Positions 1 through 64,000 of a stretch of 64,000 bases of DNA are shown piece after piece. Numbering within the stretch: position 1 is the stretch's first letter; every line of letters starts with the position of its first letter. Source of the stretch: Oceanobacillus oncorhynchi (lineage in GTDB: Bacteria > Bacillota > Bacilli > Bacillales > Amphibacillaceae); contig NZ_CDGG01000001.1 of the NCBI RefSeq assembly GCF_000821065.1, positions 2,356,001 to 2,420,000 on the forward strand, in the 5' to 3' direction. A model generated the notes under the pieces. The model was not told where the DNA came from. It saw nothing but the letters and a program-made list of their open reading frames with translations, and did no database searches. A program made the position numbers and the translations under genes.

Positions 1-393
1 ATCGAAATGGGGCCAAAGGATATTGAGAAGGAACAGGTTGTTCTTGTCCGCCGTGATACGGGAGAAAAAGAATTTGTCGCCTTAACCGATGTAGAAGAGC
101 GTCTGGCTGCCTTATTGGATGAAGTACAGGCAAACCTTTATAAACGTGCGCTGGAACATCGTGTAGAGATGACACATACTGCGAAGGATATGGATGAATT
201 TAAAACAGAAATCGAAAAAGGCGGATTTGTCAAAGCAATGTGGTGTGGAGATGTTGCTTGTGAAGAACAGATTAAAGAAGAAACATCCGCAACCTCCCGC
301 TGTATCCCATTTGAACCGGAAAGCGTATCGGAAACATGTGTATGCTGTGGTAAAAAAGCAAAAGAATTAGTTTACTGGGCCAGAGCATATTAA
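1..393 (+). CDS. proS: Prolyl-tRNA synthetase, C-terminal part (5' truncated by window)
   Basis: This is the last 130 codons of a class II prolyl-tRNA synthetase, which charges tRNA-Pro in the cytoplasm. The reading frame is open to base 1, so the gene begins before the window. The visible part is the end of the anticodon-binding domain and a C-terminal cysteine-rich module (CGDVAC, a lone Cys, then CVCCGK), ending WARAY. A zinc-binding tail with a terminal Tyr marks the archaeal/eukaryotic-like ProS form, found in some Bacillaceae alongside or instead of the bacterial form. The catalytic core lies outside the window, so the call rests on the tail alone. A hairpin follows the stop codon. Confidence 0.88.
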   Translation: MEMGPKDIEKEQVVLVRRDTGEKEFVALTDVEERLAALLDEVQANLYKRALEHRVEMTHTAKDMDEFKTEIEKGGFVKAMWCGDVACEEQIKEETSATSRCIPFEPESVSETCVCCGKKAKELVYWARAY

Positions 394-401
394 TCATAAA
401 T

Positions 402-430
402 AAACAGGTGAGACAAATCTCAGCCTGTTT
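402..430 (+). terminator. Hairpin after proS
   Basis: An inverted repeat (AAACAGG-TGAG / CTCA-CCTGTTT, about 6-nt loop) lies just after the proS stop. The following U-run is weak, so it may act as a terminator or as a 3'-end stabiliser. Confidence 0.55.
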
Positions 431-445
431 GTGTAAGAAATAATA

Positions 446-484
446 AGCACCCGCTTTTACATAAAGTTAAAAGCGGGTGTTCTC
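446..484 (-). terminator. Terminator of the TRAP operon
   Basis: Perfect 12-bp arms CACCCGCTTTTA / TAAAAGCGGGTG with an 8-nt loop sit immediately downstream of the TRAP binding-protein gene on the minus strand. A T-rich tail follows in that direction. The hairpin probably insulates the operon from proS. Confidence 0.8.
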
Positions 485-486
485 TA

Positions 487-1563
487 TTACTCACCCATTA
501 CATCCGCAATTTCTTCTTGCAGCTTATCGAAAATATCCTGATCGATATCGGATACTTCATCACGATAATATTGATGTACAGGCTCTGCAACCTCTCTAAA
601 TTCTTCAATCTGTTCATCTGTTAATTCAATGATTTCTGTCGGATTATCCGTATCTGCTTCAATCGCATTGATACCCTCTTGGTTTTGCGCCGTTTGCTCC
701 TCAAATACCCAATCCTGCATTTCTGCTACCGTTTCGTCGACTACTTCTTTCACATTATCATCCAAGCCGTTATACCAATCTGTATTCACTGTTGTCATGG
801 CAACATAGTTATTATGGTTAGAGACGGTAACGGTATTCTGTACTTCATGGAAGCTCGCTGATTGAATAAAGAAAATGGGGTTTTCTTGTGCATCTACCGT
901 TCCGCGGTCCAGTGCTGTATATAATTCATCCCAGCTTAGTGATTGAACAGTTGCTCCATAAGCAGCATATGTTTCACGCATAAGCGGTGATTCCTGAACA
1001 CGAATGTTTAAACCGCTCCAGTCGTCAGGAGATTCAATCCCGGCGTTACTGGACCAAGCCATTGCTCCTTCTGTCCAGTAAGATAGCGGAGAAATACCAT
1101 GTTCTTCATACTTGGCACGTAAATCCTGATTCAATGCTTCACTATTTGTCAATACTTCCTGTACCTGCTCTTGATCAGAAGGGAAGAAATAGTGCAGAGA
1201 GAAGATTTGTCCATCTTGTACCTGGTTCCCGGTGAAGCCTGGAGACATTACAGCCAGCTCAACTCCGCCCTGCTGAAGTAATTGGGCTTGATCCACTTCA
1301 CTGCCCAAAGCACCGAACTCCAGCGGTTCAACGGTAATCGCTCCATCTGTTTTTTCGCTGATACGGTTTGCGAATTCCGCGGCGTATTCATATTGAACCT
1401 CGCCTTGAAGCTCTTCCGTTACAAACTGCCAAGACTGCTCTTCAAATTCTCCATTGCCGGTATCTCCATTACTTTCTCCATCATCGCTTCCTCCGCACGC
1501 TGCTAATAATAAGCTGAGCGCTATAATAGAGGAAAGCATCCATAGAAATCTCTTGTTTAAAAT
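487..1563 (-). CDS. dctP: TRAP transporter substrate-binding lipoprotein, DctP family
   Basis: Extracytoplasmic solute receptor of a tripartite ATP-independent periplasmic (TRAP) transporter, lipid-anchored outside the membrane. The N-terminus has a lipobox (LLLAAC) followed by a Gly/Ser/Asp linker and a DctP-type binding domain. The first ATG (1539) gives a signal peptide with no basic residues and has no ribosome-binding site. Upstream in the same frame are codons for LNKRFLW, and an AGGGGG motif (1572-1577) sits 8 nt before an ATT at 1563 (5 nt before a second ATT at 1566). I infer ATT initiation, giving about 358 residues and a normal KR-containing signal peptide. It is the last gene of dctQ-dctM-dctP. 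The substrate is unknown; the divergent M20 hydrolase hints at an amide or conjugate. Confidence 0.85.
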   Translation of the reverse strand: MLNKRFLWMLSSIIALSLLLAACGGSDDGESNGDTGNGEFEEQSWQFVTEELQGEVQYEYAAEFANRISEKTDGAITVEPLEFGALGSEVDQAQLLQQGGVELAVMSPGFTGNQVQDGQIFSLHYFFPSDQEQVQEVLTNSEALNQDLRAKYEEHGISPLSYWTEGAMAWSSNAGIESPDDWSGLNIRVQESPLMRETYAAYGATVQSLSWDELYTALDRGTVDAQENPIFFIQSASFHEVQNTVTVSNHNNYVAMTTVNTDWYNGLDDNVKEVVDETVAEMQDWVFEEQTAQNQEGINAIEADTDNPTEIIELTDEQIEEFREVAEPVHQYYRDEVSDIDQDIFDKLQEEIADVMGE

Positions 1564-1613
1564 AATAAATACCCCCTAATTTTTATATATAAAACAGAGA
1601 TAAACCTGTTTTA

Positions 1614-2888
1614 TTAATTAATAAGTACTAATGATAATTGCGGGAAGAAAATTAATAGCACACCAATGAGTAATAAAATCAAAATATATGGCGGTGTACT
1701 TCGAATTACTTCCAAGTATGGTTTGTTAAATACCGCACTAGCGGTAAATATATCTACGCCAAATGGCGGTGTTGCAGAGCCTAATGCTGCCTGGAAGGTA
1801 ATAATAATTCCAAGGTGGATGAGGTCTACTCCTGCAGTTTCTGCTGCCGGTATAAATATTGGTGTTAATACGAGAATCACAACAATCGGATCAACAAACA
1901 TACAGCCTATAAAGAAAAAGATACTGACAACAATAAGTACATAAATAGCACTTGGATCCGTTCCTAACACTGCTTCGGATATTTGCTGCGGAATTCTGGC
2001 GTACCCAAGCACCCATGAGAATAATTGACCGCCGGCTACCAATACAAATACGGCTGATGTAACTAGCCCGGTGGAAAGGGCAATACTCGGAATCTTTTTT
2101 AATGGAATGGTCCGGAAAATAAAGACTTCTAGAATAAATGCATAGAGTACCGCAATACCGGATGCTTCTACCGGACTGAATATCCCTGTATAAATACCGC
2201 CGACTATGATTACTGGAAAGGCTAAAGGAAGTAAAGCTTTACGAAAAAATTTCCAGCGTTCTCCCCAGCCCTGGCGCTCAGCAAGCGGAATATCCTTTGC
2301 CTTTGCATAAATCACACTATAGATGGCAAAAGCGAGAAAAACCATTATCCCTGGAATAATTCCGGCGATAAATAAATCACCGACAGATACACCTGAACCT
2401 GCTGCTAGAGCATAAATAATCATGCCGATACTTGGCGGAATGAGCAGGGCAACATCGCTTGCGTTAATAATTAATGCAATTGCACTGGAATCTTTATATC
2501 CCGCCTTCAGCATTCTGTCCCGCATCGGACGCCCGATTGCTACCACGGCTGCTTGGGTGGAGCCTGAAATTGCCCCGAATACGGAGCACGCAGCTGCAGT
2601 CGTTACAGCATAACCACCGCGAATATGACCAATAAAGGAACCGATAAAATCTAACAATCTATTCGATGTTTTCCCCGAAGTCATAATATCTGCTGCGAAT
2701 ATAAATAAAGGCACACATAGTAAAACAGAAGATGAAATTCCTGTTAGTAACTGTCCCATCAGTAAATCCATATTTAAATTTGGATTAAAGATAAGCATCA
2801 CAACAACAGGGGCTAACATTAATGGAATCATCATCGGAAAATTCAAAAATAGTAATACAATCATTATCGATAATAATGTCGCTAACAT
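1614..2888 (-). CDS. dctM: TRAP transporter large permease, DctM family
   Basis: Membrane subunit that moves solute in symport with ions and pairs with DctQ. At 424 residues it has the usual DctM length, with about 12 hydrophobic segments and typical Gly/Pro-rich motifs such as the GSTQAAVVAIGRPM stretch near residue 110 and SATPPFG near residue 370. The ATG at 2888 has an AAAGGA site. It lies 28 bp after dctQ and about 50 bp before dctP, so the three genes should form one transcript. Confidence 0.93.
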   Translation of the reverse strand: MLATLLSIMIVLLFLNFPMMIPLMLAPVVVMLIFNPNLNMDLLMGQLLTGISSSVLLCVPLFIFAADIMTSGKTSNRLLDFIGSFIGHIRGGYAVTTAAACSVFGAISGSTQAAVVAIGRPMRDRMLKAGYKDSSAIALIINASDVALLIPPSIGMIIYALAAGSGVSVGDLFIAGIIPGIMVFLAFAIYSVIYAKAKDIPLAERQGWGERWKFFRKALLPLAFPVIIVGGIYTGIFSPVEASGIAVLYAFILEVFIFRTIPLKKIPSIALSTGLVTSAVFVLVAGGQLFSWVLGYARIPQQISEAVLGTDPSAIYVLIVVSIFFFIGCMFVDPIVVILVLTPIFIPAAETAGVDLIHLGIIITFQAALGSATPPFGVDIFTASAVFNKPYLEVIRSTPPYILILLLIGVLLIFFPQLSLVLIN

Positions 2889-2916
2889 AAGTTTTTCCTT
2901 TCTGCACGTTTTCAGT

Positions 2917-3489
2917 TTACAAATTAATATCTTCTAATTTAATATCCTGCTTTTTTTTCTGATCATTGTAATCTGGAGCATCAATCCCTATATACACGGT
3001 ATCCTTTGCCTTCGCAGTAAAATTGATATACGTGTTTCGTAAATATTGGATACCTGCTGTTAAGAAGCCAATTGGAATGAACACACCCATTAGATATCTC
3101 GGAAGCTCCAGAGAGGTAGTAACAGCACCTGTGTTATATTCAAACATTACAAAGCTGTAAGAGAAGTATGCAAGTATAAACATAAAGATACTTGCAACGA
3201 AGTTAATGATAATCATCATTACTTTTCGTACTTTAAAAGGGGCGAAATCATAAAACGCTGACATACTGATATGTCTTCCTTTTCTTGCTGCATAAGCAAT
3301 CCCCATAAATGTAGCGATAACAATTGCAAATTGACTGACTTCATAAGCGAAATAAAATGCACCTGAATTAAAAACTTCTCTGGCAATAACATTGCCGATA
3401 ATCATAAAAGAAATCAGTATAATAGCGAAGCTCAGAATAAATTCTTCCAGCTTCATAAAGGCTTTATCAACCCATTGCAAAATTTTCAA
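2917..3489 (-). CDS. dctQ: TRAP transporter small permease, DctQ family
   Basis: Small four-helix membrane subunit of the TRAP transporter. The reading frame opens further upstream (ATG at 3561), but that start has no ribosome-binding site. An AGGAGG lies 9 nt before a TTG at 3489, which gives a 190-residue protein starting MKILQWVDKAF and matches the family length (about 150-190). Four hydrophobic stretches follow, with a typical KGRHISM motif between the second and third. It is the first gene of the operon. Confidence 0.88.
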   Translation of the reverse strand: MKILQWVDKAFMKLEEFILSFAIILISFMIIGNVIAREVFNSGAFYFAYEVSQFAIVIATFMGIAYAARKGRHISMSAFYDFAPFKVRKVMMIIINFVASIFMFILAYFSYSFVMFEYNTGAVTTSLELPRYLMGVFIPIGFLTAGIQYLRNTYINFTAKAKDTVYIGIDAPDYNDQKKKQDIKLEDINL

Positions 3490-3629
3490 TATGCTTTTCC
3501 TCCTATATACATCGTGTTCTAACGGATCATAAAAAACATCTTTTGTATTTAAGAAATCCATTTTGTATGTATCTTTTTAAATTGTCTCTAATAAAGACTT
3601 ATCAACTTAATAAGTCAATTATTTTTTAT

Positions 3630-3677
3630 CACGAAGAATCTTCTGTAAACCTCCCGCTGAATGAAGTTTTGTTTTAT
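3630..3677 (+). repeat. Short (48-bp) copy A of the TTTAT-flanked repeat
   Basis: Preceded by TTTAT (3625-3629) and ending in TTTAT. It matches the two ends of the 154-bp element joined together, with several substitutions, so it looks older than the long copies. It abuts long copy 1 directly; its terminal TTTAT is the left flank of that copy. Confidence 0.75.
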
Positions 3678-3831
3678 CACGGAGAACCGTCCGTAAAACT
3701 CCCGCCTCAAAATAAAGCGTAAAAATAAATTTATTTAGGCGGGAGATAACGGACGCTAACTCCCTGAATCACTCAACTAACATTCAGTGGGAGAAGAACA
3801 AAAACTCCCACTGAATGAAGTTTCGTTTTAT
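3678..3831 (+). mobile_element. 154-bp hairpin-rich mobile repeat, long copy 1
   Basis: Begins CACGGAGAACCG and ends GTTTCGTTTTAT, with TTTAT just outside the left end. Internal arms are GTCCGT/ACGGAC with CTCCCGCCT/AGGCGGGAG inside them, then a perfect 12-bp hairpin ATTCAGTGGGAG/CTCCCACTGAAT. No reading frame of note. The copy at 23512-23665 differs at one base in 154, so the two diverged recently. Length, secondary structure and TTTAT flanks recall the bcr1 repeat of the Bacillus cereus group; homology was not tested. Confidence 0.85.
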
Positions 3832-3912
3832 GTTACAGAAATGTTTCAATATATTCAAATGGGCTATAAGGCGATTATCCTTCGTAAGACGGGATAACGC
3901 TGCATCTAGGAT

Positions 3913-3937
3913 ATATAGCAGTTATTAACAGCTATAT
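3913..3937. promoter_or_regulatory. 25-bp dyad between the TRAP operon and the M20 gene
   Basis: Interrupted palindrome with arms ATATAGC, GTTA / TAAC, GCTATAT, symmetric about base 3925 with single unpaired bases at 3920 and 3930. It lies in the shared upstream region of dctQMP and the M20 hydrolase and looks like a repressor operator. No regulator gene is adjacent. The rest of 3562-4087 holds the repeats above and otherwise nothing I recognise. Confidence 0.45.
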
Positions 3938-4087
3938 GATACCAAATACTCTCTGATAGTTAAGAATACGCTCTAGCTTCTTCGGAGAGACTGTGCAGGA
4001 ATAGTGCTCATTTGTTGAATCGTCATGCAATATGTGTTATAAATATACATGTTGATTTATATATATACATTGAGTGAGGGAATAATA

Positions 4088-5263
4088 ATGAAAGCAAATT
4101 TAAAAAATGAATTAGATAAAGTGATACATGATTTAACAGATTTAAGCGATACAATTTTTAATCATCCAGAGTTGGGAGATCAAGAATTTGAATCAATGAA
4201 GCGGTTAACAGATTATTTAACAGTACATCAATTTGACGTAGAAAAAGGAATTGTTGGCCGTGATACTGCATTTAAAGCGACCTATTCAAGCGGAAAGCCT
4301 GGTCCTCAGATTGCATACTTAGCTGAGTATGATGCGCTTCCAGGAATCGGACATGGCTGTGGACATAATTTAATTGGAACCATGAGTGTCGGAGCAGGCG
4401 TGGTATTAAGCAAGCTGATCGATGAAATTGGCGGAACCGTTCATGTATTCGGTACGCCTGCTGAAGAGACAAACGGAGCAAAAGTGCCGATGAGTGAGCA
4501 GGGTGTATTTGAAGGGGTAGATGCTGCGATGATTTTACATCCCAGTGATGTTTCGCAGGAGAGCGGTGATTCCTTGGCAATGGATGCGATCCAGTTTGAA
4601 TATCATGGAAAAACAGCACATGCTGCAGCTGCTCCGGAAGAAGGAATTAATGCATTAGATAGCGTACTGCAATTATTTAATGGCATTAACGCATTAAGAC
4701 AGCATGTGAAATCAGATGTCCGTATTCATGGCGTCATTCCTGAAGGAGGAGAGGCTGCCAATGTGGTGCCTGATAAAGCAGTTGCTCAATTCTATGTCCG
4801 CGCAGCGGATCGCTCTTACCTGAATGAGGTTGTGGAAAAGGTGAAAAATATTGCTGAAGGCGCCGCTTCCATGACAGGAGCAACATTAGAGATATCCAAT
4901 TATGAATTAAGCTACGATGATATGACAACAAATAAAGTGTTATCCGATCTATTTACAGCAAATTTAAAAGAAACAAGCAGACTACCTGTGCACGGTTCAA
5001 AGGAAAGCTATGGCTCCATTGATATGGGAAATGTCAGCCAGGTCGTTCCGGCAATCCACCCTTATATCGGCTTAAACAAAGAAGGGTTGATTGGGCATAC
5101 GAAAGAATTTGCTGACCAGACGATTACAGAAGACGGGCACTTGGCTTTGTACGAAGGAGCGCTCTCTCTAGCAAAAACAGGCTATGATTTATTAACAAAT
5201 GAAGAAGCTTTGAAAGCAATGAAAGAAGAATTTAATAAAAATAAAGCGCAGGCTTTGGTCTAA
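4088..5263 (+). CDS. M20 family metallo-amidohydrolase/peptidase
   Basis: Zinc-dependent hydrolase of the M20 family, AbgB/amidohydrolase-like branch, which cleaves N-acyl amino acids or similar amides in the cytoplasm. Visible motifs are the metal-binding stretch EYDALPGIGHGCGHN, the catalytic acid in PAEETNGAKV, and the dimerisation-domain GKTAHAAAAPEEG. The start is the ATG at 4088 behind GTGAGGGA; the in-frame ATG at 4049 has no ribosome-binding site. The length of 391 residues is normal. Being divergent from a TRAP transporter, it is probably dedicated to the imported solute, which I cannot name. Confidence 0.85.
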   Translation: MKANLKNELDKVIHDLTDLSDTIFNHPELGDQEFESMKRLTDYLTVHQFDVEKGIVGRDTAFKATYSSGKPGPQIAYLAEYDALPGIGHGCGHNLIGTMSVGAGVVLSKLIDEIGGTVHVFGTPAEETNGAKVPMSEQGVFEGVDAAMILHPSDVSQESGDSLAMDAIQFEYHGKTAHAAAAPEEGINALDSVLQLFNGINALRQHVKSDVRIHGVIPEGGEAANVVPDKAVAQFYVRAADRSYLNEVVEKVKNIAEGAASMTGATLEISNYELSYDDMTTNKVLSDLFTANLKETSRLPVHGSKESYGSIDMGNVSQVVPAIHPYIGLNKEGLIGHTKEFADQTITEDGHLALYEGALSLAKTGYDLLTNEEALKAMKEEFNKNKAQALV

Positions 5264-5271
5264 CTAGTTAG

Positions 5272-5310
5272 AAAACAGCGGAGAAGGATGTTATCCTTCT
5301 CCGCTGTTTT
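5272..5310. terminator. Bidirectional terminator with perfect 18-bp stem
   Basis: Arms 5272-5289 and 5293-5310 are perfectly complementary (AAAACAGCGGAGAAGGAT and its complement) with a 3-nt loop. It serves both the M20 gene and the converging glutathione peroxidase gene, whose last codons and stop lie inside the stem-loop. Confidence 0.88.
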
Positions 5311-5791
5311 CCGATTTAAGAAGTGCTTCGATATCCTTTTCCATCGTATCCGGATTTTTTTGCGGACCAAATCGTTTTGCAACTTTTCCATCCGTATCAA
5401 CGAGGAATTTCGTAAAATTCCATTTGATCTGTTCGCCTAATATCCCTTTTTGCTCGGTCGTTAAAAAATCAAAAAGCGGATGCACATTTTTTCCTTTTAC
5501 GTCGACTTTGGAAAACATTTGAAATGTAACCCCGTAGTTCAACTGGCAAAATTGATTAATTTCTTCGTCTGCTCCTGGATCTTGATGACCAAATTGATTA
5601 CAAGGAAAACCGAGTACTTCAAAATTCTGATCTTTATACTTTTCATATAGTCTTTGTAAGCCTTCAAACTGAGGGGTGAAGCCGCATTTGCTTGCAGTGT
5701 TTACGATGAGCAGTACTTTCCCTTCATAATCTGACAGCGATTTCTCTTCGCCTTCCATTGTTTTTGCTGAAAAATCATAGATAGTTGTCAT
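5291..5791 (-). CDS. Glutathione peroxidase family thiol peroxidase
   Basis: Reduces peroxides, in bacilli most likely with thioredoxin or bacillithiol systems rather than glutathione. The 166-residue protein has the family's peroxidatic Cys36 in [11 protein letters not shown], the Gln motif FPCNQFG and the Trp motif KWNFTKF. A second Cys in the middle of the protein (NQFCQLN) may serve as the resolving residue. The C-terminal SENSGEG is encoded within the terminator stem, so the tail sequence is constrained by RNA structure. A good AGGTGAA site precedes the ATG. Confidence 0.93.
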
Positions 5792-5876
5792 ATTACTTCA
5801 CCTCGAAAAAAATGATAAGATGTACATGCATTAAAAATAATTCCAATTGTATTATAGCAAGAAAGGGCGTTTATTT

Positions 5877-6566
5877 GTGACTAAAATAATAAAAGATATT
5901 CCATTAAAGACGGATGAAAAAAATGCTTATTTACGTTATCTCACTACTACGGATTTACCCGATATTTTAGAATTGCAAACGATTGTTTATGAAGCTTTAG
6001 AGGATAAAAAAAGGCTGGAGACGCTGGATGAAAGTGAATTTCGGACGATATTAGAGGGAGAGCCGCTGATGGTCGGTATCTTTCATCAAGACAGGCTGAT
6101 TGCTTTCCGGGCTTTTCTGAATCCAGCTGCTGATGAAGAAGGGCTAGGAAGCGATATCGGCTTGACAGAAGAAGAATTTGCAGAAATCATTTATTCAGAG
6201 ATTTCCAATGTACATCCAAATTACCGGGGCAACCATTTACAAACCCAAATGGGCCGATTCATTATGAATCAATTAGATACTTCACTTTTCCGTTATGTCT
6301 TAGCTACAGTAGCTCCCGGAAATATTCCAAGCATGAAAGATAAATTTGCACTGGGGATGCGCATTTATAAAGTAAAAGAGAAGTATGGCGGAAAGCTGCG
6401 CTATGTTTATTGTAATGATTTAAAATTAAAAGAAATCAGGGCGGAAAATCAAACGGAGATAAATATGAACGATATTGACGGGCAAGAGAAGCTGATTGAA
6501 GAAGGTTATATTGGTGTAGAGATGAAGAAGTCAGATAGGGAATGGACAATTACTTATCAGAAATAA
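5877..6566 (+). CDS. GNAT-like acyltransferase
   Basis: About 229 residues with a GNAT-type layout: a beta-rich N-terminal half, then ISNVHPNYRGNHLQTQMGRFIM, which resembles the acetyl-CoA-binding V-x-P-x-x-R-G-x-G/H segment, and a final strand region with VLATVAPGNIPSMKDKFALG. The GTG at 5877 behind GAAAGGG is preferred to the earlier TTG at 5847. The substrate cannot be told. It is a single gene ending in its own terminator. Confidence 0.7.
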   Translation: MTKIIKDIPLKTDEKNAYLRYLTTTDLPDILELQTIVYEALEDKKRLETLDESEFRTILEGEPLMVGIFHQDRLIAFRAFLNPAADEEGLGSDIGLTEEEFAEIIYSEISNVHPNYRGNHLQTQMGRFIMNQLDTSLFRYVLATVAPGNIPSMKDKFALGMRIYKVKEKYGGKLRYVYCNDLKLKEIRAENQTEINMNDIDGQEKLIEEGYIGVEMKKSDREWTITYQK

Positions 6567-6568
6567 GA

Positions 6569-6602
6569 AACAGGCTGGGGAATCTAAATTCTCCAGCCTG
6601 TT
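6569..6602 (+). terminator. Terminator after the GNAT gene
   Basis: Stem AACAGGCTGGGGAAT / ATTCTCCAGCCTGTT with a 4-nt loop, followed by T-rich sequence. It is shared with the converging trhO gene. Confidence 0.85.
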
Positions 6603-6617
6603 TTCATATCTATATGA

Positions 6618-7595
6618 TTAAACCGTTGTTGTTTCTGGAAGTGTTTCCCCAATCGCTGCTAAGCGGGCTTTCACTTCTTCTGTGGATAAATCATGTTCTT
6701 TCACATAAAGGTTACGTGGTGTCACCCGGCATTCATGCGTGCATCCGCGTAAGTATTTATGTTCATTTTCCTCAGAAGCAAGCATTTGTCGATTACACTC
6801 TGGATTTGCACAGTTTACATAACGCTCACAAGGCTCTCCGTCAAAGTAATCCTTGCCAATGATGACATGTTCTTTTTGGTTAACAGGAACGCTGATACGC
6901 TCGTCAAATACATACAGCTGTCCATCCCATAACTCGCCTTGAACTTCCGGATCCTTTCCGTAAGTAACAATGCCGCCATGTAATTGACCTACATCATCAA
7001 AGCCTTCATCCTTCAGCCAGCCGCTGAATTTCTCACAGCGAATGCCGCCTGTGCAATATGTTACGATTTTTTTATCTTCAAGCATTTCTTTGTTTTCTTG
7101 GACCCACTCGGGCAGTTCACGGAATGTCTTGATATCTGGGCGGATTGCGCCGCGGAAATGTCCCAAATCATATTCATAATCATTGCGGGCATCCAATACG
7201 ATGGTATCTTCGTCCTGTAATGCTTCATAGAATTCTTTCGGTTCCAAATATTTTCCGGTTGTTTCTAACGGGTTAATATCATCTTCTAAACGCAGTGTAA
7301 CTAATTCGTTTCTGGGACGGACATGCATTTTTTTGAAAGCATGCTTATCATGAGCATCTACTTTGAATGTCATATCTTCAAAGCGAGAATCTGCATGCAT
7401 ATGCTCCATATAGGCATTTGTCTGTTCCACTGTCCCTGAAACAGTTCCGTTAATGCCTTCTTCAGCTACTAAAATACGTCCTTTTAGCCCAAGCTCGTTG
7501 CAATATTTAAGATGCTCAGCCGCAAATGCTTCCGGATCCTCAATATGCACATAATTGTAATAAAGTAAAACGCGATATTCTTGATTTGTTTCCAT
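6618..7595 (-). CDS. trhO: tRNA uridine(34) hydroxylase, rhodanese-domain protein
   Basis: TrhO/YbfQ-type protein that hydroxylates U34 in certain tRNAs at the wobble position. An N-terminal acylphosphatase-like domain (from [14 protein letters not shown]) precedes a rhodanese domain with the catalytic loop [14 protein letters not shown], then a Cys-rich C-terminus (CANPECNRQ and CTHECR). The ATG at 7595 has AGGTGG at proper spacing and gives 325 residues, the normal length. The open frame extends to 7658 without a ribosome-binding site. Confidence 0.92.
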
Positions 7596-7819
7596 TTGGT
7601 TTACCACCTGTTCATTTATATTTGCAAGATACAAATGAGTCTGGTTTCGTTTATTCATTTTTCGTCTTGCAATTCTTTATTTTAGCATGTTTTATTGCTT
7701 GATTCCAGTCCATAAGACAAACGCGCCTCTCATTATTTATCTCGCTGTAGACGTGAGCATAGTCAATCTGAACTTTTTCTCCATAAGATGGAGTATCTAT
7801 GAAGGAAGGAGATGAAATA

Positions 7820-8029
7820 ATGAGCGAATCATCTAAAGACCCAATGATGTCCAATAAAGTGGTTGAGGTAATGGTAGACAGTATTTTCCGTAAGAACGGG
7901 ATTAAACCAGAAGAAGTGAAAAATAACCTTTCTGAAAAACAGCGTGAAATGTTAAAAGAAATGGTGACGGATTTAAAAGCGCAGGTAGAGGAGTTTCAGG
8001 AAAAGAAGAATGAGTCTAAAGCAGAATAA
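7820..8029 (+). CDS. Small unrecognised helical protein (69 aa)
   Basis: I do not recognise this family. It is a small, charged, probably all-helical soluble protein (MSESSKDPMMSNKVVEVMVD start, Lys/Glu-rich end). An excellent GGAAGGAGA site precedes the ATG at 7820; the in-frame ATG at 7799 sits on that site. It is divergent from trhO and 200 bp upstream of two spore-coat genes, but its own terminator separates it from them. A role in sporulation is possible but unsupported. Confidence 0.6.
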   Translation: MSESSKDPMMSNKVVEVMVDSIFRKNGIKPEEVKNNLSEKQREMLKEMVTDLKAQVEEFQEKKNESKAE

Positions 8030-8039
8030 TTTCTATCTA

Positions 8040-8076
8040 AAATGTGAAGGAAATATATGATTTCTTCACATTTTTT
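8040..8076 (+). terminator. Terminator of the 69-aa gene
   Basis: Stem AAATGTGAAG(g)AAAT / ATTT(c)TTCACATTT with a T-run. Confidence 0.85.
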
Positions 8077-8188
8077 GTGCTGCTTTCCCAAAACGGCAGC
8101 ATTGCATATTCCCTAAAAATTGGACTAGGTGATTTTGTTATTTTCCGTGTTCTTTGTGCTGGTGTACAGGAAGTATAGTTATCAATAC

Positions 8189-8197
8189 CATAAATTA
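8189..8197 (+). promoter_or_regulatory. Possible sigma-K -10 element of the cotX-like operon
   Basis: CATAAATTA fits the sigma-K -10 pattern CATAnnnTA and lies about 40 bp before the first coat gene. I see no matching AC -35 at the usual distance, so an auxiliary activator such as GerE would be needed. The call is tentative. Confidence 0.3.
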
Positions 8198-8228
8198 ATT
8201 TAGAACTTTAAGAAAGGAGTGTTAATCG

Positions 8229-8762
8229 ATGTCTGTCTACAGAAGTAAAACAGAAGGGACCAACCGTTTCCACGATGACTTATATGGAAACGATTATGCA
8301 TGTCAACCTGAAGAAAATGCCTGTGACACAAAAGATAATCAATACGCACCGGCTTATTATGATAATTCCTTCAGCCCGAATTTTGGCGAGGCGAGTGTTG
8401 TTCAAACTGCAGATGAATTTTCGTATATGGAACAAGAATCTGCAGAGGTTATCTGGGTTAAAGAATCCTGTAATATTAATGTGAATTCAACAGATACGCA
8501 AATCGGCGCATCCTTACAAGCAGCACTGCAATTAGCTATTTCCATTGTTATCCGTTTATCCATTGCTGATTCTGGAGATGAGGAAGCGGTAGAACAAGAA
8601 TTAATGCAAACAATCAGTGCCAGCCAGGTAAATAAACAAAAAATATTTATCTATAATACAAAAGATGCAACTGTGACAACAACCGACACAGATATTTCTG
8701 TTAATATTCAGCTGCTTTTACAAATCCTCATCGCTTTGGTAATCATGATTGATATTCTGTAA
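8229..8762 (+). CDS. Spore coat protein, CotX/CotV domain
   Basis: Component of the insoluble outer spore coat or crust. Residues 1-75 are polar and Asn/Asp/Tyr-rich. Residues 81-115 and 146-177 are two copies of the Coat_X pattern: a V-N/T-T-T-D-T-beta segment followed by a very hydrophobic helix (for example TVTTTDTDISVNIQLLLQ), separated by a charged linker. AGAAAGGAGTG precedes the ATG. The next gene is a paralogue 34 bp downstream, so the two form an operon, as in cotVWX clusters. Confidence 0.88.
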   Translation: MSVYRSKTEGTNRFHDDLYGNDYACQPEENACDTKDNQYAPAYYDNSFSPNFGEASVVQTADEFSYMEQESAEVIWVKESCNINVNSTDTQIGASLQAALQLAISIVIRLSIADSGDEEAVEQELMQTISASQVNKQKIFIYNTKDATVTTTDTDISVNIQLLLQILIALVIMIDIL

Positions 8763-8796
8763 TCCAAATTTGGTATAGAAAGGAGTGTAGACGAAC

Positions 8797-9228
8797 ATGA
8801 TGCACAAAAAAGAGTGGAGAGCCCTAGATTATTGTGATGACGAACGAAACAACCAGGCAGAAGTAGAGGAAGCAGCCAAACAAAAGAATATAACGAAGCA
8901 ATCCTCTGAGGAATGGATTATCATTAAAGACTCTGAGGGAGTTACAGTAACAACGACAGATACGCAAGCAGCAATCAGTTTACAGGTAGGGATTGAAGTA
9001 GCTATTGCTGTGGTGCTCAGCATTACATTGGCTGATTCAGACAAGGCAAAGGCTGTTTTCCAGGATTTAGAACAAGTGATGAAAACGAAACAAAGCAACC
9101 GTCAAAAAACTATTGTTGAAAAATCGAAAAATGTAAATATCACTACTACCGATATTGATATTGCTATTAATATTCAGTTATTGATTCAGCTGCTGCTGGC
9201 AATTGTAGTAAGTCTGGATATTTTATAA
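8797..9228 (+). CDS. Spore coat protein, CotX/CotV domain (paralogue)
   Basis: A 143-residue paralogue of the preceding gene with a shorter, Lys/Glu-rich N-terminus and the same two-repeat architecture (about residues 49-81 and 112-143, each with TTTD plus a hydrophobic run). It ends in the same DIL tripeptide as its neighbour. GAAAGGAGTG precedes the start. Expected to be made in the mother cell late in sporulation. No cotY or cotZ follows in the window. Confidence 0.88.
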   Translation: MMHKKEWRALDYCDDERNNQAEVEEAAKQKNITKQSSEEWIIIKDSEGVTVTTTDTQAAISLQVGIEVAIAVVLSITLADSDKAKAVFQDLEQVMKTKQSNRQKTIVEKSKNVNITTTDIDIAINIQLLIQLLLAIVVSLDIL

Positions 9229-9267
9229 GAACATTAATTGCGAAAAATAACGGTACGTTTTTTACCT

Positions 9268-9300
9268 GAGCTCCCTTTATAAAACTGTTAAAGGGAGCTC
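9268..9300 (+). terminator. Terminator of the coat operon
   Basis: Perfect 12-bp arms GAGCTCCCTTTA / TAAAGGGAGCTC, followed by TATTCATTT. The tail is only moderately T-rich. Confidence 0.75.
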
Positions 9301-9493
9301 TATTCATTTAAGAATAGATATACAGAGCTGCGGTATTTTATACTTTTCATAGGTGAAAACTATGCATAATTCCTGTTTTTAGCAATTTTAAAAATTAATG
9401 AATTTTATAGTGTAGAACGCTATCGTCATATGAAAACGCTTCTTCCGTTGAAAAACATCGAATTTTGTCTAATAATCTTCATCGATATTCACT

Positions 9494-9522
9494 TGCATTT
9501 TTTTATGAAAGGGGTTAAAATA
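9494..9522 (+). promoter_or_regulatory. Sigma-A promoter of the cold-shock gene
   Basis: TTGCAT (9494-9499), 17-bp spacer, TAAAAT (9517-9522). The predicted transcript would have a 5' leader of about 110 nt, typical of cold-shock mRNAs whose leader controls stability and translation. The AT-rich stretch 9302-9490 shows nothing else I recognise. Confidence 0.65.
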
Positions 9523-9638
9523 ATACTTGCAAAAGGTAATTGGAGTTACAAGAATACTTTACGATCTCTTTTTCAAGACGGTGTAAAAGTATTTAAGTTT
9601 CAATGACTTTGCATATCTTGTATAAGGAGGTCATGATA

Positions 9639-9836
9639 ATGACTGGTAAAGTAAAATGGTTTAATGCAGAAAAAGGTTTTGGTTTCATCGAGCGTGAAGA
9701 CGGAGATGACGTATTTGTACACTTCTCTGCAATTCAAGCTGAAGGATTCAAAACTCTTGAAGAAGGTCAAGATGTTGAATTCGAAATCGTAGAAGGCAAC
9801 CGTGGCCCGCAAGCTGCAAACGTTGTTCGTCTTTAA
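9639..9836 (+). CDS. Cold-shock protein, CspA/CspB family
   Basis: A 65-residue single-stranded nucleic-acid-binding beta-barrel. Both RNA-binding motifs are intact: KGFGFI (RNP1) and VFVHFSAI (RNP2). It acts as an RNA chaperone in cold and stationary phase. The start is the ATG at 9639 behind AAGGAGGTCATGATA; the frame is open from 9603 but that is leader. A long leader and strong ribosome-binding site indicate high expression. Confidence 0.96.
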
Positions 9837-9873
9837 TTCGAATGATATAAAACGCTGGATAAGCCAGCTAAAA

Positions 9874-9906
9874 AACCTCGAATGTTTTCTAGAAACATTC
9901 GAGGTT
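9874..9906 (+). terminator. Terminator of the csp gene
   Basis: Stem AACCTCGAATGTTT / AAACATTCGAGGTT with a 4-nt loop and a TTTTTT tail. Confidence 0.92.
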
Positions 9907-9927
9907 TTTTCTGAGGAAAAAGTTTTG

Positions 9928-10824
9928 TTACAGTGTCATTTCCGCTTCATATGCAAGCAATTTAATCAATGCTTGGGTGCCGCTGTCAGCTTCGCCCATG
10001 TCAGCTAATTCTTTATAAAGCTTTAATGCCAATTCCAGTCCAGGTGCTGGCATTCCCATATTATGAGCTGATTCTAAAGCTATTTCCATGTCCTTGATAA
10101 AATGCTTTACATAGAAACCGGGCTCATAATCCCGTTCAAGCATTCTCTTACCTAAGTTGGATAAGGAGAAGCTGGCCGCAGCTCCGGTAGAAATAGTGGC
10201 GAGTACTTCCTCCGCATCTAAACCTGCTTTTTTTGCATAGATAATGGATTCACTGACCCCAATCATATTGGTCGCAATCGCAATTTGATTTGCCATTTTA
10301 GTATGCTGCCCAGCTCCTGCAGGTCCAAGTAAGGTAATTCTTTCTCCCAGGACACGAAAGATAGGTGCAATTTCATCATAAGCTTCTTTATCTCCGCCGG
10401 TCATAATAGCCAATGTGCCATTTTTTGCGCCGATATCCCCTCCAGAGACAGGAGCATCTAAAGCGGTCAAACCTGCTTTTTTTGCTTCTTCATAAATTTC
10501 GATTGCTAAGCTTGGCTTAGATGTCGTCATGTCAATGACATAAGCCCCTTTATTTGCATGGTTTAAAATACCTTCATCTCCAAAATACACTTTTTCCACG
10601 TCTTCTGGATAACCAACCATTGTAATAATGACATCACTTGCTTTTGCCAAGCTGGCTTGTGTATCATGCCAGGCAGCTCCAAGCTCCAGTAACTCTTCTG
10701 CCTTTGATTTTGTTCTTGTGTAAACATTAAGCTTGTAGCCTGCTTCCATTAGATTTTTTACCATGCTTTTCCCCATTACACCTAAACCAATAAAACCGAT
10801 AGTAGCCGTTGATGCCGTTATCAT
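9928..10824 (-). CDS. NAD(P)-dependent beta-hydroxyacid dehydrogenase (YkwC/HIBADH type)
   Basis: Member of the 6-phosphogluconate dehydrogenase-like superfamily that oxidises small beta-hydroxy acids such as 3-hydroxyisobutyrate or tartronate semialdehyde. The Rossmann motif GFIGLGVMG is at residues 10-18; the substrate-binding motif DAPVSGGDIGAKNG is near residue 123; the catalytic Lys lies in GAGQHTKMANQ. Length 298 is standard. It closely resembles B. subtilis YkwC, whose substrate is not firmly known. Monocistronic, converging on csp. Confidence 0.85.
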   Translation of the reverse strand: MITASTATIGFIGLGVMGKSMVKNLMEAGYKLNVYTRTKSKAEELLELGAAWHDTQASLAKASDVIITMVGYPEDVEKVYFGDEGILNHANKGAYVIDMTTSKPSLAIEIYEEAKKAGLTALDAPVSGGDIGAKNGTLAIMTGGDKEAYDEIAPIFRVLGERITLLGPAGAGQHTKMANQIAIATNMIGVSESIIYAKKAGLDAEEVLATISTGAAASFSLSNLGKRMLERDYEPGFYVKHFIKDMEIALESAHNMGMPAPGLELALKLYKELADMGEADSGTQALIKLLAYEAEMTL

Positions 10825-10962
10825 TGTCTCTCTCCTTTGTATAAATGTTGTATCTAAATCTTGTCATGAAAATTCAAAAAACGCAAATAATTATTAAGAA
10901 AAAACAGCTGAATTTCCAATAAATTCTTTTCACTCGTTAAAATATACTTGGCAACGATTGCC

Positions 10963-10992
10963 TTGCATCGAATTTTTCCATTTACATATAGT
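10963..10992 (+). promoter_or_regulatory. Candidate promoter of yteA
   Basis: TTGCAT (10963-10968), 18-bp spacer, TATAGT (10987-10992). CATATAGTA at 10985 also fits a sigma-K-like -10. The promoter abuts a remnant of the TTTAT repeat. Confidence 0.4.
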
Positions 10993-11010
10993 ATAAAACG
11001 AAACTTCAAT
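10993..11010 (-). repeat. Solo right-end remnant of the TTTAT repeat
   Basis: Read on the minus strand, these 18 bases match the last 18 bases of the 154-bp element (ending GAAGTTTCGTTTTAT) with one mismatch. No left end is present. It could be a relic or chance; 15 consecutive matching bases make chance less likely. Confidence 0.4.
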
Positions 11011-11044
11011 CCTAAATAAATATAGATAGAAGGGGAGGATAACG

Positions 11045-11665
11045 ATGAGAGTAGATACGGTAAGGCTAAAGCAGCGGCTGCTTGCGAGACAAGAGGAGTT
11101 AATTGAACGAATAAATCAAAAAACAGAAATGAAATATGAATTTAGCCAAGAGGTGTTAGGTGAATTATCCAATTATGATAATCATCCTGCTGATACAGGA
11201 ACGGAGCTTTTTGAAAGAGAAAAAGACAGTGCTCTGCAGCGACATGCGGAATCAGAATTAGAAGAAATAAATAATTCCATTCATGCGATGGAAGAAGGAA
11301 CCTATGGAATTTGCAAGGTGTGCGGTGAAAATATTGAACCAGAGCGTTTGGAGGCATTACCGACTGCAGATTGCTGCGCCGAACATGAAAAACAGCGGAC
11401 ATTTCATGGAGAGACACCGCCAAAAGAAGTATTTAAAGTAAGAGAAGATGGCGGAGAAAATAGTTGGGAGGATGTCCAGCAATATGGAACATCCAGCTAT
11501 ACTCCGGATTATCATGACGGTGCAGGGGTGCCGGAAGATGGGGAAGAGAGCTCTGATGATATAGAGGTGGAAGATTTTTTGGCTGCTGATATAGAAGGCA
11601 AGTATACAGGCGTGATGCCTAATCATGAGGCGTATGAGGATGAATTGGATAGCGAAGAAGAGTAA
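11045..11665 (+). CDS. yteA: YteA-type zinc-finger protein (DksA/TraR-like)
   Basis: A 206-residue protein of the YteA family. An N-terminal coiled coil (about residues 5-75) precedes a DksA/TraR-type C4 zinc finger with CKVCGE and, 17 residues later, CCAEH; the last pair is compact compared with C-x2-C. The C-terminus is very acidic and ends DELDSEEE. Family members are linked to sporulation or general stress in bacilli; the molecular role is not established. The ATG follows AAGGGGAGG. Confidence 0.82.
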   Translation: MRVDTVRLKQRLLARQEELIERINQKTEMKYEFSQEVLGELSNYDNHPADTGTELFEREKDSALQRHAESELEEINNSIHAMEEGTYGICKVCGENIEPERLEALPTADCCAEHEKQRTFHGETPPKEVFKVREDGGENSWEDVQQYGTSSYTPDYHDGAGVPEDGEESSDDIEVEDFLAADIEGKYTGVMPNHEAYEDELDSEEE

Positions 11666-11672
11666 TTCACAA

Positions 11673-11722
11673 AAAAATCCGGACGTGACCCTGCTTCTGA
11701 AAGTCAATTTGTCCGGATTTTT
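11673..11722 (+). terminator. Terminator after yteA
   Basis: 12-bp arms AAAAATCCGGAC / GTCCGGATTTTT with a 26-nt loop. Serves both converging genes. Confidence 0.8.
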
Positions 11723-11751
11723 GAGACTGCATGTTTACATCTGGATATTTA

Positions 11752-12681
11752 TTAAAATACACCCATATACTCAATGGATTCCAATATGCTTACTAAGATA
11801 TCTAAAATAAAAAAGTGCTGCAGTATTGTAATGATAGCGATGGTAATTGCTAATGATATGACGGTGAAATAAAAGCTTTGCTTGTTTTTTTCTTGGATAA
11901 GCGCATATAACATATGAATAACTGGATTAATGTAAATTACAAAAGTAAACAGAACAGTAACAATGAACATTCCAAAAGCCAGCCCCCATGGAAAATTCCC
12001 GGATGATCCCCCTTCTAGTTGAAGCATCCACAAACCAAGTTCCATAACATTGATTTTAGCGATTCCAAGCAGGGATAATAGAGCTATTACAACAAAAAAT
12101 CCAGTGAATGGTACAAGTGTTCCAGTAAAACGGGTGAATTGTTTTGTAAAAGACATGGGATGCTTTGCCAATTTAAACGTAATAAAATTTGCAATTAGTC
12201 CAGTAAAGAAAAGAATAATAAAAATAAGCATCCCTTTCAAAATAGTAGAAAAAATAGGCAGATAATTACTTAAGGAATCGTCACTAAAAGATGCTGCAGC
12301 CATCGCGTCATTAAATAAAGAGTTAATTAATCCATAACAGAATAAAGTGGCAGCCAGCGTAAGGATAATTGCTGTAACAATCGAATTAATCAAGTGCTGT
12401 TCATTATCCTTAAAAGCGACATTCGGATTTTTAATCCGGGTAATAAAATAACTCCAATATTGATTTGAACCTGTTTTTACTTTTTCAAGTGTTGCATTGA
12501 ATTGCTGTGATGTTTCTGCAGTGGATGCATTTTCCTGTTGTGATGTCTCTGTATGTACCTCAGGAGTATTTTCTTTAGATGGATCCTCTGTTGCTGTTTT
12601 TTCTTGTGGATGCAGCGGTGAACCACATTTTGTACAAAACTTTCCTTCCTCCGTTTCCTGATTACATGCTGGGCAAATCAA
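11752..12681 (-). CDS. Zinc-ribbon membrane protein, YIP1-like
   Basis: A 309-residue protein with an N-terminal zinc ribbon (CPAC at residues 3-6 and CTKC at about 16-19), a Ser/Thr/Gln/Glu-rich linker to about residue 80, then five hydrophobic segments in a layout like the YIP1 family. Similar proteins occur in many Firmicutes without assigned function. The ATG has a GGAAAAGGAAG site. It lies downstream of htrA in the same orientation, separated by a terminator. Confidence 0.7.
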   Translation of the reverse strand: MICPACNQETEEGKFCTKCGSPLHPQEKTATEDPSKENTPEVHTETSQQENASTAETSQQFNATLEKVKTGSNQYWSYFITRIKNPNVAFKDNEQHLINSIVTAIILTLAATLFCYGLINSLFNDAMAAASFSDDSLSNYLPIFSTILKGMLIFIILFFTGLIANFITFKLAKHPMSFTKQFTRFTGTLVPFTGFFVVIALLSLLGIAKINVMELGLWMLQLEGGSSGNFPWGLAFGMFIVTVLFTFVIYINPVIHMLYALIQEKNKQSFYFTVISLAITIAIITILQHFFILDILVSILESIEYMGVF

Positions 12682-12808
12682 AAAATCACTTCCTTTTCCA
12701 ATAATTCAGCAAGATAAATCTTGCTTTGAAAGTTAATTATATACGATTTTTCAGGGAATCGGTAGGGGAAAATAGGTTTATTCTCCTAATATTTCCTTCT
12801 GTGTATAG

Positions 12809-12845
12809 AAAAAGCAGGCTGCTGATATTCAACAGTCTGCTTTTT
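12809..12845 (-). terminator. Terminator of htrA
   Basis: AAAAAGCAG(g)CTG / CAG(t)CTGCTTTTT; T-run in the minus direction. Confidence 0.85.
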
Positions 12846-12929
12846 CCGTTGCTATAGATAGCTTAGTAATTCTTATACCCGCATTCAGTGAGATCACTCC
12901 TCGTTGAAGAAAGTGTTCCTTTATGCTGT

Positions 12930-14297
12930 TTATTGATTTGCTTCTGGTTGGTTGGCTTTTAATTCATCCATTTTTAATGTAATGGAATGCAGTTCTCCAT
13001 CACGTGCAAATTCGATTTCTACATGTTCTCCAGCCTGCCCTTGATCAAAAAGCTCTTTGCGAAGCTCGATAATGGAAGTGACTGGATTCCCATTTATTTT
13101 TGTAATGACGTCAAATTGTTGCAGGTTCGCATTGTCTGCTGGTGAACCAGATTGAACATTTGCAATGACCATGCCGCCTTCTACATCTTCAGGAAGCTCG
13201 ATTTCTTGCTGGTATTGAGGCGGAACCTGGCTTAATGGCGCTGTAGAAATACCGATTAATGGACGGGAAACTTCACCGTCTGTTTCCAGTTTTTCAACAA
13301 CTGGCAAGGCTTCGTCAATAGGAATGGCAAAACCGATGCCTTCTACTTGGCTTTGAGCAATTTTCATGGAGTTGATGCCAATCACATCACCGTCTGCATT
13401 AACTAATGCGCCGCCACTGTTACCAGGGTTGATTGCTGCATCTGTTTGCAGTACTTCTGTTACCCAATCCGGAGCGCCGTCTCCGTTTGTATCTACTTCA
13501 ACATTACGATTTAAACCGCTGATGATACCTCTTGTTACACTGTTATTAAAGTCCATACCAAGCGGGTTACCGATTGCCATAACCGTTTCTCCTACTTCAA
13601 TATCTTCACTGGATCCTAAATTTGCAACTGTATCAACATGCTCTCCATCAATTTCAAGCACAGCTAAGTCTGTTAATGCATCTGTTCCAAGTACAGTGGC
13701 ATCTACCTGATGTTCTTCATTCAAAGCTACTTGAAGCTGTTCTGCGCCTTCTACAACATGGTTATTTGTGATAACATACGCTTTTCCATCTTCTTTTTTA
13801 TAGATGATTCCTGAACCAGTACCAGCTTCTTGGCTGTCCTCCCATAAATTTTGCTGCTGCATATTAATAACGCCGACAACAGCTTGGGAAACTTCTGAAA
13901 TATCAGCAGAAACGTCTGCATCATCAGAAGCTATCGTAGGGATAATAGATTCTGAAGAGGCACTGGATGACGCAGTTTCTCCTCCAGAGGAATCCATTAT
14001 GCCCTCCGAAGCCGGCAGCAATTGATTTCCTAAGAGCAGGACAACAAGTACGGAAGAAATAATTCCTCCAATTGCTCCGCTAAAAAAACCGCGGAACCAG
14101 CCTTTCGATTTTTTTTGCTTTGGCGGATTGGTTTCTGATGAAGCGACATATGTTTGCTGCTTTTCATCGGTTGTTCTATTTTGCTCTGATCTATTATTAT
14201 CAATTGTCGATGCTTCATCAGTCAAAGGCTCATCATTCTTTTCAAGGTCACCCGATACATTTTCATTTCTTTCATTTTCATAATCGTTGTTGCTCAT
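12930..14297 (-). CDS. htrA: HtrA-type membrane-anchored serine protease
   Basis: Extracellular quality-control protease that degrades misfolded secreted proteins. The acidic N-terminus (about residues 1-65) is cytoplasmic; one membrane segment is at 70-92; the trypsin-like domain carries His180 (TNNHVVEG), Asp210 (LTDLAV) and Ser294 (GNSGGALV); a single PDZ domain is C-terminal. The ATG at 14297 behind GGAGGTG gives 455 residues; the frame opens further upstream without a site. It is divergent from cssRS, the arrangement of B. subtilis htrB-cssRS, so control by CssR is expected. Confidence 0.94.
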   Translation of the reverse strand: MSNNDYENERNENVSGDLEKNDEPLTDEASTIDNNRSEQNRTTDEKQQTYVASSETNPPKQKKSKGWFRGFFSGAIGGIISSVLVVLLLGNQLLPASEGIMDSSGGETASSSASSESIIPTIASDDADVSADISEVSQAVVGVINMQQQNLWEDSQEAGTGSGIIYKKEDGKAYVITNNHVVEGAEQLQVALNEEHQVDATVLGTDALTDLAVLEIDGEHVDTVANLGSSEDIEVGETVMAIGNPLGMDFNNSVTRGIISGLNRNVEVDTNGDGAPDWVTEVLQTDAAINPGNSGGALVNADGDVIGINSMKIAQSQVEGIGFAIPIDEALPVVEKLETDGEVSRPLIGISTAPLSQVPPQYQQEIELPEDVEGGMVIANVQSGSPADNANLQQFDVITKINGNPVTSIIELRKELFDQGQAGEHVEIEFARDGELHSITLKMDELKANQPEANQ

Positions 14298-14553
14298 TGT
14301 AAAGCACCTCCAAGTTATTTGATTTAATTTTATTATAGTACCGACCATGGGAAATCCTTTGGTATAATTGTGTAAAAACTGTGTAATCTTAAATCCCGTT
14401 TGTCAGAAGCAGGGTGTTCATGTAAAAATAAATAGTATAGAATGAAAGATTGTTGAAAATGGGGATATTCTTTCTTCCTATATTAGAATTACCCGATTTG
14501 TTTTTTTTAATAAACGTGAAAACGCCTGAAAAAAATCAAGTATATTGCTTTAT

Positions 14554-14601
14554 CACGGAGAATCGTCCGTAAAACTCCCTCTGAATAAAGTTTCGTTTTA
14601 T
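14554..14601 (+). repeat. Short (48-bp) copy B of the TTTAT-flanked repeat
   Basis: Flanked on the left by TTTAT (14549-14553) and ending in TTTAT. It is exactly bases 1-26 joined to 133-154 of the long element, with few substitutions. It lies in the htrA-cssR divergent promoter region, 85 bp before the cssR start. The remainder of 14298-14686 shows no other feature I can support. Confidence 0.78.
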
Positions 14602-14686
14602 TGCTGGAGTCTGCCGAAGCGGCATCTTGCCAAATCCGCAGTTGATAAACTACAATTTAGTACAGGATGAAAGAGGTGGGAAATAC

Positions 14687-15376
14687 ATGTCATACCATAT
14701 TGGTTTAGTAGAAGATGATAAAAACATACAAGATATTGTTGTTGCTTATTTAAAAAAAGAAGGGTATCAGATAACTGTTCTGGACAATGCAGAAGACGGC
14801 TGGACATTATGGGAAAATAATCCACCGGATATGTGGGTATTAGATATTATGCTCCCGGGGATGGATGGTTATGAATTTTGCAGGAAAATTCGTAATGAAA
14901 GCGATGTTCCCATTATTATTATTTCAGCGAAAGATGAGGAAATCGATAAAATTTTAGGTCTGGAGCTGGGCAGTGATGATTATTTAACCAAGCCATTCAG
15001 CCCGAGAGAACTGATTGCCCGAATGAAAAGGCTGTTCAAACGGGTGCAGCCAAAGTCTTCGGAATATAAAGAACCGGACGATCGGGTAAAAGTAGATCAG
15101 CTCCTTGTGTATAAAAATGAACGGAGAGTATTTTTTGAAGGAATCGAATATGAAACAACTGCAAAAGAATATGATATGCTGCTCCTTTTAGCAGAGAACC
15201 CTAATCGTGCTTTTTCTCGTGAAGAATTGCTGGTAAAGGTATGGGGCGATGATTATTTTGGGAGTGACCGTGCGGTAGATGATTTAATGAAACGGATTCG
15301 GAAAAAGATGGAGCATATTCCCCTTGAGACAGTATGGGGATTCGGCTATCGTTTGAGAAAAGATGAGGAAGCATAA
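14687..15376 (+). CDS. cssR: Response regulator CssR (secretion stress)
   Basis: OmpR/PhoB-type regulator. The receiver has acidic residues 9-11 (EDD), phosphoacceptor Asp53 (WVLDIMLPGMDGYEF) and Lys102 (TKPF); a winged-helix DNA-binding domain follows (EYDMLLLLAENPNRAFSREE, then GFGYRL). The sequence follows B. subtilis CssR closely, and the divergent htrA supports this. The ATG at 14687 has AAGAGGTGGG. Expected to activate htrA and itself when secreted proteins misfold. Confidence 0.92.
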   Translation: MSYHIGLVEDDKNIQDIVVAYLKKEGYQITVLDNAEDGWTLWENNPPDMWVLDIMLPGMDGYEFCRKIRNESDVPIIIISAKDEEIDKILGLELGSDDYLTKPFSPRELIARMKRLFKRVQPKSSEYKEPDDRVKVDQLLVYKNERRVFFEGIEYETTAKEYDMLLLLAENPNRAFSREELLVKVWGDDYFGSDRAVDDLMKRIRKKMEHIPLETVWGFGYRLRKDEEA

Positions 15377-15378
15377 TA

Positions 15379-16749
15379 ATGAAATTACAATCGCAACTAA
15401 ATGCTGCTTTTACAGCGCTGCTGCTTGTTATTATGACCACTGCGGGCCTGGTTATTTACTCGCTGGTATTAGATGTGCTCATCCAGGATGAACAGCGTCA
15501 GCTTGCAGAAACAGGAGAATTACTTATCAGTTTTCTATCGGAACAGTATGATGATGCAAGTGAATATCGAAATATTGATGACTTCTTGAAGGATCAAGAA
15601 TTGCAGCTTTTCTTATATGACCGGAACTTAGATACAGTTTTATTTTCGACCATGTCTATTTCGGTTGTGAATGAGTTTTTTCAGGAAAATAATTTTGAGG
15701 ACAACGAAGAAACACTGTGGCAGCATGGAAATGACCGTTTCGTAACGCAACGAATTATATTTTCTCCGGAGCAGTCCGGGATGGAATTGATTTTATTAAC
15801 ACCCATCAACGATTTACGAGCCGTGCAGCAAAACTTTTTCTTCCGATTAGCGTGGGTATTTTTAATTGGAGCTCTGGCGGCAGTCATTTTAAGCTATTAT
15901 ATGACGAATAAATTGGTAACACCATTATCCTTGCTGAAGAAAGAATTGAAGAAGGTGGAAAACCGCCAATTTGACCAGATGAAGCGGATCCGAGCCAGCG
16001 GAGAAATAAAAGAAGTGGAACAGAGTGTCTACGAGATGTCACAGACATTAGAGCAATATATGAAATCGCAGCAGACCTTTTTTCAAAATGCGAGCCATGA
16101 GCTGAAAACACCATTGATGACAATCCAAGGCTACGCAGAAGGAATCCGTGATGGTATTTTTGATGAAAAAGATACCGAGAAAGGGCTGGATGTCATGGTC
16201 ACAGAGGTAAACAGGCTTAAGAAAATCATCAATGAAATGATTTTACTTGCCAAATTGGACTCTCAGCCGGATGTGTACGAGGAGACAGAAATCGATGTGC
16301 AGGCTTTTGTGGACGGGATTGTGAGCAAAGCATTGCCAATCGTCAATGAAAATAAATTGGACCTTCATCAGAAGGTGGACGGCTCCATAACGATACATGC
16401 AGATGAAGAAAAGCTCCTGCGAGCTGTTTCCAATGTGGTATTTAATGCAATCAGGTATGCCAATAAAGAGATTTCTATCCATGTATATAAGAAAAAAAAT
16501 ATGATTTTCTTTGATATAGAGGATGACGGAAAAGGGATTACCGAAGAAGATTTGGATAAAATATTCCACCGGTTTATCAAAGGAAAAGGCGGAGAAACGG
16601 GACTGGGACTGGCGATTGCACGTGCAATTATTGAACAGTCAAACGGGAAGATATATGCCGGGCAGTCGAAAAAATTAGGTGGAGCGAAGTTTACCATGTG
16701 CCTGCCTGTTTCTAGTAAGCCGAAAGGAAATAAAAAAATAAAATCTTAA
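15379..16749 (+). CDS. cssS: Sensor histidine kinase CssS
   Basis: Membrane sensor partner of CssR, 2 nt downstream. TM1 is at about residues 9-34; an extracytoplasmic sensor of about 120 residues follows; TM2 is at 153-175; then HAMP; the phosphorylated His240 is in NASHELKTP; the ATP-binding domain has the N box (NVVFNAIRYA) and G box (GGETGLGLAIARAI). Length 456 is normal. It probably detects misfolded secreted protein at the membrane-wall interface, as in B. subtilis. Confidence 0.92.
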   Translation: MKLQSQLNAAFTALLLVIMTTAGLVIYSLVLDVLIQDEQRQLAETGELLISFLSEQYDDASEYRNIDDFLKDQELQLFLYDRNLDTVLFSTMSISVVNEFFQENNFEDNEETLWQHGNDRFVTQRIIFSPEQSGMELILLTPINDLRAVQQNFFFRLAWVFLIGALAAVILSYYMTNKLVTPLSLLKKELKKVENRQFDQMKRIRASGEIKEVEQSVYEMSQTLEQYMKSQQTFFQNASHELKTPLMTIQGYAEGIRDGIFDEKDTEKGLDVMVTEVNRLKKIINEMILLAKLDSQPDVYEETEIDVQAFVDGIVSKALPIVNENKLDLHQKVDGSITIHADEEKLLRAVSNVVFNAIRYANKEISIHVYKKKNMIFFDIEDDGKGITEEDLDKIFHRFIKGKGGETGLGLAIARAIIEQSNGKIYAGQSKKLGGAKFTMCLPVSSKPKGNKKIKS

Positions 16750-16756
16750 TGAATGA

Positions 16757-16805
16757 TAAAAAGACTTCTTTCTTTGCCTGATTGAGCGTGGAAGAGGTCT
16801 TTTTT
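16757..16805 (+). terminator. Terminator of cssRS
   Basis: AAAAAGACTTCTT / AAGAGGTCTTTTT with a long loop and T-run. The stretch 16807-17105 contains GC-rich imperfect repeats but no recognisable gene or RNA. Confidence 0.7.
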
Positions 16806-17105
16806 ATCGCAGCCCCAGTGTAAATCTCCGCAGAAAAAGCGATTTTCTTTTTCCGCCGCAGGCATAAATATGACTATACTTTGGTCTGCGCCTGTGGTCC
16901 CGCAATTAGCAAGGCTTCTTTAAAGGGAGCTAAAGACAAGTCTCTGGAAACGCAGTATATTTCTATAGCGGCTGCTTACAGTAAAATTATATCTGCTAAG
17001 TCATCCAGCCATTTTGGTGAAAATCCTTCATGAAATGATAATATAAAATACATTGTTATAATAATACATGAGCAATCAACACATCCTAAAGAAAAGAAAA
17101 ACAAT

Positions 17106-17135
17106 TTTACAAATTTCCTCATTATATGATATAAT
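17106..17135 (+). promoter_or_regulatory. Sigma-A promoter of typA
   Basis: TTTACA (17106-17111), 18-bp spacer, TATAAT (17130-17135); start about 36 nt before the typA ATG. Confidence 0.65.
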
Positions 17136-17177
17136 AAATTGGTTTTACATTCGATATGTTAGAGGAGCGTACTATTT

Positions 17178-19001
17178 ATGCAATTAAGAAATGATATTCG
17201 TAATATCGCAATTATTGCACACGTTGACCACGGGAAAACAACGTTAGTGGATCAGCTATTAAGATATTCTGGGACTTTTCGGGAAAACGAGCACGTAGAC
17301 GAACGTGCGATGGACTCTGGAGATATAGAACGTGAACGCGGGATTACAATCTTAGCGAAAAATACAGCTGTAAAATATAAAGATTCAACAATTAATATCC
17401 TTGATACACCAGGTCACGCCGACTTTGGCGGTGAAGTGGAACGTATTATGAAAATGGTTGATGGTGTTGCCTTAGTCGTGGACGCCTACGAAGGAACCAT
17501 GCCGCAAACACGTTTCGTATTAAAAAAAGCTTTAGAACAAAAACTGACACCAATTGTGGTATTAAATAAAGTTGACCGTCCAAATGCCAGACCGGCAGAG
17601 GTCGTTGACGAAGTATTAGATTTATTTATTGAATTAGGAGCGGACGATAACCAATTAGAATTCCCTGTTGTTTATGCATCTGCGTTAAATGGAACCTCCG
17701 GATTAGAGCCGGAAGATCAGCAGGAAACAATGGATCCAGTCTTTAATACCATTATGGAGCATATTCCGGCTCCAGTTGATACAAGAGAAGAGCCGTTACA
17801 GTTTCAAGTAACTTTACTGGATTATAATGACTATGTCGGCCGAATCGGAGTTGGACGTGTGGTCCGCGGTTCTATCAAGGTAGGACAGCAGGTTGTTGTA
17901 TTAAAAGAAGATGGATCACAAAAATCCTTCCGTGTTTCCAAATTATTTGGTTTCATTGGTTTAAAACGGGTTGAAATCCAAGAAGCTGTTTCTGGTGACA
18001 TCGTAGCTCTGGCTGGAATGGAAGACTTAAATGTCGGTGAAACGGTATGTCCGGCTGAGCATCCTGATCCGCTTCCATGGCTGCGTATTGATGAGCCGAC
18101 CCTGCAGATGACCTTTGTTGTAAACAACAGTCCATTTGCCGGAAAAGAAGGGAAGTATATTACGTCCCGCCGTATTGAAGAGCGTTTATTAAAAGAATTA
18201 GAAACCGATGTAAGCTTACGTGTGGAACCGACCAGTTCACCAGACGCCTGGACTGTTTCCGGACGCGGAGAGCTGCATTTGTCTATTCTTATTGAGAACA
18301 TGCGCCGTGAAGGCTATGAGCTTCAATTGTCTAAGCCGGAAGTAATCATCAAAGATATTGACGGTGTAAAATGTGAACCGATGGAGCGGGTCCAAGTAGA
18401 TGTTCCGGAAGAACACACAGGAGCAATTATGGAATCCTTAGGAGAACGTAAAGGCGAAATGCTTGATATGGCTAATCAAGGAAACGGACAAGTTCGTATT
18501 GAGTTTAAAGTGCCATCCCGCGGTCTTTTAGGATATACTACAGAATTTATGTCGCAGACACGCGGTTATGGTATTATTAACCATACCTTTGAGGCATACG
18601 AGCCTGTTATTAAAGGACAGGTCGGCGGCCGCCGTGAAGGTGTGCTAGTTGCATTGGAAAAAGGGAAAGCATCTACCTATGGAATCATGAACTTGGAGGA
18701 TCGCGGAGTTATCTTTATTACTCCCGGAACGGAAGTTTATGAAGGGATGATTGTCGGAGAGCATAATCGTGAGAATGACTTAACGGTTAATATCACAAAA
18801 GAAAAGCACTTAACTAACGTGCGTTCAGCTACAAAAGACCAGACATCCACTATCCGTAAGACAAGAGATATGTCTCTGGAGGAAGCCCTGCAATATTTAA
18901 GTGAGGATGAGTATTGTGAAGTAACACCAGAAACAATCCGTCTTCGTAAGAAAATCTTAAATAAAAACGAACGTGAAAAAGCAGCGAAAAAAAGTAAGTA
19001 A
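17178..19001 (+). CDS. typA: Ribosome-associated GTPase TypA/BipA
   Basis: Translational GTPase of the EF-G/LepA superfamily that helps 50S assembly and growth under cold and other stress. G1 is AHVDHGKTT (residues 14-22), the switch region includes RERGITI, G3 is DTPGHADFGGE and G4 is NKVDR; domain II, a domain III-like region (PSRGLLGYTTEFMSQTRG) and the TypA-specific C-terminus follow. Length 607 is standard. It is a single gene with its own promoter and a strong terminator. Confidence 0.97.
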   Translation: MQLRNDIRNIAIIAHVDHGKTTLVDQLLRYSGTFRENEHVDERAMDSGDIERERGITILAKNTAVKYKDSTINILDTPGHADFGGEVERIMKMVDGVALVVDAYEGTMPQTRFVLKKALEQKLTPIVVLNKVDRPNARPAEVVDEVLDLFIELGADDNQLEFPVVYASALNGTSGLEPEDQQETMDPVFNTIMEHIPAPVDTREEPLQFQVTLLDYNDYVGRIGVGRVVRGSIKVGQQVVVLKEDGSQKSFRVSKLFGFIGLKRVEIQEAVSGDIVALAGMEDLNVGETVCPAEHPDPLPWLRIDEPTLQMTFVVNNSPFAGKEGKYITSRRIEERLLKELETDVSLRVEPTSSPDAWTVSGRGELHLSILIENMRREGYELQLSKPEVIIKDIDGVKCEPMERVQVDVPEEHTGAIMESLGERKGEMLDMANQGNGQVRIEFKVPSRGLLGYTTEFMSQTRGYGIINHTFEAYEPVIKGQVGGRREGVLVALEKGKASTYGIMNLEDRGVIFITPGTEVYEGMIVGEHNRENDLTVNITKEKHLTNVRSATKDQTSTIRKTRDMSLEEALQYLSEDEYCEVTPETIRLRKKILNKNEREKAAKKSK

Positions 19002-19026
19002 TGAAGTGGAAGTACAAGCTGACAGA

Positions 19027-19077
19027 AAAGCCGGTTCGATTTTTACTAGAAATAGTAAGAATTGAACCGGCTTTTTT
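19027..19077 (+). terminator. Terminator of typA
   Basis: AAAAGCCGGTTC / GAACCGGCTTTTTT with further pairing toward the loop. Confidence 0.9.
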
Positions 19078-19160
19078 ATATTAGAGAAGTATATAATTTT
19101 TAACGCAGAAGAATTCCGAAGCTAACACCAAATTGAATGTAGTTTATCCCCATGGATTTT

Positions 19161-19209
19161 GATGAAGAACCGTCCATATAAACTCCCAAGGAGTGAAGTT
19201 TCGTTTTAT
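19161..19209 (+). repeat. Degenerate short copy C of the TTTAT repeat
   Basis: The right half (GTGAAGTTTCGTTTTAT) is well kept; the left half is diverged (GATGAAGAACCGTCCAT) and the left TTTAT is lost. 49 bp. It lies between typA and the class V aminotransferase gene. Confidence 0.6.
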
Positions 19210-19251
19210 GCCATCTAAATAGTCAGTCAGCATAGAAGAAAATATATATGA

Positions 19252-19311
19252 TTATAATTTATTTTGTATTGGAGTAAACGTATAAGAAGTACTACTATTA
19301 TAATTATAGAA
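19252..19311 (+). promoter_or_regulatory. Conserved promoter block, copy 1 (putative LysR target)
   Basis: This block aligns with 21919-21979: TTATAATTTATTTTGTATTGG then GAGT, a variable middle, and CTATTATAA-TATA at the -10 position. The two lie upstream of the two PLP-enzyme genes that flank the LysR gene, so they are probably bound by the same regulator. Confidence 0.55.
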
Positions 19312-19437
19312 AAAATATGTAAATTAAAGAGAAACAGCTGATAGCATATTATATAAGTTAAAGTCTTCCTGATTTGTATCGAAAAATTTCATTTGAAGCA
19401 GGCTTGTATCACCACTAAAAATTATTGGAGGGATAAA

Positions 19438-20733
19438 ATGGCGGGATTAACGAAGGGCAGATTATTTAGCAATGAATTATTAGAAGAAATTAGAGACAGG
19501 TTCGCCTATATTGATATGGATCCGTTGACACAGAAAAAGCGGGTGTTTTTAGACAATGCCGGCGGTTCTTTTCGGTTAAAAACTGCCAATCAGAAATTTG
19601 CTCAGTACGACTTGATGCCTGACCACCCTTTGCGCAATCATGACACAGCGAAATTTTTATTCGAAGTGGAGCAAAGAGGCATAGAAGATGCAAGAACGAT
19701 ATTTAATGCAAAGCAGGGGAGTATTGCCACTTACTTTACTGCGTCTCAAGCAATGTTTGCAGCAACCGGTGTCATTGCGGAAAATATAGAGGGAAGCAAT
19801 ATTGTGACAACGGAATTAGAGCATCCGTCCGCTTATGATGCTGCCAAGTTTTATGCAAATAAGCTGGGAAAAGAATTTCGTGTAGCTAAAACAAACCGGG
19901 TAACTGGAGGTGTGGATGTTGCGGAAATCACCAGACTGATTGATGAGAATACAAGCTTTTTAAGTGTGATTTATGCATCTAATATTTCAGGTACGATTTT
20001 AGATATTGAAATGATTGTAAAGGAAGCCAGGAAAATCAAGCCGGATTTATACATTATCGTCGACGCTGTGCAGCATGCTCCGCACGGTATCATTGATATC
20101 GAAAAAACCCCTGTAGATGCGATTAACTTTGCACCATATAAATTTTTCGGGGTAAGAGGAAGCGGTTTTGCATATATTTCCCAAAGGGCAGCAGCGCTTC
20201 CGCATCAACGTTTAGCTGGAAAGGATGACAGTGATCTGCAGCTGGGAAGCTCCACACCGGGTCATTTTGCTTCTCTTAGCGAAATTGTCGATTATGTCTG
20301 CTGGATAGGGAGTAAATTTTCGGAGAAACAGGATAGAAGAAGGCTGTATGAGGAAGGAATGACACGGATCGCTTTACATGAAAGAGCATTGCTGGAAGCG
20401 ATACTTCATGGCACAGATAAAGTAAAAGGATTAAGAAATATCCCTGGCGTTACCGTCCATTTAGATGATGAAGATTTATCTAAGAGGGATCTGATTATCG
20501 GAATAACAATTGATCACTTAGATTATCAAGAGGCTGTTCGACAATATGAAGCGGAGCATATTGTGGTTTATGAGCGTGCTGCTTCCAGTATTTATTCTAA
20601 AAGAATGTTAGAGTCTTTTGATCTCGACGGTGTTGTAAGGGTATCTCCCCTACACTGCAATAGTGTGGAGGAAATAGAAGCATTTCTGCGTGTTACACAA
20701 AAAATAGCGGAAAGAGTTAAAACAGTAAGTTAA
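19438..20733 (+). CDS. Class V aminotransferase-fold PLP enzyme
   Basis: Fold-type I PLP enzyme of the cysteine desulfurase/isopenicillin-N epimerase group, 431 residues. The PLP-contacting Asp is in IIVDAVQHAPHG and the Schiff-base Lys in NFAPYKFFGVRGSG. I do not see the desulfurase persulfide Cys loop, so a lyase, epimerase or aminotransferase role is more likely than sulfur transfer. The ATG at 19438 behind TTGGAGGG is chosen over 19393. Its promoter block is shared with the second PLP enzyme at 22038, suggesting a joint pathway. Confidence 0.8.
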   Translation: MAGLTKGRLFSNELLEEIRDRFAYIDMDPLTQKKRVFLDNAGGSFRLKTANQKFAQYDLMPDHPLRNHDTAKFLFEVEQRGIEDARTIFNAKQGSIATYFTASQAMFAATGVIAENIEGSNIVTTELEHPSAYDAAKFYANKLGKEFRVAKTNRVTGGVDVAEITRLIDENTSFLSVIYASNISGTILDIEMIVKEARKIKPDLYIIVDAVQHAPHGIIDIEKTPVDAINFAPYKFFGVRGSGFAYISQRAAALPHQRLAGKDDSDLQLGSSTPGHFASLSEIVDYVCWIGSKFSEKQDRRRLYEEGMTRIALHERALLEAILHGTDKVKGLRNIPGVTVHLDDEDLSKRDLIIGITIDHLDYQEAVRQYEAEHIVVYERAASSIYSKRMLESFDLDGVVRVSPLHCNSVEEIEAFLRVTQKIAERVKTVS

Positions 20734-20762
20734 CAATTAAATTTTTGCTTGGTGCTCCTCAT

Positions 20763-20912
20763 TCAAGTAAGTGATTCTTTATTTATGGCAGTATGAGTGT
20801 CCGCCATTTCCCCTGCTGAGCAGAAGGGAAAAACGGTCACTCCTTTTCCTGCTTCATGTAAATCTGAAATACTTGCTTCCCAGCGCTCTGCAAAATCATT
20901 TTTTACAGCGTA
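20763..20912 (-). pseudogene. Possible C-terminal remnant of an unidentified gene
   Basis: Fifty codons open on the minus strand with no start codon, an upstream in-frame stop, and a protein-like composition (includes DLHEAGKGVTVFPFCSAGEM). It looks like the end of a lost gene just downstream of the LysR gene. I could not assign a family; it may be chance. Confidence 0.3.
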
Positions 20913-20919
20913 TTAAAAC

Positions 20920-21876
20920 TCACAGATGATCGATTTTTTTCTCCTTGATAAATGAAATAAAATCTGTGCCGACTTTCGGAAGCGGCTGTGTTTTTTTATA
21001 ATACAGCATAATATTTTGACGGGCGTTGTCATCATCAATTTTGTAAAAGCATAATTTATTGGTTGCTTCTAAGTAATGCGTGACGCTGGCCCGAACGAAA
21101 GCGATTCCCTTTTCATTACTGGCAATGTAATAGGAAGTCAGCATCTGGTCAAGGTACATGGATATGGTTGGTGTGAAACCGGCATTTCTACACATTTTTA
21201 AACTTCGCTGGTTTAGGTCATTCCCTTTTTTTAATAGCAGGAAATCTTCCTTCTGAAATTCTTTCAGGTTTATCTTAGGATATCGTTCACTTAAATAGTT
21301 TCCATTAGCTATATTTTGAAAGGTGATTTGATAGTTACGAAGCTTATTATTTATTTCATAGCTTGAAGGCACTGCCAGTAAAATATGTTCTTCCGCCCAG
21401 ACAAAGGAATCAAACATTTTAGAAATGTCCTTTTTCTCGACATCGATTATCATATCAACAATCCCTGTGCGCAGACATTTTATCAGATCATCCGCATTGG
21501 CTTCCAGAAGATTTACCTTATAATCGGGATATTCTTCCTTAAACTCTTGAGCGATTTTCGGCAGGATATGTGTGCAAAAGAAGGATGCGCCTCCAACACT
21601 GATGGTACCTTGATTATCCTCTGCTAAGTGATTAAAATAACTCCTCATTTCTTTTTCAATGTTCATAATAGTCTCGATGGATTCAATATAATATTCTCCA
21701 GCCTTTGTTAATTGGATGGGATTGCTGCTTCTATCGAAAATAGGAAGACCTATCTCTTCTTCCACTTTTTTAATCGTTGCACTGAGTGCCGGCTGAGAAA
21801 TATATAATTCGCCGGCAGCTTTCGAAAAGCTCTTATTTAAATATACTGCATATACATATTCCATATTTTTCAGCAT
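20920..21876 (-). CDS. LysR-family transcriptional regulator
   Basis: N-terminal winged helix-turn-helix (YAVYLNKSFSKAAGELYISQ, then PALSATIKKVEEEIG), residues about 1-62, then a periplasmic-binding-protein-like effector domain. 318 residues from the ATG at 21876, which has TGAGGAGG 6 nt upstream; the ATG at 21891 overlaps that site. Divergent from the aminotransferase at 22038, so it most likely controls that operon and, from the shared block, also the gene at 19438. Confidence 0.9.
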   Translation of the reverse strand: MLKNMEYVYAVYLNKSFSKAAGELYISQPALSATIKKVEEEIGLPIFDRSSNPIQLTKAGEYYIESIETIMNIEKEMRSYFNHLAEDNQGTISVGGASFFCTHILPKIAQEFKEEYPDYKVNLLEANADDLIKCLRTGIVDMIIDVEKKDISKMFDSFVWAEEHILLAVPSSYEINNKLRNYQITFQNIANGNYLSERYPKINLKEFQKEDFLLLKKGNDLNQRSLKMCRNAGFTPTISMYLDQMLTSYYIASNEKGIAFVRASVTHYLEATNKLCFYKIDDDNARQNIMLYYKKTQPLPKVGTDFISFIKEKKIDHL

Positions 21877-21918
21877 TTCATTCCTCCTCAAATTATGTAT
21901 AGAGAAATACCTATAGTG

Positions 21919-21979
21919 TTATAAATTATTTCGTATTGGAGTTCGTATTTAAGATGGGATACTATTATAACTATAATGA
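21919..21979 (+). promoter_or_regulatory. Conserved promoter block, copy 2 (putative LysR target)
   Basis: Counterpart of 19252-19311 in the divergent promoter between the LysR gene and the aminotransferase gene. TTATAAATTATTTCGTATTGG and ACTATTATAACTATAAT are shared almost base for base; the spacing differs by about 2 bp in the middle. Confidence 0.6.
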
Positions 21980-22037
21980 ATTTGCAGATATTTTGTAAAG
22001 GTATACTATTTTTCAATTATAGAAAAGAGGGTTAATC

Positions 22038-23264
22038 ATGGATTTGATAGAAGAAAAGTTTTTAAAGCTTGGTGCGGAATATGCTCCTGGTCAAGAAGGA
22101 CGCCAGAAAACGAATGAAATCGATGTTCCTTTTGAGAAAATTCCCGGTAGGCCGGTGGACTTTTCACATGGGGATGTGGATGCTTTTCAACCAATTCCGG
22201 GCTCTTTAGATGCCTTTGTGGAAGGAGTTCATCTTGGAGGGAAGCAGGCCTACACAGAATATCGCGGGGGGATGGATATCCGGGAGAAGCTAGCTGAAAA
22301 GCTTGCTGATTTTACGAACACAAGCATTGACCCGGATCAACATGTTATCCTAACACCTGGAACCCAAGGAGCATTATTTCTAGCAATGGGATCAACGGTG
22401 GCCAGAGGAGATAAGGTTGCTATTGTAGAACCGGACTATTTTGCCAATCGGAAGCTTGTTGAATTTTTTGATGGGGAAGTCGTTCCTGTCCAGCTGGATT
22501 ATTACAAAACAGACACATCAGCCGGTTTAGAGCTAACGCAGCTGGAGGATGCTTTTCAATCAGGAGTAAAACTCTTTTTGTTCTCTAATCCAAATAATCC
22601 GACGGGTGTTATTTATTCCCGGGATGAAATTCAGGAGATTGCCGGTTTAGCAGAGCAATACGGGGCAACCGTGATTGTTGATCAACTCTACTCGCGGCAA
22701 ATTTTTGAAGGAAGGACGTATACTCATTTATGTGCGGAGAACCGGATTGATCGAGAAAATGTCATTACGATTATGGGACCTTCTAAAACAGAATCACTTA
22801 GCGGATACAGGTTAGGGGTCGCTTTTGGATCGGAAAAAATGATTAACCGAATGGAAAAACTGCAGGCTATTGTATCATTGCGCGCTGGCGGATATAATCA
22901 GGCCGTCTTGAAAACATGGTTTTCTGAACCGGCAGGCTGGATGGAGGAGCGAATTAAAGCGCATCAGGCAATCCGTGATGACCTGGTCGCCCAAATACGT
23001 GCAGCTGAGGGGTTTCAGGTAAGAGCGACAGAAGCGGGCAGTTATTTATTCCCGAGAATTCCGGAACTGGGTATTTCAATCAATGAGTTTGTGAAAGCAC
23101 TTCGTCTTCAGGCTGGTGTGACCGTAACACCAGGAAAGGAATTCGGTCCACAATTCGGTGACAGCTTTCGGATAAATTTTTCACAGGATCATCAAGCGGC
23201 GGTAGAAGCAATGGAACGTGTTATCCAAGTAGTGGAGGCGTATCGAAATGCATCCATCAAATGA
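22038..23264 (+). CDS. Class I/II PLP-dependent aminotransferase
   Basis: Aspartate-aminotransferase-fold enzyme, 408 residues. Typical motifs are SNPNNPTGV, the PLP Asp/Tyr region IVDQLYSRQIFEG, and the Schiff-base Lys in GPSKTESLSGYRLG. The amino donor cannot be read from sequence. AGAGGG precedes the ATG. The next reading frame (a RidA protein, now broken) overlaps its end by 17 bp, a sign of translational coupling: RidA proteins remove reactive enamines released by PLP enzymes. Confidence 0.88.
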   Translation: MDLIEEKFLKLGAEYAPGQEGRQKTNEIDVPFEKIPGRPVDFSHGDVDAFQPIPGSLDAFVEGVHLGGKQAYTEYRGGMDIREKLAEKLADFTNTSIDPDQHVILTPGTQGALFLAMGSTVARGDKVAIVEPDYFANRKLVEFFDGEVVPVQLDYYKTDTSAGLELTQLEDAFQSGVKLFLFSNPNNPTGVIYSRDEIQEIAGLAEQYGATVIVDQLYSRQIFEGRTYTHLCAENRIDRENVITIMGPSKTESLSGYRLGVAFGSEKMINRMEKLQAIVSLRAGGYNQAVLKTWFSEPAGWMEERIKAHQAIRDDLVAQIRAAEGFQVRATEAGSYLFPRIPELGISINEFVKALRLQAGVTVTPGKEFGPQFGDSFRINFSQDHQAAVEAMERVIQVVEAYRNASIK

Positions 23265-23839
23265 AGGGAATAATCTGATTCCACAGGGGAAATACCTTCC
23301 TGCATCCCGGTTTGGAAATATTATTTATACAGCCGGGATGACACCAAGAAAGAATGGTGTGCTGCTTCAGAGCGGAAAAGTTATTGCAGCAGAGCCTGTA
23401 TCAACCTATTATCCAGCAGTCAGACAAGCAGCTGCAAATGCCTTAACTGCTGCTGTAAACACACTTATGGAGGGAGAACAACTCATGCAGATATTATCAC
23501 TCACCGTTTATCACGGAGAACCGTCCGTAAAACTCCCGCCTCAAAATAAAGCGTAAAAATAAATTTATTTAGGCGGGAGATAACGGACGCTAGCTCCCTG
23601 AATCACTCAACTAACATTCAGTGGGAGAAGAACAAAAACTCCCACTGAATGAAGTTTCGTTTTATGTGAATGCAGAGGAAACATTTCAATCCCATTCAAG
23701 TCTGGCAAATGCTGCTTCCGAATATTTATCTGAACAATTGGGGGAGGCGGGGATAGGCAGCAGGGCAGCAATTGGTGTATCCTCGTTACCGGGAAATGCA
23801 CCTGTTGAAATTCAATTGGTTGCTGGAGTGAGCTTATAA
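23248..23839 (+). pseudogene. RidA-family gene interrupted by the 154-bp repeat
   Basis: The 5' part encodes a RidA/YjgF-type protein (PASRFGNIIYTAGMTPRKNG, ANALTAAVNTLM, ILSLTVY), whose normal role is to hydrolyse 2-aminoacrylate-type imines. The 154-bp element then enters after LTVY. The rest of the protein resumes after it as YVNAEETFQ through GNAPVEIQLVAGVSL. Removing the insert and one TTTAT restores a continuous frame. Since 154 is not a multiple of three, the gene is frameshifted; at best it makes a chimeric 102-residue protein lacking the C-terminal third. Confidence 0.88.
23512..23665 (+). mobile_element. 154-bp hairpin-rich mobile repeat, long copy 2
   Basis: One base different from copy 1 (3678-3831). 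TTTAT precedes it at 23507-23511 and ends it at 23661-23665. The interrupted gene needs only one TTTAT, so insertion either duplicated the pentamer or targeted it. It encodes no protein and must have been moved by an enzyme encoded elsewhere. Confidence 0.88.
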
Positions 23840-23880
23840 AGAATATACTGGAATTGTTAATTAGAGCAAGCTAAAAAATG

Positions 23881-23918
23881 AATGTAACTTGATGAAATCT
23901 CCTTTATCGAGTTACATT
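23881..23918 (+). terminator. Hairpin after the ridA pseudogene
   Basis: Arms AATGTAACTTGAT / ATCGAGTTACATT, 12-nt loop. The trailing T-run is short, so terminator strength is uncertain. Confidence 0.5.
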
Positions 23919-23930
23919 TAAAGTCAAAAA

Positions 23931-23944
23931 TGAAAACGCTTTAA
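23931..23944 (+). promoter_or_regulatory. Near-consensus CcpA (cre) site before the pxp operon
   Basis: TGAAAACGCTTTAA differs from the cre consensus TGAAAACGCTTTCA at one position. It suggests catabolite repression of the 5-oxoproline operon. Elsewhere in 23840-24152 there is a possible long-range hairpin (GGATGAC / GTCATCC) but no gene. Confidence 0.4.
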
Positions 23945-24152
23945 TTAACGAGGTTAAATGAAATGATGACGGGTGGATGACATCGAAGCAGAAAAGGTTG
24001 AAAAACAAAACTAGACTTGCTTACACTTATTTCAGTCATCCATCGTACGCTTCTTCGGATTGTAGCAAAGCTAACGATGAAATACTGCCAAAATCAGCCT
24101 TTTTTAAAATCTGAAAGTTTGTTTAAACATCATAAACAATGGGGGAGTTACC

Positions 24153-25358
24153 ATGAAAAAGATTTTATTAAGGTTAAAGAATGTCGGTCCAGGCGCTATT
24201 GTAGCAGCTGCTATTATCGGGCCGGGAACGATAACAACAGCCAGTCAGGTTGGTGCCCAATTCGGTTTTATCTTGATTTGGTCCTTGCTGTTCTCCGTTA
24301 TTGCTACCATGGTCTTGCAGGAAATGACCACCCGCTTAGGAATTGTTACAAGAAAAGATTTGGGCACAGCTTTTAGAGAACAGTTTGAAAATCCTTTATT
24401 AAGGGTGTTGACAATCATATTAGTTGTCGCTGCTATTGGAGTCGGCAACGCAGCTTATGAGACAGGCAATATCGTCGGCGGTGCCATCGGTCTGACCACC
24501 TTAACAGGTTTCCCTATCCAGACATGGGGCGTAATTATCGGTATTTCAGCCGGGTTGCTGCTCTGGTTTGGCACATACAAAATACTTGAAAAAGTTTTCA
24601 TTGTATTAATTGGTTTAATGGTACTCAGTTTTTTTATTACGGCAATTGTAGTTAAACCTGATTTATCGGCTATTTTTGAAGGTGCATTTATACCGACAAT
24701 TCCGGATGGCGCTATTATCCTAGTGATTTCCTTAATCGGTACAACGATTGTTCCGTATACGCTTTTTTTGCAGTCAGCAACGGTTCAGGAGCGGTGGAAG
24801 GATAAAAGCGGGATAGGGGAAAGCCGGTTCGACATTGTTACATCGCTGATTGTGGTCGGTATTGTTACGGCCTCGATTGTAATCACTGCCGCAATGGCTT
24901 TTCCTCTTGGCACAACAATTGATAATCCAGCTGAAATGGCTATTCAATTAGAGCCGCTGCTTGGTTCTTGGGCAAAATATGTATTCTCGATTGGTATTTT
25001 TGCTGCAGGTGTTACATCAACGATGACGGCGCCACTAGGAGCAGCCTATGCTATTTCAGGCGTTTTTGGCTGGGACAGGAATTTAAAATCCATGAAATTC
25101 AGAGCCATTTGGATGGTTATTATTTTAATTGGAATCATTTTTTCAGGTTTGGGATACAGTCCGATTGAAATTATTGTGTTTTCTCAATATGCAAATGGCT
25201 TAATTTTGCCTGTTATCGTTCTATTTTTGTTGTTTGTCATGAACAACCGCCGAATGCTGGCCGAGAACGTCAACAAGCTATGGATAAATATTGCAGGCTG
25301 GGTTGTATTTGCCATTACGGTACTTTTGGCTTTATTATCATTTAATATAATAGGTTAG
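24153..25358 (+). CDS. Nramp-family transporter (YcsG-like)
   Basis: A 401-residue membrane protein with 11 or so helices of the Nramp (LeuT) fold. It starts with the family motif GPGAIVAAAIIGPGTITTAS; the classical metal-binding DPGN is replaced by GPGT, which argues against simple Mn/Fe transport. In B. subtilis the equivalent YcsG sits in the kip/pxp operon. Transport of an organic substrate of the operon, perhaps 5-oxoproline, is a reasonable inference. Good GGGGGAG site; pxpB follows after 14 bp. Confidence 0.82.
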   Translation: MKKILLRLKNVGPGAIVAAAIIGPGTITTASQVGAQFGFILIWSLLFSVIATMVLQEMTTRLGIVTRKDLGTAFREQFENPLLRVLTIILVVAAIGVGNAAYETGNIVGGAIGLTTLTGFPIQTWGVIIGISAGLLLWFGTYKILEKVFIVLIGLMVLSFFITAIVVKPDLSAIFEGAFIPTIPDGAIILVISLIGTTIVPYTLFLQSATVQERWKDKSGIGESRFDIVTSLIVVGIVTASIVITAAMAFPLGTTIDNPAEMAIQLEPLLGSWAKYVFSIGIFAAGVTSTMTAPLGAAYAISGVFGWDRNLKSMKFRAIWMVIILIGIIFSGLGYSPIEIIVFSQYANGLILPVIVLFLLFVMNNRRMLAENVNKLWINIAGWVVFAITVLLALLSFNIIG

Positions 25359-25372
25359 CTGGAGGAATTGCT

Positions 25373-26116
25373 ATGCAAAATATCATCTTTCAGCCGTTAG
25401 GAGATACAGGGATACGGGTACAGTTTTGCGAACAGGTTTCCTCCCGGCTAAATAAAAAGATCAGGAGCTTTTGCCTTCTGCTAAAAAAAGAGCGTATTAA
25501 AGGTATTGTAGAATGGGTTCCTGCCTATGATTCCGTTTCTGTCTATTATTTGCCGGACCAGCTTACGTATCATGCAATCTGTGAAGAATTATCCACTTTA
25601 TCCAGTTATGCATCACGGGATAAAGTGGAGCAGAGGAATCGGATATTTATTCCAACTTTGTACGGCGGGGAAGCTGGTTCTGATTTAGACCATGTCGCCG
25701 TTTCTAATCAATTAACAAAAGAAGAAGTGATTGAGAATCATTCAGGTACAGATTATCTTATTTATATGATGGGATTTCTGCCGGGCTTTCCTTATATGGG
25801 CGGACTGTCTAAATCCATTTGCACACCGCGGCTGGAAAGCCCGAGATTACATGTGCCGGCAGGATCGGTAGGAATCGCCGGGGAGCAAACGGTGATATAC
25901 TCATTACAGTCCCCGGGCGGTGCAAATATTATAGGACGTACACCTGTCACCTTGTTTGATTCTTCCCAAGAGAATCCATTTTTATTTCAGGCAGGAGATA
26001 AAATCCGCTTTGTTTCGATTACGGAAGAGGAGTATGAAGCAATAGAACAAGCGGTAAAGAACGGCAGCTATAAAGTGAGAAAGGAAGTGTTCCATGATGA
26101 AACAAAGAAGCATTGA
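25373..26116 (+). CDS. pxpB: 5-oxoprolinase subunit PxpB (KipI family)
   Basis: Subunit of the bacterial ATP-dependent 5-oxoprolinase, which opens 5-oxoproline to glutamate. KipI-type fold with the motifs [12 protein letters not shown] and the cyclophilin-like C-terminal part ([13 protein letters not shown]). In B. subtilis the homologue also inhibits the sporulation kinase KinA. Length 247. TGGAGGA site. The end overlaps pxpA by 23 bp. Confidence 0.93.
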
Positions 26117-26864
26117 TTTAAACAGTGACTTGGGGGAGAGTTTTGGAGCTTATACGATAGGTCTTGATAACGAAATTTTGGAGGTAGTCACCTCTGCAAA
26201 CATTGCTTGCGGCTTTCATGCCGGAGATTATAATGTTATGGGAAAAACCGTTAAAATGGCTAAAGAAAAGCAGGTAGGGGTTGGAGCCCATCCAGGCTTT
26301 CCAGATTTGATTGGTTTTGGCAGAAGAGCCATTCAAGTGGATCCAGATGAAGTTTTTCATTTAACAGCTTACCAAATTGGTGCTTTAAAGGCCTTTTGTA
26401 ATATTCATGAGGTGCCTATGCAGCATGTGAAACCGCATGGAGCTTTGTTCAATATGGCAGCGAAAGACCGGGAGATTGCTGAAGCAATTGCGAAGGCGAC
26501 AGCTCAAGTAGATGAACAATTAATTCTCTTTGGGTCATCAGGAAGTGAATTGATTCGTGCGGGAAAAAAATACGGATTAAAAACAGCCTCAGAAGTATTT
26601 GCTGACAGAACGTATCAATCGGATGGCTCGTTGACAGCTCGAACAGAAAAAAATGCAATGATTACAGAGGTAGAAAAAGCAATTGAACAAGTACGCAGTA
26701 TGGTTTTTGAAGGAAAAGTCACCTCCGTTGATGGAGAGGAAGTCCAGGTGGAAGCCGACACCATCTGCGTCCATGGAGATGGACAGCATGCCCTTCTGTT
26801 TGCAAAGGAATTGCGGCAGCGTTTGGAACAAGAAGGGATTCGGATGAAACGTGTTGGAGAATAA
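26094..26864 (+). CDS. pxpA: 5-oxoprolinase subunit PxpA (LamB/YcsF family)
   Basis: Subunit A of 5-oxoprolinase, TIM-barrel-like. Recognised by [13 protein letters not shown] at the N-terminus, [22 protein letters not shown] and the C-terminal [11 protein letters not shown]; these Asp/Glu/His residues form the likely active site. 256 residues, normal length. GAAAGGAAGTG lies before the two tandem ATGs; either may be used. Overlaps both neighbours, indicating coupled translation of the complex. Confidence 0.95.
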
Positions 26865-27852
26865 AGCGGAGCAGCAGCCGCTTTTTAAAGTAATTAAACC
26901 GGGACTGTTAACAACCATCCAAGACTTGGGAAGAACCGGCTTTCAAAAATACGGGGTTGTTGTCTCCGGAGCAATGGATCCATTCGCTTTGCAGACAGCC
27001 AATCTCTTAGTGGGAAATAGAAGAGATGAGGCCTGTCTGGAAATAACCATGATGGGTCCGGAGCTGGTTGTATTATCGGAAGCAACGATAGCTATTTGTG
27101 GCGCAGATTTAAGTCCTATGATAAATGGCAAAGCCGCACCGATGTGGAAATCAATCCAGCTTAAAAAGGATGATTATGTGACGTTTGGCGCTCCTCAATC
27201 GGGGGTGCGGACTTATTTATCTGTTTCGGGCGGGTTTGACTCACCAGTAGTTATGGGTAGTAAATCAACTTACCAAAAAGCTGGAATTGGGAAGCACGTT
27301 GAAAAGAAAGATACGATTTTCGGTTATGCGGTGAATGGAAAAGCAGGAGTTGGATTAATGCATACAGAAATCCCCAGGTACCGCAAGGAGGTAGAGCTTC
27401 GTGTCGTGAAAGGTCCACATATGGAGCGATTTACAAAGGAAGGAATAGATAACTTTTTCAATAACGTACATCTTGTTAGTCCGCAGGCAGACCGGATGGG
27501 GTATCGGCTTAAATCCAAGGCTATTGCTCATAAAAATGGAGCAGATATTTGGTCGGATGCCATTCCGTTTGGAGGTGTGCAAGTGCCGGTGAATGGCCAG
27601 CCAATCATATTGATGGCTGACCGGCAAACGACTGGGGGATATACGAGAATTGCTACAGTTATTTCTGTTGACCTTTCCAAAGTAGCTCAGCTTGTCCCGG
27701 GCGGCAAAATTTGTTTCCGGGAGGTAGATGTCGAAGAGGCACAAAAACTTTATAGGGAAAGAGAACAGTTTTTACTTCAAATAAAATATTTTTGCAGAGG
27801 TGATAGCAGTGTTAAAGGAAAGAATGGCTATTCGAAAAGGAGAGTGGACTAA
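26851..27852 (+). CDS. pxpC: 5-oxoprolinase subunit PxpC (KipA family)
   Basis: Third subunit of 5-oxoprolinase, with the biotin-dependent carboxyltransferase-like (AHS2) fold. Motifs: [50 protein letters not shown] and [14 protein letters not shown]. It starts at GTG 26851 overlapping pxpA. The C-terminus (from about residue 310) overlaps the start of the next gene. With pxpA and pxpB the complete enzyme is encoded. Confidence 0.94.
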
Positions 27853-28573
27853 ACCCACAGCAGGGCTGGCTCCAACTCATGTACAGGCAAACCTGGTCAT
27901 TGTTCCAAAGAAGCATGCGTATGACTTTCTCTTATTTTGTATGCGAAATCCGAAGTCTTGCCCATTGATTGAAGTGACGGATGCTGGCTCCTATACACCT
28001 GTAAGCTCTGCGCCGGATGCAGATATCAGAACGGATATTCCGAGATATCGAATTTTTAGACACGGGAAGCTGGCAGATGAAGTGATGGATATTACAGAAG
28101 AATGGCGTGAGGATTTTATCAGCTTTTTGATTGGATGCAGCTTTACCTTTGAAAATGCTTTAAGGGCGGCTGGAATTCCTTTGAGGCATATAGAAAACAA
28201 ACAAAATGTTACGATGTATGAAACCAATGTGCCCTGTCATGGGGCAGGGGACTTTCAAGGGAATCTGGTGGTTTCCATGCGTCCGATTCGCGCAGATCAT
28301 GTGCCCGCAGCTGTTCAAATCACATCGGCCTTCCCAACGATGCATGGCGCACCGGTACAGGTTGGTTATCCAGAGAAGCTGGGAATCAAAAACCTGCAGG
28401 CCCCTGAATATGGTGATCCTGTAGAAATAAAGGAAGATGAAATTCCAGTGTTTTGGGCGTGTGGTGTAACACCGCAGCTTGTAGCACTTCAAGCAAAAAT
28501 TGAAATAATGATCACACATGCTCCAGGACATATGTTTATTACAGATTTGCTGGATTCTGAAATAGGAAGATGA
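27809..28573 (+). CDS. YcsI-like putative hydro-lyase (DUF1445)
   Basis: Member of the D-glutamate cyclase-like/DUF1445 family (B. subtilis YcsI), about 254 residues. Recognisable family segments are [41 protein letters not shown] and FWACGVTPQ. Distant mammalian relatives convert D-glutamate to 5-oxo-D-proline, which fits a 5-oxoprolinase operon: this enzyme could feed or drain the same pool. The GTG at 27809 with AGAGGTG is preferred to the GTG at 27800. Last gene of the operon. Confidence 0.85.
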   Translation: MLKERMAIRKGEWTKPTAGLAPTHVQANLVIVPKKHAYDFLLFCMRNPKSCPLIEVTDAGSYTPVSSAPDADIRTDIPRYRIFRHGKLADEVMDITEEWREDFISFLIGCSFTFENALRAAGIPLRHIENKQNVTMYETNVPCHGAGDFQGNLVVSMRPIRADHVPAAVQITSAFPTMHGAPVQVGYPEKLGIKNLQAPEYGDPVEIKEDEIPVFWACGVTPQLVALQAKIEIMITHAPGHMFITDLLDSEIGR

Positions 28574-28598
28574 GTTTGTAGAACGATTGAAGCTGCCA

Positions 28599-28633
28599 AA
28601 AGCGCCTAATCACTTTAAAGATTACGGCGCTTT
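28599..28633 (+). terminator. Probable terminator of the pxp operon
   Basis: AAAGCGCC-TAAT / ATTA-(c)-GGCGCTTT; one bulged base, weak T-run. Confidence 0.6.
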
Positions 28634-28650
28634 GAATCATTTTGCTGGAT

Positions 28651-29196
28651 TCATTGAACATATCTCTCATCAAAATATTCAATATCATCGATGTACCATT
28701 TATTATCTATTTTCATCATCGTAATATTGTCGTACAGCTCGTATTTGGAACCCTGATCAGGAATATCGGATGGCAAGGTGATACGAATCTCTGTGCCTAC
28801 GATTTTATCGTCCTGTGTCAGCCAGGATGATACGCCTTTTCTTCTGGAAGCTTCAATTTGAGAATAGCGGAATCCGTCACCCGTATTTGTTAGAAAAAAA
28901 GTGATATTTTCAGGAGTTTCTTCATAATCCGGATTTCCTTCCATGCTGTTTCGGATTTGATAGGCAACTTTTCTGGAAAAATCACCTGAAAAATATTCGC
29001 CCAGCTGATCGTCAACTGTTTCGATGACCTCTTCCGGATCATCTGAATCAATAATAAGGTCGCCGTGATTTAATTCATGAATAAAGTCTTCCAGTACGTC
29101 CAGGCTTCCCACTTCTGCCTTGTCATGAGAATCAACGCAGCCAGATAATATAATAAAGATACATAAATATAGCACAGACCCAAAAATATTTCGCAA
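28651..29196 (-). CDS. Predicted lipoprotein of unknown function (181 aa)
   Basis: I do not recognise the family. TTG start behind AAGGAAGG; signal peptide with lipobox ILSGC; mature part is acidic and predicted alpha/beta, ending in a WYIDDIEYF strand as in small NTF2-like lipoproteins of Firmicutes. It is 24 bp downstream of another lipoprotein gene, so the two probably form an operon. Confidence 0.7.
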   Translation of the reverse strand: MRNIFGSVLYLCIFIILSGCVDSHDKAEVGSLDVLEDFIHELNHGDLIIDSDDPEEVIETVDDQLGEYFSGDFSRKVAYQIRNSMEGNPDYEETPENITFFLTNTGDGFRYSQIEASRRKGVSSWLTQDDKIVGTEIRITLPSDIPDQGSKYELYDNITMMKIDNKWYIDDIEYFDERYVQ

Positions 29197-29220
29197 AGCG
29201 TTCCTTCCTTTCTGCCTTCC

Positions 29221-29751
29221 TTATCTGTCCTTTCCTAATCTTTCTAATTCTTCTCCATTTGAGTCATACTCGGTAATCCAATAGACATGATATTTATCCA
29301 TTAACGTATCTAAGCTCTCTGCAAATTCTTTATTTTTATCAGCAATTGGCATGCTGTTTTCATTGAATTTCTCCAAAGCAATTTCTGTTTCTGATTCCGT
29401 ACTGTCAGGGTTTAACTCATCAGCAAGCTCTTGGAATAATGCTAATAAATAAGACTCTCTGTCTAATAGTAATTCGTTTAAATCATTAACAGCACGATAT
29501 TCCAAATCTGTCTGCTCCAGATAGTCAACACTTTTTGTTAAAACAGGCAATATATCGTTTTCGATAATAAGTAACATTTCTTCGGCATCCTCTGCCCAAT
29601 TAAGAGAGGAGTATGTAGAACTATCTATCTCCCAGTTCTCCATCCAATGATTATAAAAGGCAATCAGTTCATCGCCTTTTTGACTTTTATTAAAACAGCC
29701 GGAAAGAAGCAGTATGCCAGCCAATCCAAAGAATAGCCAAACCCTTTTCAA
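29221..29751 (-). CDS. Predicted lipoprotein of unknown function (176 aa)
   Basis: Lipoprotein signal with lipobox LLLSGC, then an almost wholly helical, Glu/Leu-rich mature domain (coiled-coil-like, about residues 35-160). An AAGGAGG lies 8 nt before a TTG at 29751; the GTG at 29760 overlaps that site and is less likely. No function can be inferred beyond extracytoplasmic anchoring. Confidence 0.68.
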   Translation of the reverse strand: MKRVWLFFGLAGILLLSGCFNKSQKGDELIAFYNHWMENWEIDSSTYSSLNWAEDAEEMLLIIENDILPVLTKSVDYLEQTDLEYRAVNDLNELLLDRESYLLALFQELADELNPDSTESETEIALEKFNENSMPIADKNKEFAESLDTLMDKYHVYWITEYDSNGEELERLGKDR

Positions 29752-29842
29752 CAAAGCCACCTCCTTGCATTGCTAAGTAATAACAGCGCAATACAGAAAC
29801 AAGATACAGCGTACCTTTTATGTACAAAAATAACGAATGTTT

Positions 29843-30538
29843 TCATGATGTAATAAATAATAATAAGAATATCGGAACAAGAAAAGAAACAACCACAGCA
29901 CTGAGTGTCATAGATAAAGCACTGATGGCGCCTTCCATTTCACTGTCCTCTAATACTTTTGCCGTCCCTATTGCATGAGAAGCCGTTCCAATACTGAGTC
30001 CTTTAGCAATGGGATGCTCAATCCGGCAAATTTTTAAAATAACAGGCCCAAACATTGCTCCGCTGACACCAGCTAACATAACGAATACAGCAATTAGGGA
30101 AATATTCCCGCCTGCTGTGTCCGTAATACTGATCGCAATAGGAGCAGTTACAGATTTAGCAGCAACAGTCTGAATCAGCCAGTCATCAAAACCTAATAGC
30201 TTTGCTCCTGCTATTCCAGTAAAAACACCGGTCAGAGAACCGGCAAATATACCGATACCTATCGCACCTGCATATTTTTTGATTAAGTGAATTTCTCTGT
30301 ATAAAGGAACAGCCAGAGAGACAACGATAGGACCGAGAAAAAGATCAATCCACTGCCCGCCAATCATATAGGTTTCATAAGAGATTCCTGTTAAGGATAA
30401 GAAAATGACCATACTTGCCGTACAAAGGAAAATAGGCATGGTAAATGGGCTTGGTTTCCTTCGATATATCCTCTTGGATAACCGGTACAGGATAAACGTT
30501 CCTGCAATTGCCGTTATCCCAATAAAGAAATTAGTCAT
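29843..30538 (-). CDS. LrgB/CidB family membrane protein
   Basis: A 231-residue protein with about seven hydrophobic segments and the family signature of LrgB/YohK proteins (GSLTGVFTGIAGAKLLG; KSVTAPIAISIT; SIGTASHAIGTAK). Partners of LrgA-type holin-like proteins, implicated in murein hydrolase control or in export of small metabolites such as pyruvate. Its start overlaps the lrgA-like gene by 8 bp. Confidence 0.9.
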   Translation of the reverse strand: MTNFFIGITAIAGTFILYRLSKRIYRRKPSPFTMPIFLCTASMVIFLSLTGISYETYMIGGQWIDLFLGPIVVSLAVPLYREIHLIKKYAGAIGIGIFAGSLTGVFTGIAGAKLLGFDDWLIQTVAAKSVTAPIAISITDTAGGNISLIAVFVMLAGVSGAMFGPVILKICRIEHPIAKGLSIGTASHAIGTAKVLEDSEMEGAISALSMTLSAVVVSFLVPIFLLLFITS

Positions 30539-30899
30539 AGGATTTCACCTCTTTTTTTAAGATGAAATTTGTTACAATCCCACTGACACCGATAACAATA
30601 AAGGTACTAACAATAACCAATAGAATGGTCAAGCTGCCTTTGCCATAAAAAAAGGTTAAGTACTGGATAATTCCAATGGTAACCGGGATAAAGAAAAATG
30701 GGATATCTTTTAAAAGAAAATCAACACCAGCCTGCATCCACGTTAAAGGAATTATTTTGAAAAATAACAGGCTGAAAAGCAGCAGCATCCCAATAAGACT
30801 GCCGGGAATACTCAGGGAGAAGAAGCCTTGAATAAGCTGGCCAATAAAATTAAAAAGAAATAAAATACCAATTTGTAAAATCATTATGAAATACTTCAC
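30531..30899 (-). CDS. LrgA/CidA family holin-like protein
   Basis: A 122-residue protein with four hydrophobic helices and the CidA/LrgA hallmark LSIPGSLIGMLLLF. First gene of the pair. Whether it belongs to the Lrg (anti-holin) or Cid (holin) side cannot be told. An AACGGAGG site precedes the ATG. No LytTR-type regulator is nearby, unlike many lrgAB loci. Confidence 0.88.
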   Translation of the reverse strand: MKYFIMILQIGILFLFNFIGQLIQGFFSLSIPGSLIGMLLLFSLLFFKIIPLTWMQAGVDFLLKDIPFFFIPVTIGIIQYLTFFYGKGSLTILLVIVSTFIVIGVSGIVTNFILKKEVKSYD

Positions 30900-31111
30900 T
30901 ATAAACCTCCGTTGTTATTCTCCATTTTGAACAGCCTTTAAAAAAGAAAAGATACTAATCATTTTATCAGAAAACGTGTCATTCGTTAAAGGGCGTTTTG
31001 AAAGCATATTTCCTTTCTTGAAAATCTTGATAATCTGGAACGCGACCCGTTGATGAAAAAAGATTTTTGTTGTCTGTCCCTTCTAAATAGAAAAAGTAGG
31101 ATTGCATAAAA

Positions 31112-31144
31112 AAACAGCCCGGCAAAGCGCTGGCCAGGCTGTTT
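31112..31144 (-). terminator. Terminator of yhgE
   Basis: AAACAGCC(c)GGC / GGCC(a)GGCTGTTT, with seven T residues in the minus direction. Confidence 0.9.
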
Positions 31145-31178
31145 GTAATCTTAATATTATTACATGATCATCATTTTG

Positions 31179-34100
31179 TTAATCAATCATATTACTTTTC
31201 TTGCTCTTAAGATAGGCTTTATGAACACGCGGTGCAATCCATGGCCGGAAAGTATATCCTAACAGAATAAAGATAGCCGGGAAAATCGCCAGTATAAGGA
31301 ATCGGTTGTAAACAACAGACCATACAATACCGCCGGTCGCTTCTCTTAGAATATCAATAGCATACGTGAACGGCAGGAATGGGTGAATAGCCTGGAAAAA
31401 TTCCGGCGCTACTTGGATTGGAAACATTCCGCCGCCGCCTGATAATTGCAGAATCATAAAGATAATCGCAATCGCCTTTCCGACGTTTCCAAATAAGGAA
31501 ACTAACGTGTATACGATAATCATAAACGCTAACGCAATCAAGACGCTAAAGAGTGTAAAGTAAACAGGGTGTGCCATATAAGCATCGAGTATAAAGATAT
31601 TGCCGAGCGAAACAATGACCGCTTGTAAAATAGCTACAATCAAGAACAAGGTCATTCGGCCAAGATAAATATCTCTTAAGCTGAATTCTTCTCTATTTTT
31701 ATCTTTTAGATCCGTTGTAATCAAATTACAAAGCAGTAATGCACCAACCCATATTGCCAGCACAGTGTAGAATGGTGTGTTGGCTGAACCGTAGTTCGGG
31801 ATAGGGAATAATTTTTCTTCATCCAGTTGTACCGGACGGGAGAAATACTCTGTTTCATCACTCAAGTCATTCTGCAATGCAGCAATTAATTCCTCGATAA
31901 TTTGATCGTCTTCCATCTGTTTTATCCGGTCATAGGCATTTTGAATATCCTCTTTGTATCCTGGCCAATCATCACGGATAAAGTCGGCCATTTCTCCAAT
32001 AGCTTCCTGCGCTTCCGGTAAATTATCCTGCACAAGGGAATTCAAATTCTCATATTGGGCAATTAAATCATCCATATCGTTTGTAACAAAGCCGGCTAAA
32101 TTATTTATTTCATCTTCTAAATGCGGCATATCATTCTGGAAAAAGCCGCTTGCCATATCCACACCATTTTTAAATTCAGGGAAGTGTTGATTTACAGTAT
32201 CAGAGACATCACTGAATTGTTCTTCATAATATGGTAAGTTCTCATTTAAAAGGTTTAAATAATATTGGGAATCATTAACAACTGTTGCTGCTTCCGATAA
32301 ATAATTAGAAGCTAAATCAGTATATTCCAATGCGGCACTTAACTTGGAATCTGCATCATTTAACCTATTTTCTAACGTAGTGAAAGCATTATTCACAAAT
32401 GGTTCTAATGTGTCCTCGTTAAAGGTTTGTAACGTATTCAAATCATTTATGGCGTTATCCTTCACGTCTTCTAACTGGCTAAGGTCTAAATTTCCGTTTT
32501 CCAGAAAATCAATGACATTATTTAAATTAAAATCGCCGCTTTCAAGAGCCTCTTGAATGTTATCCAACTCCTCTTTATTCTCCGGAGTTTCTAATAAAGC
32601 AAGTGAGTTCTCCGTGCTTGTAATAGAGGATTGAAGCCCTTCAATACTGTCCTGAATCGCTTGAAGTTGCTCTTCTGCATACTCTGCCCGGTCAGGATTT
32701 TCCTTCATGGCAATCAATTCAGGCAGTTGCTGTATATTGCTTTTAGCAAGGTCTATATTTTGATCCAATACATTGGAAATTTCATCAAAAGCCTGCATCG
32801 TATCGTCATGAAGTTCATTAATGACTTGGTCGATTTCTTCATCACGCTGCTGCGTTTCCGGTGTATCTTCGGATTGCTCTGTTTCTTCTGCAGCATTATC
32901 ATTATTTTCTTCGCTTTCTTGTTCTGTGTTTTCTTCCGCGTCATTGCTGCTTTCTTCGTTATTCTCTTCGGTACCTTCTTCGGCATTGTCACTATTCTCA
33001 TCGGTTTCTTCGTTCTCTTCATTTTGTGAGGTATCTGGAACAAATTCAGCATTTGCTAAATCTTCTTTGACCTCATCGAAAGAGGATTGGTAATCAGCTA
33101 TTGCCTCATTTAACGTAGTTATATCTTCTTCCGTAAAATTATCCGCTTCTATTTTAGTAAGCATATCCTCTAATTCAGCAGAAAGTTCATTTCCTTGCTC
33201 TTTTGTTCCGTCAGCAGTACTGCTTAATTTATCTAAGGACTCATTTGATTCCAGACTGTCTGAATTACGAAGCTCTTCTAGCATTTCTTCCAGCTTACCT
33301 TGAGAATCACCAACTGAATCCTTTACGTTATTCACAAAATCAGGTGTTACGGATTCTTCTGTATTAAAATCAAAGGAAGGCAGTCCATTGATAATTTCCT
33401 CCGCTTCATTGATTCGGCTGTTGACAAGCTCTGATACTTCATCGGTTGCTTGTTCGGCCTCTTCTAACGTGTCCTGTGCATTATCAACCTGATTTTGATA
33501 GTCCTGAATTTGATTATTGATCTCTGGAATACGTTCTTGTACATCTGCTAGCGTATCGCCGGCAGTAATACTTGCTGCATAAGCATCCTCCAGTCCCTGA
33601 TTAATCGCAGGGAAATATTGCTGGATAGAGCTGATTCGAGTTAAAGCATTTTCGATGTCAGGCATGGATTGATTTAATTCAACCACTGCATTTCCAAGCC
33701 GATTGATATCATCCAGATGAGACTGGGCAGTCAGAATCTGATCTCCGCCTTCCCGAATGTTCGACTCGTACTCCTGTAAGCTGTCTAATGTATCTGCATA
33801 GTTCTGAATCGTATCTTGATCTTCGTCTAACTGAACAATAAGGTCGCCTGCTTCATCAATATCATCAATGTGATCATGCAGATTATAAACAGCATCTCTT
33901 ATTTTTTGCATGGTAGGCAGATTTTCTTCAAGCTCTATCCCTGCGTTATTAAATTCTTCCAGCAATGTTTTTGCCGTTGTCTGCACAAATTCATCATTAA
34001 TGGTTTCTGTGATTTGTGTAGCTCCGGTGCTGGTCATTTTAGGAGCAATGGCATTGACCTTTTCATTCACTTTATATTGGACGATGGCGCTCCTTGGTTC

Positions 34101-34481
34101 TTCATTAAGTATACTGGCTACATCCTCCGAAAAGCTTTCAGGAATATGAATTGTGGCAAAGTATTCTCCTGTATATACCTTTTCATCTGCTTCTTCAATG
34201 GAATCATCGAACTGCCAGCCTAACGAATCATTTTCCTTTAAGTTTTCTATCAGTTCGTCTCCCATATTAATGGATTGGTCTTCCACTTCCGTCCCGGTAT
34301 CATCACTGACTACGCCAATTTTGATTCCCTCTGTATTGGAGTAAGGGTCCCAGGATGCTTTTATATTAAACCAGGCATAAAAAGAAGGGAGGATGGCTAA
34401 CCCAATAATTAAAATAAGAACAGAAGGAACCCGAATGATGTTTTTCATATCTTGTTTAGTAATTTTAAAAGCTTTTTTCAA
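31179..34481 (-). CDS. yhgE: YhgE/Pip-type large membrane protein with acidic insert
   Basis: Membrane protein of the YhgE/Pip (phage infection protein) family, 1,100 residues from the TTG at 34481 (AGAGGAG, 7 nt). One helix near the N-terminus (VLILIIGLAILPSFYAWFNI) precedes a very long extracytoplasmic helical region, then about six C-terminal helices of the ABC-2 type. Family members in Lactococcus are a phage receptor; relatives (EsaA-like) serve type VII secretion. B. subtilis YhgE is clearly shorter. A low-complexity acidic stretch (about 32830-33040, EEN/EES/DAEEN units) sits mid-protein. Divergent TetR gene as in yhgD-yhgE. Confidence 0.88.
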   Translation of the reverse strand: MKKAFKITKQDMKNIIRVPSVLILIIGLAILPSFYAWFNIKASWDPYSNTEGIKIGVVSDDTGTEVEDQSINMGDELIENLKENDSLGWQFDDSIEEADEKVYTGEYFATIHIPESFSEDVASILNEEPRSAIVQYKVNEKVNAIAPKMTSTGATQITETINDEFVQTTAKTLLEEFNNAGIELEENLPTMQKIRDAVYNLHDHIDDIDEAGDLIVQLDEDQDTIQNYADTLDSLQEYESNIREGGDQILTAQSHLDDINRLGNAVVELNQSMPDIENALTRISSIQQYFPAINQGLEDAYAASITAGDTLADVQERIPEINNQIQDYQNQVDNAQDTLEEAEQATDEVSELVNSRINEAEEIINGLPSFDFNTEESVTPDFVNNVKDSVGDSQGKLEEMLEELRNSDSLESNESLDKLSSTADGTKEQGNELSAELEDMLTKIEADNFTEEDITTLNEAIADYQSSFDEVKEDLANAEFVPDTSQNEENEETDENSDNAEEGTEENNEESSNDAEENTEQESEENNDNAAEETEQSEDTPETQQRDEEIDQVINELHDDTMQAFDEISNVLDQNIDLAKSNIQQLPELIAMKENPDRAEYAEEQLQAIQDSIEGLQSSITSTENSLALLETPENKEELDNIQEALESGDFNLNNVIDFLENGNLDLSQLEDVKDNAINDLNTLQTFNEDTLEPFVNNAFTTLENRLNDADSKLSAALEYTDLASNYLSEAATVVNDSQYYLNLLNENLPYYEEQFSDVSDTVNQHFPEFKNGVDMASGFFQNDMPHLEDEINNLAGFVTNDMDDLIAQYENLNSLVQDNLPEAQEAIGEMADFIRDDWPGYKEDIQNAYDRIKQMEDDQIIEELIAALQNDLSDETEYFSRPVQLDEEKLFPIPNYGSANTPFYTVLAIWVGALLLCNLITTDLKDKNREEFSLRDIYLGRMTLFLIVAILQAVIVSLGNIFILDAYMAHPVYFTLFSVLIALAFMIIVYTLVSLFGNVGKAIAIIFMILQLSGGGGMFPIQVAPEFFQAIHPFLPFTYAIDILREATGGIVWSVVYNRFLILAIFPAIFILLGYTFRPWIAPRVHKAYLKSKKSNMID

Positions 34482-34772
34482 AAAAATTCTCCTCTTTTCT
34501 CGATCGGGTAAATAAAAAATTATAAAATGTGTTATTATTTCAGAATCAATGCTAACATCTATAGTTGATATAAAAGAATAAATATGTTGTCTTCCTCTGG
34601 CGGTTGCACATAATAAATTCAATGTAGTTTCTCACCTATAGATTTTGGTTATGTGTCTTATTTTATGCTTTATACATACAGATTGAAGTATCCAATGGCT
34701 GCCAGAATCAGTACTTTTAATTTTTTAATGTTCATCTTTTACTAGAAGTATGGTATCATAAAAATAAATGAA

Positions 34773-34785
34773 TGACAATCAGTCA
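34773..34785. promoter_or_regulatory. Candidate operator of the TetR regulator
   Basis: TGAC-AATCA-GTCA, a dyad of the type bound by TetR repressors, lies 30 bp before the TetR start and after a plausible -10 (TATCAT at 34754). Probably autoregulatory; it could also act on divergent yhgE. Confidence 0.45.
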
Positions 34786-34815
34786 GTTTTAAAATTTTCA
34801 AAAGGGGGCATAGTA

Positions 34816-35412
34816 GTGGCTAGAATATCAAATAAAAAAGAGCTTATTTTAGAGAGTGCCTATCAGATTTTTAAAGAAAAAGGGCTGGAAGATACGCGTG
34901 TCTCCCAGATTGTGAAAAAAGCCGGGATTGCTCAAGGAACATTTTATTTATACTATAACAGCAAAATGGATGTTCTCCCGGATTTAGCACAGCAAATCAT
35001 CTCCAATTATACGCAATACCTTACAGAGCATGGAGATATAGAAGCTGGGCTGGATGCTAATTTACGCCTGGCAATAGATCGTATTTTTGAAGTGAACCAG
35101 GAAGATAGAACAATCCCTTCGATTGTTTACGCAGGGATTACCAGAAGCGGGGATATCGATAAGTGGAAGGTCATTTATCGTCCATTATATGATCTGATTG
35201 CTGACTATCTGAAGGCTGCAAAAGCAAATGGAGAAATCCGGGAAGATATCCATCCGGATTATTATAGTGAATTTGTAATATCTTTAATTGAATCTACGGC
35301 AAGAGGCTTGATTTTATTTCAGCATTCTCCGGAGGAAGTGGAAAAATATAAAGAAGAGCTGTCATCCTTTATATTGAATGCTGTGTCTTGGACTCCGATA
35401 AAAGTAATTTAA
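34816..35412 (+). CDS. yhgD: TetR-family regulator (YhgD-like)
   Basis: A 198-residue repressor: helix-turn-helix at about residues 10-55 (ILESAYQIFKEKGLEDTRVS, then GIAQGTFYLYYNSK) and a ligand-binding C-terminal domain. The GTG at 34816 behind AAAGGGGG is chosen; the frame runs from 34768. Its position beside yhgE matches the B. subtilis order. The ligand is unknown. Confidence 0.88.
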   Translation: MARISNKKELILESAYQIFKEKGLEDTRVSQIVKKAGIAQGTFYLYYNSKMDVLPDLAQQIISNYTQYLTEHGDIEAGLDANLRLAIDRIFEVNQEDRTIPSIVYAGITRSGDIDKWKVIYRPLYDLIADYLKAAKANGEIREDIHPDYYSEFVISLIESTARGLILFQHSPEEVEKYKEELSSFILNAVSWTPIKVI

Positions 35413-35415
35413 ATT

Positions 35416-35460
35416 AAAAAGACTTCGATTCTAGTATTTTTATAGAAGCGAAGTCCTTTT
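35416..35460. terminator. Bidirectional terminator
   Basis: AAAAAGACTTCG / CGAAGTCCTTTT between the converging TetR and mqo genes. Confidence 0.8.
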
Positions 35461-35483
35461 ATTATTCATTCGTATGAACCTTC

Positions 35484-36995
35484 TTAGCTTAATAATACTT
35501 CCTTTTCTGCTTCTAATTGCAATGTGTCATTCATTTCCTTGTTTAAATCAGCAAATAAATCAGGGTGATCGGATAACGAAACACCGTATGATGGAATCAT
35601 TTCCTTGATTTTCGGCTCCCATTTTGTGAAATGATGCGGGAAGCAGCGCTGAAGTACATCAAGCATGACATCAACAGAGACAGATGCTCCAGGGGAAGCG
35701 CCGAGTAAAGCCGCAATCGAACCATCTTCTGCAGTGATTACCTCGGTCCCGAATTGAAGGGTCCCTTTTCCGCCTGTATCGGTATCCTTAATAACCTGTA
35801 CCCGCTGACCAGCAACTACAATATCCCATTCTCCGCTCTTGGCATTAGGAATGAATTCGCGTAAGTCTTCCATTCTTTTTTCATCTGACAGGAGCACCTG
35901 CTGAATAAGATATTTTGTCAGGTCCATTTCCTTCGCCCCGGCTGCCAGCATAGTGGTTAAATTATTTGGCTTGATAGATCCAAATAAATCCAAGTTTGAA
36001 CCGGTTTTTAAAAACTTCGGTGAAAATCCAGCGAAAGGACCAAATAATAAGGAGCGTTTTCCGTTAATAAACCGAGTATCTAAATGCGGGACAGACATTG
36101 GCGGAGCACCGACTTTTGCTTTTCCATAAACCTTCGCGTGATGCTGTTCAACAACTTCCGGATTATTACAAACCATAAATAATCCGCTCACCGGGAATCC
36201 GCCAATATGCTTTGATTCCGGGATATTTGTTTTTTGTAATAAAGGCAAACTGCCGCCTCCAGCACCAATAAATACAAATCGTGCTTTATGATAAGAAACT
36301 TTGCCGTTGAATAGATTCTTAACTTTCACTTTCCATAATTGATCTTTCGTACGAGTAATCGATTCTACCTCATGCTTAAAGTAGAGCCGTGTCCCGCCTT
36401 GTTCCTCCAGTTGATCAAACAGTTTTCGCGTTAAGCTTCCAAAATTGATATCGGTACCTGACTCAATTTTGGAAGCGGCAATAGCCTCATTATCATTACG
36501 TCCATCCATCATAAGCGGAATCCATTCTTTTAACTTTTCTTCATCATCCGTAATCTCCATGCCTTCAAATAATGGATTATCCTTTAGAGCTTCTACACGT
36601 TTCTTTAGAAATTCCACATTTTTTTCGCCTTCTACAAAGCTTAAATGCGGTACGTTTTGAATAAAATCACCAGGGTTTTCTAATATACCCTGTTTCACCA
36701 GGTAAGACCAATATTGTTTCGAAAGTTGAAATTGTTCATTTATTTTTATTGCTTTCGTAATATCAAGCGTGCCATCTGCCTGTTCTGGTGTATAGTTCAT
36801 TTCGCATAGAGCCGAGTGTCCTGTGCCGGCATTATTCCATGCATCCGAACTTTCCCGCGCAGTCTGGTCAAGTTTTTCAAAAACATTAATCTGCCATTCC
36901 GGTTGCAGTGTTTTTAATAAGGAGCCAATCGTGGCACTCATGATTCCACCACCGATTAAAATGACATCTGTTTGATTCGTATCTTTCCTCATCAT
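35484..36995 (-). CDS. mqo: Malate:quinone oxidoreductase
   Basis: Peripheral membrane flavoprotein that oxidises malate to oxaloacetate and passes electrons to quinone, part of the TCA cycle and respiratory chain. N-terminal FAD-binding motif [13 protein letters not shown]; further family motifs [32 protein letters not shown] and [15 protein letters not shown]. About 503 residues, normal. The ATG at 36995 (AGGAAGG, 9 nt) is preferred to the GTG at 37001. Single gene. Confidence 0.96.
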
Positions 36996-37216
36996 CGTCA
37001 CAAACCTTCCTAAACTAAAATTCTTGCATGTATACTCTTACAAAATAGAATTCTCTAAAAATAACGGTCCAGCTGTTATTTAAATAAACAGTTACCCATA
37101 TTAATCTATTATACTCCTTTTTGATAAAAGAAAAAAGATGTTTCACGTAATCGAATGATTATAAGTACAAATAAAGGGTGAAAAGGTCCTGCTAAAGGGG
37201 GAAGATGACTGCAAAA

Positions 37217-37258
37217 AAACTGCGAAAGCTGATCTATTTGCATCAGCGCCCGCAGTTT
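37217..37258 (-). terminator. Terminator of the amidinotransferase gene
   Basis: Two-part stem AAACTGCG/CGCAGTTT and GCTGAT/ATCAGC, with seven T residues in the minus direction. The stop codon of the gene lies at its edge. Confidence 0.88.
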
Positions 37259-38120
37259 AAGATGACTTCTTCCGATAAAGGGGAAGCGTACAGCATCGGA
37301 AGGATCCTCCGGATTTAATAATTTCAGAAAAAGGAACTTCTATAATATGATAGCCAAGCTCTTTCAATAGATGATTCACCCGTTTATTTTCAGGAAGGCT
37401 GATTACTTTTTTATCTCCGATAGACAGGATGTTTGGCGCCATACTAAATTGTTCCTCTTTGGTTACTTCGATTAATGTATAATGCTCCTTCATCATTTGA
37501 TAGGCAGCTTCACTCATTCCATCCCGGTAAATTAACGCCTGTGCGCCCTCCAGGATATTAAATACACAATCCAAATGAAGAATATCCTCCTGCAATGGAA
37601 CAGCGGTAACCTCCAGATGAGGGAATTGCTCACAGAGATAATCGATTGCTGCCTGATTTGTGCGCTGGCTTAAGCCAATCCAAATACGATTGTTGTCAAG
37701 AATCACATCTCCGCCCTCTATACTTGTGTTGGAAAAAGAAATATAGTCCAGTTGTTTGTCCCGAAGCCACTTTTTTAAAAGAATGGTTTCTTCCTTGCGA
37801 ATATCCCGGTCCATATTAGCCGCGAATAATGTATCATGAAGTGTAAAACCAATGTCCCGGGTAAAAACTTGCTCATTTAAATTTGGCTTTGCCGGGAGGG
37901 AAATGACTTCGACATCGTTATCCTCCAGCGTTTTTACAAAGAAATCATGTTGTTCGGTTGCTTTTTTTATATCAATATTCTCGGTTGCATAATAAGCCTG
38001 TGTTTCATTAATAACCGTTGTAATTTTCATATAATCTGGCGGGACAACGATGACTTGCTGTAATGGGTCAAATTCATTTTGACAGTGAATGATATATTTT
38101 TCATTTTCCTTATTATCCAT
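37257..38120 (-). CDS. Amidinotransferase / dimethylarginine dimethylaminohydrolase-like
   Basis: A 287-residue enzyme of the pentein fold that hydrolyses guanidino groups (dimethylarginine or arginine type). The substrate loop FTRDIGFTL, EGGDVIL, the catalytic His in EDILHLDCVFNI, and the nucleophilic Cys in SGGSFRCCTLPLYR are all present. Closest recalled relative is B. subtilis YkgA. A short operon partner is lacking, so the physiological substrate is open. Confidence 0.85.
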   Translation of the reverse strand: MDNKENEKYIIHCQNEFDPLQQVIVVPPDYMKITTVINETQAYYATENIDIKKATEQHDFFVKTLEDNDVEVISLPAKPNLNEQVFTRDIGFTLHDTLFAANMDRDIRKEETILLKKWLRDKQLDYISFSNTSIEGGDVILDNNRIWIGLSQRTNQAAIDYLCEQFPHLEVTAVPLQEDILHLDCVFNILEGAQALIYRDGMSEAAYQMMKEHYTLIEVTKEEQFSMAPNILSIGDKKVISLPENKRVNHLLKELGYHIIEVPFSEIIKSGGSFRCCTLPLYRKKSS

Positions 38121-38203
38121 ATAGACTGTGCCCCCAATTTTTCCTTAAGGTAACTTGTTTCCGTAAATTTATTATATGTATTAAATGATGAGGATGCAAC
38201 GAA

Positions 38204-38395
38204 CTTGGTGGGGCGAGTAATCGCAGCAATGATGTCAGAGTAATACGCCGCTGCGAAGAAACACTACGCTTTCCATGGGCTTGTGCTCAGCCTCCTCAAA
38301 AAAAGAAGTTCGCTTTTTTTCTACGGGTCTTCACCCTACGCTTTCCCATTCGAGCCTCTGTATTTTTCCTTCGCTAGATAGTTTTTTACTACCCA
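38204..38395. repeat. Degenerate Bacillaceae intergenic repeat
   Basis: Contains two CTACGCTTTCC blocks (38265-38350) and a CTCAGCCTCCTC block around an AAAAAAAGAAGTTCGCTTTTTTT hairpin-like core. From memory, closely similar CTACGCTTTCCGCGGG...CTCAGCCTCCTC sequences recur between genes in Geobacillus and related genomes. This looks like a worn copy. The rest of 38121-38671 shows no feature. Confidence 0.35.
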
Positions 38396-38671
38396 TTTGT
38401 AACAAATATAATATTCAATAAACTCATTAACCTGACAACATTGGTAATCGCAGTCCCATACCAACACCAATGCTTAAAAACAAAATTGGTCATTCATACA
38501 TTATCCGCGGCTTAACTAGCAGTAAAAACTTCATTGATATGTTTCAAGAATCTTTAAGAAATCATACCTTTAAGCAGATATCCTTAGGGTACTAACTTTT
38601 AAGCTGATGAGGCAGAAAAACGTTAGACTGAATAAAATATCGCTTTATCTTATTATGGCGCAGATTGCTAA

Positions 38672-39292
38672 AAAAATCCATCTATCGTATGTTATGATGA
38701 AAATGATAAATTTGTATCGGAAAGAGGATAATGGTTGGAAGATATACGGCACAGAAACAATCGATACAACCTTTGTTGATGGGAAGGCAATGAGATTAGC
38801 GATGCTTATACTGGGATGGAATACAGCGGTCAGGATATCGAACAGCTGGACGGAGAGTATGCCGATGCTATAAAAAAATTAGATTTCAGCTCGGTTGATG
38901 ATACATTAACCGTAGCGTACTATACGGAAGAAGTGGGTTATGCCATTGCTGATATCATGATTGGAAATAATCCGCTCCAGCAATTAACTGTCGAAGTATT
39001 AGCAGATATGAAGGATTATTTGACGATTGAAGAATATATAGATCAATGGATGAGCACGGCAGAGGAATTAGGCTCCGTTGAAATAAATATTTTAGAACAA
39101 GAGGAAGATTATGCTATCTTTCCTTCTGGTATGACAGAGGCTACCCCGGAATTTGCAGAGCAATTTCAGGTCAGCAAGGTATATCTTGACGGCGAAGATA
39201 TTTACACAATCGATTATACCCAACTGAATGACAGTGAAATCGATGATGAAGAAATAGATAGAAGGGTACAGATATTAAAGGAAATGGAGTAA
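38672..39292 (+). pseudogene. Decayed gene of unknown family
   Basis: Protein-like sequence runs through two frames: YDENDKFVSERG in one frame, then NGWKIYGTETIDTTFVDG one frame over, then back to the first frame as EGNEISDAYTGMEYSG and on to the stop at 39292. The upstream part with a start codon is missing. The C-terminal part alone is open from an ATG at 38816 (158 aa, acidic). The simplest reading is an old lipoprotein or exported-protein gene with two frameshifts and a lost 5' end. No family recognised. Confidence 0.55.
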
Positions 39293-39303
39293 TATAAAAT
39301 ATG

Positions 39304-39351
39304 AAAATCTCCTCGTCACTACAGTACAGTGGATAACGGGGAGATTTTTTT
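39304..39351. terminator. Terminator between pseudogene and small membrane protein
   Basis: AAAATCTCC / GGGGAGATTTTTTT with long loop; T-run on the plus strand. Confidence 0.75.
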
Positions 39352-39541
39352 AGATTTCCTTCTTTTTCTTTTTAGAGACTTTTTCATTCGGAATGTATTT
39401 TGAAAAGTGTACGGCAAAAATAAGGCATACTAATGCAAGCCCCCATGCAACAACGCCGCTCCAATACAGCTGCAATTTAGCTCCAATATAGATGATAAGA
39501 ATACTTACTAAAAAAAGAATTAATGTTAAATACCGTTTCAT
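39350..39541 (-). CDS. Small two-helix membrane protein (63 aa)
   Basis: Two hydrophobic segments (LTLILFLVSILIIYIGA and VVAWGLALVCLIFAVHF) and a strongly basic tail ending KKKKKEI. The ATG at 39541 has GGGGGAAG. The stop lies at the edge of the terminator. Unknown function. Confidence 0.65.
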   Translation of the reverse strand: MKRYLTLILFLVSILIIYIGAKLQLYWSGVVAWGLALVCLIFAVHFSKYIPNEKVSKKKKKEI

Positions 39542-39818
39542 CTTCCTTCCCCCTAAAAATCTGAACACAACGATATATATAATGATGGTTATTATCTAGT
39601 TTTTCTTTTCTATTTTAATCTATACCAACAGTATAAAGGATATGTCAATCATCGTCATGATAAAAGCCTTTTTAATATATGTATGCTGCTTTATTTCTGT
39701 AAATGATATTTGAACAATTTGTAAATTAATGAATAAAACCTTTTCTAAAGTATATTTTTCTGACCACTTTTGATAAAATAACCTGGTAGTAATGAAATAT
39801 GAAGGAGAACAAGCATAC

Positions 39819-40631
39819 ATGGAATGGAAAAATGTATATCGTGGTTTAATTATGGGTTCCGTAGAGGTTGTTCCAGGAATAAGCGGGGGAACAATCGCTG
39901 TATTATTAGGCATTTATGAACAGTTAATTGCATCAATAAGCGGTTTTTTCAGTAAGGATTGGAAGAAGCATCTTAGCTTTTTAATTCCGTTAGGGGTTGG
40001 CATGGTTACAGCCATCTTCTTATTTGCCAGAGTGATTGATTGGCTGTTTACACATTACCCAACGCAAACACAATTTTTCTTTTTAGGACTGGTTATTGGA
40101 GTAATTCCGTTCTTATATCAAAAGGCAGAAGGGAAAACAAAGTTCCAGGCAAAACAGTATATATTGCTGATTATTGGGTTCATTGTTGTTAGCGGATTGG
40201 GAATTTTAAATCCGAATGAGGGACAGGTTATTCAAGATATTAATACAGATACGTATATCTTATTATTTATTGCGGGATTTATCGGCAGCAGTGTGATGAT
40301 GGTGCCGGGAATTAGCGGATCTATGATAATGATGCTGCTTGGTGTATATCCAACGATAATGGCTGCCATCAGTAATTTTCAGTTTTCTGTTATCATTGTG
40401 GCAGGTGCGGGGATTGCACTTGGTTTTATTATTATGAGTAAAATTATTGCTTATTTTTTAAGAAATTATTTTACAAGTACCTACGCGATTATCATCGGGC
40501 TTGTTATCGGTGCCGTTACCATTGTTTTTCCGGGTATCCCGGCAGGCGCTGGAAGTATTATTGTGTGTATCCTTTTATTTATAGGCGGATTAATTGCAGC
40601 ATTGGCATTGGGCAGATTAGAATATAAATAA
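39819..40631 (+). CDS. DUF368 membrane protein
   Basis: A 270-residue integral membrane protein of the DUF368 family, with eight or so helices and two diagnostic motifs: VEVVPGISGGTIAVLLG near the N-terminus and its inverted-repeat partner VPGISGSMIMMLLG in the middle. Members have been tied to undecaprenyl-phosphate lipid carrier recycling (PopT-type) in Gram-positives; that assignment is by family. ATG at 39819 behind GAAGGAGAA; the frame opens at 39792. Confidence 0.88.
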   Translation: MEWKNVYRGLIMGSVEVVPGISGGTIAVLLGIYEQLIASISGFFSKDWKKHLSFLIPLGVGMVTAIFLFARVIDWLFTHYPTQTQFFFLGLVIGVIPFLYQKAEGKTKFQAKQYILLIIGFIVVSGLGILNPNEGQVIQDINTDTYILLFIAGFIGSSVMMVPGISGSMIMMLLGVYPTIMAAISNFQFSVIIVAGAGIALGFIIMSKIIAYFLRNYFTSTYAIIIGLVIGAVTIVFPGIPAGAGSIIVCILLFIGGLIAALALGRLEYK

Positions 40632-40652
40632 AATGGAATGGGAGAGATGATG

Positions 40653-40973
40653 ATGGAAGCAATTAAAACAGAAGCAGCATTTCAAGAAATTATTCAAAGT
40701 GAAAAACCGGTAATTATAAAATTCTTTGCAGACTGGTGTCCCGACTGTAAACGTATGGACATGTTCATCGGCGAGGTAATGGAAGAATTCAACGGCTATG
40801 ACTGGTATGAGGTGAATAGTGATGAAGTGTCTGGATTAGCCGAGAAGTATGAAGTAATGGGCATTCCAAGCATTCTTTTATTCCAAAACGGTGAGAAGAT
40901 CGCTCATCAGCATAGCGCGTATACCAAAACGCCGGATTCTGTTACAGATTTCTTGAAACAACATCTAGGCTAA
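40653..40973 (+). CDS. Thioredoxin-family protein
   Basis: About 106 residues with the thioredoxin fold: active site FFADWCPDCKRMD (unusual WCPDC in place of WCGPC) and cis-Pro in MGIPSILLFQNGE. Acts as a cytoplasmic thiol-disulfide reductant. Three tandem ATGs follow GGGAGAG; the last at 40653 is chosen. It lies 21 bp after the DUF368 gene and is probably cotranscribed. Confidence 0.88.
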   Translation: MEAIKTEAAFQEIIQSEKPVIIKFFADWCPDCKRMDMFIGEVMEEFNGYDWYEVNSDEVSGLAEKYEVMGIPSILLFQNGEKIAHQHSAYTKTPDSVTDFLKQHLG

Positions 40974-41010
40974 AAGGCTTTGACAGCAGGCTTAGACCAT
41001 GCTTGAATTA

Positions 41011-41115
41011 AACTGTTTCCCAAAAGGATTGAACGAATAGACAATTCTGCTTGATAAAGCAGAGTGATTTACGTAGGTAATTATTCATTCAGCTGTTTTG
41101 GGGACAGTTTTTTTG
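41011..41115 (+). terminator. Long-range hairpin / terminator with nested stem
   Basis: Outer arms AACTGTTTCCCAAAA (41011-41025) and TTTTGGGGACAGTT (41096-41109) with a T7 tail enclose a second hairpin TCTGC(ttgataaa)GCAGA. The tail fits a terminator for the thioredoxin gene, but a 70-nt interior is unusual and a MITE-like origin is possible. Confidence 0.55.
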
Positions 41116-41221
41116 TATAATTAATTCGTATGCTTTAAATATAAAAAAGTGAAAAAATAACGTACGTTGGACACCCCGGTTAGAGGAAGTGTCATGTTTT
41201 CTTTAGAAAGGAGCACAGGCC

Positions 41222-41911
41222 ATGCAGGAACGAATACTTATTGTTGAGGACGAACAAAAAATCAGCCGTGTTTTGCAATTAGAATTAGAATATGAAGGCT
41301 ACGAAACAATCGTTGCAGCAGATGGCAAACAAGCGCTGGAATATATAGAAGCGGAAGAATGGAGTCTTATTTTATTAGATATTATGATACCTGAATTAAG
41401 CGGTCTGGAAGTATTAAGGAGAGTCCGCAGACAGGAGAACGACACCCCGGTTATTTTACTGACTGCCCGTGATGAAGTGTATGATAAAGTGAACGGCCTT
41501 GACCTTGGTGCAAATGATTATATAACTAAACCTTTTCAAATTGAAGAATTGCTAGCCCGTATCCGTGCGAATTTACGGAAAACCGTTCAGAGCGGGAGCA
41601 GTAATGAAACATTGCAAGTAGGCGATTTACAAATTGACACGGCGGCGCACGAAGTTATCCGGTCAGGTAATATGATTGAATTAACACCTAGAGAATATAA
41701 TTTATTAGTCTGTCTATTGGAAAATAAAAATAGAGTATTGACACGCGAACAATTAATTGAAAAGGTCTGGGGCTTTGACTATATTGGTGAAACAAATGTG
41801 GTAGATGTCTATATCCGCTACCTGCGTCAAAAGATAGATAAAGGATATGATAAAGCATATATTCAAACGATACGTGGCGTAGGCTATTCGATTAAGGAAG
41901 GAAGCCAATGA
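41222..41911 (+). CDS. OmpR-family response regulator (YkoG-like)
   Basis: Receiver with EDE at 9-11, phosphoacceptor Asp53 (LLDIMIPELSGLEV) and TKPF Lys; C-terminal winged helix (TPREYNLLVCLLENKNRVLTREQ, then GVGYSI). 229 residues. AGAAAGGAG precedes the ATG. It overlaps the kinase start by 4 bp (ATGA). The order regulator-kinase-PepSY matches B. subtilis ykoGHI. Paired 11-bp repeats before both PepSY genes are probable targets. Confidence 0.9.
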   Translation: MQERILIVEDEQKISRVLQLELEYEGYETIVAADGKQALEYIEAEEWSLILLDIMIPELSGLEVLRRVRRQENDTPVILLTARDEVYDKVNGLDLGANDYITKPFQIEELLARIRANLRKTVQSGSSNETLQVGDLQIDTAAHEVIRSGNMIELTPREYNLLVCLLENKNRVLTREQLIEKVWGFDYIGETNVVDVYIRYLRQKIDKGYDKAYIQTIRGVGYSIKEGSQ

Positions 41912-43263
41912 CATTACGTAAAAAAATCATTTTATTTTCATCTGTTTTTATGTTTTTGGTGATTGCTATTTCACATACGGCAATTTATTTTCTATTTTAC
42001 CGAACGGCTTCCAATGGAGAAATCGATCAGCTTCATATCCAGGCAGACGCGTTAGTGTCTACCATTGCCGAAAATAATTCCTTATCGGAAGAAGCAATGG
42101 GAGAACTGTTAAAGGCTTATTTGCCAGCGAACGGAATTATTCGAATTATAAATGAAACAGAGAATGATGTTCTTCCTGTGCAGACAAAATCAAATCGTTA
42201 TACAGACTTGAGTGTAAGTTATACAACATCAGAAACAAGCCGTATTGTCCAAGACGACAACACAGGAAGCAATTTTGCGGTTATCGAAAAACCAATCATT
42301 TGGGAAAGTGGCGAAATTGTTACAGTTCAGGTAGCGAATGAACTGGTTTATTTAGATGAAACAATGGGGACATTAACATACGTGCTTTTATTCTCCAGTG
42401 CAGTGATACTGATTCCAACTGTTATAGCGAGTATCGTTTTAAGCCGCTTTTTATTAACACCAATTCAAAAGCTAAAGGATACGATGCGACGGAATATCCT
42501 TAATAAAAATTGGCAGAAGATTGATGTGGATGAGCGTTCTAAGGATGAGCTTTACGAAATGGAAACCACATTTAATGAAATGATTGACTCCTTAAAAGAA
42601 AACTTTGAGAAACAGGAAGCCTTTGTATCCAATGCATCTCATGAACTGAAAACACCTATTCAGATTATCAAAAGCTACGCCCAGCTTATTGAACGTCAAG
42701 GAAAGAAGCGTCCGGAATTACTGGATGAATCTGTAGGAGCCATTGATTCAGAGGCTGACCGGATGCAGAAGCTTGTAGAGCAGCTGCTATTATTAGCAAA
42801 GCATAAAAATGAGGAACAGAAGCAGGCAGTAAATATACAAACGATAGTAAAGCAGGTTATTCAGACGTTCCAAAAGGCATACCCTGAACGGAGCATTCAG
42901 CTGGAAGCCGAAGCTGGAAATTATGAAAGCTTTGGTAATATCGATCAGCTAAAACAAATCCCATATATATTAATTGAAAATGCATTAAAATATAGTGAAG
43001 AAGCAGTTCTGGTAACAATGCATACAGATACGGAGAAAACTGTGATTCAATTTAAAGATGATGGGGAAGGTATTGCTCTTGAAGAACAGGAGAAGATTTT
43101 CGACCGTTTCTACCGCGTGGATCGTGCCAGAAATCGAGAAACTGGCGGAACGGGCCTTGGATTAGCTATTGCTAAAGAAATCATTGAAAGACATGATGGA
43201 GAAATCACCGTGGAGAGTGAAATTGGTCAGGGATCAACATTTACTTGGATTCTTTCCAAATAA
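41908..43263 (+). CDS. Sensor histidine kinase (YkoH-like)
   Basis: 451 residues: TM1 at 7-31, an extracytoplasmic sensor of about 120 residues, TM2 at 156-182, HAMP, His245 in NASHELKTP, and an ATP-binding domain with NALKYS and GGTGLGLAIAKEI. Coupled to the regulator by a 4-bp overlap. The signal is unknown; the PepSY product may feed back on it from outside the membrane. Confidence 0.9.
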   Translation: MTLRKKIILFSSVFMFLVIAISHTAIYFLFYRTASNGEIDQLHIQADALVSTIAENNSLSEEAMGELLKAYLPANGIIRIINETENDVLPVQTKSNRYTDLSVSYTTSETSRIVQDDNTGSNFAVIEKPIIWESGEIVTVQVANELVYLDETMGTLTYVLLFSSAVILIPTVIASIVLSRFLLTPIQKLKDTMRRNILNKNWQKIDVDERSKDELYEMETTFNEMIDSLKENFEKQEAFVSNASHELKTPIQIIKSYAQLIERQGKKRPELLDESVGAIDSEADRMQKLVEQLLLLAKHKNEEQKQAVNIQTIVKQVIQTFQKAYPERSIQLEAEAGNYESFGNIDQLKQIPYILIENALKYSEEAVLVTMHTDTEKTVIQFKDDGEGIALEEQEKIFDRFYRVDRARNRETGGTGLGLAIAKEIIERHDGEITVESEIGQGSTFTWILSK

Positions 43264-43267
43264 CATT

Positions 43268-43289
43268 TTTCTCATCAATTTCTAATCTA
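43268..43289 (+). promoter_or_regulatory. Tandem 11-bp repeats before PepSY gene 1
   Basis: TTTCTCATCAA followed directly by TTTCTAATCTA (8 of 11 identical). The repeat ends 29 bp before a -10 TATACT (43319-43324) and there is no good -35. One-turn-spaced direct repeats at this place are typical of OmpR-type activators. The same layout is at 52190-52211. Confidence 0.6.
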
Positions 43290-43346
43290 GTTATCATGCT
43301 TTCATAAAAACTGCTGTTTATACTAGAGAGAAAGGGGGGATAGAGC

Positions 43347-43979
43347 ATGCGTAAAAATATAATCTGGGTGATTGGCGGTCTGATGGTGCTTGGTATTATT
43401 GGTTTAACCGTATATCAGACTAATGCTACATCTTCTAATCCGGATCTAAGCAGAGAGGAAATCAGTAACCTTGTCACTGCCCAATATCCCGGTCAACACA
43501 CAGAACCTGAATTGAGTGTGGAGAATGGGGAACCGGTTTATCAGATGGAAATCACGCAGAATCAAGGTGTCTATTCCTTAAAATTAAATGGAGATACAGG
43601 GCAGGTAATTGATTTGACAGCTACGGAAAAAACAGCTGAACATCATCAAGAGAAAGAAACAGAAAACGATACAGAGCCTGCAAAAGAAGGTGAAAATGAA
43701 AATCCAGAATCAAATGAGGACACAGAAACTGCCGAAGAAAAAACAGACAGTAATGCTGATAATCAAGCGGCAGAAAATGATGCTGTGATATCACATGAAG
43801 AAGCAATGGAAATTGCCAAAAAAGAATTCCCGGGAGAAGTCACAGATTTGGAAATGGATTCGGATGACGACATTTTAGTTTATGAAATCGAAATTATCAA
43901 TGGAGAAGATGAAGCTACGATTGAAATTAATGCTTATACGGGGAATATTGTTTCATTGGAAATTGATTTAGATGATTAA
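43347..43979 (+). CDS. Secreted/anchored protein with two PepSY domains
   Basis: N-terminal membrane or signal segment (residues 5-24), PepSY domain 1 at about 34-90, an acidic Glu/Asn/Asp linker at about 92-144, and PepSY domain 2 at about 145-210 (SHEEAMEIAKKEFPGEVTD). 210 residues. PepSY domains occur in protease inhibitors and sensor-associated proteins. Located like ykoI behind its two-component system, with its own promoter. AGAAAGGGGGG site. Confidence 0.87.
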   Translation: MRKNIIWVIGGLMVLGIIGLTVYQTNATSSNPDLSREEISNLVTAQYPGQHTEPELSVENGEPVYQMEITQNQGVYSLKLNGDTGQVIDLTATEKTAEHHQEKETENDTEPAKEGENENPESNEDTETAEEKTDSNADNQAAENDAVISHEEAMEIAKKEFPGEVTDLEMDSDDDILVYEIEIINGEDEATIEINAYTGNIVSLEIDLDD

Positions 43980-43992
43980 AAGTATTATAAAG

Positions 43993-44047
43993 AAATCCAA
44001 ACGTATTCTCCTTGAAAGAAATGTGAGAGGTAAACGTTTGGATTTTT
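43993..44047. terminator. Bidirectional terminator, PepSY 1 / prpF-like
   Basis: Perfect 12-bp arms AAATCCAAACGT / ACGTTTGGATTT with T-runs both ways. Confidence 0.85.
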
Positions 44048-44078
44048 AATGAATGAAGAATTTTAGTTGGTAATATGA

Positions 44079-45242
44079 CTAATAAATAGATTCTGTCTCA
44101 TTCCAAAATAATTCTTTTGGCACATAAGCGTAGCCTTCCATCAAACGACGGGAGGTTCTAGCTACAGCTGTTTTGTTAAATTGAACCAGTTGACCATTGT
44201 CTTTACAGTCGATAGAAAATTCCATAGACCCTGATGGATGGCCAATAATAACTTCATTATAATAAGGATTAGTACTGCATTCATAAACTATGGTTCCCGT
44301 CAATTTTGCAGCAGCTGCTGTACAGATTCCGCCAGTAACGGGAAATGTTTTATGCATTTTTTGCATAGACATTGCGCGAGCTGTTAAATGAATTGTTTGA
44401 TGCTCTATGATATCTCCATGTATATTTGTGTATGTCTGTGACGGAGAAACCATAATAATTTTAGGACTTGATGGGGTTACCTTTGTCGCATCTTCCACAC
44501 TTTCTACAAAACCTATTTTTTTAGCAGCGGATGAACGGATTATTTCCAAAGTATTCAGCTGCTTTGCTGTTAAATCAGTATGCATCTCTGTTCCAGTAAG
44601 GCCTAATTGCTCCGCTTGAATAAATACTGCTGGTGCAGCTATATCAACTATACTGACATTAAAATCTCCCGCTTTTGTATGAAGGATTTCTTTTCGATTA
44701 CCTGTAGGAAAAAGCTTCCCAGTTTTTGCACCATCAGCATGAAGAAAATTTAAATCTATTTTTGCTCCTTTTCCTGGTACACCATCGATAGTATAGTCTC
44801 CTTCAGATACTGATTTTCCAGAGCTGACTGGAACACAAGCTTCAATTATCGTATTTGTATTTGTATTAAAAATCCTTACCTTTGTGTATGGTTTTTGTAC
44901 AGCAACCAAACCTTCATCGACGGCGAAAGGCCCAACACCGCTTAAAATATTTCCACAGTTTGAATTATAGTCAATTTTCCCTGTTCCAATGCCAACCTGT
45001 CCAAATGTAAATTCGATATCTGCATCAGGTCTAGTAGAGACACTTATAATAGCCAGCTTACTAGTTAGTGAATCTGCTCCTCCTAATCCATCAATTTGTC
45101 TTTCATCTGTCCCGCCATAGATGGAAAGAATTACTCTGTCTCTAACTTCTGGATCATCAGGCAAATCGTTTTTTAAGATAAAAACACCTTTGCTTGTTCC
45201 ACCACGTATAATTACTGAACGTATTTTTTCATAATCTCTCAT
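44079..45242 (-). CDS. PrpF-family aconitate-type isomerase
   Basis: A 387-residue protein of the PrpF family (2-methylaconitate isomerase, 4-oxalomesaconate tautomerase), a diaminopimelate-epimerase-like fold in which paired residues move a proton next to a carboxylate. Motifs: IRGGTSKGVFIL, GGTDERQIDGLGGADSLTSK, NCGNILSGVGPFA, and HPSGSME. In this neighbourhood (tricarboxylate transporter, tricarballylate dehydrogenase homologue) isomerisation of trans- to cis-aconitate or of a related tricarboxylate is likely. Last gene of the tct operon, 17 bp after tctB. Confidence 0.87.
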   Translation of the reverse strand: MRDYEKIRSVIIRGGTSKGVFILKNDLPDDPEVRDRVILSIYGGTDERQIDGLGGADSLTSKLAIISVSTRPDADIEFTFGQVGIGTGKIDYNSNCGNILSGVGPFAVDEGLVAVQKPYTKVRIFNTNTNTIIEACVPVSSGKSVSEGDYTIDGVPGKGAKIDLNFLHADGAKTGKLFPTGNRKEILHTKAGDFNVSIVDIAAPAVFIQAEQLGLTGTEMHTDLTAKQLNTLEIIRSSAAKKIGFVESVEDATKVTPSSPKIIMVSPSQTYTNIHGDIIEHQTIHLTARAMSMQKMHKTFPVTGGICTAAAAKLTGTIVYECSTNPYYNEVIIGHPSGSMEFSIDCKDNGQLVQFNKTAVARTSRRLMEGYAYVPKELFWNETESIY

Positions 45243-45259
45243 AAATCATTCTCCTTTGC

Positions 45260-45703
45260 TTAAAATCCAATTAAATTTGTCGGCCAATAAATATCAAGAG
45301 CTGAACTCAACAGGGAGACGCAAATAAGAACAAAAACTACAGAAATCCCGGCTGATAGCAGTTTCATTTTTGATTCGAAAATTAGGAATGTAAATAAGAA
45401 TATAACTGTTGCTAACAATAATCCTCCGATAAAAATAAGTAATAAGTAACCAATCACCCATCCGATATATTTAAGCGGTTGTAATAAAGGAAGAATTGTT
45501 TGATTTTCCTCTTTTTTCTGTTGTTTATAGATTGTAAATACCTGAGCTATGAAATAAACAAACGTTAATATTACACCAGCAACAGAAATATAGAGAGGGA
45601 AAAATTGTGCTAATTTACTAAAGGTCAATGCTTCAATTAAAGTAAATGTAAATAAGGAAAAAAGAAATCCGCTAAAAATAAGATTAAGATAATCTTTGTT
45701 CAT
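45260..45703 (-). CDS. tctB: Tripartite tricarboxylate transporter small subunit TctB
   Basis: About 147 residues, four hydrophobic helices, the small membrane component of a TTT transporter. ATG at 45703 behind GGGGGAA, with the tctA stop immediately before it; the frame also opens at 45727. TctB is poorly conserved, so the call rests on size, topology and the position between tctA and the isomerase gene. Confidence 0.85.
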   Translation of the reverse strand: MNKDYLNLIFSGFLFSLFTFTLIEALTFSKLAQFFPLYISVAGVILTFVYFIAQVFTIYKQQKKEENQTILPLLQPLKYIGWVIGYLLLIFIGGLLLATVIFLFTFLIFESKMKLLSAGISVVFVLICVSLLSSALDIYWPTNLIGF

Positions 45704-45704
45704 T

Positions 45705-47189
45705 TTATATTCCCCCTTTACTTTCAAATTTTTTACTAAAACGTTTCATGATTGTTCCTCCTGCAAGAAGAAGCACGATAATAATGGCAAGTGCAATGAC
45801 TAGTGGATTTGTAAGCCATTCCCATCCGTACCTTTCAATGGATATCCAGTAATATCTTTCAGCAGGGAGGGCGAGCACAAAACCAATAAGTAATGGAGGA
45901 CGCGGCCAATCTAAGATTGTCATAACGTAACCAAGTAAGCCGATAACAACAAATACAATCAAATCTCCCCATGACATCGTACTTTGGTAGGCACCTACCA
46001 CTAATAAAACTAAAAGAAAGGGAACAATTTTTTCTCCTGGAACTAAACTGATTTTGGAGATAGGGCGAACTAACAACATACATAATAATGCACCGAAAAT
46101 ATTTGCAAATACGAGCGTCCATACAATAGATAAGGTTACAGGAAGATCGTCAGACAACATTTTCGGTCCTGCTTCCAGACCCATGAGTGTAAGCCCTCCC
46201 AGCAGGATTGCGGTAGTTCCACTGCCTGGTATACCGAAAAGTAATGTTGGGACAAGAGAGCCTCCTTCTTTAGCATTATTGGCACTTTCTGGAGCAATTA
46301 CGCCTCGGATATCACCGCTGCCAAAATAATTATTTTTAACGGTTTTTTGCCCCGCACCATAAGCAATCCAGTCGACAACGCTACCGCCGAGTCCTGGGAT
46401 AAATCCGATTAGAGCACCAATAACTGCACTGCGAAATACTAAAAATTTATTTTTCAGCGCATCCATAACTCCCTTTAGAATGCCGCTTTGCAATTTAGCG
46501 TGACTTGATACACTTCCTTTGTCTGTTAGCATTGTAATAAGAATCGGGAATGCAAAGATAGCCATTGCAACAACGGGTAAAGAAATCCCTTGTGTTAAAT
46601 AAAGTGTATCCAATGTATATCTGTACTCAGGAACTGCCGGTGCGCTTCCTACAGCGCCAATAAGCAAACCAAGAATCCCGGAGATGATTCCTTTTATTGG
46701 TGATTTTCCTGCTAATAATCCTGCCATACTAAGGCCTAACATTGTCAGCATGAATAATTCGGGTGAGCTGAATGAGGTAATTAATGGTCTGGCAAAAGGA
46801 ATTGTTAAATAAAGCGCAATTCCGCCAATAACACCTCCAATCATGGAGGAGAAAAAGGATGCGCCCATTGCTCTAGAAGCTCCTCCTTTTTTTGTTAATG
46901 GGTATCCATCCATAATGGTTGCTTGAGAACCCGAAGTCCCTGGTATACCAAATAGTATGGAAGGGAAGGTATCTCCTGTATGAATTACAGCAATCATTCC
47001 AATTAAAAGAGCCATTCCAACATATGGTTCCAGTCCGAAAACGAATGGAAGCAGTAAAGACATACCAACTGTTCCGCTTAAACCTGGCAGTAATCCAACA
47101 ATGACTCCAATTCCAATACCTAAAAACATATAGATTAGTCTTGAAGGATCTAATACGATCATTAAAGCTTCGATTGCACTTTCAATCAT
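45705..47189 (-). CDS. tctA: Tripartite tricarboxylate transporter large subunit TctA
   Basis: A 494-residue, about 11-helix permease. Family signatures include GLLPGLSGTVGMSLLLPFVF, HTGDTFPSILFGIPGTSGSQ (ATIMDGYPL follows) and the internal repeat GFIPGLGGSVVDWIAYG with LLFGIPGSGTTAILLGG. Imports citrate-like acids using the ion gradient. AGAAAGGAG site. Second gene of tctC-A-B-prpF. Confidence 0.95.
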   Translation of the reverse strand: MIESAIEALMIVLDPSRLIYMFLGIGIGVIVGLLPGLSGTVGMSLLLPFVFGLEPYVGMALLIGMIAVIHTGDTFPSILFGIPGTSGSQATIMDGYPLTKKGGASRAMGASFFSSMIGGVIGGIALYLTIPFARPLITSFSSPELFMLTMLGLSMAGLLAGKSPIKGIISGILGLLIGAVGSAPAVPEYRYTLDTLYLTQGISLPVVAMAIFAFPILITMLTDKGSVSSHAKLQSGILKGVMDALKNKFLVFRSAVIGALIGFIPGLGGSVVDWIAYGAGQKTVKNNYFGSGDIRGVIAPESANNAKEGGSLVPTLLFGIPGSGTTAILLGGLTLMGLEAGPKMLSDDLPVTLSIVWTLVFANIFGALLCMLLVRPISKISLVPGEKIVPFLLVLLVVGAYQSTMSWGDLIVFVVIGLLGYVMTILDWPRPPLLIGFVLALPAERYYWISIERYGWEWLTNPLVIALAIIIVLLLAGGTIMKRFSKKFESKGGI

Positions 47190-47203
47190 GAAATTACTCC
47201 TTT

Positions 47204-48319
47204 CTATAGCTTATTAATGTCAATATCATAATGAAGTTGTAAATATTCAATGATCCATTTTTTGGTATCTGGTGAAATGGAGAAGGACTGTTCAATTTGA
47301 TTATTTAATTCCTCTCCCACAAAGGCATCATACCCTTCAAGAATATCCTGTGATTCTTCTTCAAAGCTCGTATCTTCAATTAAATTTTCCATTCCTTGCT
47401 GCAGTATTTTTTTGGAATGGTTTGGTGCGTTTTTGTGTACCCAAATAACTTTGTTTAAGCTATAGGAAGCAGCCACGGTTTGCTTATAAGCTTCCCATGC
47501 TTCTCCGCTGGGTTCTGTTCCATAGATATCGATATAAATTTCTTCAATAGTAGGAAGCTCGGGAAATTGCGGATCTCTAATAAGATTCCCATCTTGATCC
47601 ACTTGACCTAAACTATATAAAGGAACAGCATTTCCTTCTTCTACTAAATTTTCTACATTACTTTTATAGGCAGAAGTGGTTTGGTAATCAATATTGCTTT
47701 CTCCTTGTTCAAAAGCAACGCGTGATGGACCACGGCCTTCATAACCTAATACAGCTTTGACATCCATCTCTAAAACTTCAAAAGACAGCAGGGTTACCAA
47801 ATCCAGCCCAGTTGGCGAAATGCCTGCATAATATAGTTCATTCTCTAAAGAAAGCAAGTTTTCCATTCCGTCCTTTGCAAGTTCCGGTTTTGTATAAACA
47901 ATCCCCCCTGATGGAGCGCCTATTAATGGGGTGAAATCATCTAAATCATAATCTACAGAAGACTGCTCCAATATAAACGGAACGTGTGACGAGGCACTGG
48001 AGGTAAGAATATTGAATCCATTTGGTGAACGAGAATTAGCGTATTCATTCGTTCCGGTAATACTTGCACCTCCAGGAATATTTTCTACCTGGACTCGGGG
48101 CTCCCCTTCAATATGTTTGGCAAAGTAAGGTGTCATAAATCTAGCAAAAACATCTGTTCCTCCTCCAGCCTGAAAAGGAACAACAAACGAAATCGTTTCT
48201 CCATCATAAGAAGTACTTGCATTTTTATCATTCTCTGTTCCTGTTGCTTCCATGGTGTTACAGCCTATTAGCATGGCACTCATCAAGAGTAATAAGATAT
48301 AAAAAAGATTTATTTTCAA
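47204..48319 (-). CDS. tctC: Tripartite tricarboxylate transporter binding lipoprotein TctC
   Basis: Extracytoplasmic receptor of the TTT transporter. Signal peptide with lipobox AMLIGC; the mature protein opens with ISFVVPFQAGGGTDVFARF, the loop that binds the carboxylate in TctC proteins. About 371 residues, slightly long for the family. A TTG at 48319 is 9 nt from GAAAGGG; the ATG at 48328 directly abuts that site. First gene of the operon; promoter region holds a cre-like site. Confidence 0.9.
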   Translation of the reverse strand: MKINLFYILLLLMSAMLIGCNTMEATGTENDKNASTSYDGETISFVVPFQAGGGTDVFARFMTPYFAKHIEGEPRVQVENIPGGASITGTNEYANSRSPNGFNILTSSASSHVPFILEQSSVDYDLDDFTPLIGAPSGGIVYTKPELAKDGMENLLSLENELYYAGISPTGLDLVTLLSFEVLEMDVKAVLGYEGRGPSRVAFEQGESNIDYQTTSAYKSNVENLVEEGNAVPLYSLGQVDQDGNLIRDPQFPELPTIEEIYIDIYGTEPSGEAWEAYKQTVAASYSLNKVIWVHKNAPNHSKKILQQGMENLIEDTSFEEESQDILEGYDAFVGEELNNQIEQSFSISPDTKKWIIEYLQLHYDIDINKL

Positions 48320-48354
48320 AAGATTCATCCCTTTCCAAATAATAATTGTTTTTA

Positions 48355-48368
48355 TAGTAAACGCTTTC
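48355..48368 (-). promoter_or_regulatory. Near-consensus CcpA (cre) site before tctC
   Basis: AGTAAACGCTTTCA differs from the cre pattern TGWAAACGCTTTCA at the first positions only. It sits 35 bp upstream of the tctC start, in the divergent region with the LysR gene. It fits carbon catabolite repression of a tricarboxylate-use operon. Confidence 0.5.
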
Positions 48369-48475
48369 AGAGAATAAGTAAAATAATGATATTTTATTTA
48401 TCTTCATAAAAAAACTTGATAACCTATGATGTTTTCTACATAATGGGATTTAAATAAATCCAGAGGAGGAATAAG

Positions 48476-49342
48476 ATGGAACAAAAAGATTGGATTTTAT
48501 TGAAAACGCTTCATGAGGAAAAAAATATGACTCGTACAGCAGAAAAATTATATGTATCTCAACCATCTTTAAGTTATAGACTCAGAAATTTAGAAGGGAA
48601 TTTAGGGGTAAGAATTTTTTTTAAAACAAAAAATGGAATAGAATTTACTTCTGAAGGAGAGTATTTAGTGAATTATTCTCGAGAAATGCTTAAACAGTTT
48701 CAGTTTGTGAAAGATACAATGAGTAATATGAAAGATGAGGTGTCTGGAACCCTGCGAATAGGCGTATCCAGTAATTTTGCCCAGTACTTGCTGCCAAGAG
48801 TATTGAAGGATTTTTCTAATAATTTTCCGAATGTTCGGTTTAATGTTAAAACTGGCTGGAGTACACAGGTTATTGAATTTCTTAATAATTCCAGTGTTCA
48901 TGTAGGCATCTTAAGAAATATACGAGGATGGCATGGAGAAAAAATACTTTTAAAGAGAGAAGCGCTATATCTTATTTCTAAAGAAAAAATAAATATGGAT
49001 TTTTTACCAGAATATCGCTTGATTAATTATAATACTGACAGCTCATTGAAAGAGAGCATTACAACCTGGTGGGCAGATCAGTTTTCAGAACCTGCGAATA
49101 TTGAAATGGAAGTAGATCGGCTTGAAACATGTAAAGAAATGGTAAAAAATAATTTGGGTTTTGCTATTGTTCCCGGGATATGTTTGAAACAAGATGATGA
49201 TTTATACCAGCAGGCAATTTATTTTAAAGATGGAACATTGGTTACAAGAGAAACTTGGCTTGTTTATAACCAATTATTTGAAAATTTGTCAGTAGTTAAG
49301 CATTTTGTAAACTATTTAAAACAATGGAATGAAGAAGATTAA
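48476..49342 (+). CDS. LysR-family regulator of the tricarboxylate island
   Basis: 288 residues: helix-turn-helix at about 15-60 (KNMTRTAEKLYVSQPSLSYR) and an effector domain. Very AT-rich compared with most neighbours. AGGAGGAATAAG before ATG. It is divergent from tctC and upstream of the dehydrogenase and tcuA-like genes, so it probably activates both arms when the substrate is present. Confidence 0.9.
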   Translation: MEQKDWILLKTLHEEKNMTRTAEKLYVSQPSLSYRLRNLEGNLGVRIFFKTKNGIEFTSEGEYLVNYSREMLKQFQFVKDTMSNMKDEVSGTLRIGVSSNFAQYLLPRVLKDFSNNFPNVRFNVKTGWSTQVIEFLNNSSVHVGILRNIRGWHGEKILLKREALYLISKEKINMDFLPEYRLINYNTDSSLKESITTWWADQFSEPANIEMEVDRLETCKEMVKNNLGFAIVPGICLKQDDDLYQQAIYFKDGTLVTRETWLVYNQLFENLSVVKHFVNYLKQWNEED

Positions 49343-49434
49343 ATTTATTTATCGTCTTATTAAAGAAAAAAGTATTAGACGTTTATTAAAAGATAAATTA
49401 TGTTAAAAGCCAAAGCGTGAAAAGGAGGAAAAGA

Positions 49435-50502
49435 ATGACATTATATAAACTTGGTTTATTAGAAGGAGATGGAATTGGTCCAGAAATTGTCCATGCAACT
49501 GCTCGTGTAGTAAATGCAGCTATTAAAAAGCAGAAAGTTGAGATCAAATGGGTCCAGCTTCTAGTTGGTTGGAAAGGAATCCGGGAAGCAGGACACCCGC
49601 TCCCCGATGAGACGATTGCAGCTTTAAAGCAATGTCATGGATGGATTTTAGGGCCACACGATTCTGCATCTTATCCTGAGAGGTTTAAAGCAATGCGTAA
49701 TCCTAGCGGTGAATTACGGCATCGATTTGATTTATTTGCGAATATTCGTCCGACAAAAACGTTCCCTGGCATTCATGGAGTAGTGAAGGAAGCGGACCTG
49801 ATTATTTACAGAGAAAATACAGAAGGTTTTTACGTGGATCGGAATATGTTTCAAGGAGTAGGAGAGTTTCAGGTTACCCGGGATGTTGTACTTACTACAG
49901 GGGTCTTCACCAGGCAAGCTATTGAAAGAATTGCTCATGCTGCTTTTCAAAAAGCGATGCAACGAAAAAAAAAGGTGAGCATTGTTCACAAAGCAAATGT
50001 AATTCGTATGGGGTCAGGCATGTTTTTGGAAGTATGTAAAGAGGTTGCGAAGAATTATCCAGAGGTGCAAGTAGATGATTATCATATAGATGCAATGTGT
50101 GCCCATATTGTTCGGCGAATGTCAGACTTTGATATCATTGTGACGGAAAATATGTTTGGAGATATTCTATCTGACTTAACTGGTGAATTAATTGGAAGTT
50201 TAGGGCTTGCACCTTCTATTAATGCTAATAAGGATGTTGCCATGGCGCAAGCAGCTCATGGATCTGCGCCGGATATAGCAGGGAAAGATCTTGCTAATCC
50301 AATCGGGATGATGCTTTCTACTGCTCTTTTATTAGAATGGATGAGCAAAAGATTTGCTGATTCCAGATTAAAAAAGGCAGGAGTAATAATAGAAAAAAGT
50401 TTATATCAAACATTAGCTGATGGTGTAAAAACAAAAGATCTAGGAGGAAATAAAGGAACCGGAGCTTTCACAAATGAAGTATTGACAAGACTCAAGTCAT
50501 AA
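49435..50502 (+). CDS. Isocitrate/isopropylmalate dehydrogenase-family enzyme
   Basis: Decarboxylating beta-hydroxyacid dehydrogenase, 355 residues. N-terminal GDGIGPEIV; substrate loop RENTEGFY, closer to isocitrate, homoisocitrate or tartrate enzymes than to LeuB; catalytic Lys in VHKANVIRMGSG; metal-binding Asp in NMFGDILSDLTGE; NAD site HGSAPDIAGK. It probably oxidises a hydroxy-tricarboxylate made in this pathway, or tartrate/malate. ATG at 49435 behind AAAAGGAGG. Confidence 0.87.
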   Translation: MTLYKLGLLEGDGIGPEIVHATARVVNAAIKKQKVEIKWVQLLVGWKGIREAGHPLPDETIAALKQCHGWILGPHDSASYPERFKAMRNPSGELRHRFDLFANIRPTKTFPGIHGVVKEADLIIYRENTEGFYVDRNMFQGVGEFQVTRDVVLTTGVFTRQAIERIAHAAFQKAMQRKKKVSIVHKANVIRMGSGMFLEVCKEVAKNYPEVQVDDYHIDAMCAHIVRRMSDFDIIVTENMFGDILSDLTGELIGSLGLAPSINANKDVAMAQAAHGSAPDIAGKDLANPIGMMLSTALLLEWMSKRFADSRLKKAGVIIEKSLYQTLADGVKTKDLGGNKGTGAFTNEVLTRLKS

Positions 50503-50600
50503 AAAAATTTTATCAACTATACTAAAAAAAAAGTATTTTATTTATCTTTTAAGAAGTATTATACTCAGTGTAAATTATAAATAATTTATGGGAGGACAAT

Positions 50601-52112
50601 ATGAATAGAAAAGATAACCAGAAATTCGATGTAGTTGTTGTAGGCACTGGAAATGCGGCACTTTGCTCAGCTATTGCTGCGAAGGAAAATGGAGTTAATG
50701 TTCTTGTTTTGGAGCGCGGACCCAAGGAGAAACGTGGTGGGAATTCTTTTTTTACAGATGGAGCAATACGTTTTGCTTATCAAGACAAACATGCGTTGAA
50801 ATCAATTTTAACACAACTAACACCAGGAGAATTCGAAAAAATAAGTATACCAGAATATCAAGAAACTGATTTTCTTCAAGACATTATAGCAGTAACAGAA
50901 GGAAAAAGTGATCCCGAGCTATCTAAACAGTTAGTTGAAAAATCTTATGAGACAATTGAATGGATGAAGCAGCAAGGTGTAGGATTCGAACTGAATGAAA
51001 ACCAGTCATTTGATAACAATGGCGTCCGTCAGTTTTGGGGAGGATTGCCAGTAAAAACATATCGTAAAGGTATCGGATTAGTTGAGGCTTTATTTCAAAA
51101 GCTGGAAATGCTTGAAGTAGAGATTCAATATGATTCAAGAGCTCTTCAACTAGAAATTGAAAATAATAAAGTAAGCGGTATCATTATTGAAGAAAATGGG
51201 TTAAGAAAGAAAATTCCTGCAAAGGCTGTGGTCTTGGCATGCGGCGGCTTTGAAGCAAACAAGGAAAAACGTATGAAGTATCTGGGCGAAGAATGGGGGG
51301 CAGCGATTGTCCGTGGAAGTGAATTCAATACAGGTGATGGGCTGGACATGGCAATAGAAGCGGGCGCACAACCTTATGGTGATTGGTCAAGCTGTCATGC
51401 ACATACCACAGATTTTCAAGCTCCAAAAGTTGGTGATTATAAAAAACCTGGTGATATTTATAAGAAATCCTCGTATCCTCTTGGCTTAATTGTAAACGCA
51501 AATGGAGAACGTTTTGTTGACGAAGGAGCAGATTTTAGAAATTACACTTATGCAAAATATGGAAAAGAAACACTTCGTCAACCAAAACAAAAGGCGTTTC
51601 AAGTATTTGATAATCAGGTACGTCCATTGTTAAGAACGGAATATAATCTAGAAGAAGCAACCTGTTTAAAAGCTGACTCGATAGAAGAATTGGCTGAAAA
51701 AATAGGTGTAGACAAAAATAAATTTTTAGAGACTATAAGAGATTATAATGACGCTGTACAGGATGGAGATTATAACCCGGCAATCAAAGATGGTAAGGGG
51801 ACAAAAGGAATTACACCTCCGAAAAGCAACTGGGCTTTGTCTTTTCAACAAGCACCATTCTATGCTTATCCAGTTACTTGTGGAATTACCTTTACTTTTG
51901 GAGGCATTCAAGCCAATAAGCATAGCAAGGTATTAGACGAAAATCAAAATCCAATTCCGGGATTATTTGCTGCAGGGGAAATGATAGGCGGTCTATTTTA
52001 TGGGAATTACCCTGGTGGTTCAGGTTTAATGTCTGGGGCTGTTTTTGGGAAACTAGCAGGAGAATCAGCAGCAAGCTATGCGGAGCAGTTTGATGAAGTA
52101 ATCAGTAAATAA
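50601..52112 (+). CDS. tcuA: FAD-dependent tricarballylate dehydrogenase-like flavoprotein
   Basis: A 503-residue flavoprotein of the fumarate reductase/succinate dehydrogenase group, close in style to TcuA, which oxidises tricarballylate to cis-aconitate. FAD motif VVVVGTGNAALCSAIAAKENG, then LERGPKEKRGGNSFFTDGAIR; substrate-side motifs TCGITFTFGGIQ and GNYPGGSGLMSGAVFG. TcuB, the usual electron acceptor, is not in the window. TGGGAGG site. It follows the dehydrogenase by about 100 bp. Confidence 0.82.
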   Translation: MNRKDNQKFDVVVVGTGNAALCSAIAAKENGVNVLVLERGPKEKRGGNSFFTDGAIRFAYQDKHALKSILTQLTPGEFEKISIPEYQETDFLQDIIAVTEGKSDPELSKQLVEKSYETIEWMKQQGVGFELNENQSFDNNGVRQFWGGLPVKTYRKGIGLVEALFQKLEMLEVEIQYDSRALQLEIENNKVSGIIIEENGLRKKIPAKAVVLACGGFEANKEKRMKYLGEEWGAAIVRGSEFNTGDGLDMAIEAGAQPYGDWSSCHAHTTDFQAPKVGDYKKPGDIYKKSSYPLGLIVNANGERFVDEGADFRNYTYAKYGKETLRQPKQKAFQVFDNQVRPLLRTEYNLEEATCLKADSIEELAEKIGVDKNKFLETIRDYNDAVQDGDYNPAIKDGKGTKGITPPKSNWALSFQQAPFYAYPVTCGITFTFGGIQANKHSKVLDENQNPIPGLFAAGEMIGGLFYGNYPGGSGLMSGAVFGKLAGESAASYAEQFDEVISK

Positions 52113-52189
52113 GCAGTTGATTTGATAACAACAAAGCTCATATCCAAATAACTGCAATTTCTATTTGAGGGTATTTTCCAAATAACTTA

Positions 52190-52211
52190 TTTCTCATGAA
52201 ATTCTAATCTT
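52190..52211 (+). promoter_or_regulatory. Tandem 11-bp repeats before PepSY gene 2
   Basis: TTTCTCATGAA followed by ATTCTAATCTT, the same pair as at 43268-43289, and again exactly 29 bp before the -10 hexamer (TAAGAT, 52241-52246). Strong sign of a shared activator. Confidence 0.6.
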
Positions 52212-52278
52212 ACTCAAAGGGTGTTGTCATTATTAACGGGTAAGATGTAGTTAATAAGAAATAAGGAGGAAAAAATAA

Positions 52279-52872
52279 ATGAATAAAAAAATTGGAATGT
52301 TTGCAGGAGCGGTTGTATTAGCAGGAGTTGTCGGAACAGGAATTTACCATGCAGAAGCAGCAAGTTCAAACGAAGGAGAACCCCAAATTGTTGAAGCAGG
52401 CAGCTTAAACATGGAGGACGCAACGAAGAAATTGGAAGAGGAATATCAAGGTAAGGTTAAAGAAATGGAACTGGATCGAGAAGGAGATAAGTCCTTTTAT
52501 GAAGCAGAAATTATTGTCGAAAACCAAGAATACGATGTGAAGATGGATGCTGAGTCAGGTGAAGTTGTTTATGAAGAAATAGACGATAAGGATAGACATG
52601 ATGATGATGTAAATCTGGAAGAGAACCAGCAGGACACAGCGGCAGCAAATGAAAACAATGATAATAAAGAGAATATCATAGCACAAGAAGAAGCAATTCA
52701 GATTGCAAAGCAGGAATTTGATGGAGACGTTACAGAAATGGAATTAGATTATGATGATGGCAGATATGTTTATGAACTGGAACTTGTTAATGGACAGCAA
52801 GAAGCAGATTTTGACATTCATGCTGAAACAGGAGATATTCTATCTTTAGAAATCGATTATGAAGATGATTGA
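52279..52872 (+). CDS. Secreted/anchored protein with two PepSY domains (paralogue)
   Basis: A 197-residue paralogue of the gene at 43347: signal or anchor segment at about 5-22, PepSY domain 1 at about 40-100, acidic Asn/Asp/Glu linker, and PepSY domain 2 (AQEEAIQIAKQEFDGDVTEM) at about 132-197. Both end in LEIDxxDD. AAGGAGG site. Probably extracytoplasmic and regulated with the two-component system 9 kb upstream. Confidence 0.87.
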   Translation: MNKKIGMFAGAVVLAGVVGTGIYHAEAASSNEGEPQIVEAGSLNMEDATKKLEEEYQGKVKEMELDREGDKSFYEAEIIVENQEYDVKMDAESGEVVYEEIDDKDRHDDDVNLEENQQDTAAANENNDNKENIIAQEEAIQIAKQEFDGDVTEMELDYDDGRYVYELELVNGQQEADFDIHAETGDILSLEIDYEDD

Positions 52873-52902
52873 TAAAAAATAAATTTAAAATACAGGTGAT
52901 AA

Positions 52903-52931
52903 AAAGGAGGGCGATTTTAGTCCTCTTTTTT
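52903..52931 (+). terminator. Terminator of PepSY gene 2
   Basis: AAAAAGGAGG / CCTCTTTTTT (with G-T pairs) and T-run. Confidence 0.7.
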
Positions 52932-52993
52932 GGCAGTTAAAAAAGTATAAACTTTCTTACTACATAAGTGTAACTAAGGTCGTCGCCTAAGGG

Positions 52994-53013
52994 CTTGGTA
53001 ACAACCAAGTTTT
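52994..53013 (+). terminator. Small hairpin with T-run
   Basis: CTTGGT-aaca-ACCAAG followed by TTTTCT. Could end a short transcript or attenuate the next gene. Confidence 0.4.
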
Positions 53014-53099
53014 CTAACGTAAAAGAGTTTCATATATGAGGAAAAAGGGTAATAAAAAATTGATAAATAATTAAGAAGGGATTGATTAGGAGGATTTGT

Positions 53100-53384
53100 A
53101 TGAAGAAGGTTACATTATTTATCAGCGAAGGTAGTCAAGCATCGGAAAAGGTAAAAGCATTTCTAGATAAGAATGATGTTACTTATGAACTAAAAAACGT
53201 GACAGAAAATAAAATGTATTTAAAGGAATTACAGGAAATGAAGATTTTTGGGACACCGACTCTGTTTATTGATGGTAAGAAAATAGAGGGAAATCAAGAG
53301 AATAAAATTCTTTATGAATTAGGATTAGCTAATAATTTGAGTGAGGATGCTTATTTTTTTGAAAATGTGTCCAAAGATGGTTAA
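53100..53384 (+). CDS. Glutaredoxin-fold protein lacking redox cysteines
   Basis: 94 residues with a glutaredoxin-like pattern: beta1 KKVTLFIS, then EGSQASEKVKAFLD where the active-site CxxC is expected, then the cis-Pro motif FGTPTLFIDGKKIEG. The Cys positions are occupied by other residues and the protein contains no Cys at all, so it cannot act as an oxidoreductase. It may bind a partner or a cofactor. ATG at 53100 behind TTAGGAGG. Confidence 0.75.
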   Translation: MKKVTLFISEGSQASEKVKAFLDKNDVTYELKNVTENKMYLKELQEMKIFGTPTLFIDGKKIEGNQENKILYELGLANNLSEDAYFFENVSKDG

Positions 53385-53597
53385 GGGCTATGCACGTATC
53401 AGCTTTCATTTGCATAAAATGGTAGTAATCTAAAACGTAAATGTAAAGGTTCAATGGTGATGAAAAGAGCCGAATCTACCATGGTCTTAGACGTTCAGGG
53501 AATGCCTCGAAAAAAACAACTACCATACAGTATATTTTATAATAGAAATTCCTTTTCCCGAAACGTCATTATAAAAAGGCAAAAGAAGGTGAGAAAT

Positions 53598-53918
53598 GTG
53601 CAATATCGAAATTTCCCCCCTAATGGATTTAGTAGAAATAATCCTTATGCACCAGTTTCTTCAACTATTAACCAGCACAATGAAAGACAAGAGCTTACTC
53701 CATATGAATTATTTTCAAAACCAGAATTACCGACACAGTATTTAATGTCGCAGCAGCAAATCCAGTCACAGCCAGGTGCAGGCGCCGGCGGAACAAATGA
53801 AAATAACCCGTTTAATTTTGATACAATGATTAGCAAAGTAAGTCAGTTAGCAAGTACTTATCATCAAGTTTCCCCGATTGTGAAGCAATTTGGTACGTTT
53901 GTAAAAGGGTTCATGTAG
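53598..53918 (+). CDS. YppG-like spore coat protein
   Basis: About 106 residues, Asn/Gln/Pro-rich N-terminus (NPYAPVSSTINQH), Gly/Ala patch, then a conserved C-terminal helix region (TMISKVSQLASTYHQVSPIV) typical of YppG, a spore-associated protein in Bacillus. GTG at 53598 behind GAAGGTGAG is preferred; the frame opens at 53454 with no site. Expected in the mother cell; exact role unknown. Confidence 0.72.
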   Translation: MQYRNFPPNGFSRNNPYAPVSSTINQHNERQELTPYELFSKPELPTQYLMSQQQIQSQPGAGAGGTNENNPFNFDTMISKVSQLASTYHQVSPIVKQFGTFVKGFM

Positions 53919-53954
53919 GTATATATCAGCCCGATTTAGAAATGATAAGGTTAA

Positions 53955-53980
53955 CCTCCTGCTCTGTGTATCACAGGAGG
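53955..53980 (+). other. Hairpin before the esterase gene
   Basis: CCTCCTG / CAGGAGG with a 12-nt loop, no T-run. It could pair in the leader of the downstream gene or mark the 3' end of the coat gene. Confidence 0.4.
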
Positions 53981-54021
53981 AGATTCCATTAAGTTTAATT
54001 TTATAAAGGGAGTAGAAAATC

Positions 54022-54717
54022 ATGATAGGATGTTTAATTATTCATGGGTATACTGGAGGGCCCTATGAAGTGGAACCATTGGCAAATTATTTAAGAGACA
54101 GCACAGATTGGCATATTGAAGTGCCGACTTTGCCTGGTCACGGTACAGAATTAAATTTGAAAGATGCTTCGTATAAAAGATGGATTCAAGCAGCGGAAGA
54201 AGAACTTCAGAAACTGATTGACCAGTTTGATACCATTTATGTTATCGGATTTTCTATGGGCGGGATGATTGCTTCCTATTTAGCAGCTAAATATGATATT
54301 GCTAAGCTTGTCCTGCTCGCTACATCCGGTAAATATCTATCCTTAAAACAAATAAGCTTAGATGTTGCTGCAGTAGTTGGCGATGGAATACGCGGAACAT
54401 TAAAAGAAAATCAATTATTCAATCACTATAAAAGGAAAATGGGCGTTGTGCCGCTAAAAGCGCACTTTGAATTTATGAAGCTGATCCGGTTTACCAGAAA
54501 ATATCTGGATAAGGTGAATTCTCCAGTGCTAATTGCCCAAGGACAGCTTGATGGCATGGTTCCTTATAAAACAGCATATTATCTTGATAAAGAAATTCAC
54601 TCTGAAAAAAAGGAAGTAGTCTTTTTTGAAAGATCCAAACATTTAATTTGCCTGGGGACTGATAAAGACACATTAAACAATATGGTCTATGATTTTCTGA
54701 TGGAATCATCTGCATAA
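54022..54717 (+). CDS. Alpha/beta-hydrolase, carboxylesterase (Est30-like)
   Basis: 231 residues with an alpha/beta-hydrolase fold: oxyanion HGYTGGPYE at the N-terminus, nucleophile Ser in IGFSMGGMIA, acid Asp in QGQLDGMVP, His in ERSKHLICL. Resembles the Geobacillus Est30 / B. subtilis YvaK carboxylesterases, often encoded near rnr and smpB, which are not seen here. AAAGGGAG site. Confidence 0.87.
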   Translation: MIGCLIIHGYTGGPYEVEPLANYLRDSTDWHIEVPTLPGHGTELNLKDASYKRWIQAAEEELQKLIDQFDTIYVIGFSMGGMIASYLAAKYDIAKLVLLATSGKYLSLKQISLDVAAVVGDGIRGTLKENQLFNHYKRKMGVVPLKAHFEFMKLIRFTRKYLDKVNSPVLIAQGQLDGMVPYKTAYYLDKEIHSEKKEVVFFERSKHLICLGTDKDTLNNMVYDFLMESSA

Positions 54718-54750
54718 AAAATGCTGGGACAAACTCCCAGCATTTTTTTA
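54717..54750. terminator. Bidirectional terminator
   Basis: AAAAATGCTGGGA / TCCCAGCATTTTT between the esterase and degV genes. Confidence 0.9.
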
Positions 54751-54763
54751 GTGTTTTTAATAA

Positions 54764-55618
54764 TTAATTTTTGAAGAAAGAAATAACTAGCGCACCTTCA
54801 CCGCCGTATGTGGAAATAAGCGGTCCTGATTCTTCTATAATAGCATCGTAAAAAGCGTATTTGCTGCGGATTTTCTCAAGTACATTTATCGCTCTTTCTT
54901 TATCTCGGCAATAGGTCATCGTGATGATTTTATTCTCGGTATTTTGTGTGTATTCACCAATTTGATCAACGAATCGTTTTAAAGATTTCTTCTCACCGCG
55001 TACTTTTTCTGCAACATCAATAGTGCCTTCCTCTGTTGCCTTCATCAATACTTTTATATTTAACGTTTTTGCGATTTTCCCCTTTATTTTTTCTAAACGG
55101 CCGCCCAGAACAAGATTATCTAAACTTTTTAATACAAATAAAGTCGCAGTTTGTTCAATGCGTTCTGTTAAATGATGGACGAGATCTTCAAATGCGTACC
55201 CTTCCTCGATTTTCTTATTTGCTTCATGCATCAGCAGGTAGATACCGCAGGAAGCCGTCTTTGTATTAAGCACCTCAATAACACGCTCAGGCTCTTCTTC
55301 TAAGAGCATATTTTTTCCTGCCACAGCATTTGCGTAGGTGCTGCTTATTTCATTAGATATACTTAACATCAGAATCTGCTTTTCCGGCGGGATTTTTTTA
55401 TATGCTTCATAAAAATCGGAAGGACTCGGAGCTGCTGAACGCGGAACCTCTCCTAATTCCTTTACTTTCTGATGAAATAATTCAATATCCATCGTTTGCC
55501 CGCTTTTGTACTGGCCGTCACTAAAATGAAGATATAACGGAACGATTTCTACATGGAGTTTGTTTTGTAAGAATAGAGGCAGATCAGCAGAGCTGTCTGT
55601 CATGAATTGAATTGTCAT
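54764..55618 (-). CDS. DegV-family fatty-acid-binding protein
   Basis: 284 residues of the DegV fold. N-terminal FMTDSSADLP and the fatty-acid-contacting PRSAAPSPSDFYEAY are family hallmarks. In Firmicutes DegV (FakB) presents a fatty acid to the kinase FakA. FakA is not in this window. It is 23 bp downstream of an EamA transporter gene, probably cotranscribed. Confidence 0.92.
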   Translation of the reverse strand: MTIQFMTDSSADLPLFLQNKLHVEIVPLYLHFSDGQYKSGQTMDIELFHQKVKELGEVPRSAAPSPSDFYEAYKKIPPEKQILMLSISNEISSTYANAVAGKNMLLEEEPERVIEVLNTKTASCGIYLLMHEANKKIEEGYAFEDLVHHLTERIEQTATLFVLKSLDNLVLGGRLEKIKGKIAKTLNIKVLMKATEEGTIDVAEKVRGEKKSLKRFVDQIGEYTQNTENKIITMTYCRDKERAINVLEKIRSKYAFYDAIIEESGPLISTYGGEGALVISFFKN

Positions 55619-55641
55619 TGATTCACCTGCTTTAATGCGTA

Positions 55642-56553
55642 TTATTTGTGATTCTTTGTTGAAATAGTAACTTTATTTTTTCGTGATGTACTAAGGATAA
55701 ATAAAAATAATCCAAATACAATAATGGTTCCTCCGAGAAATTGGGCCCAGGTCGGCGTCTCATTCAAGATAAGAAAAGCAAGGATGCTGGCGCCAATGGG
55801 TTCAAACACAATTGCCATGGAAATGGTGGAAGTACTCAACCATTTCAGTGACCAATTAAAAAGAGAATGCCCCAAAAAGGTCGGTATGATTGCCAGGGCA
55901 ATAAAAATCCACCAATGATTGGCAGGATAAGAGAAGAAACTCTCCTGCCGGATGAGATTAAACAGTGTTAGTATAACCGTACTGATACCATAGACAATAA
56001 ATGTATAGGTAATTAAAGAAACATTTTTTCGTACATGCTGACCGGATAGAAAATAAATGGTGACAGCGATTGCTCCGAGTAATGCAAGCATGTCCCCGTA
56101 AATGACTTCTCCAGATAATTGAAAATCCCCTGAACCGATAATCAATCCGCCGAGTAAAACAATGAAGATGCTGATGATTGCACCAGATGAGAAACGCTCG
56201 CCGAAGATAAAGTAGGTCCCGATAAAAGCAAAAATCGGCTGAAGTGATATAAGTACAACGCTGCTGGCGACAGAAGTGTAATTGAGTGATTCAAACCACA
56301 AAATAAAATATAGCGCTAGAAAAATGCCGGCAAGAATGGAAAGCCACCAATTTTTTGTAGAAATTCGTTTAAACTCATGCTTGTAATGAAATAAAATAAA
56401 AGGCAATAAGAGTAAAACGGCAAATAAAAGACGATAGTTGGCGATAATAGAAGCAGGCGCTTCTATTGCAAGCCGGACAAGAATTGCTGATGTAGATATA
56501 GAAAAAACCCCAATGACAACTGCTGCTTTAGGGTTGAAGGCGGACTGACGCAT
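55642..56553 (-). CDS. EamA/DMT-family transporter
   Basis: 303 residues, ten membrane helices in two EamA repeats (first repeat through SSVVLISLQPIFAFIGTYFIFGE; second through MAIVFEPIGASILAFLILNE). Drug/metabolite transporter; substrate unknown. Start ATG preceded by GGGAGT. Lies ahead of degV. Confidence 0.88.
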   Translation of the reverse strand: MRQSAFNPKAAVVIGVFSISTSAILVRLAIEAPASIIANYRLLFAVLLLLPFILFHYKHEFKRISTKNWWLSILAGIFLALYFILWFESLNYTSVASSVVLISLQPIFAFIGTYFIFGERFSSGAIISIFIVLLGGLIIGSGDFQLSGEVIYGDMLALLGAIAVTIYFLSGQHVRKNVSLITYTFIVYGISTVILTLFNLIRQESFFSYPANHWWIFIALAIIPTFLGHSLFNWSLKWLSTSTISMAIVFEPIGASILAFLILNETPTWAQFLGGTIIVFGLFLFILSTSRKNKVTISTKNHK

Positions 56554-56781
56554 GGTGATAACTCCCTTTTTACATGTTCAATACGATGTATTTTTTCTTC
56601 TTTGGTGTTATATAAGTGCAATGTGAAAACTGAATGCAAGCGCATGATAATTTTTTAGAACCTTCGTTGGAGAAGTGAGGAATCTTTAATGAAAAGAAAC
56701 TGGGAATTCTTAGTGCATACGCATACATAACTAATTACATTTTATCATGATACGAAAAAAAAATCATTTTAATCTGTGTAC

Positions 56782-56811
56782 TGGATATATGGTATATAAG
56801 TATGGTATGAT
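56782..56811 (+). promoter_or_regulatory. Candidate promoter of cshA
   Basis: TGGATA (56782-56787), 18-bp spacer, TATGAT (56806-56811). It would give a leader of about 320 nt. Confidence 0.4.
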
Positions 56812-56915
56812 TAAGAAAGCATTTTTTAGGGGCCTCTTACCTTATTGAATTGGTTATGCCTTTTTTGTACTTTAAACGTTGATAATGAATAAGCGCTAAA
56901 ATACGTTATTCGTTT

Positions 56916-56960
56916 AATTGCTGATGTGGAGTGAAATGTTCATTCAATCAGCAATTTTTA
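56916..56960 (+). promoter_or_regulatory. Terminator-like hairpin in the cshA leader
   Basis: AATTGCTGAT / ATCAGCAATT with a 21-nt loop and a TTTTTA tail, about 175 bp before the cshA start. If transcription starts upstream this is a possible attenuator; otherwise it ends an unseen short transcript. The rest of 56554-57135 shows nothing else recognisable. Confidence 0.45.
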
Positions 56961-57135
56961 GGTAGTAAATCAGTAATTGTATAAAATATTTGAAGCGGAC
57001 TTGATTTCAAAAGACTTTGCTTCTTTCACCGGAGTATTGATGATTTTTACTGATTTGTATAATAAAATGAAAAGTATGAGAAACTCTTTATAAGGCCTCT
57101 TTTGCAATAAAAAACAAAAAGGAGTCGACGATTAC

Positions 57136-58617
57136 GTGACTAAATTTAACGAACTAGGCGTTTCTGCGCCAATAATGAAAGCTTTAGAAGAAATGGGGTT
57201 TGAAGAAGCTACCCCGATTCAAGCAGAAACGATTCCATACGCGCTGGAAGGACACGATGTGATTGGACAAGCGCAAACAGGTACAGGGAAAACCGCAGCA
57301 TTCGGTATCCCATTGATTAATAAAATCGATCCAAAACTGAAAAAGGTTCAGGGTTTGATCGTTGCACCGACACGTGAGCTGGCAATTCAGGTAGCGGAAG
57401 AAATTAACCGTCTATCTAAATTCAAGCGGATACGGGCACTTGCTATTTTCGGTGGTTCTCCAATGGACCGCCAAATTCGAGCATTAAAAGACGGCCCTCA
57501 AATCGTTGTAGCAACACCAGGACGATTAATGGATCATATGCGCCGCAAAACGATTCGTATTGATGAAGTGCATACAGCAGTTCTCGATGAAGCAGATGAA
57601 ATGCTGAATATGGGCTTTATTGATGATATTCGCGAAATTTTAAAAGGTATTCCAGAAGATAGACAAACATTGCTTTTCTCTGCAACTATGCCGAAGGAAA
57701 TTCGTGATATTGCGACAACGCTTATGAAAGAGCCAAAGGAAGTTAAAGTAAAAGCGAAAGAAATGACAGTAGAGAACATTGATCAATATTTTATTGAGAT
57801 TCCAGAGAAGTTTAAGTTTGAAACACTAAATAACCATTTGGATATCAATTCTCCTGAATTGGCTATCGTTTTTGCAAGAACGAAAAAACGTGTAGATGAA
57901 ATCACTGAAGGGCTTCAAGCAAGAGGTTATCGCGCGGAAGGAATCCATGGAGACTTAACACAGGGTAAGCGTATGTCTGTATTGAATAAATTTAAACAGG
58001 GACGGGTAGACGTTCTTGTGGCAACAGACGTAGCAGCCCGCGGACTGGATATTTCCGGTGTAACACATGTGTACAATTTTGATATCCCACAAGATCCGGA
58101 AAGCTATGTTCACCGTATTGGAAGAACTGGGCGAGCTGGTAAAACAGGGGAAGCTATCTCCTTCATCACACCAAGAGAAATGGCTCATCTCAGCCTGATT
58201 GAAAAAACAACAAAAAGTAAAATGAAGCGTCTGACGCCTCCTACTAACCAGGATGCGCGACGCGGACAACAGCAAGTAACCATTGATAAAATGAAAAAGG
58301 CGATCGATCAAAAAGATTTGAACCCTTATTATGAAGCGGCGAAAGAATTACTTGATGATCATGATTCCGTTACGGTTATTGCTGCTGCAATCAGCATGAT
58401 GACAAAAGAAAGAAGAGATACACCTGTACGCATTTCCTCTGCTGCACCAATCAGTGTGAAAAAAGCGAAAGAGGATAACCGTCGTGGAAATAATAAAAAA
58501 CGTTATTATGGCGGACGTGGCCAAGGTGGACGCAATCAAGGCGGAAGAAACCAGGGCGGCAGAAACCGCAAAAATAATAAAGGGAATTTCCAGCGTAAAA
58601 GAAGAGACGACCGTTAA
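57136..58617 (+). CDS. cshA: DEAD-box ATP-dependent RNA helicase CshA
   Basis: 493 residues with all helicase motifs: Q motif ([14 protein letters not shown] and TPIQAET), Walker [11 protein letters not shown] at 46-55, DEAD, SAT, and [10 protein letters not shown]; the C-terminus is Arg/Gly/Asn-rich (GGRNQGGRN repeats), an RNA-binding tail. Part of the RNA degradosome and needed in the cold. GTG start behind AAAAAGGAG. Confidence 0.96.
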
Positions 58618-58633
58618 TTTAATATCTGTATAA

Positions 58634-58681
58634 AAAAACATGAGGCAACGTTCTTACAAGAACAATGCCTCATGTTTTTAA
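58634..58681 (+). terminator. Terminator of cshA
   Basis: AAAAACATGAGGCA / TGCCTCATGTTTTT with extra GTTCT/AGAAC pairing. Confidence 0.92.
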
Positions 58682-58793
58682 CTTTGGTGATAAACTTTAG
58701 CTTTTAAGACGGAATAACCGCAGCCTTAATGTGTTATAAAGGAACGCGTGATTCCAGTCTTGAAAGAGTATCGCAACGTCAGTAAACAAGCGT

Positions 58794-58835
58794 AAAAAGA
58801 AGCATTCACTTGTCTTTTAGTGAATGCTTCTTTTT
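58794..58835 (-). terminator. Terminator of nagEB
   Basis: Perfect 17-bp arms AAAAAGAAGCATTCACT and complement, 8-nt loop. Confidence 0.92.
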
Positions 58836-58849
58836 AAATAAGATGTTTT

Positions 58850-59581
58850 TTATTCAGATAGCTCGGATAATGCATCCTGATCAGCGATAATCGTTACATT
58901 TGCATGCTTTTGTAAAATAGAAGCAGGGAAATCTTCTGTAACAGGTCCATTCACTAATTTATCTAACGCTTCTGCTTTTTGTGAACCAGAAACTAAGAGA
59001 ATAATTTGTTTGGACTGCATAATCGTATCGATACCCATGGTAATAGCTTGTGTTGGTACATCATCGATGGAATCAAAGAAGCGAGCATTTGCTTGACGGG
59101 TGGATTCATCCAAGTCAATTACATGGGTTTGCATAGAAAATGGTGTTCCTGGTTCATTAAAACCGATATGTCCGTTTAAACCAATCCCTAAAATTTGAAT
59201 ATCAATGCCGTCAGCTTGTTTAATGGCCTTTTCATAGCTGTTGCATTCTTCCTGTAAATCATTTGCATCTCCATTTGGCAGGTTAACCTGTCCGCTATCA
59301 ATATCAATATGATTGAACAGAAGATGATGCATATAATAGTAATAACTTTGATCATTTTCTTTGTTAAGTCCGACATACTCATCTAAATTGAAGGACGTCA
59401 CATCTTTGAAAGAAACATTGCCTGCTTTGTGTTCTTTGATAATTTCTTCGTACAATCCTTCTGGTGTAGATCCAGTTGCTAAACCCAGCACACTGTTTGA
59501 TTTCTCGTTTACTTGCTCTATCAGTTTTTTTGCTGCCAGCTGGCTCATCTCACTATAATTTTCTGCTCTGATAATATTCAT
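58850..59581 (-). CDS. nagB: Glucosamine-6-phosphate deaminase
   Basis: Converts glucosamine-6-phosphate to fructose-6-phosphate and ammonia. 243 residues; GLATGSTPEGLY (phosphate site), FNLDEYVGL (catalytic Asp), GIGLNGHIGFNEPG (catalytic His). ATG at 59581 behind AGGGGGAG; the frame extends into the upstream gene without a start site. 28 bp after nagE. nagA is not adjacent, so the deacetylase must be elsewhere. Confidence 0.96.
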   Translation of the reverse strand: MNIIRAENYSEMSQLAAKKLIEQVNEKSNSVLGLATGSTPEGLYEEIIKEHKAGNVSFKDVTSFNLDEYVGLNKENDQSYYYYMHHLLFNHIDIDSGQVNLPNGDANDLQEECNSYEKAIKQADGIDIQILGIGLNGHIGFNEPGTPFSMQTHVIDLDESTRQANARFFDSIDDVPTQAITMGIDTIMQSKQIILLVSGSQKAEALDKLVNGPVTEDFPASILQKHANVTIIADQDALSELSE

Positions 59582-59609
59582 TATGCTCCCCCTATAAGAT
59601 AAATATAAA

Positions 59610-61076
59610 TTATGATTTATCCTCATTATATAGTTTTTGCAATGCATCTGCCACTGCTTGTACCTGAGTTCCGACAATAATTTGCAAATTATTTTTACTT
59701 ACTTGCTGAACACCGGGAACTCCTGTTTTCTTAATGCCATCCTGGTTTACTTTATCCATGTCCTGGATTTCCAGGCGCAGTCTGGTTGCGCAATTATCGA
59801 TAGAATCAATATTTTCTTTTTTACCGAGATGTGTATAGATTGTTTCAGCCATTAATGTATGTTTGTCTTTAGCTTCATTGGCTGATTCAGGATTTGTAGT
59901 GGGTTCTTCAGCTAATTCATTATCATCCTGACGACCAGGCGTTTTCAAGTCTAATTTTACGATTAAAAAACGGAACAAGAAATAGTAAACAACAGCAAAT
60001 GCAAGTCCTTGCAGGATGAGCATATAAGGCTGATTTGCCAATGGCAGCCGGAAGCTCAGGAAGTAGTCTACAAATCCTGCGCTAAACGTAAACCCTGCAG
60101 TCCATTGGAAGGCTGCTGCAATGAATAAGGACAGTCCGGTAAGTACAGCGTGAACAAAGTACAATACAGGGGCTAAGAACATAAAGGAAAATTCTAGCGG
60201 CTCTGTTACTCCTGTAAAGAATGAGGCAAAGCCAACTGCCATCAATAGTGATGCTGCTTGCTTACGCTGTTTTGTTCTTGCTGTATGATACATTGCAAGC
60301 GCAGCTGCTGGAAGACCAAACATCATAATCGGGAAAAATCCAGCCATGTATCTGCCTGTAACACCAGGTTCGCCATTGCCATCCCAAAAATTACCGATAT
60401 CATTAATACCTGCTACATCAAACCAAAATACATTGTTCAATGCGTGGTGCAATCCCGTCGGTATTAATAAACGGTTAAAGAATCCGTATAGACCTGCGCC
60501 GGCAGCGCCTAAATTACTAATCATTGTTCCGAAGCTCACCAGCCAGCCATAAACAACCGGCCAAACAAAAAGAACAGCGATGGAAACGAGCAGCATAGTT
60601 GCCGCTGTTAAAATAGGTACAAGACGTTTCCCGCTGAAGAAAGCAAATGCGTCTGGCAATGAAACATGACTGAAGCGATTGTAAAGCGCTGCAGAAATAA
60701 GCCCGGCTAAAATTCCAATAAAAACATTTTCGATATTATCAAAAGCCATGTCTACCTGACTTAAATCAATCTGCAGTAAACTAGCGACGCTTTCTGATTC
60801 CAATACCTTCGTAATAACGAGATAGCCAACCAGCCCGCTGAGCGCTGCGGCTCCGTCCTTTGCTTTTGTCATTCCTATTGCGACCCCGACTGCGAAAAGA
60901 ATAGCCAGGGAGGAAAGGATAGCATCCCCGCCGCTGATTAGAAAAGCAGCAAAACGGCTGTCAGCTTCAAAGAAACTGTCTATCCAATGACCAATTCCCA
61001 TAAGAACCGCCGCTGCAGGTAATACAGCAACTGGTAACATCAGTGATTTACCAAGGTTCTGTAAATATTTCATCAT
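59610..61076 (-). CDS. nagE: PTS transporter, N-acetylglucosamine-specific EIICB
   Basis: Imports and phosphorylates N-acetylglucosamine. The EIIC domain (about residues 1-375, ten helices) has the sugar-binding GLHHALNNVFW and the SFFTGVTEPLEFSFMF motif; the EIIB domain (about 410-488) has the phosphorylated Cys in IDNCATRLRLEI. No EIIA domain, so a shared EIIA is needed. AGGAGG site. First gene of nagE-nagB. Confidence 0.94.
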   Translation of the reverse strand: MMKYLQNLGKSLMLPVAVLPAAAVLMGIGHWIDSFFEADSRFAAFLISGGDAILSSLAILFAVGVAIGMTKAKDGAAALSGLVGYLVITKVLESESVASLLQIDLSQVDMAFDNIENVFIGILAGLISAALYNRFSHVSLPDAFAFFSGKRLVPILTAATMLLVSIAVLFVWPVVYGWLVSFGTMISNLGAAGAGLYGFFNRLLIPTGLHHALNNVFWFDVAGINDIGNFWDGNGEPGVTGRYMAGFFPIMMFGLPAAALAMYHTARTKQRKQAASLLMAVGFASFFTGVTEPLEFSFMFLAPVLYFVHAVLTGLSLFIAAAFQWTAGFTFSAGFVDYFLSFRLPLANQPYMLILQGLAFAVVYYFLFRFLIVKLDLKTPGRQDDNELAEEPTTNPESANEAKDKHTLMAETIYTHLGKKENIDSIDNCATRLRLEIQDMDKVNQDGIKKTGVPGVQQVSKNNLQIIVGTQVQAVADALQKLYNEDKS

Positions 61077-61199
61077 AATTTGTATCCTCCTATAATAATA
61101 TTTAATACAATTATAGACGAAAAGAATACAAATTGTACATACATTTTTGAGATAGAAAAATGAAATACTTATAATAAAACACCTTGAAAGTATAATTTT

Positions 61200-61223
61200 T
61201 AATATTTGTAATTACAAATATTA
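61200..61223. promoter_or_regulatory. 24-bp perfect palindrome upstream of nagE
   Basis: TAATATTTGTAA and its exact complement, about 125 bp upstream of the nagE start. Looks like an operator for a dimeric regulator. A promoter-like TGTACA-N18-TATAAT lies between it and nagE. The rest of 61077-61419 has nothing else I can name. Confidence 0.45.
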
Positions 61224-61419
61224 TGAAGAATTGTGTGTATTATCAGTTATTTAAAGGGCGATATAAAATTAATAACTGAATTTGAATATCAATGATTGAA
61301 TTTGTTTTATTTGTTATGAAAGTATTTAGATTTGTCCAGGTTGAGCGGGAATACGATTGTGTATTTGTATGAAATAATGATTCGTTTTATATTTATTCAA
61401 AACCAGCAGTTTTTTTACA

Positions 61420-62175
61420 TCAGGTAAATAAATTCAAATACCAGTGAATCAGAATATCGCCTGAAAAATAAGAGAGCAGCGCGCCCAAAGCGATAAAAGG
61501 GCCAAAAGGAAATGGCTTATTCCGCTGAATGATACTGAAACGAAGTAAAACAATTCCAATTACTGCTCCAGAAATACAAGCCAGCAGAAAGGTTATAATA
61601 ATATGAGAGAAACCCAATACAACACCGAGTACGGCCATTAATTTCATATCTCCTGCTCCCATTGCTTCTTTATTCCATAAGATGACGATAAAAATAATCA
61701 AAAAACCAGTAAGAGCTCCTGCTACAGAGTCCCACCAAGGGTTTAGCGGTTCTATCAGCCGTACGAGAATAAAAGCAAAAAGGAAAAGAGCTAATAGCTT
61801 ATTTGGAATGACCATATAATAGAGGTCAGTGATGATGATAAGAATTAATAGGGATATAAATAAAAGAGAGAGAAGCACTTCTGTAGGAGTGGCTGCATGC
61901 CAGTAACAAAGGGTAAAGAGAAAGCCTGTGGTAGCTTCTGTCAGCGGGTATAAATAAGAAATGGAATAGCGGCATTTTCTGCAGTGGCCTTTCAGAAGAA
62001 GATAGGACAGGATGGGGATATTATCGTACCATGCGAGCTGATAATGGCAGGCGGGACATTTGGAACGTTCATTGGAAAAAGAAATTTTTTGCGGGAGACG
62101 AATGCCGACAACCATAAAAAATGAACCAAAAATGGTGCCAAACAGGAAAAAGATGAATGAAGTATAGATTTCCAT
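61420..62175 (-). CDS. comC: Prepilin peptidase / leader methylase
   Basis: Membrane aspartyl protease that trims type IV pilin-like leaders, in bacilli those of the ComG competence pseudopilus. 251 residues, eight helices. Zinc-binding CPAC and CRKC, the first catalytic Asp in ITDLYYMVIPN and the second in GAGDMKLMAVLG are all intact. GGAGG site before ATG. The ISL3 element lies 76 bp upstream and may have displaced its promoter. Confidence 0.93.
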   Translation of the reverse strand: MEIYTSFIFFLFGTIFGSFFMVVGIRLPQKISFSNERSKCPACHYQLAWYDNIPILSYLLLKGHCRKCRYSISYLYPLTEATTGFLFTLCYWHAATPTEVLLSLLFISLLILIIITDLYYMVIPNKLLALFLFAFILVRLIEPLNPWWDSVAGALTGFLIIFIVILWNKEAMGAGDMKLMAVLGVVLGFSHIIITFLLACISGAVIGIVLLRFSIIQRNKPFPFGPFIALGALLSYFSGDILIHWYLNLFT

Positions 62176-62251
62176 AAGAAACCTCCTTATTTAATTTTGA
62201 GGATAATTGCGAAGTGTTCTTATTATAGCATAAAGCCGGGCCCGTTTTATA

Positions 62252-63631
62252 GGTTCTATGTCAAATGTGGTGGTGGAATATCATTCCTCCACCTCTTTAT
62301 TTATAAGCTTGCTTTAACACAAGCTTTACCTCTTGTTGCCATAGAATTTTCTTTCTCATTCGATCAAACTGTTTAATTCCATAAGATAATCTTTTTAATA
62401 CTTTAATCGTATTATTAACGCCTTCTATGTAGCCATTATTAAAAGGATACATAAAAGAATGCAGAATTTCTTGTTGCCATCTTTTAAATGTACGTGCGAC
62501 ACGATGAAATCCTTCTAATCTGGATGCATTCAACTTTTCCAGACATGCTTCTAATCCCGCTGTGGCATTGTGCGCATCACTTTCCTTAAACCACGTATCC
62601 AGTTCATGCTTTAAATCATAGGCTTCCTTTAAACGGAGATCTATCTTTAATAATTCCTGGACTTTCTTCTTCTGATCATCCGAACAGGTTGTCCATGATT
62701 TCCACAGAAGTTTTTTGGAGCGTTTCATTCGAATTCGATCTTTCTTGGGCAATTGCTTTTGAACTTCACGGCGGACCTCATCCAAAGCCCAGTAGGCCTG
62801 ACGCATAAAGTGAAAACGGTCAGCGATAATCAATGGGTTTCCCAGCGCTTTTCGAATCGCTTGTTTAAACGCTTGAGATAAATCCATTACTACCATTTCC
62901 ACTTTACCTGTATCGCAGGAATTTAAGTACGCTTCAATGGTCTCCACTTTTCGATCTGGCAAGATATCGATAATTCTTCGGTTCTCCACATCGACCACAT
63001 TCAATTGAAACCTCTCTCCATCTGCGTCGCCTTTAAACTCATCGATCGCAATGACTCGCGGTAACACTTTGCTGGTGGGCAGTTCCTTCTGATCAAACCA
63101 CCGTAACACACGATTCACTGTTACTCCCGTTACCAGCGCCGCTGTACGAAAGGAACTTACAGCGGCATGCATCATCGCTGCCGTTTGCACACTCGCCGTA
63201 CACCGTTGATACCGATGGATCATTTGGAGACGCTCATAAAATGTGTGGTGACACGACATACAAATATAACGTCTCTTTCGCAGAGATATATGAACTTCTT
63301 TTGTCGTTAACACTGGTCCTTGGATGCTTTGCCAGCGGTAACTGTGTATCCGTTTCGTTCTTTTCCCGCAACAAGGACATTTCTGCATACGCTGTTTCGT
63401 GAATAATTCCGCAATCAAATAACTTTCTTCTTCTCTGATATCCCACACATCTACATGTGTATCTTTAATTCCTAATAACTCTGTGATAAAATGATGTTGC
63501 ACTCTTTTCCTCTCCCATTCCTTTTGTCTCGACAACTCAAGGTTATCAGAGAGAGGAAAAGGAGTGTATTTTTTTGCCTCCGTTCCATCTGGCGATGGAA
63601 CGGAGGACACCACCACATTCAGTATAGAGCC
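62252..63631 (-). mobile_element. ISL3-family insertion sequence, complete
   Basis: 1,380 bp bounded by imperfect 24-bp inverted repeats (left GGTTCTATGTCAAATGTGG..., right GGCTCTATACTGAATGTGG..., sharing TGTGGTGGTG inside). The 8-bp direct repeat GTTTTATA is present on both sides (62244-62251 and 63632-63639), the size expected for ISL3. One intact transposase. The identical duplication indicates recent insertion. Confidence 0.94.
62297..63502 (-). CDS. ISL3-family transposase
   Basis: About 401 residues from the GTG at 63502 (GGGAGAGG, 6 nt); the frame opens at a GTG inside the inverted repeat, which is less likely. N-terminal zinc finger (CPCCGKRTKRIH, then CMSCHHTFYE), helix-turn-helix region, and a DDE catalytic core with Asp in VIAIDEFKGDADGERF and VVMDLSQAFK and Glu in NGYIEGVNNTIK. 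The reading frame is intact, so the element may still be active. Confidence 0.93.
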   Translation of the reverse strand: MQHHFITELLGIKDTHVDVWDIREEESYLIAELFTKQRMQKCPCCGKRTKRIHSYRWQSIQGPVLTTKEVHISLRKRRYICMSCHHTFYERLQMIHRYQRCTASVQTAAMMHAAVSSFRTAALVTGVTVNRVLRWFDQKELPTSKVLPRVIAIDEFKGDADGERFQLNVVDVENRRIIDILPDRKVETIEAYLNSCDTGKVEMVVMDLSQAFKQAIRKALGNPLIIADRFHFMRQAYWALDEVRREVQKQLPKKDRIRMKRSKKLLWKSWTTCSDDQKKKVQELLKIDLRLKEAYDLKHELDTWFKESDAHNATAGLEACLEKLNASRLEGFHRVARTFKRWQQEILHSFMYPFNNGYIEGVNNTIKVLKRLSYGIKQFDRMRKKILWQQEVKLVLKQAYK

Positions 63632-63663
63632 GTTTTATATTGTATTCATTTTTCACGAAATAA

Positions 63664-63694
63664 AAAGCTGGTTATGAAAAATTCACAACCAGCT
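63664..63694 (-). terminator. Terminator of the rhomboid gene
   Basis: AAAGCTGGTT / AACCAGCT with T-run in the minus direction. Confidence 0.8.
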
Positions 63695-63702
63695 CATTAT
63701 TC

Positions 63703-64000
63703 TTATAAAATATTTGCCTGTCCTAATAGCCATAGAACAGCAATGATACCGACAATAATCCATAGCATATTTTTCCGGATAGCCTCTGGCATTTTCCGTT
63801 TTTTATTCCATCGATCCGGATCAAATTGCGGGCCGTCGTCATCATCTGCATACTTTCTTTTTCGCGGTCGGTTGCGCGACCAGGGGGAATAACTCTTTAC
63901 GCCGGCTAAGAGAAGCGGAGCGTAGGTAAAACCGCTGAAAAAACCAAATAAATGTCCCAATATGCTAATGCCGCTTCGTAAAAATGTCATGGCTAACGCA
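63703..64000 (-). CDS. Rhomboid-family intramembrane protease, C-terminal part
   Basis: Runs off the window's right end; the last 98 codons are visible. ISILGHLFGFFSGF carries the His and G-x-x-x-G pattern of rhomboid TM6, followed by a basic, Asp-rich cytoplasmic loop (KRKYADDDDGPQFDPDRW) and a final helix. The catalytic Ser would lie outside the window. Rhomboids cleave membrane proteins within the bilayer. Good match by pattern but partial. Confidence 0.7.
   Translation of the reverse strand, partial: ALAMTFLRSGISILGHLFGFFSGFTYAPLLLAGVKSYSPWSRNRPRKRKYADDDDGPQFDPDRWNKKRKMPEAIRKNMLWIIVGIIAVLWLLGQANIL

What the first reader, a model, noticed from the sequence alone, without database searches (positions are those of the whole stretch)
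3678..23665. Near-identical 154-bp TTTAT-flanked mobile repeat
Two copies (3678-3831 and 23512-23665) are the same length and differ at one base, although 20 kb apart. Each is preceded by TTTAT and ends in TTTAT, and each folds into two strong hairpins (GTCCGT/ACGGAC around CTCCCGCCT/AGGCGGGAG; a perfect 12-bp ATTCAGTGGGAG hairpin). CTCCCTGAAT (bases 83-92 of the element) can also pair with the left arm of hairpin 2, so alternative folds exist. There is no transposase, so it is moved in trans. Established: bcr1 of the B. cereus group is about 155 bp, palindromic and TTTAT-flanked. Inference: this is a bcr1-like or IS200/IS605-type palindrome-associated element in another genus.
Basis: partly seen in the sequence, partly recalled or inferred. 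Interest (0 to 1): 0.72.

Follow-up and report, generated by a model that had tools for sequence, protein, structure and literature searches.

The report
Mobile hairpin repeat without transposase
The two near-identical 154-base sequences are copies of a tiny gene-free jumping element that folds into hairpins, occurs in many kinds of bacilli, and seems to jump as single-stranded DNA during chromosome copying, but the enzyme that moves it has not been found.

Summary
Copies 3678-3831 and 23512-23665 differ at one base (element base 82) and lie between TTTAT repeats. They belong to a large interspersed family: at least 69 elements in the host genome, and an exact right-end motif in 54 of 159 genomes (22 of 46 genera) of the host's family, host included. 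Mobility is shown: copy 2 splits a RidA-like gene, and joining its flanks at one TTTAT gives a frame that aligns without a gap to intact relatives. Twenty-two diverse members share a covarying fold. The most telling result is strand bias: copies lie on the G-rich strand (lagging-strand template) in 31 of 37 cases in the host, 43 of 44 in sampled parts of another genus, and 28 of 34 and 22 of 30 in two congeners; a fifth genome (16 of 25) is not significant. Hairpin-bearing ends without terminal inverted repeats plus strand bias point to IS200/IS605-type single-strand transposition, as in haloarchaeal PATEs. The mover is missing: one single-contig genome with 30 exact right ends has no Y1 transposase hit, and another with 286 has only partial ones. 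bcr1 looks similar, but no B. cereus-group plasmid matched and no bcr1 sequence was available to compare.

The parts
3678..3831 (+). copy 1 of the element (154 bp, ends in TTTAT)
3673..3677 (+). TTTAT left of copy 1 (target; also the right end of the upstream 48-bp copy)
3681..3684 (+). outer helix, 5' arm GGAG (pairs with 3760-3763)
   Evidence: covarying helix; position
3688..3694 (+). left helix 5' arm CGTCCGT (pairs with 3749-3755)
3699..3707 (+). left hairpin inner 5' arm CTCCCGCCT (pairs with 3737-3745)
3737..3745 (+). left hairpin inner 3' arm AGGCGGGAG
3749..3755 (+). left helix 3' arm ACGGACG
3760..3763 (+). outer helix 3' arm CTCC
3781..3793 (+). right hairpin 5' arm CATTCAGTGGGAG
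3805..3817 (+). right hairpin 3' arm CTCCCACTGAATG
3818..3831 (+). conserved right-end tail AAGTTTCGTTTTAT
3630..3677 (+). 48-bp short form in tandem with copy 1 (its left TTTAT is 3625-3629)
14554..14601 (+). second 48-bp short form (left TTTAT 14549-14553)
23512..23665 (+). copy 2 of the element (154 bp, one base different)
23507..23511 (+). TTTAT target left of copy 2
23248..23511 (+). 5' part of the RidA-like gene split by copy 2
23666..23838 (+). 3' part of the split RidA-like gene

Best explanation
It is a non-autonomous, transposase-free mobile element that works like a PATE (palindrome-associated element of the IS200/IS605 type). SHOWN: it stands 3' of TTTAT, carries TTTAT at its right end, joining the flanks at one TTTAT restores the target gene of copy 2, the element has no gene, divergent members keep one covarying fold, and in four of five genomes tested most copies lie with the same strand in the lagging-strand template. 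INFERRED: during replication that strand becomes single-stranded and folds; an HUH-type (Y1-like) nuclease supplied in trans binds the hairpins, cuts after the TTTAT on the left and after the TTTAT on the right, joins the ends into a single-stranded circle, and inserts it after another TTTAT in lagging-strand template DNA. Insertion at the TTTAT of an older copy would give the head-to-tail arrays. The 48-bp forms look like deletions between the two AAAACTCCC repeats; because many stand at separate TTTAT sites they may also be mobile (not shown; they may be deletions in place).
For: Empty site: the joined flanks of copy 2 give an unbroken 145-aa RidA-like frame, 98 of 136 aligned residues identical to the intact gene of a congener (G025), gap-free through the junction. 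Copies: 48 blastn matches with only 40 of 130 candidates scored; 37 left ends and 111 right ends. Strand bias: G000 31 of 37 left ends (p 4e-5) and 32 of 40 right ends with at most 1 mismatch, 66 of all 100 listed; G141 43 of 44 in 20 sampled regions (p 5e-12), or 42 of 44 with a shorter exact motif (my count); G010 22 of 30 (p 0.016); G026 28 of 34 by chromosome arm (my count) or 18 of 25 by local skew. In G000 the bias is kept where genes give no cue: 15 of 20 between convergent or divergent genes, 7 of 11 where both genes oppose replication. Orientation that follows replication is described for IS200/IS605 members (passages of PMC5371812), as are subterminal hairpins and right-end cleavage sequences (passages of PMC6006769). 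Fold: 89.0% of cells paired against 73.7% shuffled and 34-48% slid; 21 of 26 pairs change on both sides. Parallels to PATEs (passages of PMC3119063): no inverted ends, 52-bp terminal-only forms by repeat-mediated deletion, small repeats inserted into the palindromes, and IS200-type transposons all pseudogenes in one strain.
Against: No mover found. G070 (one contig, 30 exact right ends) has no Y1_Tnp hit, nor has G026; G141 (286 right ends) has two partial hits, no complete gene seen. Of 70 Y1 loci 12 carry a loose right-end motif within the fetched flanks (about 1.5 kb); the two that I looked at (L171 in full, L246) are separate elements beside the gene, the other ten were seen only as motif lines. 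TnpB loci end otherwise. No gene-bearing version was recognised, but 236 of 393 right ends had no recognisable left end, flanks were short, and one candidate holds a masked stretch. Strand bias is not significant in G070 (16 of 25, p 0.23), nor with exact motifs alone in G026 (4 of 6) and G010 (12 of 18). On G141 contig C8, which I did not sample, the listed copies are mixed (10 minus, 4 plus), and the end of C9 has 2 plus and 1 minus. Conserved unpaired bases between the hairpins are more than simple IS200/IS605 ends would seem to need. A guide-sequence match to TTTAT was not established.
Confidence: 0.6

Rival explanations
1. A structured RNA is transcribed from the element and copied back into DNA at the replication fork by a reverse transcriptase in trans, the 3' UUUAU pairing with the target strand.
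For: The fold and the conserved unpaired motifs look RNA-like; fork-primed retro-insertion can also give strand bias (recalled); 84 of 165 and 62 of 155 repeat copies of two B. cereus strains were found in transcripts (passage of PMC3446304).
Against: 48-bp forms with only the two ends stand at many separate TTTAT sites. In the right hairpin G-T mismatches are only mildly commoner than A-C: 23 against 12 in 98 of 107 elements, 8 against 7 in 21 of 28 distinct ones. Reverse transcriptases were not searched for.
Confidence: 0.15
2. A classical MITE moved by a DDE transposase that duplicates TTTAT.
For: TTTAT on both sides and one in the joined target; bcr1-bcr3 are called MITE-like in the literature (passage of PMC3446304).
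Against: No terminal inverted repeats seen on reading the ends; TTTAT has one orientation to the element in the intact copies examined, though the search patterns favoured that; strand bias. DDE transposases were not searched for.
Confidence: 0.08
3. A site-specific recombinase integrates and excises the element at TTTAT, as suggested for B. cereus repeats.
For: [quoted passage not shown] head-to-tail arrays.
Against: TTTAT is very short for a recombinase core and occurs 213 times on the + strand of the window alone; recombination does not predict replication-strand bias. Recombinases were not searched for.
Confidence: 0.07
4. An orphan TnpB/IscB guide-RNA derivative of IS605.
For: By my tally, TnpB hits occur in 28 of 34 genomes with at least 4 exact right ends and in 55 of the other 125 (phylogeny not controlled); TTTAT could be a TAM (conjecture).
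Against: Of 25 TnpB loci whose downstream stretch was printed, 20 end in TTCAA and 3 in TTCAC (my reading); G141 and G073 have many copies and no TnpB hit; no Rfam IS605 or HEARO match.
Confidence: 0.05
5. An immobile regulatory RNA or terminator kept at conserved places.
For: Conserved covarying fold; 68 of 69 host elements lie outside predicted open frames.
Against: Insertion in a gene with intact relatives; tandem insertions; very different copy numbers among congeners.
Confidence: 0.03

Closest known systems
PATEs (palindrome-associated transposable elements) of Haloquadratum, related to IS605-type transposons
   Same: Transposase-free, no inverted ends, near-terminal palindromes, short terminal-only forms that look like repeat-mediated deletions (48 against 52 bp), small repeats inserted in the palindromes, transposases mostly dead.
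   Different: Bacilli rather than haloarchaea; no resident IS605 with the same palindromes found; conserved middle sequence and outer helix; sequence relation not tested.
bcr1 (group A repeats bcr1-bcr3) of the Bacillus cereus group
   Same: Size (as the finding and PMC2267715 give it), TTTAT motif, palindromic fold, no transposase, tens of copies.
   Different: No match to B. cereus-group plasmids in blastn; bcr1 itself could not be aligned; strand bias of bcr1 not known to me.
IS200/IS605 family ends (IS608, ISDra2)
   Same: Subterminal hairpins on one strand, a cleavage sequence at the right end, a short target at the left, orientation that follows replication.
   Different: No tnpA; the proposed left and right cleavage sequences are the same (TTTAT); guide interaction not shown.
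REP/BIME repeats moved by RAYT (TnpA-REP)
   Same: Hairpins in many intergenic copies, clusters.
   Different: Longer, weaker Y1 hits that I take for RAYT-like (my label, from length and score) are not among the hits of G000, G010, G026 and G070; the element is larger and has a TTTAT target.
Rfam RF01690 Bacillaceae-1 RNA
   Same: Found inside long forms of the element.
   Different: A separate hairpin module in the loops in either orientation, not the element itself.

Membership tests
PATE (by the definition read in passages of PMC3119063) | too short to code for a transposase | tested here: met
   154 bp; no gene-bearing version recognised among the 157 of 393 right ends with a recognised left end
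PATE (by the definition read in passages of PMC3119063) | no terminal inverted repeats, palindromes near the termini | tested here: met
PATE (by the definition read in passages of PMC3119063) | no target duplication | tested here: inconclusive
   TTTAT on both sides, one in the joined target; it can be read as a duplication or as target plus right-end TTTAT
PATE (by the definition read in passages of PMC3119063) | palindromes similar to those of IS605-type transposons | tested here: not met
   not seen at the resident Y1 or TnpB loci sampled; loci not sampled remain open
IS200/IS605 family mobilisation | orientation follows replication (lagging-strand template) | tested here: met
   4 of 5 genomes; G070 not significant
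IS200/IS605 family mobilisation | Y1 HUH transposase able to act in the host | tested here: not met
   no intact PF01797 gene seen in G000, G026, G070, G141; a helper may have been lost
IS200/IS605 family mobilisation | guide tetranucleotides at the hairpin feet pairing with the cleavage site | tested here: inconclusive
   AA or TAA stands 5' of both helices, but the pairing rule was not tested
bcr1 | TTTAT flanks, about 155 bp, palindromic, interspersed | tested here: met
bcr1 | sequence homology to bcr1 | tested here: inconclusive
   no B. cereus-group plasmid match; no bcr1 sequence was available for a direct alignment
MITE of a DDE transposon | terminal inverted repeats shared with an autonomous element | tested here: not met
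   no inverted ends on reading; autonomous DDE elements were not searched for

The most novel reading that the evidence does not exclude
A very widespread family of structured elements in bacilli is moved as single-stranded (or RNA-derived) DNA at replication forks by an enzyme that is not a recognisable Y1 transposase, perhaps a host-borne or still undescribed HUH-like or reverse-transcribing machine; the same machine could be the missing mover of bcr1.
Probability: 0.28. Interest if true: 0.82.

Novelty: new variant of a known kind. Interest (0 to 1): 0.62.

Why it matters
[quoted passage not shown] A similar-looking family with 286 right ends in one genome, and 43 of 44 sampled copies there on one replication strand, makes the mechanism directly testable. 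It would bring PATE-like single-strand transposition to a large group of bacilli, show one place where Rfam's Bacillaceae-1 RNAs sit, and set a clear puzzle: heavily invaded genomes without an intact known transposase.

Tried and rejected
IS605/TnpB as parent: the 30 best TnpB loci were scanned for the right end; three showed a close motif (L136, L149, L165) and a few others a loose one, none seen as the end of the TnpB element; downstream stretches were printed for 25 of 30 and end otherwise. Y1 transposases as parent: Pfam Y1_Tnp was searched in the own genome, 28 genomes of the genus and 159 of the family, then 7 high-copy genomes; 70 Y1 loci were scanned, 12 with a loose motif, of which L171 was read in full. 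Element limits were compared for 29 Y1 loci, 3 of them without a partner: the limits found differ from ours. Autonomous version: left-to-right distances in 393 right ends; 236 had no left end by my loose pattern; 20 pairs lay 401-5000 bp apart and read as chance pairings across host genes, except that L326 holds a masked stretch and cannot be judged. Viral contigs: 0 matches. Phages: no match, one 24-bp match at E 0.5. Plasmids: Pseudalkalibacillus, Cytobacillus, Peribacillus and one Klebsiella grimontii record, plus a weak Alteromonas match at E 2. Rfam: no credible match to the element itself. Gene direction as cause of the strand bias: not supported in the host (31 informative contexts), not tested elsewhere. 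G-T against A-C test: inconclusive. My recollection that the second subfamily is bcr1 itself was not borne out by plasmid searches.
Full report
What is there. Copies 1 and 2 are 154 bp, differ at element base 82 and sit between TTTAT repeats in unrelated flanks. The window lies at 2,356,001-2,420,000 of a 4,608,004-bp single-contig genome. Two contig lengths of one congener (G009: 22,164 and 265,128) equal those of Oceanobacillus indicireducens records, so the genus is probably Oceanobacillus (inference).

Family size. Blastn gives 48 matches in the own genome, with 40 of 130 candidates scored. With up to 3 mismatches the left-end pattern gives 37 and the right-end pattern 111 hits, none for the reversed control. 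Merging the 37 left ends with 57 of the 63 right ends of up to 2 mismatches (six had no fetched sequence and were left out), with hits on one strand within 330 bp counted once, gives 69 elements; tandem copies are merged, so this is a lower bound. Of these 68 lie outside predicted open frames of at least 90 codons; the exception is copy 2. Among the paired elements of the fetched loci (my count, 54 rows after dropping one row that spans two elements and four left ends without a right end) 23 are 47-48 bp, one is 64 bp, 23 are 143-162 bp and 7 are 180-319 bp. An exact TTTAT stands on the left in 42 of the 54, in a search whose left pattern began with TTTAT and allowed 7 mismatches. In the genus 25 of 28 genomes match, own included. 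Over the family an exact 21-base right end occurs in 54 of 159 genomes and 22 of 46 genera, own genome included; the reversed control is 0 in all 159 rows. A strict hairpin-plus-tail pattern hit 105 stretches of named genomes (80 listed): Oceanobacillus, Lentibacillus, Ornithinibacillus, Virgibacillus, Cytobacillus, Mesobacillus, Domibacillus, Lederbergia, Planomicrobium, some Bacillus sp. and a Bacillales MAG. None of the 80 is labelled as B. cereus group.

Mobility. Copy 2 lies inside a RidA-like gene (Pfam PF14588, below the curated cut-off on the 86-residue piece). The frame stops inside the element at 23554. Joining the flanks at the TTTAT gives 145 residues that align without a gap to open genes of four congeners: 98 of 136, 85 of 141, 87 of 138 and 87 of 141 identities. 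Copy 1 stands at the TTTAT end of a 48-bp copy, and head-to-tail arrays occur in other genomes.

Fold. From 107 collected elements 28 remained after clustering at 82% identity. I aligned 21 of these plus copy 1, leaving out seven with an extra hairpin module or an irregular body. They share an outer helix, a left helix with an inner stem, and a right hairpin: 89.0% of cells pair against 73.7% after shuffling and 34-48% after sliding; 21 of 26 pairs show changes on both sides; the covariation score is 0.438 against 0.175. The structure was derived from the same alignment, which favours it over the slid versions. The inner stem shifts by one column between subfamilies, so only three of its pairs were counted. 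Conserved unpaired stretches include GTAA after the left helix, CAACTAA before the right hairpin, and the tail GAAGTTTC..TTTAT.

Strand bias. GC skew of fetched loci in G000 is mostly positive up to about 3.6 Mb and mostly negative beyond, with near-zero or opposite values at several loci; I set the border at 3.75 Mb. 31 of 37 left ends and 32 of 40 right ends (at most 1 mismatch) lie on the G-rich strand; over the 100 listed of 111 right ends it is 66 of 100. Between convergent or divergent genes 15 of 20, and between genes that both oppose replication 7 of 11, keep the bias; with genes along replication it is 27 of 37. By local skew: G141 43 of 44, G010 22 of 30, G026 18 of 25, G070 16 of 25; with exact motifs only 31 of 31, 12 of 18, 4 of 6 and 14 of 23. 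For G026 I counted 28 of 34 by arm, border near 2.4 Mb. G010 and G070 regions were taken from hit lists without regard to strand. For G141 I had seen the strand list and chose regions with several copies on C9 and C10, where listed copies run one way (29 of 29 minus up to 1.04 Mb of C9, 21 of 21 plus on C10; also 6 of 6 minus on C7); C7, C8 (10 minus, 4 plus) and the end of C9 (2 plus, 1 minus) were not sampled, and only 73 of 286 copies were listed. Insertions shared by descent between G000 and G026 were not removed. The G-rich strand is usually the leading-strand sequence and hence the lagging-strand template (established knowledge). Passages read state that IS200/IS605 members prefer the lagging-strand template and so mirror replication direction (PMC5371812; PMC6006769).

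The missing mover. The own genome has three Y1_Tnp hits: the longest has a stop inside and covers 2-109 of 121 positions, the others 45 positions each. G070 (single contig, 30 exact right ends), G026 and G025 have none. G141 (286 right ends with at most 1 mismatch) has two partial hits (positions 27-92 and 33-80) in frames that do not read as complete genes. TnpB loci end in other sequences. By hand tally, Y1 hits occur in 31 of 34 genomes with at least 4 exact right ends and 88 of the other 125; TnpB in 28 of 34 and 55 of 125. Such genes are thus commoner in invaded genomes (phylogeny not controlled), which leaves room for a lost IS200/IS605 helper. Strain-specific insertions in a genome whose IS200-type transposons are all pseudogenes are reported for Haloquadratum (passages of PMC3119063).

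Modules. Long forms carry extra hairpins in the loops. Of 12 Rfam RF01690 Bacillaceae-1 matches at or above the gathering score in the loci scanned, 7 lie between a left-end candidate and a right end, 1 (L307) lies in an element body with a right end but no clear left end, 1 (L199) lies in a 540-bp left-right pair, and 3 (L132, L203, L211) have no right end within 220 bp downstream on either strand. Of the 8 placed, 4 point along the element and 4 against it. This resembles the small mobile repeats that attack PATE palindromes. The loci were chosen because they hold elements, so nothing follows about Bacillaceae-1 elsewhere.

What it works like and what it is. It works most like a PATE moved by IS200/IS605 chemistry on the lagging-strand template (confidence 0.6). 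I do not file it as an IS200/IS605 derivative, because no parent with these ends and no intact Y1 enzyme was found, nor as bcr1, because sequence homology was not shown. On print: searches for bcr1 with TTTAT or repeat element, MITE with TTTAT, Oceanobacillus or Lentibacillus repeats and palindrome-associated elements listed no paper whose title or abstract start speaks of this family. Stem-loop families of B. halodurans and B. anthracis in PMC2267715 (passages) were not compared. The library lacks most subscription papers; the 2004 bcr1 paper is not held.

Noticed in passing
L051:1617-1715, L120:1407-1473, L127:1293-1359, L128:1255-1319 and 1408-1473, L196:8546-8644, L320:6262-6328: Rfam Bacillaceae-1 RNA lies inside long forms of the element, in both orientations; it looks like a second, nested mobile hairpin repeat.
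   Followed up: partly
G000 whole chromosome (loci L012-L067, L234): GC skew is mostly positive from about 0.3 to 3.6 Mb and mostly negative from 3.8 to 4.6 Mb; with the origin near the contig start (order of genes that I recognise from memory in L234) the two replichores would be very unequal.
   Followed up: no
window 10993-11013 (-) and 19189-19209 (+): Two further right ends of decayed copies without a clear left end.
   Followed up: partly
L032, L046, L048, L065: The own genome also holds a second subfamily with right end TTTCACTTTAT (TTTCATTTTAT in L032) and left part CGCAGTGTAACTGGCTG, like forms seen in other genera.
   Followed up: partly
G070: L216, L218, L222, L228, L230, L232: Several G070 copies share longer left flanks or a common right flank (CCTCCTTTTT-like), as if a larger composite repeat carries the element.
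   Followed up: no
L377:3001-3063 (CP079755.1, Klebsiella grimontii plasmid pNY3A): A right-half match at 80.6% to this element in a plasmid labelled Klebsiella; contamination or transfer not resolved.
   Followed up: no
L107, L176, L180, L182, L183: A resident IS200-like element of other genera starts at or near TTTAT (TTTATGGTCTTTGAAAACCCC... or close), so at least one local Y1 element may use such a target, though its ends differ; L181 has TTATTATGG instead.
   Followed up: no
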